Source of the DNA: Haliclystus octoradiatus
Taxonomy: Eukaryota > Cnidaria > Staurozoa > Stauromedusae > Haliclystidae
Reading direction: 5' to 3'
Assembly: GCA_916610825.1 (NCBI GenBank)
Contig: OU744450.1
Location: 8,266,030 to 8,330,029 of the forward strand
DNA: 64,000 nt
Each line of letters starts with the position of its first letter. The first letter of the stretch is position 1. The notes under the pieces were generated by a model. The model searched no databases, was not told where the DNA came from, and saw only the letters and a list, made by a program, of their open reading frames with translations. Both the position numbers and the translations under genes were made by a program. This document shows positions 1-64,000 of the stretch, piece after piece.

Positions 1-1469
1 GTGATTTATTACATTGCTATCTCAAGTAACTTTGTACATCATAGAAAAATTATTGTGCATTAAATTATGTTTGAAGAATTCCGATTAATATGTTCCAACC
101 TGAGTGTAATTACGATTATATTGTTTTACCATCAATTTATTCTTATGTGCAATCATAGATTTCATAAGTTAGCTTTATCTGTTTTGATTTCTGTCTATCA
201 AATGCTTTGTTTTTAATGATCAGTTCTTTGAAAGATGTTCAAGTAAATTTGAAGCTAATAGATGTTTCCTGATAATTGATGAATATGCACAATGATTAAA
301 ATCAAGAACAAATGAGGTTGTCATAAAGGGTACTAGAAAAAGCATGAAAGATTGACTAGCCATTTATTGTCCCTTCGCGATCTCTGAGAAACTATGAGCA
401 AATTATGACTTATCTGCTAAGATTTGCAACTATAAAATAACAAATTTAAAGGTTTGGAGCCCACCTTCATATACGCCATTATAATAATTTCATTCATATA
501 ACATCAGTTGATAAGTTATTAAGAATCTGACACAAATTAGATGGTAAGAATACAGCGTGGTGCATAAGTGTAACATATTACAACTGATATTCAAACCAGA
601 ACTGTTAAAAGGGATATAATATATATAAAAACTCTTCAAAATTAAATGTTGTAAATAAATTTGAAGTTATCATTAGAAAGACACAACATAACTATCTTCC
701 AACGTAAATCAAATCTTTTTTAAAAGTATTAGATTTACTTCAATTTATTCGCTGCAGAATATAAAATTTAAAAATTTTATTTCTTATTTCAAAAGATATT
801 TTTGAGTTCTATAAGATGTAAATTGATAAAAGTAGTTGCATTTGTTGCAATGAGAGGCCATTAAAAGAAGCTCTGTGTATCGTTCATGTTTACGTGACGA
901 TCATTCTGTCATCTAGGTATTCTATACTTAGGGAATGGGAATGCGATATCGGGGAAAACTTGATTATATCCTCTCTAGCCTCTCCCACCTATAAACCTGA
1001 CGCAAATAATTTACTTTGAATAAATGTCTTTCCATCTTAATCTAAATAAGAAATGATTTACTTTGTTTATCATTGTTGGTTCAACACAATAAGAAAACAA
1101 AGAATGTAATAATGGAGGTTAAAATTTGAAAATTCATGCTTTGAATGTTAATTCTTTTTTCTGCTGTTTCAGGAAGATACACTATCAAAATATTGGCAAT
1201 TGAAAAAATTAAATCAATATTATATATAAACGCTTTTGATGCCAAAATCTTTCAAACATGTGTAACTGTGTAAAAAGAGCTAAAGTCAGAATTGGAAGAA
1301 TTCCAGAGAGCATTTTGTTAGATAGTTCAAATAATAGAATTTATTATACATGCGCAAGCCTTTCTAATAGGAACTCTTAAAGAAACTCATCGTACATTAT
1401 TTCTTTAATAGTTTATACGATAGGATTATCGCGATTACAATCACCTTGATGTTTAATGTTATTTATCAG
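1..1469 (+). other. 3' part of C-to-A intron
   Basis: AT-rich non-coding sequence with no long reading frame. It ends in a good acceptor (ttatttatcag) before exon A. A second strong acceptor-like site with a long pyrimidine run (ttttttctgctgtttcag) ends at 1172, but I see no Ig-like sequence behind it. The retrotransposon target site used in unit 8 corresponds to 646-650 here. Nothing else is recognised. Confidence 0.7.
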
Positions 1470-1706
1470 ACCTCAGCTCTGCAACCATTGACGATCCTGG
1501 AACCATCAAAGATGGAAGTGAAATAACTTTTACATGTTCAGCTGACAGTAATGGAGGAGTGGTCACTTATGAATATCAAATAAATAACATCGTAGTTACC
1601 AACCCACATAGAATTTTTGGCAGTGACAATGGTATGGATTTGAAATGCATAGCAAAGCTAGCTGGTTTTGCTGACAAGGAAAGCAGTGTCACATTAGTGG
1701 TTCAAC
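1470..1706 (+). CDS. Ig-like domain exon A, unit 1
   Basis: This internal coding exon encodes one Ig-like domain: 78 full codons plus a codon split 1/2 across the flanking introns. The first two bases complete the previous codon and the final C starts the next. It is bounded by a TTATCAG acceptor and a GTAAGT donor. Visible Ig hallmarks are the B-strand pattern G..ITFTC with Cys22, and the F-strand pattern DNGMDLKC with Cys59, the presumed disulfide pair. The usual core Trp after the first Cys is absent, with Tyr residues (VTYEYQI, 31-37) in that region. The family assignment rests on this pattern, so C2/I-set-like is the best guess. A lacks the third Cys found in B and C and has its own 43-50 loop (TNPHRIFG). 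The apparent in-frame ATG at 1559 is internal to the exon and is not a start. The partner exons and function (adhesion or structural extracellular protein) are inferred only from the domain type. Confidence 0.8.
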
Positions 1707-2102
1707 GTAAGTTAAATTCAAGTCTTATATTTAATAATTTAGGAGCAATACCTTGTTATAGTGGTAATTTTTACTACTAAAGGCAATTGACTGGATTAAT
1801 TTTCCATAGTTTAATATAATGAATTTGTTGATGAAGCAACAGCGCAGCATCTTTGATATATTTTAAGTGATATGTAGATGAAAACTTTGCTTAATTTGTC
1901 TAAATTTTATGTATGCCGTATGTATGTTAGGGTACTTGAAAAATAGATTCTTGTTACGTTTAAGCTGAATGAGCCTGTACACGGATGTCAAATGAGCTGT
2001 AAAACACGATGTTCATTCACTACGGTATCTATAGTGTATATGTTTATTTCTTGTCCTGTAAATTCGACCTTCAATTTTAAACATTTACATTATAATTTTC
2101 AG

Positions 2103-2226
2103 GTGCAGTTTATCTATAGCCAGGCTAGTGGTCAATCTATTCCATGCTATAATCCTAGACAATTTGTATATTTGGATATTTTGAGTTTGTGAAATATATA
2201 ATATAATTATGTTATAAGATAATAAA
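2103..2226 (+). other. Possible alternative terminal exon with poly(A) signal
   Basis: A good acceptor (cattataattttcag) ends at 2102. Joined to the donor of exon A at phase 1, the reading would add five codons (R-A-V-Y-L) and stop at TAG. A canonical AATAAA lies at 2221-2226. Such an exon would release a protein ending after an A domain. Other units keep the site, with His in place of Tyr in most copies. The signals are visible, but use of the exon is pure inference and AT-rich DNA produces such motifs by chance. Confidence 0.2.
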
Positions 2227-3365
2227 CCTTATTTCCTAATTCACGTGAGAGCTTTTTACGCAAAGGATAAGAAAATATCTATACTTTCGATATTCAGCAT
2301 TTCTTGTAATTACAAAAGGTCTCAAAATCAAATTATCAGATCTGATTGCATTTTTCTTCAGAGCTTACCATGCTCATTGTTGTTTGCTTTTTCTAGCAAA
2401 CTGCTTCTTTGTATATCAATGAGGGACAGTACTTATTTGCTTAACAAACATGTGAACATCTACTATATAGACCGTTCTTGAAAATCGTGTTAATTATTAG
2501 TATACTGGTAGACGCTGGATGTACTGTCTTTAGATAGTTTCTAACATCTCTACTACTATATAAAAATGACCTTCAAATATTTTTACGCGCCAATCTCAAA
2601 AACCATGCGAAGAAATCCTGAACATCATACATCATTGGAAAGCTCTCTTTCGTGGTCTCAACATAGGCTATATTGAATTTTGACAAATCAACTGAATTCG
2701 TTGTAAAATTGAAAAATAAAGTTTTCCGTAAAATATCAAAGCCACAGCCTTCCAGAGCAAAGCCATGCAGGCAATGAACCGCGGACTTGATCAAGTGTTT
2801 TTAAATCTCGAACAAAACCAAAAACATAAATTGGGATGATGACGAAAACCCCTTTCTTCTTGTGTGATTATCTATGTTTAATAAACTGTCAGTGAAATTC
2901 TTCTTCTCCAGACGCAGTTCTCAGCTGAAAATCAATTATAAATTTCACTACAGAGAGTGCTATGTTTACGAAATTCAAAATAACCTATGAATTTTCAACA
3001 ATATTTGGTTTCAATCGTTTGAATTGTAAAAACATCCCCAAGCATCCGCTGTATCAAATTATCTATCAAATGTATTTAGTAACAGCGACAAGGAAAATCA
3101 TGATGAAATGTAGACATAAATAAATCTCAAATCTCTAAAGTCTCTTACTGTATATTATAATAGCATTTCACAGTTTAAAAGAAATCAGTATAGTAGTAGT
3201 TCATGATTTGAAAATGAAAGTATTAATAGTAGTAAGATTTTGCCCAAATATTCTCAAGAATTCCAGTTGCAATTTGATATTGATAATCTACTACGAATAT
3301 ATAGCTCAATATGAACCAGTTTATTGAAAAAAATTCAAGCCAACAATCAGACAAATGTAACGAAA

Positions 3366-3413
3366 GCGTGGTGTGGCCCGTGGTAGGATTTAGTAGTAAA
3401 CCACGGTCCACGC
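3366..3413. repeat. Imperfect palindrome (GCGTGG...CCACGC)
   Basis: GCGTGG (3366-3371) pairs with CCACGC (3408-3413), and CCGTGGT (3378-3384) pairs with ACCACGG (3400-3406) around a 15-nt loop. This is GC-rich for the region. All eight units have it, with one loop variant (gtggttgg in units 2 and 7, gtggtagg elsewhere). Its function is unknown. Confidence 0.6.
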
Positions 3414-3420
3414 AATAGTA

Positions 3421-3441
3421 TTAGGTTAGGGTTAGGGTTAG
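3421..3441 (+). repeat. Short TTAGGG-type tract
   Basis: One degenerate and two perfect TTAGGG-type repeats lie directly beside the palindrome. This is the metazoan telomere hexamer, but the tract is only 21 nt. It could be a relic of telomere-templated break repair or simply a terminal part of the surrounding repeat element. It is present at the same place in every unit. Confidence 0.7.
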
Positions 3442-4648
3442 TCCGAAAATGTCTTTGTATAATTATGCTTTGACATTCATTAGCCAGCTTTTAAATTAAA
3501 AGCCTATTCAAAAGGTCATAACATAAATGGAACCAGTCCAACCAAATTTTCTCCTTTCCACTGCTATCACATGGGGATATAATTATGAAGATGAATGTAA
3601 TGTGTGTATTATTGCTTCATTTAGCTATCGAATAAAGGAATTTATTTCGATAAAACAGTATTAACCTATTCTTTTGATAAAACGGCATTGACGCATTTTT
3701 TATATAGTTCATATTGAATTAGATGTCTACAGTAAAGATTTATTAATATCTATCAAATTGCAATTGGAGCACTTGAAAATCGTTTGGCAAAATCTTACTT
3801 TAATTAATACTTCTAAATAATGAATTATTATTAGTATAAGCAGGACGTCTGATATGGAAGGATTATGACATTTTTATTAACACACTTTCATTAGCTTTTA
3901 ATAATTACGTTTCAATTTTCTTATGGCATTTTATGTATGACGTTTTTATATATGGTTCATATTGAGCTATATATTCCTAGTAGTTTATTAATATCAAACT
4001 GCAACTGGAAATCTTGAGAATATTTGGGCAAAATCTTACTACTATTCATAATTTCATTCAAATCATGAACTACATACTGATTTCTTTTAAACTGTGAAAT
4101 GCTATTATAATATACAGTAATGGAATACGGGAGGATTGTGACATTTTAGTTTTAAGTTATATACATACAATATATGCTACATACATTTATGTCTTCAATG
4201 CTTCTTTGAGTTTAGTAAACATTACTAATTTTCGTAACCAAATGGATTTGAAAGATAATTTTTAAAGTTATGTTCAATGTTGTTACTACTTATATATTGA
4301 AATGGCAAATAGTGTAACTGAAATCCGTACCATTTTTATTTTAACCTTTTCCAAAAACGCTTCAGTAATCATTGTAACATTGTAATCTTTTCAACTTTAG
4401 CAAAATATTTTTCAACATGATATACACACAGTAACCGAAATCGAATAATGGTTTTGAAATCTTATATAACTCTTAAATTGTAAGAGTCAATCTTTATTAT
4501 ATACCGTTCCTGTTAACAATAGATTTTTGATTCTGAAATCAATACTTTGTATAGAGCGAAACCACCTCCTTAGTGGAGAAAATTAAATACAGCTTCTCAA
4601 CAGTAACAGGATTGCGCCGAAGGCCCACAAGGCCCTCCCCAGGAGCTA

Positions 4649-4678
4649 GAAAAAAGCTGCCGTAGGCAGCCTTTTTTC
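4649..4678. other. GC-rich hairpin with A-run/T-run flanks
   Basis: GAAAAAAGCTGCC pairs with GGCAGCCTTTTTTC around a GTA loop, with a single bulged base. The preceding 60 bp are also GC-rich with smaller inverted repeats (GGCCcacaaGGCC, CTCCttagtGGAG). The shape is that of a bacterial intrinsic terminator or a Pol III stop. In this animal intron it is more likely part of an old repeat or a folded RNA segment. Confidence 0.6.
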
Positions 4679-4978
4679 CTTGTGTTAGTTATAATAATGA
4701 CTTCAAACTGTTACTACCAATATAGACAATCATATTTATTAACAAAACAAATATAAAGCAGTTATACATGCTATAGGTACTCTGATTCAGATATTTTTGG
4801 TTACAATGAATTGCAGAAAAAGGCAAAATACCAACAATAGCAACGTTTTGACGGATTCTTATGTCTCATTTACCAGCATAAATGTATGTAATTAAGCTCT
4901 TCACCTTGGAGAATTTCGCCAACTTTGCAATAAAATATAATCATATCAATTCAATGTATAATGTGTTTAACTGCTTAG

Positions 4979-5215
4979 AACTCACTTCTGCAACCATCAT
5001 TGATCCTGGAGTACTCAAGGCTGGATTGGAAATAACCTTCACTTGTTCATCAGTTAGCAGCGGAGGAACGGTCACATATGAATATGAGATTGCTGGAATT
5101 TCAGTTTCAAACCCTTACACACCTTCCGCAGATGACAATGGTATGGAATTGAAATGCATTGCAAGTTTATCTGGCTGCCCTCCGCAAGAAAGCACTGTTT
5201 CTCTAGTTGTTCAAT
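4979..5215 (+). CDS. Ig-like domain exon B, unit 1
   Basis: An internal exon of the same 237-nt length and 1-1 phase as exon A, with acceptor ctgcttag and donor GTAAGTAG. The product aligns to A without gaps (48 of 78 identical) and to C (61 of 78). It has the same Cys22/Cys59 pair, the same DNGMELKC F-strand motif and Tyr in place of the core Trp. A third Cys at 66 (SGCPPQE) is shared with C and absent in A, so it may form an extra or intermolecular bond. The frame happens to stay open upstream to an ATG at 4882, but that stretch is intronic: it lies before the acceptor and shows no domain or signal peptide. Spliced after A the junction codon is CAA (Gln). Spliced before C it is TAC (Tyr). 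Confidence 0.82.
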
Positions 5216-7041
5216 GTAAGTAGATCTTACTGAGTGTTGAGAAACAGTTTCAGTTTTGCAGTAATGCAGAAAATATATCATTGACGGAAATATGCATTGC
5301 AATAATTTGAAGACCTTTTTATTGTAAATCCTTGAGATTTCTACCATGCTCTTCATATGATAAGGATAGATTAGACAACCATTTTGCCAATCTAAATTAT
5401 ACTATCTTTTGAAAGCCAATACACAAATATAAGGAATTTACTAGTATGCAATATAGTGGTACCACAAAGGAGTGTAGGGTAAGATCTGACCCTAATGAGA
5501 TACAAGTTTCAATTTGATAATAGGTATTATACCCTTCTTAAGCAAACAGTCATATTCGGTAAAAGCTTTCAGATATGTCAGGATGAGATCTTTCTAACAA
5601 GTTTCTGGGGTATTATTTGAAAGATTTTATTATGGTACCATAAATCAAATTTTACTTATTTACGCCATTTTTTCTTAAATAAACTTTTCATTAAAATTTT
5701 CATTTTATATAACTACTGCAACGGTAGCACATATAAAGCACCGTCATTTGAGTACGACAATATCAAAATAATTATAATTATAATTTCTGGAGAGAAGTTT
5801 TATTCAACCGCGACTTCACCTAACTTTAATTTAACACAGTAACGGGAAGATTTATGATATTCCATCTCAGCAATTCTGTTAGACGTATAGATTAGATTGT
5901 ACCTATGCATAATAATAATAATAATAATATATGATGTAAGAGTAAAAAAATACACAATCTTTAATGTCTTTTATTCTCAAGTGTGTATAATTTTATTCTT
6001 TGATCATATAATATTATTATATTATTATTTAGTGCTCTGTTGAATGAATAGAGCATTATATTAAATGCCATGAGATAAACAAAAAATTTATTAAAAAAAT
6101 ACCAATATAAAAGTACATATATATGTAGTTTTATTTTGAACAACTTTTCAAAATAAAATCGATTGTCAAAGTTTCTTCAAAGAGAATTTATACCTTCCGA
6201 ACAAATCTATGAAGTCCTATATTTGAGTTGTAAAATGTTGAATTATTTGCACAAACAAATATTTTTGAGCTTCGTTCCTTTCACGGGCTGGAATTTTATT
6301 GAACCAACACGATACTAACTGGTAGGCATTATTTTTTGATGAATTTATAAATCTTCAACACCGAATGAAGGTAATTCCCGAAAATAATGATGCCTTTGAA
6401 AACAACAAATTAAAAGCTTATCAAATCACAGCTACGTAATTATTCTACCAAAATAAGGATTGAGATTTGAATTTGTATAGGCCTAGGGCTATAAACTACT
6501 TTGCAGACATGGAAAGACAGCAGACACTTCTAGATCACGATATATTTACCATTTTTAACTTCATATTCTTCTTACGCCGACTTTATTTTGTTCTAATTGT
6601 TTAAAAATTTTGAAATTACATTAAACGGGGTGTTAAAATCACACGGCTATTTATATTTTTATTCAAATCAACAATTGTAATAGAATGATTCTTAAATTTA
6701 TCGTTTTGGAAACTTTTGTTCAATTACTATTTTATTTACCTTAATCCAAGTAATTCAGCTCAAGTAAGGTATTCTTTATTTCGATTGCCTCTTTAATTGT
6801 AACAACATTCACCTTCACTCACAAAATTTCCGTATTAACAATTAACTTCAAGTGGAAAACAATATAGTTCTGTTTTTGAGATTTCAATTTGAATTCGATC
6901 TGGCTACCCGCCAGATTAACAACCTATGATATTGTGAAAACTATAAATTCAGGAACAAATAACAAAATTTCTCAAACTGTTTCATCTGATATTAGGGTAG
7001 TAGTTGCAATAACTATAATGTTATTTTAATTCATTTGTTAG
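5216..7041 (+). other. B-to-C intron, unit 1 (1826 bp)
   Basis: AT-rich, with no gene recognised. It contains an AAT microsatellite (5911-5928), a length-variable AT-rich stretch around 6040-6130 that distinguishes units, and several short hairpins. One of these is a perfect 7-bp stem ATCTGGC/GCCAGAT at 6898-6916 about 125 bp upstream of exon C. Confidence 0.75.
5911..5928. repeat. AAT microsatellite
   Basis: Six AAT repeats here; seven in units 2 and 7 (from 13584 and 52001) and six in units 3, 4, 5 and 6. The count is a useful unit tag. Confidence 0.9.
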
Positions 7042-7278
7042 ACCTCAGCTCTGCATCCATTAATGATCCAGGAACACTCCAGGCTGGAAGTCAGGTTACT
7101 TTCACTTGTTCATCAGTTAGCAGTGGAGGACCGGTTACATATGAATATGAGATTGCTGGAATCTCAGTTTCAAACCCTTACACAGCTACTGCAGCTAACA
7201 ATGGTATGGAATTGAAGTGCATTGCAATCCTATCTGGTTGCCCTCCGCAAGAAAGCAGTGTTTCATTAAATGTTGAAT
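7042..7278 (+). CDS. Ig-like domain exon C, unit 1
   Basis: The third 237-nt, phase 1-1 exon of the unit, with acceptor ttcatttgttag and donor GTAAGTAA. Its domain is the sister of B: same Cys22, Cys59 and Cys66, and identical VTYEYEIAGI core. Differences cluster at 1-20 and 48-52. Protein identity across the seven C copies in the window is complete by eye. Joined to the next unit's exon A the junction codon is TAC (Tyr), so the frame runs through from unit to unit. No Ser/Thr linker, EGF module or membrane segment lies between domains. Confidence 0.82.
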
Positions 7279-9142
7279 GTAAGTAACTGATGATCGGTGT
7301 TGATGAAGATTGATGTTATGAAAATATGCAAAAGCAATATTAGTGAGAAATATGTTTCACAACTATCAGCAATTTATTGTAATGTTCTTTATATGACAAG
7401 TATACATTAGAATATCATTTTAATTATGTTAATTTTACTTCCCAGCCGTTGCCAAATACATTTCTCCTGCTATGCTTTATAAATGTATTATTAATAGATG
7501 TAGTGTACCATCTGACTCTATAGTGATACAAGTTCAAATTCATAAAGGCAACTATATTTATATCAATTTAACAAAACGTTTTACTTTACAATTTTAAAAT
7601 AGGTAAGGATGAAATCATATGTTCCTGGTATTGTATGAAAAAGGGGTAGTACGGTACTATACATACATATCATAGTGATTTATTACATTGCTATCTCAAG
7701 TAACTTTGGACATCATAGAAAAATTATTGTGCATTAAATTATTTTTGAAGAATTCCGAATAATATGTTCCAACCTGAGTGTAATTACGATTATATTGTTT
7801 TACCATCAATTTATTCTTATGTGCAATCATAGATTTCATAAGTTAGCTTTATCTGTTTTGATTTCTGTCTATCAAATGCTTTGTTTTTAATGATCAGTTC
7901 TTTGAAAGATGTTCAAGTAAATTTGAAGCTAATAGATGTTTCCTGATAATTGATGAATATGCACAATGATTAAAATCAAGAACAAATGAGGTTGTCATAA
8001 AGGGTACTAGGAAAGCATGAAAGATTGACTAGCCATTTATTGTCCCTTCGCGATCTCTGAGAAACTATGAGCAAATTATGACTTATCTGCTAAGATTTGC
8101 AACTATAAAATAACAAATTTAAAGGTTTGGAGCCCACCTTCATATACGCCATTATAATAATTTCATTCATATAACATCAGTTTATAAGTTATTAAGAATC
8201 TGACACAAATTAGATGGTAAGAATACAGCGTGGTGCATAAGTGTAACAAATTACAACTGATATTCAAACCAGAACTGTTAAAAGGGATATAATATATATA
8301 AAAACTTTTCAAAATTAAATGTTGTAAATAAATTTGAAGTTATCATTAGAAAGACACAACATAACTATCTTCCAACGTAAATCAAATCTTTTTTAAAAGT
8401 ATTAGATTTACTTCAATTTATTCGCTGCAGAATATAAAATTTAAAAATTTTATTTCTTATTTCAAAAGATATTTTTGAGTTCTATAAGATGTAAATTGAT
8501 AAAAGTAGTTGCATTTGTTGCAATGAGGGGCCATTAAAAGAAGCTCTGTGTATCGTTCATGTTTACGTGACGATCATTCTGTCATCTAGGTATTCTATAC
8601 TTAGGGAATGGGAATGCGATATCGGGGAAAACTTGATTATATCCTCTCTAGCCTCTCCCACCTATAAACCTGACGCAAATAATTTACTTTGAATAAATGT
8701 CTTTCCATCTTAATCTAAATAAGAAATGATTTACTTTGTTTATCATTGTTGGTTCAACACAATAAGAAAACAAAGAATGTAATAATGGAGGTTAAAATTT
8801 GAAAATTCATGCTTTGAATGTTAATTCTTTTTTCTGCTGTTTCAGGAAGATACACTATCAAAATATTGGCAATTGAAAAAATTAAATCAATATTATATAT
8901 AAACGCTTTTGATGCCAAAATCTTTCAAACATGTGCAACTGTGTAAAAAGAGCTAAAGTCAGAATTGGAAGAATTCCAGAGAGCATTTTGTTAGATAGTT
9001 CAAATAATAGAATTTATTATACATGCGCAAGCCTTTCTAATAGGAACTCTTAAAGAAACTCATCGTACATTATTTCTTTAATAGTTTATACGATAGGATT
9101 ATCGCGATTACAATCACTTTGATGTTTAATGTTATTTATCAG
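7279..9142 (+). other. C-to-A intron linking units 1 and 2 (1864 bp)
   Basis: AT-rich and non-coding. It spans the arbitrary unit boundary at 7675. The acceptor-like pyrimidine run seen in unit 1 is repeated near 8845. No gene, RNA gene or mobile element is recognised. Confidence 0.75.
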
Positions 9143-9379
9143 ACCTCAGCTCTGCAACCATTGACGATCCTGGAACCATCAAAGATGGAAGTGAAATAAC
9201 TTTTACATGTTCAGCTGACAGTAATGGAGGAGTGGTCACTTATGAATATCAAATAAATAACATCGTAGTTACCAACCCACATAGAATTTTTGGCAGTGAC
9301 AATGGTATGGATTTGAAATGCATAGCAAAGCTAGCTGGTTTTGCTGACAAGGAAAGCATTGTCACACTAGTGGTTCAAC
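9143..9379 (+). CDS. Ig-like domain exon A, unit 2
   Basis: Same exon structure as unit 1. It carries a private Ser72Ile change (AGT to ATT) near the end of the G strand; the counterpart in unit 7 keeps Ser. Leu75 is CTA here and TTA in units 1 and 6 (silent). Confidence 0.8.
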
Positions 9380-10817
9380 GTAAGTTAAAATCAAGTCTTA
9401 TATTTAATAATTTAGGAGCAATACCTTGTTATAGTGGTAATTTTTACTGCTAAAGGCAATTGACTGGATTAATTTTCCATAGTTTAATATAATGAATTTG
9501 TTGATGAAGCAACAGCGCAGCATCTTTGATATATTTTAAGTGATATGTAGATGAAAACTTTGCTTAATTTGTCTAAATTTTATGTATGCCGTATGTATGT
9601 TAGGGTACTTGAAAAATAAATTCTTGTTACGTTTAAGCTGAATGAGCCTGTACACGGATGTCAAATGAGCTGTAAAACACGATGTTCATTCACTACGGTA
9701 TCTATAGTGTATATGTTTATTTCTTGTCCTGTAAATTCGACCTTCAATTTTAAACATTTACATTATAATTTTCAGGTGCAGTTCATCTATAGCCAGGCTA
9801 GTGGTCAATCTATTCCATGCTATAATCCTAGACAATTTGTATATTTGGATATTTTGAGTTTGTGAAATATATAATATAATTATGTTATAAGATAATAAAC
9901 CTTATTTCCTAATTCACGTGAGAGCTTTTTACGCAAAGGATAAGAAAATATCTATACTTTCGATATTCAGCATTTCTTGTAGTTACAAAAGGTCTCAAAA
10001 TCAAATTATCAGATCTGATTGCATTTTTCTTCAGAGCTTACCATGCTCATTGTTGTTTGCTTTTTCTAGCAAACTGCTTCTTTGTATATCAATGAGGGAC
10101 AGTACTTATTTGCTTAACAAACATGTGAAAATCTACTATATAGACCGTTCTTGAAAATCGTGTTAATTATTAGTATACTGGTAGACGCTGGATGTACTGT
10201 CTTTAGATAGTTTCTAACATCTCTACTACTATATAAAAATGACCTTCAAATATTTTTACGCGCCAATCTCAAAAACCATGCGAAGAAATCCTGAACATCA
10301 TACATCATTGGAAAGCTCTCTTTCGTGGTCTCAACATAGGCTATATTGAATTTTGACAAATCAACTGAATTCGTTGTAAAATTGAAAAATAAAGTTTTCC
10401 GTAAAATATCAAAGCCACAGCCTTCCAGAGCAAAGCCATGCAGGCAATGAACCGCGGACTTGATCAAGTGTTTTTAAATCTCGAACAAAACCAAAAACAT
10501 AAATTGGGATGATGACGAAAACCACTTTCTTCTTGTGTGATTATCTATGTTTAATAAACTGTCAGTGAAATTCTTCTTCTCCAGACGCAGTTCTCAGCTG
10601 AAAATCAATTATAAATTTCACTACAGAGAGTGCTATGTTTACGAAATTCAAAATAACCTATGAATTTTCAACAATATTTGGTTTCAATCGTTTGAATTGT
10701 AAAAACATCCCCAAGCATCCGCCGTATCAAATTATCTATCAAATGTATTTAGTAACAGCGACAAGGAAAATCATGATGAAATGTAGACATAAATAAATCT
10801 CAAATCTCTAAAGTCTC

Positions 10818-11793
10818 TTACTGTATATTATAATAGCATTTCACAGTTTAAAAGAAATCAGTATAGTAGTAGTTCATGATTTGAAAATGAAAGTATTAAT
10901 AGTAGTAAGATTTTGCCCAAATATTCTCAAGAATTCCAGTTGCAATTTGATATTAATAATCTACTACGAATATATAGCTCAATATGAACCAGTTTATTGA
11001 AAAAAATTCAAGCCAACAATCAGACAAATGTAACGAAAGCGTGGTGTGGCCCGTGGTTGGATTTAGTAGTAAACCACGGTCCACGCAATAGTATTAGGTT
11101 AGGGTTAGGGTTAGTCCGAAAATGTCTTTGTATAATTATGCTTTGACATTCATTAGCCAGCTTTTAAATTAAAAGCCTATTCAAAAGGTCATAACATAAA
11201 TGGAACCAGTCCAACCAAATTTTCTCCTTTCCACTGCTATCACATGGGGATATAATTATGAAGATAAATGTAATGTGTGTATTATTGCTTCATTTAGCTA
11301 TCGAATAAACGAATTTATTTCGATAAAACAGTATTAACCTATTCTTTTGATAAAACGGCATTGACGCATTTTTTATATAGTTCATATTGAATTAGATATC
11401 TACAGTAAAGATTTATTAATATCTATCAAATTGCAATTGGAGCACTTGAAAATCGTTTGGCAAAATCTTACTTCTATTAATACTTCTAAATAATGAATTA
11501 TTATTAGTATAAGCAGGACGTCTGATATGGAAGGATTATGACATTTTTATTAACACACTTTCATTAGCTTTTAATAATTACATTTCAATTTTCTTATGGC
11601 ATTTTATGTATGACGTTTTTATATATGGTTCATATTGAGCTATATATTCCTAGTAGTTTATTAATATCAAACTGCAACTGGAAATCTTGAGAATATTTGG
11701 GCAAAATCTTACTACTATTCATAATTTCATTCAAATCATGAACTACATACTGATTTCTTTTAAACTGTGAAATGCTATTATAATATACAGTAC
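10818..11793. repeat. Large inverted repeat, unit 2
   Basis: Arms at about 10818-10991 and 11626-11793, with the TTAGGG-type tract at 11094-11114 in the spacer. The left arm has 'gatattaataatc', slightly closer to the right arm than the unit 1 version. Confidence 0.75.
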
Positions 11794-12651
11794 TGGAATA
11801 CGGGAGGATTGTGACATTTTAGTTTTAAGTTATATACATACAATATATGCTACATACATTTATGTCTTCAATGCTTCTTTGAGTTTAGTAAACATTACTA
11901 ATTTTCGTAACCAAATGGATTTGAAAGATAATTTTTAAAGTTATGTTCAATGTTGTTACTACTTATATATTGAAATGGCAAATAGTGTAACTGAAATCCG
12001 TACCATTTTTATTTTAACCTTTTCCAAAAACGCTTCAGTAATCATTGTAACATTGTAATCTTTTCAACTTTAGCAAAATATTTTTCAACATGATATACAC
12101 ACAGTAACCGAAATCGAATAATGGTTTTGAAATCTTATATAACTCTTAAATTGTAAGAGTCAATCTTTATTATATACCGTTCCTGTTAACAATAGATTTT
12201 TGATTCTGAAATCAATACTTTGTATAGAGCGAAACCACCTCCTTAGTGGAGAAAATTAAATACAGCTTCTCAACAGTAACAGGATTGCGCCGAAGGCCCA
12301 CAAGGCCCTCCCCAGGAGCTAGAAAAAAGCTGCCGTAGGCAGCCTTTTTTCCTTGTGTTAGTTATAATAATGACTTCAAACTGTTACTACCAATATAGAC
12401 AATCATATTTATTAACAAAACAAATATAAAGCAGTTATACATGCTATAGGTACTCTGATTCAGATATTTTTGGTTACAATGAATTGCAGAAAAAGGCAAA
12501 ATACCAACAATAGCAACGTTTTGACGGATTCTTATGTCTCATTTACCAGCATAAATGTATGTAATTAAGCTCTTCACCTTGGAGAATTTCGCCAACTTTG
12601 CAATAAAATATAATCATATCAATTCAATGTATAATGTGTTTAACTGCTTAG

Positions 12652-12888
12652 AACTCACTTCTGCAACCATCATTGATCCTGGAGTACTCAAGGCTGGATT
12701 GGAAATAACCTTCACTTGTTCATCAGTTAGCAGCGGAGGAACGGTCACATATGAATATGAGATTGCTGGAATTTCAGTTTCAAACCCTTACACACCTTCC
12801 GCAGATGACAATGGTATGGAATTGAAATGCATTGCAAGTTTATCTGGTTGCCCTCCGCAAGAAAGCACTGTTTCTCTAGTTGTTCAAT
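12652..12888 (+). CDS. Ig-like domain exon B, unit 2
   Basis: Protein identical to unit 1 exon B. One silent difference: Gly65 is GGT instead of GGC. Confidence 0.82.
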
Positions 12889-14722
12889 GTAAGTAGATCT
12901 TACTGAGTGTTGAGAAACAGTTTCAGTTGTGCAGTAATGCAGAAAATATATCATTGACGGAAATATGCATTGCAATAATTTGAAGACCTTTTTATTGTAA
13001 ATCCTTGAGATTTCTACCATGCTCTTCATATGATAAGGATAGATTAGACAACCATTTTGCCAATCTAAATTATACTATCTTTTGAAAGCCAATACACAAA
13101 TATAAGGAATTTACTAGTATGCAATATAGTGGTACCACAAAGGAGTGTAGGGTAAGATCTGACCCTAGTGAGATACAAGTTTCAATTTGATAATAGGTAT
13201 TATACCCTTCTTAAGCAAACAGTCATATTCGGTAAAAGCTTTCAGATATGTCAGGATGAGATCTTTCTAACAAGTTTCTGGGGTATTATTTGAAAGATTT
13301 TAGTATGGTACCAAAAATCAAATTTTACTTATTTACGCCATTTTTTCTTAAATAAACTTTTCATTAAAATTTTCATTTTATATAACTACTGCAACGGTAG
13401 CACATATAAAGCACCGTCATTTGAGTACGACAATATCAAAATAATTATAATTATAATTTCTGGAGAGAAGTTTTATTCAACCGCGACTTCACCTAACTTT
13501 AATTTAACACAGTAACGGGAAGATTTATGATATTCCATCTCAGCAATTCTGTTAGACGTATAGATTAGATTGTACCTATGCATAATAATAATAATAATAA
13601 TAATATATGATGTAAGAGTAAAAAAATACACAATCTTTAATGTCTTTTATTCTCAAGTGTGTATAATTTTATTCTTTGATCATATAATATTATTATATTA
13701 TTATTTAGTGCTCTGTTGAATGAATACATAGAGCATTATATTAAATGCCATGAGATTTAATTAAAAATTTATTAAAAAAATACCAATATAAAAGTACATA
13801 TATATGTAATTTTATTTTGAACAACTTTTCAAAATAAAATCGATTGTCAAAGTTTCTTCAAAGAGAATTTATACCTTCCGAACAAATCTATGAAGTCCTA
13901 TATTTGAGTTGTAAAATGTTGAATTATTTGCACAAACAAATATTTTTGAGCTTCGTTCCTTTCACGGGCTGGAATTTTATTGAACCAACACGATACTAAC
14001 TGGTAGGCATTATTTTTTGATGAATATATAAATCTTCAACACCGAATGAAGGTAATTCCCGAAAATAATGATGCCTTTGAAAACAACAAATTAAAAGCTT
14101 ATCAAATCACAGCTACGTAATTATTCTACCAAAATAAGGATGGAGATTTGAATTTGTATAGGCCTAGGGCTATAAACTACTTTGCAGACATGGGAAGACA
14201 GCAGACACTTCTAGATCACAATATATTTACCATTTTTAACTTCATATTCTTCTTACGCTGACTTTATTTTGTTCTAATTGTTTAAAAATTTTGAAATTAC
14301 ATTAAACGGGGTGTTAAAATCACACGGCTATTTATATTTTTATTCAAATCAACAATTGTAATAGAATGATTCTTAAATTTATCGTTTTGGAAACTTTTGT
14401 TCAATTACTATTTTATTTACCTTAATCCAAGTAATTCAGCTCAAGTAAGGTATTCTTTATTTCGATTGCCTCTTTAATTGTAACAACATTCACCTTCACT
14501 CACAAAATTTCTGTATTAACAATTAACTTCAAGTGGAAAACAATATAGTTCTGTTTTTGAGATTTCAATTTGAATTCGATCTGGCTACCCGCCAGATTAA
14601 CAACCTATGATATTGTGAAAACTATAAATTCAGGAACAAATTACAATATTTCTCAAACTGTTTCATCTGATATTAGGGTAGTAGATGCAATAACTATAAT
14701 GTTATTTTAATTCATTTGTTAG

Positions 14723-14959
14723 ACCTCAGCTCTGCATCCATTAATGATCCAGGAACACTCCAGGCTGGAAGTCAGGTTACTTTCACTTGTTCATCAGTTA
14801 GCAGTGGAGGACCGGTTACATATGAATATGAGATTGCTGGAATCTCAGTTTCAAACCCTTACACAGCTACTGCAGCTAACAATGGTATGGAATTGAAGTG
14901 CATTGCAATCCTATCTGGTTGCCCTCCGCAAGAAAGCAGTGTTTCATTAAATGTTGAAT
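14723..14959 (+). CDS. Ig-like domain exon C, unit 2
   Basis: Same sequence as exon C of unit 1 by eye, with identical splice sites. Confidence 0.82.
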
Positions 14960-16823
14960 GTAAGTAACTGATGATCGGTGTTGATGAAGATTGATGTTAT
15001 GAAAATATGCAAAAGCAATATTAGTGAGAAATATGTTTCACAACTATCAGCAATTTATTGTAATGTTCTTTATATGACAAGTATACATTAGAATATCATT
15101 TTAATTATGTTAATTTTACTTCCCAGCCGTTGCCAAATACATTTCTCCTGCTATGCTTTATAAATGTATTATTAATAGATGTAGTGTACCATCTGACTCT
15201 ATAGTGATACAAGTTCAAATTCATAAAGGCAACTATATTTATATCAATTTAACAAAACGTTTTACTTTACAATTTTAAAATAGGTAAGGATGAAATCATA
15301 TGTTCCTGGTATTGTATGATAAAGGGGTAGTACGGTACTATACATACATATCATAGTGATTTATTACATTGCTATCTCAAGTAACTTTGTACATCATAGA
15401 AAAATTATTGTGCATTAAATTATGTTTGAAGAATTCCGAATAATATGTTCCAACCTGAGTGTAATTACGATTATATTGTTTTACCATCAATTTATTCTTA
15501 TGTGCAATCATAGATTTCATAAGTTAGCTTTATCTGTTTTGATTTCTGTCTATCAAATGCTTTGTTTTTAATGATCAGTTCTTTGAAAGATGTTCAAGTA
15601 AATTTGAAGCTAATAGATGTTTCCTGATAATTGATGAATATGCACAATGATTAAAATCAAGAACAAATGAGGTTGTCATAAAGGGTACTAGGAAAGCATG
15701 AAAGATTGACTAGCCATTTATTGTCCCTTCGCGATCTCTGAGAAACTATGAGCAAATTATGACTTATCTGCTAAGATTTGCAACTATAAAATAACAAATT
15801 TAAAGGTTTGGAGCCCACCTACATATACGCCATTATAATAATTTCATTCATATAACATCAGTTGATAAGTTATTAAGAATCTGACACAAATTAGATGGTA
15901 AGAATACAGCGTGGTGCATAAGTGTAACATATTACAACTGATATTCAAACCAGAACTGTTAAAAGGGATATAATATTTATAAAAACTCTTCAAAATTAAA
16001 TGTTGTAAATAAATTTGAAGTTATCATTAGAAAGACACAACATAACTATCTTCCAACGTAAATCAAATATTTTTTAAAAGTATTAGATTTACTTCAATTT
16101 ATTCGCTGCAGAATATAAAATTTAAAAATTTTATTTCTTATTTCAAAAGATATTTTTGAGTTCTATAAGATGTAAATTGATAAAAGTAGTTGCATTTGTT
16201 GCAATGAGAGGCCATTAAAAGAAGCTCTGTGTATCGTTCATGTTTACGTGACGATCATTCTGTCATCTAGGTATTCTATACTTAGGGAATGGGAATGCGA
16301 TATCGGGGAAAACTTGATTATATCCTCTCTAGCCTCTCCCACCTATAAACCTGACGCAAATAATTTACTTTAAATAAATGTCTTTCCATCTTAATCTAAA
16401 TAAGAAATGATTTACTTTGTTTATCATTGTTGGTTCAACACAATAAGAAAACAAAGAATGTAATAATGGAGGTTAAAATTTGAAAATTCATGCTTTGAAT
16501 GTTAATTCTTTTTTCTGCTGTTTCAGGAAGATACACTATCAAAATATTGGCAATTGAAAAAATTAAATCAATATTATATATAAACGCTTTTGATGCCAAA
16601 ATCTTTCAAACATGTGTAACTGTGTAAAAAGAGCTAAAGTCAGAATTGGAAGAATTCCAGAGAGCATTTTGTTAGATAGTTCAAATAATAGAATTTATTA
16701 TACATGCGCAAGCCTTTCTAATAGGATCTCTTAAAGAAACTCATCGTACATTATTTCTTTAATAGTTTATACGATAGGATTATCGCGATTACAATCACTT
16801 TGATGTTTAATGTTATTTATCAG

Positions 16824-17060
16824 ACCTCAGCTCTGCAACCATTGACGATCCTGGAACCATCAAAGATGGAAGTGAAATAACTTTTACATGTTCAGCTGAC
16901 AGTAATGGAGGAGTGGTCACTTATGAATATCAAATAAATAACATCGTAGTTACCAACCCACATAGAATTTTTGGCAGTGACAATGGTATGGATTTGAAAT
17001 GCATAGCAAAGCTAGCTGGTTTTGCTGACAAGGAAAGCAGTGTCACACTAGTGGTTCAAC
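16824..17060 (+). CDS. Ig-like domain exon A, unit 3
   Basis: Protein as in unit 1; Leu75 codon CTA. The upstream intron carries 'ataggatctc', shared with units 4 and 8 only. Confidence 0.8.
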
Positions 17061-18498
17061 GTAAGTTAAAATCAAGTCTTATATTTAATAATTTAGGAGC
17101 AATACCTTGTTATAGTGGTAATTTTTACTGCTAAAGGCAATTGACTGGATTAATTTTCCATAGTTTAATATAATGAATTTGTTGATGAAGCAACAGCGCA
17201 GCATCTTTGATATATTTTAAGTGATATGTAGATGAAAACTTTGCTTAATTTGTCTAAATTTTATGTATGCCGTATGTATGTTAGGGTACTTGAAAAATAA
17301 ATTCTTGTTACGTTTAAGCTGAATGAGCCTGTACACGGATGTCAAATGAGCTGTAAAACACGATGTTCATTCACTACGGTATCTATAGTGTATATGTTTA
17401 TTTCTTGTCCTGTAAATTCGACCTTCAATTTTAAACATTTACATTATAATTTTCAGGTGCAGTTCATCTATAGCCAGGCTAGTGGTCAATCTATTCCATG
17501 CTATAATCCTAGACAATTTGTATATTTGGATATTTTGAGTTTGTGAAATATATAATATAATTATGTTATAAGATAATAAACCTTATTTCCTAATTCACGT
17601 GAGAGCTTTTTACGCAAAGGATAAGAAAATATCTATACTTTCGATATTCAGCATTTCTTGTAGTTACAAAAGGTCTCAAAATCAAATTATCAGATCTGAT
17701 TGCATTTTTCTTCAGAGCTTACCATGCTCATTGTTGTTTGCTTTTTCTAGCAAACTGCTTCTTTGTATATCAATGAGGGACAGTACTTATTTGCTTAACA
17801 AACATGTGAAAATCTACTATATAGACCGTTCTTGAAAATCGTGTTAATTATTAGTATACTGGTAGACGCTGGATGTACTGTCTTTAGATAGTTTCTAACA
17901 TCTCTACTACTATATAAAAATGACCTTCAAATATTTTTACGCGCCAATCTCAAAAACCATGCGAAGAAATCCTGAACATCATACATCATTGGAAAGCTCT
18001 CTTTCGTGGTCTCAACATAGGCTATATTGAATTTTGACAAATCAACTGAATTCGTTGTAAAATTGAAAAATAAAGTTTTCCGTAAAATATCAAAGCCACA
18101 GCCTTCCAGAGCAAAGCCATGCAGGCAATGAACCGCGGACTTGATCAAGTGTTTTTAAATCTCGAACAAAACCAAAAACATAAATTGGGATGATGACGAA
18201 AACCACTTTCTTCTTGTGTGATTATCTATGTTTAATAAACTGTCAGTGAAATTCTTCTTCTCCAGACGCAGTTCTCAGCTAAAAATCAATTATAAATTTC
18301 ACTACAGAGAGTGCTATGTTTACGAAATTCAAAATAACCTATGAATTTTCAACAATATTTGGTTTAAATCGTTTGAATTGTAAAAACATCCCCAAGCATC
18401 CGCCGTATCAAATTATCTATCAAATGTATTTAGTAACAGCGACAAGGAAAATCATGATGAAATGTAGACATAAATAAATCTCAAATCTCTAAAGTCTC

Positions 18499-19474
18499 TT
18501 ACTGTATATTATAATAGCATTTCACAGTTTAAAAGAAATCAGTATAGTAGTAGTTCATGATTTGAAAATGAAAGTATTAATAGTAGTAAGATTTTGCCCA
18601 AATATTCTCAAGAATTCCAGTTGCAATTTGATATTAATAATCTACTACGAATATATAGCTCAATATGAACCAGTTTATTGAAAAAAATTCAAGCCAACAA
18701 TCAGACAAATGTAACGAAAGCGTGGTGTGGCCCGTGGTAGGATTTAGTAGTAAACCACGGTCCACGCAATAGTATTAGGTTAGGGTTAGGGTTAGTCCGA
18801 AAATGTCTTTGTATAATTATGCTTTGACATTCATTAGCCAGCTTTTAAATTAAAAGCCTATTCAAAAGGTCATAACATAAATGGAACCAGTCCAACCAAA
18901 TTTTCTCCTTTCCACTGCTATCACATGGGGATATAATTATGAAGATAAATGTAATGTGTGTATTATTGCTTCATTTAGCTATCGAATAAACGAATTTATT
19001 TCGATAAAACAGTATTAACCTATTCTTTTGATAAAACGGCATTGACGCATTTTTTATATAGTTCATATTGAATTAGATATCTACAGTAAAGATTTATTAA
19101 TATCTATCAAATTGCAATTGGAGCACTTGAAAATCGTTTGGCAAAATCTTACTTTAATTAATACTTCTAAATAATGAATTATTATTAGTATAAGCAGGAC
19201 GTCTGATATGGAAGGATTATGACATTTTTATTAACACACTTTCATTAGCTTTTAATAATTACGTTTCAATTTTCTTATGGCATTTTATGTATGACGTTTT
19301 TATATATGGTTCATATTGAGCTATATATTCCTAGTAGTTTATTAATATCAAACTGCAACTGGAAATCTTGAGAATATTTGGGCAAAATCTTACTACTATT
19401 CATAATTTCATTCAAATCATGAACTACATACTGATTTCTTTTAAACTGTGAAATGCTATTATAATATACAGTAC
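18499..19474. repeat. Large inverted repeat, unit 3
   Basis: Arms at about 18499-18672 and 19307-19474; TTAGGG-type tract at 18775-18795. Confidence 0.75.
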
Positions 19475-20332
19475 TGGAATACGGGAGGATTGTGACATTT
19501 TAGTTTTAAGTTATATACATACAATATATGCTACATACATTTATGTCTTCAATGCTTCTTTGAGTTTAGTAAACATTACTAATTTTCGTAACCAAATGGA
19601 TTTGAAAGATAATTTTTAAAGTTATGTTCAATGTTGTTACTACTTATATATTGAAATGGCAAATAGTGTAACTGAAATCCGTACCATTTTTATTTTAACC
19701 TTTTCCAAAAATGCTTCAGTAATCATTGTAACATTGTAATCTTTTCAACTTTAGCAAAATATTTTTCAACATGATATACACACAGTAACCGAAATCGAAT
19801 AATGGTTTTGAAATCTTATATAACTCTTAAATTGTAAGAGTCAATCTTTATTATATACCGTTCCTGTTAACAATAGATTTTTGATTCTGAAATCAATACT
19901 TTGTATAGAGCGAAACCACCTCCTTAGTGGAGAAAATTAAATACAGCTTCTCAACAGTAACAGGATTGCGCCGAAGGCCCACAAGGCCCTCCCCAGGAGC
20001 TAGAAAAAAGCTGCCGTAGGCAGCCTTTTTTCCTTGTGTTAGTTATAATAATGACTTCAAACTGTTATTACCAATATAGACAATCATATTTATTAACAAA
20101 ACAAATATAAAGCAGTTATACATGCTATAGGTACTCTGATTCAGATATTTTTGGTTACAATGAATTGCAGAAAAAGGCAAAATACCAACAATAGCAACGT
20201 TTTGACGGATTCTTATGTCTCATTTACCAGCATAAATGTATGTAATTAAGCTCTTCACCTTGGAGAATTTCGCCAACTTTGCAATAAAATATAATCATAT
20301 CAATTCAATGTATAATGTGTTTAACTGCTTAG

Positions 20333-20569
20333 AACTCACTTCTGCAACCATCATTGATCCTGGAGTACTCAAGGCTGGATTGGAAATAACCTTCACTTGT
20401 TCATCAGTTAGCAGCGGAGGAACGGTCACATATGAATATGAGATTGCTGGAATTTCAGTTTCAAACCCTTACACACCTTCCGCAGATGACAATGGTATGG
20501 AATTGAAATGCATTGCAAGTTTATCTGGTTGCCCTCCGCAAGAAAGCACTGTTTCTCTAGTTGTTCAAT
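20333..20569 (+). CDS. Ig-like domain exon B, unit 3
   Basis: Protein identical to the other B exons; Gly65 codon GGT. Confidence 0.82.
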
Positions 20570-22410
20570 GTAAGTAGATCTTACTGAGTGTTGAGAAACA
20601 GTTTCAGTTGTGCAGTAATGCAGAAAATATATCATTGACGGAAATATGCATTGCAATAATTTGAAGACCTTTTTATTGTAAATCCTTGAGATTTCTACCA
20701 TGCTCTTCATATGATAAGGATAGATTAGACAACCATTTTGCCAATCTAAATTATACTATCTTTTGAAAGCCAATACACAAATATAAGGAATTTACTAGTA
20801 TGCAATATAGTGGTACCACAAAGGAGTGTAGGGTAAGATCTGACCCTAATGAGATACAAGTTTCAATTTGATAATAGGTATTATACCCTTCTTAAGCAAA
20901 CAGTCATATTCGGTAAAAGCTTTCAGATATGTCAGGATGAGATCTTTCTAACAAGTTTCTGGGGTATTATTTGAAAGATTCTAGTATGGTACCATAAATC
21001 AAATTTTACTTATTTACGCCATTTTTTCGTAAATAAACTTTTCATTAAAATTTTCATTTTATATAACTACTGCAACGGTAGCACATATAAAGCACCGTCA
21101 TTTGAGTACGACAATATCAAAATAATTATAATTATAATTTCTGGAGAGAAGTTTTATTCAACCGCGACTTCACCTAACTTTAATTTAACACAGTAACGGG
21201 AAAATTTATGATATTCCATCTCAGCAATTCTGTTAGACGTATAGATTAGATTGTACCTATGCATAATAATAATAATAATAATATATGATGTAAGAGTAAA
21301 AAAATACACAATCTTTAATGTCTTTTATTCTCAAGTGTGTATAATTTTATTCTTTGATCATATAATATTATTATATTATTATTTAGTGCTCTGTTGAATG
21401 AATACATAGAGCATTATATTAAATGCCATGAGATAAACAAAAAATTTATAAAAAAAATACCAATATAAATGTATATGTATAAATGTATATATATGTAGTT
21501 TTATTTTGAACAACTTTTCAAAATAAAATCGATTGTCAAAGTTTCTTCAAAGAGAATTTATACCTTCCGAACAAATCTATGAAGTCCTATATTTGAGTTG
21601 TAAAATGTTGAATTATTTGCACAAACAAATATTTTTGAGCTTCGTTCCTTTCACGGGCAGGAATTTTATTGAACCAACACGATACTAACTGGTAGGCATT
21701 ATTTTTTGATGAATTTATAAATCTTCAACACCGAATGAAGGTAATTCCCGAAAATAATGATGCCTTTGAAAACAACAAATTAAAAGCTTATCAAATCACA
21801 GCTACGTAATTATTCTACCAAAATAAGGATGGAGATTTGAATTTGTATAGGCCTAGGGCTATAAACTACTTTGCAGACATGGAAAGACAGCAGACACTTC
21901 TAGATCACAATATATTTACCATTTTTAACTTCATATTCTTCTTATGCCGACTTTATTTTGTTCTAATTGTTTAAAAATTTTGAAATTACATTAAACGTGG
22001 TGTTAAAATCACACGGCTATTTATATTTTTATTCAAATCAACATTGTAATAGAATGATTCTTAAATTTATCGTTTTGGAAACTTTTGTTCAATTACTATT
22101 TTATTTACCTTAATCCAAGTAATTCAGCTCAAGTAAGGTATTCTTTATTTCGATTGCCTCTTTAATTGTAACAACATTCATCTTCACTCACAAAATTTCC
22201 GTATTAACAATTAACTTCATGTGGAAAAAAATATAGTTCTGTTTTTGAGATTTCAATTTGAATTCGATCTGGCTACCCGCCAGATTAACAACCTATGATA
22301 TTGTGAAAACTATAAATTCAGGAACAAATTAAAATATTTCTCAAACTGTTTCATCTGATATTAGGGTAGTAGTTGCAATAACTATAATGTTATTTTAATT
22401 CATTTGTTAG

Positions 22411-22647
22411 ACCTCAGCTCTGCATCCATTAATGATCCAGGAACACTCCAGGCTGGAAGTCAGGTTACTTTCACTTGTTCATCAGTTAGCAGTGGAGGAC
22501 CGGTTACATATGAATATGAGATTGCTGGAATCTCAGTTTCAAACCCTTACACAGCTACTGCAGCTAACAATGGTATGGAATTGAAGTGCATTGCAATCCT
22601 ATCTGGTTGCCCTCCGCAAGAAAGCAGTGTTTCATTAAATGTTGAAT
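22411..22647 (+). CDS. Ig-like domain exon C, unit 3
   Basis: Protein identical to the other C exons. The upstream intron has small private changes shared with unit 4 ('cttcatgtgg'). Confidence 0.82.
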
Positions 22648-24512
22648 GTAAGTAACTGATGATCGGTGTTGATGAAGATTGATGTTATGAAAATATGCAA
22701 AAGCAATATTAGTGAGAAATATGTTTCACAACTATCAGCAATTTATTTTAATGTTCTTTATATGACAAGTATACATTAGAATATCATTTTAATTATGTTA
22801 ATTTTACTTCCAAGCCGTTGCCAAATACATTTCTCCTGCTATGCTTTATAAATGTATTATTAATAGATGTAGTGTACCATCTGACTCTATAGTGATACAA
22901 GTTCAAATTCATAAAGGCAACTATATTTATATCAATTTAACAAAACGTTTTACTTTACAATTTTAAAATAGGTAAGGATGAAATCATATGTTCCTGGTAT
23001 TGTATGATAAAGGGGTAGTACGGTACTATACATACATATCATAGTGATTTATTACATTGCTATCTCAAGTAACTTTGTACATCATAGAAAAATTATTGTG
23101 CATTAAATTATGTTTGAAGAATTCCGAATAATATGTTCCAACCTGAGTGTAATTACGATTATATTGTTTTACCATCAATTTATTCTTATGTGCAATCATA
23201 GATTTCATAAGTTAGCTTTATCTGTTTTGATTTCTGTCTATCAAATGCTTTGTTTTTAATGATCAGTTCTTTGAAAGATGTTCAAGTAAATTTGAAGCTA
23301 ATAGATGTTTCCTGATAATTGATGAATATGCACAATGATTAAAATCAAGAACAAATGAGGTTGTCATAAAGGGTACTAGAAAAAGCATGAAAGATTGACT
23401 AGCCATTTATTGTCCCTTCGCGATCTCTGAGAAACTATGAGCAAATTATGACTTATCTGCTAAGATTTGCAACTATAAAATAACAAATTTAAAGGTTTGG
23501 AGCCCACCTTCATATACGCCATTATAATAATTTCATTCATATAACATCAGTTGATAAGTTATTAAGAATCTGACACAAATTAGATGGTAAGAATACAGCG
23601 TGGTGCATAAGTGTAACATATTACAACTGATATTCAAACCAGAACTGTTAAAAGGGATATAATATATATAAAAACTCTTCAAAATTAAATGTTGTAAATA
23701 AATTTGAAGTTATCATTAGAAAGACACAACATAACTATCTTCCAACGTAAATCAAATCTTTTTTAAAAGTATTAGATTTACTTCAATTTATTCGCTGCAG
23801 AATATAAAATTTAAAAATTTTATTTCTTATTTCAAAAGATATTTTTGAGTTCTATAAGATGTAAATTGATAAAAGTAGTTGCATTTGTTGCAATGAGAGG
23901 CCATTAAAAGAAGCTCTGTGTATCGTTCATGTTTACGTGACGATCATTCTGTCATCTAGGTATTCTATACTTAGGGAATGGGAATGCGATATCGGGGAAA
24001 ACTTGATTATATCCTCTCTAGCCTCTCCCACCTATAAACCTGACGCAAATAATTTACTTTAAATAAATGTCTTTCCATCTTAATCTAAATAAGAAATGAT
24101 TTACTTTGTTTATCATTGTTGGTTCAACACAATAAGAAAACAAAGAATGTAATAATGGAGGTTAAAATTTGAAAATTCATGCTTTGAATGTTAATTCTTT
24201 TTTCTGCTGTTTCAGGAAGATACGCTATCAAAATATTGGCAATTGAAAAAATTAAATCAATATTATATATAAACGCTTTTGATGCCAAAATCTTTCAAAC
24301 ATGTGTAACTGTGTAAAAAGAGCTAAAGTCAGAATTGGAAGAATTCCAGAGAGCATTTTGTTAGATAGTTCAAATAATAGAATTTATTATACATGCGCAA
24401 GCCTTTCTAATAGGATCTCTTAAAGAAACTCATCGTACATTATTTCTTTAATAGTTTATACGATAGGATTATCGCGATTACAATCACTTTGATGTTTAAT
24501 GTTATTTATCAG

Positions 24513-24749
24513 ACCTCAGCTCTGCAACCATTGACGATCCTGGAACCATCAAAGATGGAAGTGAAATAACTTTTACATGTTCAGCTGACAGTAATGGAGG
24601 AGTGGTCACTTATGAATATCAAATAAATAACATCGTAGTTACCAACCCACATAGAATTTTTGGCAGTGACAATGGTATGGATTTGAAATGCATAGCAAAG
24701 CTAGCTGGTTTTGCTGACAAGGAAAGCAGTGTCACACTAGTGGTTCAAC
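24513..24749 (+). CDS. Ig-like domain exon A, unit 4
   Basis: Same protein as unit 3 exon A, Leu75 codon CTA. Confidence 0.8.
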
Positions 24750-26187
24750 GTAAGTTAAAATCAAGTCTTATATTTAATAATTTAGGAGCAATACCTTGTT
24801 ATAGTGGTAATTTTTACTGCTAAAGGCAATTGACTGGATTAATTTTCCATAGTTTAATATAATGAATTTGTTGATGAAGCAACAGCGCAGCATCTTTGAT
24901 ATATTTTAAGTGATATGTAGATGAAAACTTTGCTTAATTTGTCTAAATTTTATGTATGCCGTATGTATGTTAGGGTACTTGAAAAATAAATTCTTGTTAC
25001 GTTTAAGCTGAATGAGCCTGTACACGGATGTCAAATGAGCTGTAAAACACGATGTTCATTCACTACGGTATCTATAGTGTATATGTTTATTTCTTGTCCT
25101 GTAAATTCGACCTTCAATTTTAAACATTTACATTATAATTTTCAGGTGCAGTTCATCTATAGCCAGGCTAGTGGTCAATCTATTCCATGCTATAATCCTA
25201 GACAATTTGTATATTTGGATATTTTGAGTTTGTGAAATATATAATATAATTATGTTATAAGATAATAAACCTTATTTCCTAATTCACGTGAGAGCTTTTT
25301 ACGCAAAGGATAAGAAAATATCTATACTTTCGATATTCAGCATTTCTTGTAGTTACAAAAGGTCTCAAAATCAAATTATCAGATCTGATTGCATTTTTCT
25401 TCAGAGCTTACCATGCTCATTGTTGTTTGCTTTTTCTAGCAAACTGCTTCTTTGTATATCAATGAGGGACAGTACTTATTTGCTTAACAAACATGTGAAA
25501 ATCTACTATATAGACCGTTCTTGAAAATCGTGTTAATTATTAGTATACTGGTAGACGCTGGATGTACTGTCTTTAGATAGTTTCTAACATCTCTACTACT
25601 ATATAAAAATGACCTTCAAATATTTTTACGCGCCAATCTCAAAAACCATGCGAAGAAATCCTGAACATCATACATCATTGGAAAGCTCTCTTTCGTGGTC
25701 TCAACATAGGCTATATTGAATTTTGACAAATCAACTGAATTCGTTGTAAAATTGAAAAATAAAGTTTTCCGTAAAATATCAAAGCCACAGCCTTCCAGAG
25801 CAAAGCCATGCAGGCAATGAACCGCGGACTTGATCAAGTGTTTTTAAATCTCGAACAAAACCAAAAACATAAATTGGGATGATGACGAAAACCACTTTCT
25901 TCTTGTGTGATTATCTATGTTTAATAAACTGTCAGTGAAATTCTTCTTCTCCAGACGCAGTTCTCAGCTAAAAATCAATTATAAATTTCACTACAGAGAG
26001 TGCTATGTTTACGAAATTCAAAATAACCTATGAATTTTCAACAATATTTGGTTTAAATCGTTTGAATTGTAAAAACATCCCCAAGCATCCGCCGTATCAA
26101 ATTATCTATCAAATGTATTTAGTAACAGCGACAAGGAAAATCATGATGAAATGTAGACATAAATAAATCTCAAATCTCTAAAGTCTC

Positions 26188-27163
26188 TTACTGTATATTA
26201 TAATAGCATTTCACAGTTTAAAAGAAATCAGTATAGTAGTAGTTCATGATTTGAAAATGAAAGTATTAATAGTAGTAAGATTTTGCCCAAATATTCTCAA
26301 GAATTCCAGTTGCAATTTGATATTAATAATCTACTACGAATATATAGCTCAATATGAACCAGTTTATTGAAAAAAATTCAAGCCAACAATCAGACAAATG
26401 TAACGAAAGCGTGGTGTGGCCCGTGGTAGGATTTAGTAGTAAACCACGGTCCACGCAATAGTATTAGGTTAGGGTTAGGGTTAGTCCGAAAATGTCTTTG
26501 TATAATTATGCTTTGACATTCATTAGCCAGCTTTTAAATTAAAAGCCTATTCAAAAGGTCATAACATAAATGGAACCAGTCCAACCAAATTTTCTCCTTT
26601 CCACTGCTATCACATGGGGATATAATTATGAAGATAAATGTAATGTGTGTATTATTGCTTCATTTAGCTATCGAATAAACGAATTTATTTCGATAAAACA
26701 GTATTAACCTATTCTTTTGATAAAACGGCATTGACGCATTTTTTATATAGTTCATATTGAATTAGATATCTACAGTAAAGATTTATTAATATCTATCAAA
26801 TTGCAATTGGAGCACTTGAAAATCGTTTGGCAAAATCTTACTTTAATTAATACTTCTAAATAATGAATTATTATTAGTATAAGCAGGACGTCTGATATGG
26901 AAGGATTATGACATTTTTATTAACACACTTTCATTAGCTTTTAATAATTACGTTTCAATTTTCTTATGGCATTTTATGTATGACGTTTTTATATATGGTT
27001 CATATTGAGCTATATATTCCTAGTAGTTTATTAATATCAAACTGCAACTGGAAATCTTGAGAATATTTGGGCAAAATCTTACTACTATTCATAATTTCAT
27101 TCAAATCATGAACTACATACTGATTTCTTTTAAACTGTGAAATGCTATTATAATATACAGTAC
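26188..27163. repeat. Large inverted repeat, unit 4
   Basis: Arms at about 26188-26361 and 26996-27163; TTAGGG-type tract at 26464-26484. Confidence 0.75.
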
Positions 27164-28021
27164 TGGAATACGGGAGGATTGTGACATTTTAGTTTTAAGT
27201 TATATACATACAATATATGCTACATACATTTATGTCTTCAATGCTTCTTTGAGTTTAGTAAACATTACTAATTTTCGTAACCAAATGGATTTGAAAGATA
27301 ATTTTTAAAGTTATGTTCAATGTTGTTACTACTTATATATTGAAATGGCAAATAGTGTAACTGAAATCCGTACCATTTTTATTTTAACCTTTTCCAAAAA
27401 TGCTTCAGTAATCATTGTAACATTGTAATCTTTTCAACTTTAGCAAAATATTTTTCAACATGATATACACACAGTAACCGAAATCGAATAATGGTTTTGA
27501 AATCTTATATAACTCTTAAATTGTAAGAGTCAATCTTTATTATATACCGTTCCTGTTAACAATAGATTTTTGATTCTGAAATCAATACTTTGTATAGAGC
27601 GAAACCACCTCCTTAGTGGAGAAAATTAAATACAGCTTCTCAACAGTAACAGGATTGCGCCGAAGGCCCACAAGGCCCTCCCCAGGAGCTAGAAAAAAGC
27701 TGCCGTAGGCAGCCTTTTTTCCTTGTGTTAGTTATAATAATGACTTCAAACTGTTATTACCAATATAGACAATCATATTTATTAACAAAACAAATATAAA
27801 GCAGTTATACATGCTATAGGTACTCTGATTCAGATATTTTTGGTTACAATGAATTGCAGAAAAAGGCAAAATACCAACAATAGCAACGTTTTGACGGATT
27901 CTTATGTCTCATTTACCAGCATAAATGTATGTAATTAAGCTCTTCACCTTGGAGAATTTCGCCAACTTTGCAATAAAATATAATCATATCAATTCAATGT
28001 ATAATGTGTTTAACTGCTTAG

Positions 28022-28258
28022 AACTCACTTCTGCAACCATCATTGATCCTGGAGTACTCAAGGCTGGATTGGAAATAACCTTCACTTGTTCATCAGTTAG
28101 CAGCGGAGGAACGGTCACATATGAATATGAGATTGCTGGAATTTCAGTTTCAAACCCTTACACACCTTCCGCAGATGACAATGGTATGGAATTGAAATGC
28201 ATTGCAAGTTTATCTGGTTGCCCTCCGCAAGAAAGCACTGTTTCTCTAGTTGTTCAAT
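28022..28258 (+). CDS. Ig-like domain exon B, unit 4
   Basis: Protein identical to the other B exons; Gly65 codon GGT. Confidence 0.82.
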
Positions 28259-30099
28259 GTAAGTAGATCTTACTGAGTGTTGAGAAACAGTTTCAGTTGT
28301 GCAGTAATGCAGAAAATATATCATTGACGGAAATATGCATTGCAATAATTTGAAGACCTTTTTATTGTAAATCCTTGAGATTTCTACCATGCTCTTCATA
28401 TGATAAGGATAGATTAGACAACCATTTTGCCAATCTAAATTATACTATCTTTTGAAAGCCAATACACAAATATAAGGAATTTACTAGTATGCAATATAGT
28501 GGTACCACAAAGGAGTGTAGGGTAAGATCTGACCCTAATGAGATACAAGTTTCAATTTGATAATAGGTATTATACCCTTCTTAAGCAAACAGTCATATTC
28601 GGTAAAAGCTTTCAGATATGTCAGGATGAGATCTTTCTAACAAGTTTCTGGGGTATTATTTGAAAGATTCTAGTATGGTACCATAAATCAAATTTTACTT
28701 ATTTACGCCATTTTTTCTTAAATAAACTTTTCATTAAAATTTTCATTTTATATAACTACTGCAACGGTAGCACATATAAAGCACCGTCATTTGAGTACGA
28801 CAATATCAAAATAATTATAATTATAATTTCTGGAGAGAAGTTTTATTCAACCGCGACTTCACCTAACTTTAATTTAACACAGTAACGGGAAAATTTATGA
28901 TATTCCATCTCAGCAATTCTGTTAGACGTATAGATTAGATTGTACCTATGCATAATAATAATAATAATAATATATGATGTAAGAGTAAAAAAATACACAA
29001 TCTTTAATGTCTTTTATTCTCAAGTGTGTATAATTTTATTCTTTGATCATATAATATTATTATATTATTATTTAGTGCTCTGTTGAATGAATACATAGAG
29101 CATTATATTAAATGCCATGAGATAAACAAAAAATTTATAAAAAAAATACCAATATAAATGTATATGTATAAATGTATATATATGTAGTTTTATTTTGAAC
29201 AACTTTTCAAAATAAAATCGATTGTCAAAGTTTCTTCAAAGAGAATTTATACCTTCCGAACAAATCTATGAAGTCCTATATTTGAGTTGTAAAATGTTGA
29301 ATTATTTGCACAAACAAATATTTTTGAGCTTCGTTCCTTTCACGGGCAGGGATTTTATTGAACCAACACGATACTAACTGGTAGGCATTATTTTTTGATG
29401 AATTTATAAATCTTCAACACCGAATGAAGGTAATTCCCGAAAATAATGATGCCTTTGAAAACAACAAATTAAAAGCTTATCAAATCACAGCTACGTAATT
29501 ATTCTACCAAAATAAGGATGGAGATTTGAATTTGTATAGGCCTAGGGCTATAAACTACTTTGCAGACATGGGAAGACAGCAGACACTTCTAGATCACAAT
29601 ATATTTACCATTTTTAACTTCATATTCTTCTTATGCCGACTTTATTTTGTTCTAATTGTTTAAAAATTTTGAAATTACATTAAACGTGGTGTTAAAATCA
29701 CACGGCTATTTATATTTTTATTCAAATCAACATTGTAATAGAATGATTCTTAAATTTATCGTTTTGGAAACTTTTGTTCAATTACTATTTTATTTACCTT
29801 AATCCAAGTAATTCAGCTCAAGTAAGGTATTCTTTATTTCGATTGCCTCTTTAATTGTAACAACATTCATCTTCACTCACAAAATTTCCGTATTAACAAT
29901 TAACTTCATGTGGAAAAAAATATAGTTCTGTTTTTGAGATTTCAATTTGAATTCGATCTGGCTACCCGCCAGATTAACAACCTATGATATTGTGAAAACT
30001 ATAAATTCAGGAACAAATTACAATATTTCTCAAACTGTTTCATCTGATATTAGGGTAGTAGTTGCAATAACTATAATGTTATTTTAATTCATTTGTTAG

Positions 30100-30336
30100 A
30101 CCTCAGCTCTGCATCCATTAATGATCCAGGAACACTCCAGGCTGGAAGTCAGGTTACTTTCACTTGTTCATCAGTTAGCAGTGGAGGACCGGTTACATAT
30201 GAATATGAGATTGCTGGAATCTCAGTTTCAAACCCTTACACAGCTACTGCAGCTAACAATGGTATGGAATTGAAGTGCATTGCAATCCTATCTGGTTGCC
30301 CTCCGCAAGAAAGCAGTGTTTCATTAAATGTTGAAT
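30100..30336 (+). CDS. Ig-like domain exon C, unit 4
   Basis: Protein identical to the other C exons. Confidence 0.82.
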
Positions 30337-32200
30337 GTAAGTAACTGATGATCGGTGTTGATGAAGATTGATGTTATGAAAATATGCAAAAGCAATATTA
30401 GTGAGAAATATGTTTCACAACTATCAGCAATTTATTTTAATGTTCTTTATATGACAAGTATACATTAGAATATCATTTTAATTATGTTAATTTTACTTCC
30501 AAGCCGTTGCCAAATACATTTCTCCTGCTATGCTTTATAAATGTATTATTAATAGATGTAGTGTACCATCTGACTCTATAGTGATACAAGTTCAAATTCA
30601 TAAAGGCAACTATATTTATATCAATTTAACAAAACGTTTTACTTTACAATTTTAAAATAGGTAAGGATGAAATCATATGTTCCTGGTATTGTATGATAAA
30701 GGGGTAGTACGGTACTATACATACATATCATAGTGATTTATTACATTGCTATCTCAAGTAACTTTGTACATCATAGAAAAATTATTGTGCATTAAATTAT
30801 GTTTGAAGAATTCCGAATAATATGTTCCAACCTGAGTGTAATTACGATTATATTGTTTTACCATCAATTTATTCTTATGTGCAATCATAGATTTCATAAG
30901 TTAGCTTTATCTGTTTTGATTTCTGTCTATCAAATGCTTTGTTTTTAATGATCAGTTCTTTGAAAGATGTTCAAGTAAATTTGAAGCTAATAGATTTTTC
31001 CTGATAATTGATGAATATGCACAATGATTAAAATCAAGAACAAATGAGGTTGTCATAAAGGGTACTAGGAAAGCATGAAAGATTGACTAGCCATTTATTG
31101 TCCCTTCGCGATCTCTGAGAAACTATGAGCAAATTATGACTTATCTGCTAAGATTTGCAACTATAAAATAACAAATTTAAAGGTTTGGAGCCCACCTTCA
31201 TATACGCCATTATAATAATTTCATTCATATAACATCAGTTGATAAGTTATTAAGAATCTGACACAAATTAGATGGTAAGAATACAGCGTGGTGCATAAGT
31301 GTAACATATTACAACTGATATTCAAACCAGAACTGTTAAAAGGGATATAATATATATAAAAACTCTTCAAAATTAAATGTTGTAAATAAATTTGAAGTTA
31401 TCATTAGAAAGACACAACATAACTATCTTCCAACGTAAATCAAATCTTTTTTAAAAGTATTAGATTTACTTCAATTTATTCGCTGCAGAATATAAAATTT
31501 AAAAATTTTATATCTTATTTCAAAAGATATTTTTGAGTTCTATAAGATGTAAATTGATAAAAGTAGTTGCATTTGTTGCAATGAGAGGCCATTAAAAGAA
31601 GCTCTGTGTATCGTTCATGTTTACGTGACGATCATTCTGTCATCTAGGTATTCTATACTTAGGGAATGGGAATGCGATATCGGGGAAAACTTGATTATAT
31701 CCTCTCTAGCCTCTCCCACCTATAAACCTGACGCAAATAATTTACTTTGAATAAATGTCTTTCCATCTTAATCTAAATAAGAAATGATTTACTTTGTTTA
31801 TCATTGTTGGTTCAACACAATAAGAAAACAAAGAATGTAATAATGGAGGTTAAAATTTGAAAATTCATGCTTTGAATGTTAATTCTTTTTTCTGCTGTTT
31901 CAGGAAGATACACTATCAAAATATTGGAAATTGAAAAAATTAAATCAATATTATATATAAACGCTTTTGATGCCAAAATCTTTCAAACATGTGTAACTGT
32001 GTAAATAGAGCTAAAATCAGAATTGGAAGAATTCCAGAGAGCATTTTGTTAGATAGTTCAAATAATAGAATTTATTATACATGCGCAAGCCTTTCTAATA
32101 GGAACTCTTAAAGAAACTCATCGTACATTATTTCTTTAATAGTTTATACGATAGGATTATCGCGATTACAATCACTTTGATGTTTAATGTTATTTATCAG

Positions 32201-32437
32201 ACCTCAGCTCTGCAACCATTGACGATCCTGGAACCATCAAAGCTGGAAGTGAAATAACTTTTACATGTTCAGCTGACAGTAATGGAGGAGTGGTCACTTA
32301 TGAATATCAAATAAATAACATCGTAGTTACCAACCCACATAGAATTTTTGGCAGTGACAATGGTATGGATTTGAAATGCATAGCAAAGCTAGCTGGTTTT
32401 GCTGACAAGGAAAGCAGTGTCACACTAGTGGTTCAAC
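32201..32437 (+). CDS. Ig-like domain exon A, unit 5
   Basis: Private Asp14Ala change (GAT to GCT), which makes residues 13-15 KAG as in exon B. This could be a point mutation or a short conversion tract from a B exon. Leu75 is CTA. Confidence 0.8.
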
Positions 32438-33875
32438 GTAAGTTAAATTCAAGTCTTATATTTAATAATTTAGGAGCAATACCTTGTTATAGTGGTAATT
32501 TTTACTACTAAAGGCAATTGACTGGATTAATTTTCCATAGTTTAATATAATGAATTTGTTGATGAAGCAACAGCGCAGCATCTTTGATATATTTTAAGTG
32601 ATATGTAGATGAAAACTTTGCTTAATTTGTCTAAATTTTATGTATGCCGTATGTATGTTAGGGTACTTGAAAAATAAATTCTTGTTACGTTTAAGCTGAA
32701 TGAGCCTGTACACGGATGTCAAATGAGCTGTAAAACACGATGTTCATTCACTACGGTATCTATAGTGTATATGTTTATTTCTTGTCCTGTAAATTCGACC
32801 TTCAATTTTAAACATTTACATTATAATTTTCAGGTGCAGTTCATCTATAGCCAGGCTAGTGGTCAATCTATTCCATGCTATAATCCTAGACAATTTGTAT
32901 ATTTGGATATTTTGAGTTTGTGAAATATATAATATAATTATGTTATAAGATAATAAACCTTATTTCCTAATTCACTTGAGAGCTTTTTACGCAGAGGATA
33001 AGAAAATATCTATACTTTCGATATTCAGCATTTCTTGTAATTACAAAAGGTCTCAAAATCAAATTATCAGATCTGATTGCATTTTTCTTCAGAGCTTACC
33101 ATGCTCATTGTTGTTTGCTTTTTCTAGCAAACTGCTTCTTTGTATATCAATGAGGGACAGTACTTATTTGCTTAACAAACATGTGAAAATCTACTATATA
33201 GACCGTTCTTGAAAATCGTGTTAATTATTAGTATACTGGTAGACGCTGGATGTACTGTCTTTAGATAGTTTCTAACATCTCTACTACTATATAAAAATGA
33301 CCTTCAAATATTTTTACGCGCCAATCTCAAAAACCATGCGAAGAAATCCTGAACATCATACATCATTGGAAAGCTCTCTTTCGTGGTCTCAACATAGGCT
33401 ATATTGAATTTTGACAAATCAACTGAATTCGTTGTAAAATTGAAAAATAAAGTTTTCCGTAAAATATCAAAGCCACAGCCTTCCAGAGCAAAGCCATGCA
33501 GGCAATGAACCGCGGACTTGATCAAGTGTTTTTAAATCTCGAACAAAACCAAAAACATAAATTGGGATGATGACGAAAACCACTTTCTTCTTGTGTGATT
33601 ATCTATGTTTAATAAACTGTCAGTGAAATTCTTCTTCTCCAGACGCAGTTCTCAGCTGAAAATCAATTATAAATTTCACTACAGAGAGTGCTATGTTTAC
33701 GAAATTCAAAATAACCTATGAATTTTCAACAATATTTGGTTTCAATCGTTTGAATTGTAAAAACATCCCCAAGCATCCGCCGTATCAAATTATCTATCAA
33801 ATGTATTTAGTAACAGCGACAAGGAAAATCATGATGAAATGTAGACATAAATAAATCTCAAATCTCTAAAGTCTC

Positions 33876-34851
33876 TTACTGTATATTATAATAGCATTTC
33901 ACAGTTTAAAAGAAATCAGTATAGTAGTAGTTCATGATTTGAAAATGAAAGTATTAATAGTAGTAAGATTTTGCCCAAATATTCTCAAGAATTCCAGTTG
34001 CAATTTGATATTGATAATCTACTACGAATATATAGCTCAATATGAACCAGTTTATTGAAAAAAATTCAAGCCAACAATCAGACAAATGTAACGAAAGCGT
34101 GGTGTGGCCCGTGGTAGGATTTAGTAGTAAACCACGGTCCACGCAATAGTATTAGGTTAGGGTTAGGGTTAGTCCGAAAATGTCTTTGTATAATTATGCT
34201 TTGACATTCATTAGCCAGCTTTTAAATTAAAAGCCTATTCAAAAGGTCATAACATAAATGGAACCAGTCCAACCAAATTTTCTTCTTTCCACTGCTATCA
34301 CATGGGGATATAATTATGAAGATGAATGTAATGTGTGTATTATTGCTTCATTTAGCTATCGAATAAAGGAATTTATTTCGATAAAACAGTATTAACCTAT
34401 TCTTTTGATAAAACGGCATTGACGCATTTTTTATATAGTTCATATTGAATTAGATATCTACAGTAAAGATTTATTAATATCTATCAAATTGCAATTGGAG
34501 CACTTGAAAATCGTTTGGCAAAATCTTACTTTAATTAATACTTCTAAATAATGAATTATTATTAGTATAAGCAGGACGTCTGATATGGAAGGATTATGAC
34601 ATTTTTATTAACACACTTTCATTAGCTTTTAATAATTACGTTTCAATTTTCTTATGGCATTTTATGTATGACGTTTTTATATATGGTTCATATTGAGCTA
34701 TATATTCCTAGTAGTTTATTAATATCAAACTGCAACTGGAAATCTTGAGAATATTTGGGCAAAATCTTACTACTATTCATAATTTCATTCAAATCATGAA
34801 CTACATACTGATTTCTTTTAAACTGTGAAATGCTATTATAATATACAGTAC
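33876..34851. repeat. Large inverted repeat, unit 5
   Basis: Arms at about 33876-34049 and 34684-34851; TTAGGG-type tract at 34152-34172. The left arm has the 'gatattgataatc' variant shared with units 1 and 6. Confidence 0.75.
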
Positions 34852-35709
34852 TGGAATACGGGAGGATTGTGACATTTTAGTTTTAAGTTATATACATACA
34901 ATATATGCTACATACATTTATGTCTTCAATGCTTCTTTGAGTTTAGTAAACATTACTAATTTTCGTAACCAAATGGATTTGAAAGATAATTTTTAAAGTT
35001 ATGTTCAATGTTGTTACTACTTATATATTGAAATGGCAAATAGTGTAACTGAAATCCGTACCATTTTTATTTTAACCTTTTCCAAAAACGCTTCAGTAAT
35101 CATTGTAACATTGTAATCTTTTCAACTTTAGCAAAATATTTTTCAACATGATATACACACAGTAACCGAAATCGAATAATGGTTTTGAAATCTTATATAA
35201 CTCTTAAATTGTAAGAGTCAATCTTTATTATATACCGTTCCTGTTAACAATAGATTTTTGATTCTGAAATCAATACTTTGTATAGAGCGAAACCACCTCC
35301 TTAGTGGAGAAAATTAAATACAGCTTCTCAACAGTAACAGGATTGCGCCGAAGGCCCACAAGGCCCTCCTCAGGAGCTAGAAAAAAGCTGCCGTAGGCAG
35401 CCTTTTTTCCTTGTGTTAGTTATAATAATGACTTCAAACTGTTACTACCAATATAGACAATCATATTTATTAACAAAACAAATATAAAGCAGTTATACAT
35501 GCTATAGGTACTCTGATTCAGATATTTTTGGTTACAATGAATTGCCGAAAAAGGCAAAATACCAACAATAGCAACGTTTTGACGGATTCTTATGTCTCAT
35601 TTACCAGCATAAATGTATGTAATTAAGCTCTTCACCTTGGAGAATTTCGCCAACTTTGCAATAAAATATAATCATATCAATTCAATGTATAATGTGTTTA
35701 ACTGCTTAG

Positions 35710-35946
35710 AACTCACTTCTGCAACCATCATTGATCCTGGAGTACTCAAGGCTGGATTGGAAATAACCTTCACTTGTTCATCAGTTAGCAGCGGAGGAAC
35801 GGTCACATATGAATATGAGATTGCTGGAATTTCAGTTTCAAACCCTTACACACCTTCCGCAGATGACAATGGTATGGAATTGAAATGCATTGCAAGTTTA
35901 TCTGGCTGCCCTCCGCAAGAAAGCACTGTTTCTCTAGTTGTTCAAT
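35710..35946 (+). CDS. Ig-like domain exon B, unit 5
   Basis: Protein identical to the other B exons; Gly65 codon GGC, as in units 1 and 6. Confidence 0.82.
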
Positions 35947-37784
35947 GTAAGTAGATCTTACTGAGTGTTGAGAAACAGTTTCAGTTTTGCAGTAATGCAG
36001 AAAATATATCATTGACGGAAATATGCATTGCAATAATTTGAAGACCTTTTTATTGTAAATCCTTGAGATTTCTACCATGCTCTTCATATGATAAGGATAG
36101 ATTAGACAACCATTTTGCCAATCTAAATTATACTATCTTTTGAAAGCCAATACACAAATATAAGGAATTTACTAGTATGCAATATAGTGGTACCACAAAG
36201 GAGTGTAGGGTAAGATCTGACCCTAATGAGATACAAGTTTCAATTTGATAATAGGTATTATACCCTTCTTAAGCAAACAGTCATATTCGGTAAAAGCTTT
36301 CAGATATGTCAGGATGAGATCTTTCTAACAAGTTTCTGGGGTATTATTTGAAAGATTTTATTATGGTACCATAAATCAAATTTTACTTATTTACGCCATT
36401 TTTTCTTAAATAAACTTTTCATTAAAATTTTCATTTTATATAACTACTGCAACGGTAGCACATATAAAGCACCGTCATTTGAGTACGACAATATCAAAAT
36501 AATTATAATTATAATTTCTGGAGAGAAGTTTTATTCAACCGCGACTTCACCTAACTTTAATTTAACACAGTAACGGGAAGATTTATGATATTCCATCTCA
36601 GCAATTCTGTTAGACGTATAGATTAGATTGTACCTATGCATAATAATAATAATAATAATATATGATGTAAGAGTAAAAAAATACACAATCTTTAATGTCT
36701 TTTATTCTCAAGTGTGTATAATTTTATTCTTTGATCATATAATATTATTATGTTATTATTTAGTGCTCTGTTGAATGAATACATAGAGCATTATATTAAA
36801 TGCCATGAGATAAACAAAAAATTTATTAAAAAAATACCAATATAAAAGTACATATATATGTAGTTTTATTTTGAACAACTTTTCAAAATAAAATCGATTG
36901 TCAAAGTTTCTTCAAAGAGAATTTATACCTTCCGAACAAATCTATGAAGTCCTATATTTGAGTTGTAAAATGTTGAATTATTTGCACAAACAAATATTTT
37001 TGAGCTTCGTTCCTTTCACGGGCTGGAATTTTATTGAACCAACACGATACTAACTGGTAGGCATTATTTTTTGATGAATTTATAAATCTTCAACACCGAA
37101 TGAAGGTAATTCCCGAAAATAATGATGCCTTTGAAAACAACAAATTAAAAGCTTATCAAATCACAGCTACGTAATTATTCTACCAAAATAAGGATTCAGA
37201 TTTGAATTTGTATAGGCCTAGGGCTATAAACTACTTTGCAGACATGGAAAGACAGCAGACACTTCTAGATCACAATATATTTACCATTTTTAACTTCATA
37301 TTCTTCTTACGCCGACTTTATTTTGTTCTAATTGTTTAAAAATTTTGAAATTACATTAAACGGGGTGTTAAAATCACACGGCTATTTATATTTTTATTCA
37401 AATCAACAATTGTAATAGAATGATTCTTAAATTTATCGTTTTGGAAACTTTTGTTCAATTACTATTTTATTTACCTTAATCCAAGTAATTCAGCTCAAGT
37501 AAGGTATTCTTTATTTCGATTGCCTCTTTAATTGTAACAACATTCACCTTCACTCACAAAATTTCCGTATTAACAATTAACTTCACAATTAAAAGTGGAA
37601 AACAATATAGTTCTGTTTTTGAGATTTCAATTTGAATTCGATCTGGCTACCTGCCAGATTAACAACCTATGATATTGTGAAAACTATAAATTCAGGAACA
37701 AATTACAATATTTCTCAAACTGTTTCATCTGATATTAGGGTAGTAGTTGCAATAACTATAATGTTATTTTAATTCATTTGTTAG

Positions 37785-38021
37785 ACCTCAGCTCTGCATC
37801 CATTAATGATCCAGGAACACTCCAGGCTGGAAGTCAGGTTACTTTCACTTGTTCATCAGTTAGCAGTGGAGGACCGGTTACATATGAATATGAGATTGCT
37901 GGAATCTCAGTTTCAAACCCTTACACAGCTACTGCAGCTAACAATGGTATGGAATTGAAGTGCATTGCAATCCTATCTGGTTGCCCTCCGCAAGAAAGCA
38001 GTGTTTCATTAAATGTTGAAT
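37785..38021 (+). CDS. Ig-like domain exon C, unit 5
   Basis: Protein identical to the other C exons. The upstream 7-bp stem keeps its arms but has 'tacct' in the loop. Confidence 0.82.
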
Positions 38022-39886
38022 GTAAGTAACTGATGATCGGTGTTGATGAAGATTGATGTTATGAAAATATGCAAAAGCAATATTAGTGAGAAATATGTTT
38101 CACAACTATCAGCAATTTATTGTAATGTTCTTTATATGACAAGTATACATTAGAATATCATTTTAATTATGTTAATTTTACTTCCCAGCCGTTGCCAAAT
38201 ACATTTCTCCTGCTATGCTTTATAAATGTATTATTAATAGATGTAGTGTACCATCTGACTCTATAGTGATACAAGTTCAAATTCATAAAGGCAACTATAT
38301 TTATATCAATTTAACAAAACGTTTTACTTTACAATTTTAAAATAGGTAAGGATGAAATCATATGTTCCTGGTATTGTATGAAAAAGGGGTAGTACGGTAC
38401 TATACATACATATCATAGTGATTTATTACATTGCTATCTCAAGTAACTTTGTACATCATAGAAAAATTATTGTGCATTAAATTATGTTTGAAGAATTCCG
38501 AATAATATGTTCCAACCTGAGTGTAATTACGATTATATTGTTTTACCATCAATTTATTCTTATGTGCAATCATAGATTTCATAAGTTAGCTTTATCTGTT
38601 TTGATTTCTGTCTATCAAATGCTTTGTTTTTAATGATCAGTTCTTTGAAAGATGTTCAAGTAAATTTGAAGCTAATAGATGTTTCCTGATAATTGATGAA
38701 TATGCACAATGATTAAAATCAAGAACAAATGAGGTTGTCATAAAGGGTACTAGAAAAAGCATGAAAGATTGACTAGCCATTTATTGTCCCTTCGCGATCT
38801 CTGAGAAACTATGAGCAAATTATGACTTATCTGCTAAGATTTGCAACTATAAAATAACAAATTTAAAGGTTTGGAGCCCACCTTCATATACGCCATTATA
38901 ATAATTTCATTCATATAACATCAGTTGATAAGTTATTAAGAATCTGACACAAATTAGATGGTAAGAATACAGCGTGGTGCATAAGTGTAACATATTACAA
39001 CTGATATTCAAACCAGAACTGTTAAAAGGGATATAATATATATAAAAACTCTTCAAAATTAAATGTTGTAAATAAATTTGAAGTTATCATTAGAAAGACA
39101 CAACATAACTATCTTCCAACGTAAATCAAATCTTTTTTAAAAGTATTAGATTTACTTCAATTTATTCGCTGCAGAATATAAAATTTAAAAATTTTATTTC
39201 TTATTTCAAAAGATATTTTTGAGTTCTATAAGATGTAAATTGATAAAAGTAGTTGCATTTGTTGCAATGAGAGGCCATTAAAAGAAGCTCTGTGTATCGT
39301 TCATGTTTACGTGACGATCATTCTGTCATCTAGGTATTCTATACTTAGGGAATGGGAATGCGATATCGGGGAAAACTTGATTATATCCTCTCTAGCCTCT
39401 CCCACCTATAAACCTGACGCAAATAATTTACTTTGAATAAATGTCTTTCCATCTTAATCTAAATAAGAAATGATTTACTTTGTTTATCATTGTTGGTTCA
39501 ACACAATAAGAAAACAAAGAATGTAATAATGGAGGTTAAAATTTGAAAATTCATGCTTTGAATGTTAATTCTTTTTTCTGCTGTTTCAGGAAGATACACT
39601 ATCAAAATATTGGCAATTGAAAAAATTAAATCAATATTATATATAAACGCTTTTGATGCCAAAATCTTTCAAACATGTGTAACTGTGTAAAAAGAGCTAA
39701 AGTCAGAATTGGAAGAATTCCAGAGAGCATTTTGTTAGATAGTTCAAATAATAGAATTTATTATACATGCGCAAGCCTTTCTAATAGGAACTCTTAAAGA
39801 AACTCATCGTACATTATTTCTTTAATAGTTTATACGATAGGATTATCGCGATTACAATCACCTTGATGTTTAATGTTATTTATCAG

Positions 39887-40123
39887 ACCTCAGCTCTGCA
39901 ACCATTGACGATCCTGGAACCATCAAAGATGGAAGTGAAATAACTTTTACATGTTCAGCTGACAGTAATGGAGGAGTGGTCACTTATGAATATCAAATAA
40001 ATAACATCGTAGTTACCAACCCACATAGAATTTTTGGCAGTGACAATGGTATGGATTTGAAATGCATAGCAAAGCTAGCTGGTTTTGCTGACAAGGAAAG
40101 CAGTGTCACATTAGTGGTTCAAC
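39887..40123 (+). CDS. Ig-like domain exon A, unit 6
   Basis: Matches unit 1 exon A including the Leu75 TTA codon, which supports the 38.4-kb block duplication. Confidence 0.8.
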
Positions 40124-41561
40124 GTAAGTTAAATTCAAGTCTTATATTTAATAATTTAGGAGCAATACCTTGTTATAGTGGTAATTTTTACTACTAAAGG
40201 CAATTGACTGGATTAATTTTCCATAGTTTAATATAATGAATTTGTTGATGAAGCAACAGCGCAGCATCTTTGATATATTTTAAGTGATATGTAGATGAAA
40301 ACTTTGCTTAATTTGTCTAAATTTTATGTATGCCGTATGTATGTTAGGGTACTTGAAAAATAGATTCTTGTTACGTTTAAGCTGAATGAGCCTGTACACG
40401 GATGTCAAATGAGCTGTAAAACACGATGTTCATTCACTACGGTATCTATAGTGTATATGTTTATTTCTTGTCCTGTAAATTCGACCTTCAATTTTAAACA
40501 TTTACATTATAATTTTCAGGTGCAGTTTATCTATAGCCAGGCTAGTGGTCAATCTATTCCATGCTATAATCCTAGACAATTTGTATATTTGGATATTTTG
40601 AGTTTGTGAAATATATAATATAATTATGTTATAAGATAATAAACCTTATTTCCTAATTCACGTGAGAGCTTTTTACGCAAAGGATAAGAAAATATCTATA
40701 CTTTCGATATTCAGCATTTCTTGTAATTACAAAAGGTCTCAAAATCAAATTATCAGATCTGATTGCATTTTTCTTCAGAGCTTACCATGCTCATTGTTGT
40801 TTGCTTTTTCTAGCAAACTGCTTCTTTGTATATCAATGAGGGACAGTACTTATTTGCTTAACAAACATGTGAACATCTACTATATAGACCGTTCTTGAAA
40901 ATCGTGTTAATTATTAGTATACTGGTAGACGCTGGATGTACTGTCTTTAGATAGTTTCTAACATCTCTACTACTATATAAAAATGACCTTCAAATATTTT
41001 TACGCGCCAATCTCAAAAACCATGCGAAGAAATCCTGAACATCATACATCATTGGAAAGCTCTCTTTCGTGGTCTCAACATAGGCTATATTGAATTTTGA
41101 CAAATCAACTGAATTCGTTGTAAAATTGAAAAATAAAGTTTTCCGTAAAATATCAAAGCCACAGCCTTCCAGAGCAAAGCCATGCAGGCAATGAACCGCG
41201 GACTTGATCAAGTGTTTTTAAATCTCGAACAAAACCAAAAACATAAATTGGGATGATGACGAAAACCCCTTTCTTCTTGTGTGATTATCTATGTTTAATA
41301 AACTGTCAGTGAAATTCTTCTTCTCCAGACGCAGTTCTCAGCTGAAAATCAATTATAAATTTCACTACAGAGAGTGCTATGTTTACGAAATTCAAAATAA
41401 CCTATGAATTTTCAACAATATTTGGTTTCAATCGTTTGAATTGTAAAAACATCCCCAAGCATCCGCCGTATCAAATTATCTATCAAATGTATTTAGTAAC
41501 AGCGACAAGGAAAATCATGATGAAATGTAGACATAAATAAATCTCAAATCTCTAAAGTCTC

Positions 41562-42537
41562 TTACTGTATATTATAATAGCATTTCACAGTTTAAAAGAA
41601 ATCAGTATAGTAGTAGTTCATGATTTGAAAATGAAAGTATTAATAGTAGTAAGATTTTGCCCAAATATTCTCAAGAATTCCAGTTGCAATTTGATATTGA
41701 TAATCTACTACGAATATATAGCTCAATATGAACCAGTTTATTGAAAAAAATTCAAGCCAACAATCAGACAAATGTAACGAAAGCGTGGTGTGGCCCGTGG
41801 TAGGATTTAGTAGTAAACCACGGTCCACGCAATAGTATTAGGTTAGGGTTAGGGTTAGTCCGAAAATGTCTTTGTATAATTATGCTTTGACATTCATTAG
41901 CCAGCTTTTAAATTAAAAGCCTATTCAAAAGGTCATAACATAAATGGAACCAGTCCAACCAAATTTTCTCCTTTCCACTGCTATCACATGGGGATATAAT
42001 TATGAAGATGAATGTAATGTGTGTATTATTGCTTCATTTAGCTATCGAATAAAGGAATTTATTTCGATAAAACAGTATTAACCTATTCTTTTGATAAAAC
42101 GGCATTGACGCATTTTTTATATAGTTCATATTGAATTAGATATCTACAGTAAAGATTTATTAATATCTATCAAATTGCAATTGGAGCACTTGAAAATCGT
42201 TTGGCAAAATCTTACTTTAATTAATACTTCTAAATAATGAATTATTATTAGTATAAGCAGGACGTCTGATATGGAAGGATTATGACATTTTTATTAACAC
42301 ACTTTCATTAGCTTTTAATAATTACGTTTCAATTTTCTTATGGCATTTTATGTATGACGTTTTTATATATGGTTCATATTGAGCTATATATTCCTAGTAG
42401 TTTATTAATATCAAACTGCAACTGGAAATCTTGAGAATATTTGGGCAAAATCTTACTACTATTCATAATTTCATTCAAATCATGAACTACATACTGATTT
42501 CTTTTAAACTGTGAAATGCTATTATAATATACAGTAA
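41562..42537. repeat. Large inverted repeat, unit 6
   Basis: Arms at about 41562-41735 and 42370-42537; TTAGGG-type tract at 41838-41858. The right arm ends 'cagtaatgg' as in unit 1; the other units have 'cagtactgg'. Confidence 0.75.
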
Positions 42538-43395
42538 TGGAATACGGGAGGATTGTGACATTTTAGTTTTAAGTTATATACATACAATATATGCTACATA
42601 CATTTATGTCTTCAATGCTTCTTTGAGTTTAGTAAACATTACTAATTTTCGTAACCAAATGGATTTGAAAGATAATTTTTAAAGTTATGTTCAATGTTGT
42701 TACTACTTATATATTGAAATGGCAAATAGTGTAACTGAAATCCGTACCATTTTTATTTTAACCTTTTCCAAAAACGCTTCAGTAATCATTGTAACATTGT
42801 AATCTTTTCAACTTTAGCAAAATATTTTTCAACATGATATACACACAGTAACCGAAATCGAATAATGGTTTTGAAATCTTATATAACTCTTAAATTGTAA
42901 GAGTCAATCTTTATTATATACCGTTCCTGTTAACAATAGATTTTTGATTCTGAAATCAATACTTTGTATAGAGCGAAACCACCTCCTTAGTGGAGAAAAT
43001 TAAATACAGCTTCTCAACAGTAACAGGATTGCGCCGAAGGCCCACAAGGCCCTCCCCAGGAGCTAGAAAAAAGCTGCCGTAGGCAGCCTTTTTTCCTTGT
43101 GTTAGTTATAATAATGACTTCAAACTGTTACTACCAATATAGACAATCATATTTATTAACAAAACAAATATAAAGCAGTTATACATGCTATAGGTACTCT
43201 GATTCAGATATTTTTGGTTACAATGAATTGCAGAAAAAGGCAAAATACCAACAATAGCAACGTTTTGACGGATTCTTATGTCTCATTTACCAGCATAAAT
43301 GTATGTAATTAAGCTCTTCACCTTGGAGAATTTCGCCAACTTTGCAATAAAATATAATCATATCAATTCAATGTATAATGTGTTTAACTGCTTAG

Positions 43396-43632
43396 AACTC
43401 ACTTCTGCAACCATCATTGATCCTGGAGTACTCAAGGCTGGATTGGAAATAACCTTCACTTGTTCATCAGTTAGCAGCGGAGGAACGGTCACATATGAAT
43501 ATGAGATTGCTGGAATTTCAGTTTCAAACCCTTACACACCTTCCGCAGATGACAATGGTATGGAATTGAAATGCATTGCAAGTTTATCTGGCTGCCCTCC
43601 GCAAGAAAGCACTGTTTCTCTAGTTGTTCAAT
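43396..43632 (+). CDS. Ig-like domain exon B, unit 6
   Basis: Protein identical to the other B exons; Gly65 codon GGC, as in its counterpart unit 1. Confidence 0.82.
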
Positions 43633-45458
43633 GTAAGTAGATCTTACTGAGTGTTGAGAAACAGTTTCAGTTTTGCAGTAATGCAGAAAATATATCATTG
43701 ACGGAAATATGCATTGCAATAATTTGAAGACCTTTTTATTGTAAATCCTTGAGATTTCTACCATGCTCTTCATATGATAAGGATAGATTAGACAACCATT
43801 TTGCCAATCTAAATTATACTATCTTTTGAAAGCCAATACACAAATATAAGGAATTTACTAGTATGCAATATAGTGGTACCACAAAGGAGTGTAGGGTAAG
43901 ATCTGACCCTAATGAGATACAAGTTTCAATTTGATAATAGGTATTATACCCTTCTTAAGCAAACAGTCATATTCGGTAAAAGCTTTCAGATATGTCAGGA
44001 TGAGATCTTTCTAACAAGTTTCTGGGGTATTATTTGAAAGATTTTATTATGGTACCATAAATCAAATTTTACTTATTTACGCCATTTTTTCTTAAATAAA
44101 CTTTTCATTAAAATTTTCATTTTATATAACTACTGCAACGGTAGCACATATAAAGCACCGTCATTTGAGTACGACAATATCAAAATAATTATAATTATAA
44201 TTTCTGGAGAGAAGTTTTATTCAACCGCGACTTCACCTAACTTTAATTTAACACAGTAACGGGAAGATTTATGATATTCCATCTCAGCAATTCTGTTAGA
44301 CGTATAGATTAGATTGTACCTATGCATAATAATAATAATAATAATATATGATGTAAGAGTAAAAAAATACACAATCTTTAATGTCTTTTATTCTCAAGTG
44401 TGTATAATTTTATTCTTTGATCATATAATATTATTATATTATTATTTAGTGCTCTGTTGAATGAATAGAGCATTATATTAAATGCCATGAGATAAACAAA
44501 AAATTTATTAAAAAAATACCAATATAAAAGTACATATATATGTAGTTTTATTTTGAACAACTTTTCAAAATAAAATCGATTGTCAAAGTTTCTTCAAAGA
44601 GAATTTATACCTTCCGAACAAATCTATGAAGTCCTATATTTGAGTTGTAAAATGTTGAATTATTTGCACAAACAAATATTTTTGAGCTTCGTTCCTTTCA
44701 CGGGCTGGAATTTTATTGAACCAACACGATACTAACTGGTAGGCATTATTTTTTGATGAATTTATAAATCTTCAACACCGAATGAAGGTAATTCCCGAAA
44801 ATAATGATGCCTTTGAAAACAACAAATTAAAAGCTTATCAAATCACAGCTACGTAATTATTCTACCAAAATAAGGATTGAGATTTGAATTTGTATAGGCC
44901 TAGGGCTATAAACTACTTTGCAGACATGGAAAGACAGCAGACACTTCTAGATCACGATATATTTACCATTTTTAACTTCATATTCTTCTTACGCCGACTT
45001 TATTTTGTTCTAATTGTTTAAAAATTTTGAAATTACATTAAACGGGGTGTTAAAATCACACGGCTATTTATATTTTTATTCAAATCAACAATTGTAATAG
45101 AATGATTCTTAAATTTATCGTTTTGGAAACTTTTGTTCAATTACTATTTTATTTACCTTAATCCAAGTAATTCAGCTCAAGTAAGGTATTCTTTATTTCG
45201 ATTGCCTCTTTAATTGTAACAACATTCACCTTCACTCACAAAATTTCCGTATTAACAATTAACTTCAAGTGGAAAACAATATAGTTCTGTTTTTGAGATT
45301 TCAATTTGAATTCGATCTGGCTACCCGCCAGATTAACAACCTATGATATTGTGAAAACTATAAATTCAGGAACAAATAACAAAATTTCTCAAACTGTTTC
45401 ATCTGATATTAGGGTAGTAGTTGCAATAACTATAATGTTATTTTAATTCATTTGTTAG

Positions 45459-45695
45459 ACCTCAGCTCTGCATCCATTAATGATCCAGGAACACTCCAGG
45501 CTGGAAGTCAGGTTACTTTCACTTGTTCATCAGTTAGCAGTGGAGGACCGGTTACATATGAATATGAGATTGCTGGAATCTCAGTTTCAAACCCTTACAC
45601 AGCTACTGCAGCTAACAATGGTATGGAATTGAAGTGCATTGCAATCCTATCTGGTTGCCCTCCGCAAGAAAGCAGTGTTTCATTAAATGTTGAAT
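45459..45695 (+). CDS. Ig-like domain exon C, unit 6
   Basis: Protein identical to the other C exons. Confidence 0.82.
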
Positions 45696-47559
45696 GTAAG
45701 TAACTGATGATCGGTGTTGATGAAGATTGATGTTATGAAAATATGCAAAAGCAATATTAGTGAGAAATATGTTTCACAACTATCAGCAATTTATTGTAAT
45801 GTTCTTTATATGACAAGTATACATTAGAATATCATTTTAATTATGTTAATTTTACTTCCCAGCCGTTGCCAAATACATTTCTCCTGCTATGCTTTATAAA
45901 TGTATTATTAATAGATGTAGTGTACCATCTGACTCTATAGTGATACAAGTTCAAATTCATAAAGGCAACTATATTTATATCAATTTAACAAAACGTTTTA
46001 CTTTACAATTTTAAAATAGGTAAGGATGAAATCATATGTTCCTGGTATTGTATGAAAAAGGGGTAGTACGGTACTATACATACATATCATAGTGATTTAT
46101 TACATTGCTATCTCAAGTAACTTTGGACATCATAGAAAAATTATTGTGCATTAAATTATTTTTGAAGAATTCCGAATAATATGTTCCAACCTGAGTGTAA
46201 TTACGATTATATTGTTTTACCATCAATTTATTCTTATGTGCAATCATAGATTTCATAAGTTAGCTTTATCTGTTTTGATTTCTGTCTATCAAATGCTTTG
46301 TTTTTAATGATCAGTTCTTTGAAAGATGTTCAAGTAAATTTGAAGCTAATAGATGTTTCCTGATAATTGATGAATATGCACAATGATTAAAATCAAGAAC
46401 AAATGAGGTTGTCATAAAGGGTACTAGGAAAGCATGAAAGATTGACTAGCCATTTATTGTCCCTTCGCGATCTCTGAGAAGCTATGAGCAAATTATGACT
46501 TATCTGCTAAGATTTGCAACTATAAAATAACAAATTTAAAGGTTTGGAGCCCACCTTCATATACGCCATTATAATAATTTCATTCATATAACATCAGTTT
46601 ATAAGTTATTAAGAATCTGACACAAATTAGATGGTAAGAATACAGCGTGGTGCATAAGTGTAACAAATTACAACTGATATTCAAACCAGAACTGTTAAAA
46701 GGGATATAATATATATAAAAACTTTTCAAAATTAAATGTTGTAAATAAATTTGAAGTTATCATTAGAAAGACACAACATAACTATCTTCCAACGTAAATC
46801 AAATCTTTTTTAAAAGTATTAGATTTACTTCAATTTATTCGCTGCAGAATATAAAATTTAAAAATTTTATTTCTTATTTCAAAAGATATTTTTGAGTTCT
46901 ATAAGATGTAAATTGATAAAAGTAGTTGCATTTGTTGCAATGAGGGGCCATTAAAAGAAGCTCTGTGTATCGTTCATGTTTACGTGACGATCATTCTGTC
47001 ATCTAGGTATTCTATACTTAGGGAATGGGAATGCGATATCGGGGAAAACTTGATTATATCCTCTCTAGCCTCTCCCACCTATAAACCTGACGCAAATAAT
47101 TTACTTTGAATAAATGTCTTTCCATCTTAATCTAAATAAGAAATGATTTACTTTGTTTATCATTGTTGGTTCAACACAATAAGAAAACAAAGAATGTAAT
47201 AATGGAGGTTAAAATTTGAAAATTCATGCTTTGAATGTTAATTCTTTTTTCTGCTGTTTCAGGAAGATACACTATCAAAATATTGGCAATTGAAAAAATT
47301 AAATCAATATTATATATAAACGCTTTTGATGCCAAAATCTTTCAAACATGTGCAACTGTGTAAAAAGAGCTAAAGTCAGAATTGGAAGAATTCCAGAGAG
47401 CATTTTGTTAGATAGTTCAAATAATAGAATTTATTATACATGCGCAAGCCTTTCTAATAGGAACTCTTAAAGAAACTCATCGTACATTATTTCTTTAATA
47501 GTTTATACGATAGGATTATCGCGATTACAATCACTTTGATGTTTAATGTTATTTATCAG

Positions 47560-47796
47560 ACCTCAGCTCTGCAACCATTGACGATCCTGGAACCATCAAA
47601 GATGGAAGTGAAATAACTTTTACATGTTCAGCTGACAGTAATGGAGGAGTGGTCACTTATGAATATCAAATAAATAACATCGTAGTTACCAACCCACATA
47701 GAATTTTTGGCAGTGACAATGGTATGGATTTGAAATGCATAGCAAAGCTAGCTGGTTTTGCTGACAAGGAAAGCAGTGTCACACTAGTGGTTCAAC
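47560..47796 (+). CDS. Ig-like domain exon A, unit 7
   Basis: Matches unit 2 exon A apart from keeping Ser72, so the Ile in unit 2 probably arose after the block duplication. Confidence 0.8.
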
Positions 47797-49234
47797 GTAA
47801 GTTAAAATCAAGTCTTATATTTAATAATTTAGGAGCAATACCTTGTTATAGTGGTAATTTTTACTGCTAAAGGCAATTGACTGGATTAATTTTCCATAGT
47901 TTAATATAATGAATTTGTTGATGAAGCAACAGCGCAGCATCTTTGATATATTTTAAGTGATATGTAGATGAAAACTTTGCTTAATTTGTCTAAATTTTAT
48001 GTATGCCGTATGTATGTTAGGGTACTTGAAAAATAAATTCTTGTTACGTTTAAGCTGAATGAGCCTGTACACGGATGTCAAATGAGCTGTAAAACACGAT
48101 GTTCATTCACTACGGTATCTATAGTGTATATGTTTATTTCTTGTCCTGTAAATTCGACCTTCAATTTTAAACATTTACATTATAATTTTCAGGTGCAGTT
48201 CATCTATAGCCAGGCTAGTGGTCAATCTATTCCATGCTATAATCCTAGACAATTTGTATATTTGGATATTTTGAGTTTGTGAAATATATAATATAATTAT
48301 GTTATAAGATAATAAACCTTATTTCCTAATTCACGTGAGAGCTTTTTACGCAAAGGATAAGAAAATATCTATACTTTCGATATTCAGCATTTCTTGTAGT
48401 TACAAAAGGTCTCAAAATCAAATTATCAGATCTGATTGCATTTTTCTTCAGAGCTTACCATGCTCATTGTTGTTTGCTTTTTCTAGCAAACTGCTTCTTT
48501 GTATATCAATGAGGGACAGTACTTATTTGCTTAACAAACATGTGAAAATCTACTATATAGACCGTTCTTGAAAATCGTGTTAATTATTAGTATACTGGTA
48601 GACGCTGGATGTACTGTCTTTAGATAGTTTCTAACATCTCTACTACTATATAAAAATGACCTTCAAATATTTTTACGCGCCAATCTCAAAAACCATGCGA
48701 AGAAATCCTGAACATCATACATCATTGGAAAGCTCTCTTTCGTGGTCTCAACATAGGCTATATTGAATTTTGACAAATCAACTGAATTCGTTGTAAAATT
48801 GAAAAATAAAGTTTTCCGTAAAATATCAAAGCCACAGCCTTCCAGAGCAAAGCCATGCAGGCAATGAACCGCGGACTTGATCAAGTGTTTTTAAATCTCG
48901 AACAAAACCAAAAACATAAATTGGGATGATGACGAAAACCACTTTCTTCTTGTGTGATTATCTATGTTTAATAAACTGTCAGTGAAATTCTTCTTCTCCA
49001 GACGCAGTTCTCAGCTGAAAATCAATTATAAATTTCACTACAGAGAGTGCTATGTTTACGAAATTCAAAATAACCTATGAATTTTCAACAATATTTGGTT
49101 TCAATCGTTTGAATTGTAAAAACATCCCCAAGCATCCGCCGTATCAAATTATCTATCAAATGTATTTAGTAACAGCGACAAGGAAAATCATGATGAAATG
49201 TAGACATAAATAAATCTCAAATCTCTAAAGTCTC

Positions 49235-50210
49235 TTACTGTATATTATAATAGCATTTCACAGTTTAAAAGAAATCAGTATAGTAGTAGTTCATGATTTG
49301 AAAATGAAAGTATTAATAGTAGTAAGATTTTGCCCAAATATTCTCAAGAATTCCAGTTGCAATTTGATATTAATAATCTACTACGAATATATAGCTCAAT
49401 ATGAACCAGTTTATTGAAAAAAATTCAAGCCAACAATCAGACAAATGTAACGAAAGCGTGGTGTGGCCCGTGGTTGGATTTAGTAGTAAACCACGGTCCA
49501 CGCAATAGTATTAGGTTAGGGTTAGGGTTAGTCCGAAAATGTCTTTGTATAATTATGCTTTGACATTCATTAGCCAGCTTTTAAATTAAAAGCCTATTCA
49601 AAAGGTCATAACATAAATGGAACCAGTCCAACCAAATTTTCTCCTTTCCACTGCTATCACATGGGGATATAATTATGAAGATAAATGTAATGTGTGTATT
49701 ATTGCTTCATTTAGCTATCGAATAAATGAATTTATTTCGATAAAACAGTATTAACCTATTCTTTTGATAAAACGGCATTGACGCATTTTTTATATAGTTC
49801 ATATTGAATTAGATATCTACAGTAAAGATTTATTAATATCTATCAAATTGCAATTGGAGCACTTGAAAATCGTTTGGCAAAATCTTACTTCTATTAATAC
49901 TTCTAAATAATGAATTATTATTAGTATAAGCAGGACGTCTGATATGGAAGGATTATGACATTTTTATTAACACACTTTCATTAGCTTTTAATAATTACAT
50001 TTCAATTTTCTTATGGCATTTTATGTATGACGTTTTTATATATGGTTCATATTGAGCTATATATTCCTAGTAGTTTATTAATATCAAACTGCAACTGGAA
50101 ATCTTGAGAATATTTGGGCAAAATCTTACTACTATTCATAATTTCATTCAAATCATGAACTACATACTGATTTCTTTTAAACTGTGAAATGCTATTATAA
50201 TATACAGTAC
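49235..50210. repeat. Large inverted repeat, unit 7
   Basis: Arms at about 49235-49408 and 50043-50210; TTAGGG-type tract at 49511-49531. Confidence 0.75.
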
Positions 50211-51068
50211 TGGAATACGGGAGGATTGTGACATTTTAGTTTTAAGTTATATACATACAATATATGCTACATACATTTATGTCTTCAATGCTTCTTTGAG
50301 TTTAGTAAACATTACTAATTTTCGTAACCAAATGGATTTGAAAGATAATTTTTAAAGTTATGTTCAATGTTGTTACTACTTATATATTGAAATGGCAAAT
50401 AGTGTAACTGAAATCCGTACCATTTTTATTTTAACCTTTTCCAAAAACGCTTCAGTAATCATTGTAACATTGTAATCTTTTCAACTTTAGCAAAATATTT
50501 TTCAACATGATATACACACAGTAACCGAAATCGAATAATGGTTTTGAAATCTTATATAACTCTTAAATTGTAAGAGTCAATCTTTATTATATACCGTTCC
50601 TGTTAACAATAGATTTTTGATTCTGAAATCAATACTTTGTATAGAGCGAAACCACCTCCTTAGTGAAGAAAATTAAATACAGCTTCTCAACAGTAACAGG
50701 ATTGCGCTGAAGGCCCACAAGGCCCTCCCCAGGAGCTAGAAAAAAGCTGCCGTAGGCAGCCTTTTTTCCTTGTGTTAGTTATAATAATGACTTCAAACTG
50801 TTACTACCAATATAGACAATCATATTTATTAACAAAACAAATATAAAGCAGTTATACATGCTATAGGTACTCTGATTCAGATATTTTTGGTTACAATGAA
50901 TTGCAGAAAAAGGCAAAATACCAACAATAGCAACGTTTTGACGGATTCTTATGTCTCATTTACCAGCATAAATGTATGTAATTAAGCTCTTCACCTTGGA
51001 GAATTTCGCCAACTTTGCAATAAAATATAATCATATCAATTCAATGTATAATGTGTTTAACTGCTTAG

Positions 51069-51305
51069 AACTCACTTCTGCAACCATCATTGATCCTGGA
51101 GTACTCAAGGCTGGATTGGAAATAACCTTCACTTGTTCATCAGTTAGCAGCGGAGGAACGGTCACATATGAATATGAGATTGCTGGAATTTCAGTTTCAA
51201 ACCCTTACACACCTTCCGCAGATGACAATGGTATGGAATTGAAATGCATTGCAAGTTTATCTGGTTGCCCTCCGCAAGAAAGCACTGTTTCTCTAGTTGT
51301 TCAAT
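51069..51305 (+). CDS. Ig-like domain exon B, unit 7
   Basis: Protein identical to the other B exons; Gly65 codon GGT, as in unit 2. Confidence 0.82.
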
Positions 51306-53139
51306 GTAAGTAGATCTTACTGAGTGTTGAGAAACAGTTTCAGTTGTGCAGTAATGCAGAAAATATATCATTGACGGAAATATGCATTGCAATAATTTGA
51401 AGACCTTTTTATTGTAAATCCTTGAGATTTCTACCATGCTCTTCATATGATAAGGATAGATTAGACAACCATTTTGCCAATCTAAATTATACTATCTTTT
51501 GAAAGCCAATACACAAATATAAGGAATTTACTAGTATGCAATATAGTGGTACCACAAAGGAGTGTAGGGTAAGATCTGACCCTAGTGAGATACAAGTTTC
51601 AATTTGATAATAGGTATTATACCCTTCTTAAGCAAACAGTCATATTCGGTAAAAGCTTTCAGATATGTCAGGATGAGATCTTTCTAACAAGTTTCTGGGG
51701 TATTATTTGAAAGATTTTAGTATGGTACCAAAAATCAAATTTTACTTATTTACGCCATTTTTTCTTAAATAAACTTTTCATTAAAATTTTCATTTTATAT
51801 AACTACTGCAACGGTAGCACATATAAAGCACCGTCATTTGAGTACGACAATATCAAAATAATTATAATTATAATTTCTGGAGAGAAGTTTTATTCAACCG
51901 CGACTTCACCTAACTTTAATTTAACACAGTAACGGGAAGATTTATGATATTCCATCTCAGCAATTCTGTTAGACGTATAGATTAGATTGTACCTATGCAT
52001 AATAATAATAATAATAATAATATATGATGTAAGAGTAAAAAAATACACAATCTTTAATGTCTTTTATTCTCAAGTGTGTATAATTTTATTCTTTGATCAT
52101 ATAATATTATTATATTATTATTTAGTGCTCTGTTGAATGAATACATAGAGCATTATATTAAATGCCATGAGATTTAATTAAAAATTTATTAAAAAAATAC
52201 CAATATAAAAGTACATATATATGTAATTTTATTTTGAACAACTTTTCAAAATAAAATCGATTGTCAAAGTTTCTTCAAAGAGAATTTATACCTTCCGAAC
52301 AAATCTATGAAGTCCTATATTTGAGTTGTAAAATGTTGAATTATTTGCACAAACAAATATTTTTGAGCTTCGTTCCTTTCACGGGCTGGAATTTTATTGA
52401 ACCAACACGATACTAACTGGTAGGCATTATTTTTTGATGAATATATAAATCTTCAACACCGAATGAAGGTAATTCCCGAAAATAATGATGCCTTTGAAAA
52501 CAACAAATTAAAAGCTTATCAAATCACAGCTACGTAATTATTCTACCAAAATAAGGATGGAGATTTGAATTTGTATAGGCCTAGGGCTATAAACTACTTT
52601 GCAGACATGGGAAGACAGCAGACACTTCTAGATCACAATATATTTACCATTTTTAACTTCATATTCTTCTTACGCTGACTTTATTTTGTTCTAATTGTTT
52701 AAAAATTTTGAAATTACATTAAACGGGGTGTTAAAATCACACGGCTATTTATATTTTTATTCAAATCAACAATTGTAATAGAATGATTCTTAAATTTATC
52801 GTTTTGGAAACTTTTGTTCAATTACTATTTTATTTACCTTAATCCAAGTAATTCAGCTCAAGTAAGGTATTCTTTATTTCGATTGCCTCTTTAATTGTAA
52901 CAACATTCACCTTCACTCACAAAATTTCTGTATTAACAATTAACTTCAAGTGGAAAACAATATAGTTCTGTTTTTGAGATTTCAATTTGAATTCGATCTG
53001 GCTACCCGCCAGATTAACAACCTATGATATTTTGAAAACTATAAATTCAGGAACAAATTACAATATTTCTCAAACTGTTTCATCTGATATTAGGGTAGTA
53101 GATGCAATAACTATAATGTTATTTTAATTCATTTGTTAG

Positions 53140-53376
53140 ACCTCAGCTCTGCATCCATTAATGATCCAGGAACACTCCAGGCTGGAAGTCAGGTTACTTT
53201 CACTTGTTCATCAGTTAGCAGTGGAGGACCGGTTACATATGAATATGAGATTGCTGGAATCTCAGTTTCAAACCCTTACACAGCTACTGCAGCTAACAAT
53301 GGTATGGAATTGAAGTGCATTGCAATCCTATCTGGTTGCCCTCCGCAAGAAAGCAGTGTTTCATTAAATGTTGAAT
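53140..53376 (+). CDS. Ig-like domain exon C, unit 7
   Basis: Protein identical to the other C exons. It is the last exon before the retrotransposon-bearing intron. Confidence 0.82.
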
Positions 53377-54416
53377 GTAAGTAACTGATGATCGGTGTTG
53401 ATGAAGATTGATGTTATGAAAATATGCAAAAGCAATATTAGTGAGAAATATGTTTCACAACTATCAGCAATTTATTGTAATGTTCTTTATATGACAAGTA
53501 TACATTAGAATATCATTTTAATTATGTTAATTTTACTTCCCAGCCGTTGCCAAATACATTTCTCCTGCTATGCTTTATAAATGTATTATTAATAGATGTA
53601 GTGTACCATCTGACTCTATAGTGATACAAGTTCAAATTCATAAAGGCAACTATATTTATATCAATTTAACAAAACGTTTTACTTTACAATTTTAAAATAG
53701 GTAAGGATGAAATCATATGTTCCTGGTATTGTATGATAAAGGGGTAGTACGGTACTATACATACATATCATAGTGATTTATTACATTGCTATCTCAAGTA
53801 ACTTTGTACATCATAGAAAAATTATTGTGCATTAAATTATGTTTGAAGAATTCCGAATAATATGTTCCAACCTGAGTGTAATTACGATTATATTGTTTTA
53901 CCATCAATTTATTCTTATGTGCAATCATAGATTTCATAAGTTAGCTTTATCTGTTTTGATTTCTGTCTATCAAATGCTTTGTTTTTAATGATCAGTTATT
54001 TGAAAGATGTTCAAGTAAATTTGAAGCTAATAGATGTTTCCTGATAATTGATGAATATGCACAATGATTAAAATCAAGAACAAATGAGGTTGTCATAAAG
54101 GGTACTAGGAAAGCATGAAAGATTGACTAGCCATTTATTGTCCCTTCGCGATCTCTGAGAAACTATGAGCAAATTATGACTTATCTGCTAAGATTTGCAA
54201 CTATAAAATAACAAATTTAAAGGTTTGGAGCCCACCTACATATACGCCATTATAATAATTTCATTCATATAACATCAGTTGATAAGTTATTAAGAATCTG
54301 ACACAAATTAGATGGTAAGAATACAGCGTGGTGCATAAGTGTAACATATTACAACTGATATTCAAACCAGAACTGTTAAAAGGGATATAATATTTATAAA
54401 AACTCTTCAAAATTAA

Positions 54417-54421
54417 ATGTT
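54417..54421. repeat. Target-site duplication, left copy (ATGTT)
   Basis: ATGTT occurs on both sides of the element and once at the empty site in the other units. A five-base duplication is usual for Ty3/Gypsy integrases. Confidence 0.9.
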
Positions 54422-54495
54422 TGTTATATATGTGTTAACTAACACCTTGTATCTAGCGTAAACATGATCAATGGAGATTAGATTGAGACATCACA
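54422..54495 (+). repeat. 5' LTR (74 bp)
   Basis: Begins TG and ends CA, and is identical over all 74 bases to 59156-59229. It contains TATATA near its start and a small inverted repeat GTGTTA-ac-TAACAC (54432-54445). At this length the U3, R and U5 parts cannot be separated by eye. Confidence 0.93.
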
Positions 54496-54513
54496 TGGCG
54501 CAGTTGATATTTT
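54496..54513 (+). promoter_or_regulatory. Primer-binding site
   Basis: TGGCGCAGTTG... starts immediately after the 5' LTR. The TGG complements the CCA end of a tRNA, as expected for minus-strand priming. I cannot identify the tRNA, and the 3' limit is approximate. Confidence 0.7.
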
Positions 54514-54605
54514 TGAACTTACCATTGTTTATCATTATATCTTGTTTAGTTTGATATGTTATTTATTATCATTCTGTTTATCGTATATCGTTTACATTAA
54601 ACGTT

Positions 54606-57600
54606 ATGCCTAATAAAACTCCAAAATCGAAGGCACGAAAGAAGGGCAATGCTGATGTTGAGCCGCCCGTTTTTGACGATAATGTCAATCTCGCTGCCCG
54701 TATGGATTCGTTCGAAAAACGTATGGAGAGATCGTTATCTGCATTTATGGAACAACTTACTGGCCTTAATACGACTACTGAAACCGTGGCATCTGTTTTG
54801 CCTAATGCGAGCGACGACGATTCTCTTGTTGTTGAAAGTATGCCAGTGAGTAATATTGAAAACTCGGCTTCCGGGTTACGCCTATCGAGCGCTTACCCAC
54901 CTCCAGATAAATTGTCTGATAACCTTACATATGGTCAGTTTGTGGACTGGAGACATCAAATAGATAACTATTTATTATTTACGGGCCTTACTCGTTGCCC
55001 TAGCCAACAGCAAGTTTCATTTCTGATTTCTCGTATGACTCAAGAAACACTTGACACTGTCCGATTGGTATTAAATGTAGATCAAAGAACTATTACTACA
55101 GACACATTATTACTTAAATTAGATGGATATTTTAAGCAAAAAGATAATCTGCGGATACGTCGTGCAGCATTTATGCATTATTCACAAGGTGAGAATGAAC
55201 CGTTTTGTGCATTCTATCGTGAAAAACTGAAATTATTTCATCTTACGGACCCCTGTCCCCATTGTCACGATCGCTCATTGGGGGACTTCATTATAGAAGG
55301 ACTTTATGACTCTGAAATCAGACGAAAATGTCGTGCTCTCGATGAGGGCGTATCTATTCATATTATCAAAAAATTATGTGAATCCGAAGAAAATGCACGA
55401 AACGAAGAGGTCTCTAGAACGGCTCAGGTTGCTCGTGTAACTAATGTTCATAATAAGCTTCGTAAAAAAGCTTCAGATACGAAATCTAACACTGTCCCCT
55501 GCAAACATTGTGGTAAATCCAATCATGATCATGATCCACAATCTTGCTGGGCTAAGGATAAAACTTGTCATAATTGTAACAAGAAAGGTCATATAAGACC
55601 TGTGTGTCGTTCAGATAAAGTGGACATTAACAACGTTACAAATGATGTTTCACACATAATTGAAAGTGTGAAGCTAAATGCTGTTTCACATACCACACCT
55701 AACGTTACATCAAAATGTCAACACATCTCTCTAGCATTATCATTGACACATCGCAAGCAAATAACTGTTAGCGGTATTCCTGATACTGGCGCTGAAGTTT
55801 GTGTTGCAAGTGACACTCTATTGACGGACAATAATATTCCTTTGTCTCGTTTAAACCACACCTCAGACAAATTATCTGCTACTAATGGTTCACCTTTAGA
55901 AGTTCTTGGCGTTTTACATTGCCGTGGTATTCTAGCTACATATAGCACTAAGATGAAAATATATATTTGTAAAGGGGTCTCAGACTTTCTTATTCCGACT
56001 CAAAATCTAATTGAGCTTGGCATAATACCTGCTACTTTCCCCGCCCCTATGGCATCTATATTACGCACCGTTGTACAAGAAACTCCTCATGTTTCTTCTC
56101 ACAAGCCTCACAATTTATCTGAAAGTATACGTTCTCAACTACTAGATGAATTTTCTGATGTATTTAATGATACTGATCAACTTAAGCCAATGGCTGGTCC
56201 ACCGATGCACATTTATTTAAAAGATGATGTTACACCATATGCACTTTCTACACCTAGAAAAATTCCCTTTGCTTGGCAAGCTGAGGTCAAAAGCACACTT
56301 GACAGTATGGTAGCTAAGGGTATTATACAACTTGCCGATGATCATCCAACAGACTTTGTTAGCCCACTAGTTGTAGTACAGAAACCAAATGGTAAATTAC
56401 GTCTGTGTGTTGATTTTACTAAACTCAACCAACATGTCCGTCGTCCTGTTCACCCTTTCAAAAGTCCATGGGATGCTGTATCAAACGTACCTCATACAGC
56501 TAAGATATTTACTACGTTAGACGCAGCTTCTGGTTATTGGCAGGTACCCTTAGATGACGTTAGCTGTCCATTAACTACTTTTTTAACACCCTGGGGACGA
56601 TACCAATATAAACGTGCCGTTATGGGTCTTGTATGTGCCGGCGACGAGTATTGTCGTCGTGGTGACGAAGCATTGGCCAACTTACCTAATTTAGAAAAAG
56701 TTGTTGATGATATTTTAATTTATAATGACTCTTTTGAAGCACATCTTACAAATGTACGTAATGTTTTAGAGCGGTGCCGACAACAATGTATTACTTTAAA
56801 TCCTAATAAATTTATATTTGGACAAGAAAGTGTCGATTATGTGGGATTTATTCTAAGCAAAGATGGTATTAGTGCTACACCCAGACGAGTTGAAGCGATT
56901 ACTGACTTTCCAGCTCCTACCAATATTTCTGAGCTACGTTCGTTTATGGGAATGGTTAATCAATTAGGACACTTCTCTAAAGAAGTTGCTCATTGTTCAG
57001 AGCCATTACGGCATTTATTATCTATTCGTAACGAATTTATATGGACTGAACTTCACCAAAATGCATTTGACAGTGTCAAGAAGACACTAGTTTCACCTCC
57101 AGTCCTCAAGCAGTTTGATATTAATTTACCAACAGAACTGCATACTGATGCCTCCCGTACCTACGGTTTAGGTTGGAGTTTATTACAATTGCATGATGAT
57201 AATCAATGGCACTTAGTTGATTGTGGATCAAGGTATTTATCTGATGCTGAGTCACGCTATGCCACTATTGAGCTGGAATTATTAGCCGTTACATGGGCTG
57301 TTATTAAATGCAAGTTATATTTACTTGGATTACATAAATTTATTGTCATTACGGATCATAAACCTTTAGTTCCAGTTATTAACGACTTTACTTTGGCAGC
57401 TGTTGAAAATTCCCGCCTGCAACGGCTAAAAGAACAATTGGCGCCTTACTCTCTCATTGCTACATGGAAACGAGGTAAGGATCATTTAATACCTGATGCT
57501 TTGTCTCGTGCACCTGTTAAAAATCCTACAGATGAGGATCAACTGGCAGAAGATATTACGCAACATATTAATTCTATTGTTTGTATCAATGCAGCTTCTA

Positions 57601-58865
57601 TTACGTCAGAATGTCATCAACCTCAAGATGCTATGCTTTTAAAATTACAGAATGCTGCCTCTATTGATGATGAATATATTATGTTAAAAGAAATTATTTT
57701 AAAAGGTTTTCCAAATCAGCGTGACAAACTTCATCAAATTATTCGTCACTATTGGAAACTACGTGAAGAGCTGTCAATCAATGATCAACTTATTCTACGA
57801 GGTCATCAGCTTTTAATTCCTAAAACTATGCGAAAAGAAGTTTTACATCGCCTGCATGATTCTCATCAAGGTGTTGTTCGTACCAAACGACGTGCTCGCA
57901 ATGCTGTTTATTGGCCAGGTATGTCATCTGATATTACAAATTTAGTTGAATCATGTGCAATTTGCCAATCTCATTTACCGAGTCAACAAAAAGAAACATT
58001 GATTCCTAGCTATATGCCTTATCGTCCTTTTGAAGATGTAAGTTCTGATTTATTTAGTCATTCTGGTCATCATTTTATGGTTTACGTTGATCGATTGTCT
58101 GGTTGGCCTGTAGTTTGCCGTTACGGTAAAACCGATCCAACCTCTAATCTTATTATCAAAGACTTTAAAAAGATCTTTTCTGACACTGGTATACCTGTGC
58201 GTTTGCGGTCAGACAATGGACCTCAGTATAGTTCGCATGAATTTACTAAATTTTTGAAAGACTGGAATGTTACCTACGATCCATCTTCACCTCATTATCC
58301 TCAAAGTAATGGTCACGCGGAGGCAGGGGTAAAAGCTATGAAGAGTTTAATAATAAAATCCTTTGAGAATGCCAAATTTAATGAAGATCATTATTATGCC
58401 GGCCTGTTAGAGTGGCGTAACACTCCCAAATTTGATGGTTATTCTCCTGCTGAAATCTTGTATGGTTTCCCATTACGTTCACTTATTCCTGCTCATAAGT
58501 CTGCATTCGCTCCTAAATGGCAAGCCCTTGCAGCATTAGTTGACGCCCACAATAAGCAAATGGACATTGTAATATCTAAATATAATAAACATGCAAAGGA
58601 TCTACCAACACTGGCTATTGGCAACAAGGTCCGAATACAGGACCCATCTTCTAAACTATGGACACATGTGGGAACAATTATTGAAACTTTGCCACATCGT
58701 AAATATCGTATTCAAATGCCAAGTGGTCGAATGTGGGTCAGAAATCGAAAGTTTTTACGTATTGATTCAACATTAGATATTCCTCCAACTGCAACAATTT
58801 CATCAGACATCCAAATACCAAGACGAAGTCATCGTACTCCTGTTGTACCAAATCGGTACAGTTAA
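54606..58865 (+). CDS. Gag-Pol polyprotein of Ty3/Gypsy retrotransposon (1419 aa)
   Basis: A single uninterrupted frame from the first ATG after a 110-nt leader to TAA. Residues 1-290 are Gag-like capsid with a basic, disordered N-terminus. Two zinc knuckles follow: an atypical C-x2-C-x4-H-x6-C at 299-314 and a classical C-x2-C-x4-H-x4-C at 321-334. The aspartic protease has DTGA at 393-396. The reverse transcriptase spans about 545-745 with LDAASGYWQ (638-646) and VVDD (699-702; catalytic Asp701 and Asp702). The usual MPFGL-type segment is AVMGL, an atypical variant. RNase H spans about 840-968 with Asp848, Glu889, Asp917 and Asp964. Integrase has a zinc-binding HHCC module (His1084, His1087, Cys1117, Cys1120) and the catalytic triad Asp1148, Asp1203, Glu1239 with 35 residues between the last two. 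A small C-terminal module (about 1335-1388) resembles the GPY/F region. I see no chromodomain. Every catalytic residue looked for is present, so the element may be active. Gag and Pol share one frame with no visible frameshift or stop. Confidence 0.96.
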   Translation: MPNKTPKSKARKKGNADVEPPVFDDNVNLAARMDSFEKRMERSLSAFMEQLTGLNTTTETVASVLPNASDDDSLVVESMPVSNIENSASGLRLSSAYPPPDKLSDNLTYGQFVDWRHQIDNYLLFTGLTRCPSQQQVSFLISRMTQETLDTVRLVLNVDQRTITTDTLLLKLDGYFKQKDNLRIRRAAFMHYSQGENEPFCAFYREKLKLFHLTDPCPHCHDRSLGDFIIEGLYDSEIRRKCRALDEGVSIHIIKKLCESEENARNEEVSRTAQVARVTNVHNKLRKKASDTKSNTVPCKHCGKSNHDHDPQSCWAKDKTCHNCNKKGHIRPVCRSDKVDINNVTNDVSHIIESVKLNAVSHTTPNVTSKCQHISLALSLTHRKQITVSGIPDTGAEVCVASDTLLTDNNIPLSRLNHTSDKLSATNGSPLEVLGVLHCRGILATYSTKMKIYICKGVSDFLIPTQNLIELGIIPATFPAPMASILRTVVQETPHVSSHKPHNLSESIRSQLLDEFSDVFNDTDQLKPMAGPPMHIYLKDDVTPYALSTPRKIPFAWQAEVKSTLDSMVAKGIIQLADDHPTDFVSPLVVVQKPNGKLRLCVDFTKLNQHVRRPVHPFKSPWDAVSNVPHTAKIFTTLDAASGYWQVPLDDVSCPLTTFLTPWGRYQYKRAVMGLVCAGDEYCRRGDEALANLPNLEKVVDDILIYNDSFEAHLTNVRNVLERCRQQCITLNPNKFIFGQESVDYVGFILSKDGISATPRRVEAITDFPAPTNISELRSFMGMVNQLGHFSKEVAHCSEPLRHLLSIRNEFIWTELHQNAFDSVKKTLVSPPVLKQFDINLPTELHTDASRTYGLGWSLLQLHDDNQWHLVDCGSRYLSDAESRYATIELELLAVTWAVIKCKLYLLGLHKFIVITDHKPLVPVINDFTLAAVENSRLQRLKEQLAPYSLIATWKRGKDHLIPDALSRAPVKNPTDEDQLAEDITQHINSIVCINAASITSECHQPQDAMLLKLQNAASIDDEYIMLKEIILKGFPNQRDKLHQIIRHYWKLREELSINDQLILRGHQLLIPKTMRKEVLHRLHDSHQGVVRTKRRARNAVYWPGMSSDITNLVESCAICQSHLPSQQKETLIPSYMPYRPFEDVSSDLFSHSGHHFMVYVDRLSGWPVVCRYGKTDPTSNLIIKDFKKIFSDTGIPVRLRSDNGPQYSSHEFTKFLKDWNVTYDPSSPHYPQSNGHAEAGVKAMKSLIIKSFENAKFNEDHYYAGLLEWRNTPKFDGYSPAEILYGFPLRSLIPAHKSAFAPKWQALAALVDAHNKQMDIVISKYNKHAKDLPTLAIGNKVRIQDPSSKLWTHVGTIIETLPHRKYRIQMPSGRMWVRNRKFLRIDSTLDIPPTATISSDIQIPRRSHRTPVVPNRYS

Positions 58866-59143
58866 CTTCTTAATAATAATTATGATTTGTTATTGACGTT
58901 TAATGACTTTTTTGTTGTTGTGTGTATCTATAGTTCTGTTTACAGCTTTGATACCACGATAGTATGATATTGCCATACTAAAACATTATTAGTAGTTGAC
59001 ATTCAAATTCAATATACCTTCTTTATGTTAATTCTACTTTATTTTTCATTCATGCTTTTGTTCGTTTATTACCAGTACAATTTTAATGAATTCTTAAAAT
59101 TCCCATATCGATAAAAATCTTTAGTTTCTTAATCAAAACTCCC
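58866..59143 (+). other. 3' untranslated region of the retrotransposon
   Basis: 278 bp of AT-rich sequence between the stop codon and the polypurine tract. No second frame, env-like or otherwise, is seen. Confidence 0.8.
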
Positions 59144-59155
59144 AAAAGGGGGAGA
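59144..59155 (+). promoter_or_regulatory. Polypurine tract
   Basis: AAAAGGGGGAGA directly abuts the 3' LTR, as required for plus-strand priming. Confidence 0.9.
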
Positions 59156-59229
59156 TGTTATATATGTGTTAACTAACACCTTGTATCTAGCGTAAACATG
59201 ATCAATGGAGATTAGATTGAGACATCACA
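59156..59229 (+). repeat. 3' LTR (74 bp)
   Basis: Identical to the 5' LTR at every base and ends in CA next to the right target duplication. Confidence 0.93.
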
Positions 59230-59234
59230 ATGTT
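59230..59234. repeat. Target-site duplication, right copy (ATGTT)
   Basis: Matches 54417-54421. After it the host intron continues as in the empty units (tgtaaataaatttg). Confidence 0.9.
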
Positions 59235-60053
59235 GTAAATAAATTTGAAGTTATCATTAGAAAGACACAACATAACTATCTTCCAACGTAAATCAAATCT
59301 TTTTTAAAAGTATTAGATTTACTTCAATTTATTCGCTGCAGAATATAAAATTTAAAAATTTTATTTCTTATTTCAAAAGATATTTTTGAGTTCTATAAGA
59401 TGTAAATTGATAAAAGTAGTTGCATTTGTTGCAATGAGAGGCCATTAAAAGAAGCTCTGTGTATCGTTCATGTTTACGTGACGATCATTCTGTCATCTAG
59501 GTATTCTATACTTAGGGAATGGGAATGCGATATCGGGGAAAACTTGATTATATCCTCTCTAGCCTCTCCCACCTATAAACCTGACGCAAATAATTTACTT
59601 TAAATAAATGTCTTTCCATCTTAATCTAAATAAGAAATGATTTACTTTGTTTATCATTGTTGGTTCAACACAATAAGAAAACAAAGAATGTAATAATGGA
59701 GGTTAAAATTTGAAAATTCATGCTTTGAATGTTAATTCTTTTTTCTGCTGTTTCAGGAAGATACACTATCAAAATATTGGCAATTGAAAAAATTAAATCA
59801 ATATTATATATAAACGCTTTTGATGCCAAAATCTTTCAAACATGTGTAACTGTGTAAAAAGAGCTAAAGTCAGAATTGGAAGAATTCCAGAGAGCATTTT
59901 GTTAGATAGTTCAAATAATAGAATTTATTATACATGCGCAAGCCTTTCTAATAGGATCTCTTAAAGAAACTCATCGTACATTATTTCTTTAATAGTTTAT
60001 ACGATAGGATTATCGCGATTACAATCACTTTGATGTTTAATGTTATTTATCAG

Positions 60054-60290
60054 ACCTCAGCTCTGCAACCATTGACGATCCTGGAACCATCAAAGATGGA
60101 AGTGAAATAACTTTTACATGTTCAGCTGACAGTAATGGAGGAGTGGTCACTTATGAATATCAAATAAATAACATCGTAGTTACCAACCCACATAGAATTT
60201 TTGGCAGTGACAATGGTATGGATTTGAAATGCATAGCAAAGCTAGCTGGTTTTGCTGACAAGGAAAGCAGTGTCACACTAGTGGTTCAAC
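60054..60290 (+). CDS. Ig-like domain exon A, unit 8
   Basis: Protein as in unit 3 exon A, Leu75 codon CTA. It is the first exon downstream of the retrotransposon. Confidence 0.8.
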
Positions 60291-61728
60291 GTAAGTTAAA
60301 ATCAAGTCTTATATTTAATAATTTAGGAGCAATACCTTGTTATAGTGGTAATTTTTACTGCTAAAGGCAATTGACTGGATTAATTTTCCATAGTTTAATA
60401 TAATGAATTTGTTGATGAAGCAACAGCGCAGCATCTTTGATATATTTTAAGTGATATGTAGATGAAAACTTTGCTTAATTTGTCTAAATTTTATGTATGC
60501 CGTATGTATGTTAGGGTACTTGAAAAATAAATTCTTGTTACGTTTAAGCTGAATGAGCCTGTACACGGATGTCAAATGAGCTGTAAAACACGATGTTCAT
60601 TCACTACGGTATCTATAGTGTATATGTTTATTTCTTGTCCTGTAAATTCGACCTTCAATTTTAAACATTTACATTATAATTTTCAGGTGCAGTTCATCTA
60701 TAGCCAGGCTAGTGGTCAATCTATTCCATGCTATAATCCTAGACAATTTGTATATTTGGATATTTTGAGTTTGTGAAATATATAATATAATTATGTTATA
60801 AGATAATAAACCTTATTTCCTAATTCACGTGAGAGCTTTTTACGCAAAGGATAAGAAAATATCTATACTTTCGATATTCAGCATTTCTTGTAGTTACAAA
60901 AGGTCTCAAAATCAAATTATCAGATCTGATTGCATTTTTCTTCAGAGCTTACCATGCTCATTGTTGTTTGCTTTTTCTAGCAAACTGCTTCTTTGTATAT
61001 CAATGAGGGACAGTACTTATTTGCTTAACAAACATGTGAAAATCTACTATATAGACCGTTCTTGAAAATCGTGTTAATTATTAGTATACTGGTAGACGCT
61101 GGATGTACTGTCTTTAGATAGTTTCTAACATCTCTACTACTATATAAAAATGACCTTCAAATATTTTTACGCGCCAATCTCAAAAACCATGCGAAGAAAT
61201 CCTGAACATCATACATCATTGGAAAGCTCTCTTTCGTGGTCTCAACATAGGCTATATTGAATTTTGACAAATCAACTGAATTCGTTGTAAAATTGAAAAA
61301 TAAAGTTTTCCGTAAAATATCAAAGCCACAGCCTTCCAGAGCAAAGCCATGCAGGCAATGAACCGCGGACTTGATCAAGTGTTTTTAAATCTCGAACAAA
61401 ACCAAAAACATAAATTGGGATGATGACGAAAACCACTTTCTTCTTGTGTGATTATCTATGTTTAATAAACTGTCAGTGAAATTCTTCTTCTCCAGACGCA
61501 GTTCTCAGCTAAAAATCAATTATAAATTTCACTACAGAGAGTGCTATGTTTACGAAATTCAAAATAACCTATGAATTTTCAACAATATTTGGTTTCAATC
61601 GTTTGAATTGTAAAAACATCCCCAAGCATCCGCCGTATCAAATTATCTATCAAATGTATTTAGTAACAGCGACAAGGAAAATCATGATGAAATGTAGACA
61701 TAAATAAATCTCAAATCTCTAAAGTCTC

Positions 61729-62704
61729 TTACTGTATATTATAATAGCATTTCACAGTTTAAAAGAAATCAGTATAGTAGTAGTTCATGATTTGAAAATG
61801 AAAGTATTAATAGTAGTAAGATTTTGCCCAAATATTCTCAAGAATTCCAGTTGCAATTTGATATTAATAATCTACTACGAATATATAGCTCAATATGAAC
61901 CAGTTTATTGAAAAAAATTCAAGCCAACAATCAGACAAATGTAACGAAAGCGTGGTGTGGCCCGTGGTAGGATTTAGTAGTAAACCACGGTCCACGCAAT
62001 AGTATTAGGTTAGGGTTAGGGTTAGTCCGAAAATGTCTTTGTATAATTATGCTTTGACATTCATTAGCCAGCTTTTAAATTAAAAGCCTATTCAAAAGGT
62101 CATAACATAAATGGAACCAGTCCAACCAAATTTTCTCCTTTCCACTGCTATCACATGGGGATATAATTATGAAGATAAATGTAATGTGTGTATTATTGCT
62201 TCATTTAGCTATCGAATAAACGAATTTATTTCGATAAAACAGTATTAACCTATTCTTTTGATAAAACGGCATTGACGCATTTTTTATATAGTTCATATTG
62301 AATTAGATATCTACAGTAAAGATTTATTAATATCTATCAAATTGCAATTGGAGCACTTGAAAATCGTTTGGCAAAATCTTACTTTAATTAATACTTCTAA
62401 ATAATGAATTATTATTAGTATAAGCAGGACGTCTGATATGGAAGGATTATGACATTTTTATTAACACACTTTCATTAGCTTTTAATAATTACGTTTCAAT
62501 TTTCTTATGGCATTTTATGTATGACGTTTTTATATATGGTTCATATTGAGCTATATATTCCTAGTAGTTTATTAATATCAAACTGCAACTGGAAATCTTG
62601 AGAATATTTGGGCAAAATCTTACTACTATTCATAATTTCATTCAAATCATGAACTACATACTGATTTCTTTTAAACTGTGAAATGCTATTATAATATACA
62701 GTAC
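61729..62704. repeat. Large inverted repeat, unit 8
   Basis: Arms at about 61729-61902 and 62537-62704; TTAGGG-type tract at 62005-62025. Confidence 0.75.
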
Positions 62705-63562
62705 TGGAATACGGGAGGATTGTGACATTTTAGTTTTAAGTTATATACATACAATATATGCTACATACATTTATGTCTTCAATGCTTCTTTGAGTTTAGT
62801 AAACATTACTAATTTTCGTAACCAAATGGATTTGAAAGATAATTTTTAAAGTTATGTTCAATGTTGTTACTACTTATATATTGAAATGGCAAATAGTGTA
62901 ACTGAAATCCGTACCATTTTTATTTTAACCTTTTCCAAAAATGCTTCAGTAATCATTGTAACATTGTAATCTTTTCAACTTTAGCAAAATATTTTTCAAC
63001 ATGATATACACACAGTAACCGAAATCGAATAATGGTTTTGAAATCTTATATAACTCTTAAATTGTAAGAGTCAATCTTTATTATATACCGTTCCTGTTAA
63101 CAATAGATTTTTGATTCTGAAATCAATACTTTGTATAGAGCGAAACCACCTCCTTAGTGGAGAAAATTAAATACAGCTTCTCAACAGTAACAGGATTGCG
63201 CCGAAGGCCCACAAGGCCCTCCCCAGGAGCTAGAAAAAAGCTGCCGTAGGCAGCCTTTTTTCCTTGTGTTAGTTATAATAATGACTTCAAACTGTTATTA
63301 CCAATATAGACAATCATATTTATTAACAAAACAAATATAAAGCAGTTATACATGCTATAGGTACTCTGATTCAGATATTTTTGGTTACAATGAATTGCAG
63401 AAAAAGGCAAAATACCAACAATAGCAACGTTTTGACGGATTCTTATGTCTCATTTACCAGCATAAATGTATGTAATTAAGCTCTTCACGTTGGAGAATTT
63501 CGCCAACTTTGCAATAAAATATAATCATATCAATTCAATGTATAATGTGTTTAACTGCTTAG

Positions 63563-63799
63563 AACTCACTTCTGCAACCATCATTGATCCTGGAGTACTC
63601 AAGGCTGGATTGGAAATAACCTTCACTTGTTCATCAGTTAGCAGCGGAGGAACGGTCACATATGAATATGAGATTGCTGGAATTTCAGTTTCAAACCCTT
63701 ACACACCTTCCGCAGATGACAATGGTATGGAATTGAAATGCATTGCAAGTTTATCTGGTTGCCCTCCGCAAGAAAGCACTGTTTCTCTAGTTGTTCAAT
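63563..63799 (+). CDS. Ig-like domain exon B, unit 8
   Basis: Protein identical to the other B exons; Gly65 codon GGT. The following B-to-C intron is cut by the window end, and the matching exon C should lie just outside. Confidence 0.82.
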
Positions 63800-64000
63800 G
63801 TAAGTAGATCTTACTGAGTGTTGAGAAACAGTTTCAGTTGTGCAGTAATGCAGAAAATATATCATTGACGGAAATATGCATTGCAATAATTTGAAGACCT
63901 TTTTATTGTAAATCCTTGAGATTTCTACCATGCTCTTCATATGATAAGGATAGATTAGACAACCATTTTGCCAATCTAAATTATACTATCTTTTGAAAGC

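What the first reader, a model, noticed from the sequence alone, without database searches (positions are those of the whole stretch)
1..64000. Tandemly amplified three-exon cassette encoding at least 23 in-frame Ig-like domains
Eight copies of a 7.68-kb unit each hold three 237-nt exons, all phase 1-1 with strong splice sites. Unit copy number can therefore change without breaking the frame. Seen directly: exon lengths, phases, splice sites and near-identity of copies. Known: extracellular Ig modules are often single phase 1-1 exons, as in hemicentin-type proteins. Inferred: one giant gene whose domain number is set by recent whole-cassette amplification, introns included. A locus like this could give copy-number or isoform variation in an adhesion or recognition protein.
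Basis: partly seen in the sequence, partly recalled or inferred. Interest (0 to 1): 0.8.

Follow-up and report, generated by a model that had tools for sequence, protein, structure and literature searches.

The report
Expandable immunoglobulin-exon array in stalked jellyfish
A stalked jellyfish carries a long run of near-identical, interchangeable DNA cassettes, each adding three immunoglobulin-like modules in frame to what is probably one very large cell-surface or matrix protein, so the protein could lengthen or shorten simply by gaining or losing cassettes.

Summary
Confirmed and enlarged. The window (Haliclystus octoradiatus chromosome 5) holds 23 Ig-like exons of 237 nt, all phase 1-1, in 7.68-kb A-B-C cassettes. 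They belong to a longer array: at least 52 such exons on one strand over 157 kb; 51 could be read and 51 of 51 are intact, with no stop when joined. Exons are constrained: in 6 of 7 region comparisons they differ less than the introns (best: 7/474 against 276/2673 sites), though gene conversion contributes, and 5 of 8 comparisons show fewer amino-acid than silent changes per site. Amplification is recent: 11 aligned units differ by 3-54 substitutions, three units recur five units away, and at the edges single exons were gained (A-A) or lost (A-C) without breaking frame. A younger gypsy insertion sits in one intron. The same genome carries further arrays of related exons with 2.19-kb and 333-bp units (238 matches to a 37-base pattern of the latter). 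First and last exons of the window's gene were not found and no transcripts could be checked, so 'one giant gene' is likely, not shown. Closest precedent: LPA kringle IV-2. Function, inferred: an extracellular rod whose length follows copy number.

The parts
1470..1706 (+). Ig exon A, unit 1
4979..5215 (+). Ig exon B, unit 1
7042..7278 (+). Ig exon C, unit 1
9143..9379 (+). Ig exon A, unit 2
12652..12888 (+). Ig exon B, unit 2
14723..14959 (+). Ig exon C, unit 2
16824..17060 (+). Ig exon A, unit 3
20333..20569 (+). Ig exon B, unit 3
22411..22647 (+). Ig exon C, unit 3
24513..24749 (+). Ig exon A, unit 4
28022..28258 (+). Ig exon B, unit 4
30100..30336 (+). Ig exon C, unit 4
32201..32437 (+). 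Ig exon A, unit 5
35710..35946 (+). Ig exon B, unit 5
37785..38021 (+). Ig exon C, unit 5
39887..40123 (+). Ig exon A, unit 6
43396..43632 (+). Ig exon B, unit 6
45459..45695 (+). Ig exon C, unit 6
47560..47796 (+). Ig exon A, unit 7
51069..51305 (+). Ig exon B, unit 7
53140..53376 (+). Ig exon C, unit 7
60054..60290 (+). Ig exon A, unit 8 (unit cut by window end)
63563..63799 (+). Ig exon B, unit 8; its C exon lies just outside the window (C6:8331672)
54422..59229 (+). Gypsy-type retroelement in the C-A intron of unit 7: 74-bp identical ends, 5-bp target duplication ATGTT read by eye, one open frame 54555-58865; younger than the block duplication

Best explanation
The window is the central part of an in-gene tandem array in the stalked jellyfish Haliclystus octoradiatus. 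At least 52 phase 1-1 Ig exons (19 A-type, 14 B, 17 C-type, 2 E) lie head to tail on one strand and would be spliced together into a rod of about 4,100 residues of Ig-like domains in an extracellular protein. An old exon triplication made the A-B-C cassette; unequal exchange between near-identical cassettes then multiplied it recently. Because every exon begins and ends in the same codon phase, gaining or losing a cassette or a single exon changes the length of the protein but not its frame. Shown: exons, phases, splice signals, constraint, recent amplification, frame-keeping gains and losses at the edges, further arrays elsewhere. Inferred: one transcript, constitutive splicing, secretion or membrane anchoring, length as the selected property.
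For: 23 of 23 exons in the window and 51 of 51 readable exons of the 52 known are open with AG...GTAAGT; joined, 4028 aa, 0 stops. All 52 are on one strand over 157 kb. Exon constraint in 6 of 7 comparisons: 7/474 against 276/2673 differences in the duplicated A'-E end (p=3e-13), 1/237 against 174/2022 (p=4e-8), 8/237 against 134/1627 (p=0.003), 2/474 against 69/4694 (p=0.035), and at the 5' edge 13/237 against 155/437 and 25/237 against 165/456, where the flanks are barely alignable, so those two p-values are inflated. Amino-acid against silent changes: A-B p=6e-6, A-C p=0.002, B-C p=0.005, A-A'(3') p=0.0004, A-A'(5') p=0.012 (the comparisons share exons and are not independent). Recent exchange: 11 of the 14 B-bearing units were aligned and differ by 3-54 substitutions; u4-u6 match u9-u11 at 8, 3 and 7. 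The central units are homogeneous and the edges diverged. Frame-keeping single-exon events: A-A at 8226658/8229093 and A-C without B at 8358159/8360337. Further arrays of related exons: 333-bp unit (234-nt exon, 99-bp intron; four complete exons read, minus-strand C2 array only) and 2,192-bp unit (237-nt exon; two exons read), all phase 1-1. The two C2 arrays are bracketed by distinct non-array exons, as single genes should be.
Against: First and last exons of the C6 gene were not found: 9.0 kb upstream and 9.9 kb downstream hold no recognisable domain exon, but the read-through scan used there is insensitive (over four known Ig exons its control gave one sub-threshold Ig match). A 12-kb foreign stretch (C6:8344519-8356675), 13 kb unread at 8362073-8375274 and 52 kb unread upstream could hide gene ends. 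Some comparisons show no exon constraint: A' against A, exon 22/237 against intron 146/1678, p=0.67; C' against C, 11 amino-acid and 2 silent changes; A against the 8156-kb copy p=0.32, A against A at 8358 kb p=0.075. Sliding comparison shows conserved stretches that extend beyond exons, as gene conversion would give. Within the 11 near-identical units exons are only slightly less variable than introns (8/711 and 126/6683; no test run). No RNA data.
Confidence: 0.74

Rival explanations
1. Several neighbouring genes rather than one: the array between 8220 and 8343 kb and the piece at 8358-8378 kb (and the two exons at 8156-8157 kb) belong to two or three separate paralogous Ig-repeat genes on one strand. 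(Overlaps with the best explanation: 48 of the 52 exons would still be in one gene.)
For: The A'-E ending occurs twice (8341459-8343039 and 8376773-8378377), the copies 88% alike, with a 12-kb unrelated stretch between the pieces.
Against: No open frame that looks like an end exon was recognised in the 12-kb stretch (by eye) and no Pfam match in the 8.5 kb of it that were scanned (weak test); array-type intron sequence resumes on its far side in nearly the same register (8343912-8344519, then 8356675 onward), which looks like an insertion inside an intron.
Confidence: 0.3
2. Each 7.68-kb cassette is its own small gene.
For: None found; only the absence of transcript data leaves it open.
Against: No Pfam match in seven other open frames of a unit; the exons are phase 1 at both sides and open throughout in every readable copy. 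A promoter and small terminal exons were not specifically searched for.
Confidence: 0.04
3. Exons are alternatives chosen one at a time, as in Dscam, to diversify a receptor.
For: Tandem arrays of phase-matched Ig exons resemble Dscam clusters (start of the abstract of PMC1397879).
Against: The copies encode almost the same protein: five distinct sequences among 23 exons, so choosing among them adds almost no diversity.
Confidence: 0.05
4. A decaying, unexpressed array kept uniform only by exchange.
For: Conserved stretches spread beyond exons; a few comparisons show no constraint; the neighbouring minus-strand array has one copy with a stop and one partial copy.
Against: 51 of 51 readable exons intact, and in 5 of 8 comparisons copies keep amino acids better than silent sites.
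Confidence: 0.08
5. The copy number is an assembly artefact.
For: A 7.7-kb unit is about half a typical HiFi read (recalled), and u5/u10 differ by only 3 substitutions; contig N50 is 1.5 Mb and curation corrected 260 joins in the assembly.
Against: No N in the window; 11 of 11 aligned units are distinguishable; QV 56.6 and 68-fold HiFi. A wrong count would not remove the array.
Confidence: 0.1

Closest known systems
Human LPA kringle IV-2 repeat
   Same: Coding array inside one gene; 5.6-kb units with two short exons and large introns, 1 to about 40 units, near-identical, domain number follows copy number (passages of PMC11462820).
   Different: Kringle, not Ig; two exons make one domain there, here three one-exon domains per unit; variation between people is measured there, not tested here; here several arrays of related exons lie in one genome.
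Nebulin triplicate region (and titin segmental duplication)
   Same: Eight-exon block of about 10 kb repeated in a giant gene, copy number varies (passages of PMC9109913; for titin only the listing of PMC9142044).
   Different: Eight exons repeated three times in a muscle protein; here 14 B-bearing units of three exons.
Hemicentin-type extracellular Ig-repeat proteins
   Different: Hemicentin's other domains were not tested; these exons lack the usual Trp and are nearly identical to each other.
Hydractinia Alr allorecognition proteins
   Same: Medusozoan Ig-superfamily surface proteins in gene clusters (passages of PMC11067881).
   Different: Alr proteins are single-pass proteins with highly polymorphic ectodomains from many genes of low identity; here one array of near-identical domains. 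Homology was not tested.
Dscam exon clusters
   Same: Tandem arrays of exons for Ig modules (start of abstract of PMC1397879).
   Different: Dscam alternatives are mutually exclusive and diverged (recalled); these are nearly identical.

Membership tests
In-gene coding tandem array of the LPA kringle IV-2 kind | Tandem units with introns, exons phase-symmetric so units add in frame | tested here: met
   51 of 51 readable exons phase 1-1, no stop when joined
In-gene coding tandem array of the LPA kringle IV-2 kind | Units nearly identical through recent exchange | tested here: met
   3-54 substitutions among 11 aligned units; block duplication
In-gene coding tandem array of the LPA kringle IV-2 kind | One transcription unit with single 5' and 3' ends | tested here: inconclusive
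   Ends not found at C6; sister arrays on C2 are bracketed by distinct exons
In-gene coding tandem array of the LPA kringle IV-2 kind | Copy number differs between individuals | not testable with these tools
   One haplotype held
Immunoglobulin superfamily domain | Ig profile match and fold | tested here: met
   Ig_2 34.4 bits over cut-off 27, with PKD marginal at 23.6 over 23.5; model pLDDT 92 in one of five, 44 of 50 listed PDB matches Ig, best E 0.0015
Immunoglobulin superfamily domain | Cys pair | tested here: met
   Cys 22 and 59 in all five distinct window exons
Immunoglobulin superfamily domain | Core Trp (common, not strictly defining) | tested here: not met
   No Trp in A, B or C
Hemicentin | G2F domain in the same gene | not tested
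   Search sent five times, never answered
Hemicentin | VWA domain, calcium-binding EGF repeats, fibulin-type end | not tested
   Gene ends not reached
Dscam-type exon cluster | Diverged alternative exons | tested here: not met
   Five distinct protein sequences among 23 exons
Dscam-type exon cluster | Mutually exclusive splicing | not testable with these tools
   No RNA data
Alr | Homology to Hydractinia Alr and a single membrane pass | not tested
   No Alr sequence was fetched; gene ends not found

The most novel reading that the evidence does not exclude
Haliclystus has a set of surface proteins whose length is highly evolvable: related phase 1-1 Ig exons have been amplified separately at several loci and in three cassette sizes (333 bp, 2.19 kb, 7.68 kb), and individuals differ in array length, so that rod length itself is a heritable, rapidly changing recognition or adhesion trait.
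Probability: 0.13. Interest if true: 0.82.

Novelty: new member of a known kind. Interest (0 to 1): 0.52.

Why it matters
The in-gene coding arrays with whole introns that I know of (LPA, nebulin, titin) are from human genes. Here a small animal genome carries several, built from related exons in three cassette sizes, with intermediates (single-exon gains and losses, units copied five units away, diverged edges) preserved. It is a natural test bed for how protein length evolves by exchange between cassettes, for how splicing copes with dozens of near-identical exons and introns, and for whether length of an extracellular rod is under selection. The species has RNA and long-read data, so the main claims can be tested at once.

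Tried and rejected
Ends of the gene: a profile of A, B and C on all open frames of at least 40 aa in the readable flanks found no exon beyond those counted and the two at 8156-8157 kb (the upstream locus L072 was fetched later and only inspected by eye and by Pfam); inspection of downstream open frames of at least 70 aa found no clear membrane exon. Pfam scans of L069, L071 and L072 with stops read as Gly found nothing, but the same scan over a stretch with four known Ig exons gave only one sub-threshold match on + and none on -, so it is no evidence of absence. The C2 terminal Ig, EGF-like and C-terminal exons gave no match at C6:8.1-8.6 Mb, nor did the C2 5' Ig exon. I first took the C-terminal module of the C2 genes for a SEA domain; Pfam does not support that. 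The EGF-like assignment is also below Pfam's cut-offs and rests on its Cys pattern. Paper searches for prior reports: 0 papers; one paper; passages, unrelated; none of the listings shown names such arrays in Haliclystus; only open-licence papers are held and I saw titles and starts of abstracts. The G2F search for hemicentin did not complete (five attempts: 84, 89, 93, 97, 98).
Full report
IDENTITY. The window is G000:C6:8266030-8330029 in an assembly of 261,861,806 bases and 33 contigs. Contig C33 (18,316 bp, 18,000 read) is a mitochondrial genome in which I see a DNA-polymerase-like frame (by eye) and in which ARAGORN finds only tRNA-Met and a UCA-anticodon tRNA, which I take as Trp, as in non-hydrozoan medusozoans (recalled). 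The genome note of Haliclystus octoradiatus (PMC9975415, first of two parts of the text seen) gives 262 Mb, 33 scaffolds, an 18.3-kb mitochondrial genome, a longest chromosome of 39,977,743 bp and chromosome 5 of 27.81 Mb; C1 is 39,977,743 bp and C6 27,810,455 bp. So the window lies on chromosome 5 of that stalked jellyfish.

OBSERVATION. The 23 exons are there, all 237 nt, phase 1-1, with AG and GTAAGT. Introns in the window are 3,272 nt (A-B, 8 of 8), 1,826-1,841 (B-C, 7) and 1,864-1,865 nt (C-A, 6), with a seventh C-A intron of 6,677 nt that holds a gypsy-type element. Chance: 3 exon-like segments in a unit against a mean of 0.06 in 300 Markov shuffles. The proteins are Ig-like, with the caveats given in the observation check.

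THE WHOLE ARRAY. Searches of the own genome with A and C (150 candidates scored of 404 and 393, so lower bounds) and a profile of A, B and C on the readable flanks give 52 exons from C6:8220892 to 8378377, all on +, in the order C' A' C A A, then B C A fourteen times (the last A is the diverged A'), then E, then A C A' E. By type: 19 A or A', 14 B, 17 C or C', 2 E. One B (8337282) lies in an unread gap; the other 51 are readable and all 51 intact. Two more relatives lie at 8156 and 8157 kb; of the stretch between them and the array 52 kb were not read, but searches list no relative there.

HISTORY. A, B and C resemble each other only over the exon and some tens of bases around it, and silent divergence is about 1.07 for A-B and 0.35 for B-C: the cassette is old. 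The cassettes themselves differ by 3-54 substitutions in about 7.4-7.7 kb (11 units aligned of the 14 with a B exon; four of them with 275-277 unread bases). u4, u5 and u6 match u9, u10 and u11 (8, 3, 7), so a block was copied over a distance of five units (window 1-16004 against 38418-54421: 99.94%); the gypsy element is in u11 but not in u6, so it came later. E is a diverged B (75% over 868 bp, introns included). The edges are diverged, the centre uniform, as unequal exchange predicts. Single-exon changes at the edges, A followed by A, and A followed by C without B, keep the frame.

CONSTRAINT. In one search, 6 of 7 region comparisons show exons less diverged than the rest at p<0.05; the seventh (A' against A) does not (p=0.67). 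Two of the six use flanks that hardly align, which inflates their p-values. Of eight amino-acid against silent comparisons, five reach p<0.05 (A-B, A-C, B-C, A with 3' A', A with 5' A'), one is 0.075 and two show nothing (A with the 8156-kb copy, C with C'); of three that involve the minus-strand array one reaches it. Gene conversion explains part of the exon conservation but not the amino-acid bias.

SISTER ARRAYS. On C6 minus, 8488-8564 kb, one search lists 23 matches, one with a stop (also partial) and one more partial; most spacings are 2.19 kb, and the two units read have one 237-nt phase 1-1 exon each. On C2, two arrays run away from each other with a 333-bp spacing; in the minus one, four complete exons read have 234 nt in phase 1-1 and a 99-bp intron, taking the GTGAGT donor (two weaker in-frame donors exist). 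A 37-base pattern with up to 2 mismatches occurs 142 times forward and 96 times reverse in the genome, at least 7 of the reverse ones on C3, and 0 times when read backwards as control; only about 100 places are listed. Each C2 array has a distinct Ig exon before it and a distinct Ig exon, an EGF-like exon and a shared C-terminal exon after it. A protein tree of 23 rows keeps the C2 and C6 exons apart and places the minus-strand C6 exon within the B/C/E group (9 of 16 inner branches open). So related exons were amplified separately, in different cassette sizes.

FUNCTION. Phase 1-1 exons, a Cys pair and, in the C2 sisters, an EGF-like module point to an extracellular protein. Near-identical repeats fit a spacer or multivalent rod better than a diversified receptor. 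That is inference. Novelty: the principle is known from LPA and nebulin (passages); this is a new member, notable for its length and for recurring several times in one genome.

Noticed in passing
window 54422-59229: Gypsy-type retroelement with reverse transcriptase, RNase H and integrase zinc-binding matches, 74-bp identical ends, single open frame; present in one of the seven C-A introns of the window.
   Followed up: partly
window about 10818-11792 and the same place in the other A-B introns: About 1-kb element with about 170-bp inverted arms 93% alike, ends reading TA-CTGTATATTATAATAG on both sides, perhaps a mariner-like non-autonomous element; seen in all eight units of the window, so older than the amplification.
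   Followed up: partly
G000:C2:3272138-3320541 (-) and 3356396-3408208 (+): Two divergent arrays of Ig exons with 333-bp spacing.
   Followed up: partly
G000:C6:8488648-8563967 (-): Array of single Ig exons, mostly in 2.19-kb units, on the strand opposite to the window's array; one copy with a stop, one partial.
   Followed up: partly
G000:C2:2422198-2422461 (+): A third, 100% identical copy of the distinct 5' Ig exon of the C2 genes, about 0.9 Mb away.
   Followed up: no
G000:C1:25099343-25138162 (-): Dense run of I-set matches with an open frame of 2831 aa, perhaps a titin- or twitchin-like muscle gene.
   Followed up: no
G000:C4:23502705, 23556278, 23640537: I-set matches inside long open frames (1353, 1353 and 394 aa) that look duplicated.
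   Followed up: no
G000:C6:8344519-8356675: About 12 kb of unrelated sequence between two pieces of the array, with the same open frame repeated about 3 kb apart.
   Followed up: partly
G000:C6:8381474-8382055 (-), in L071: Frame that reads like a decayed reverse transcriptase of a LINE-type element (by eye).
   Followed up: no
G000:C33: Mitochondrial contig with a DNA-polymerase-like frame and two tRNAs found.
   Followed up: partly
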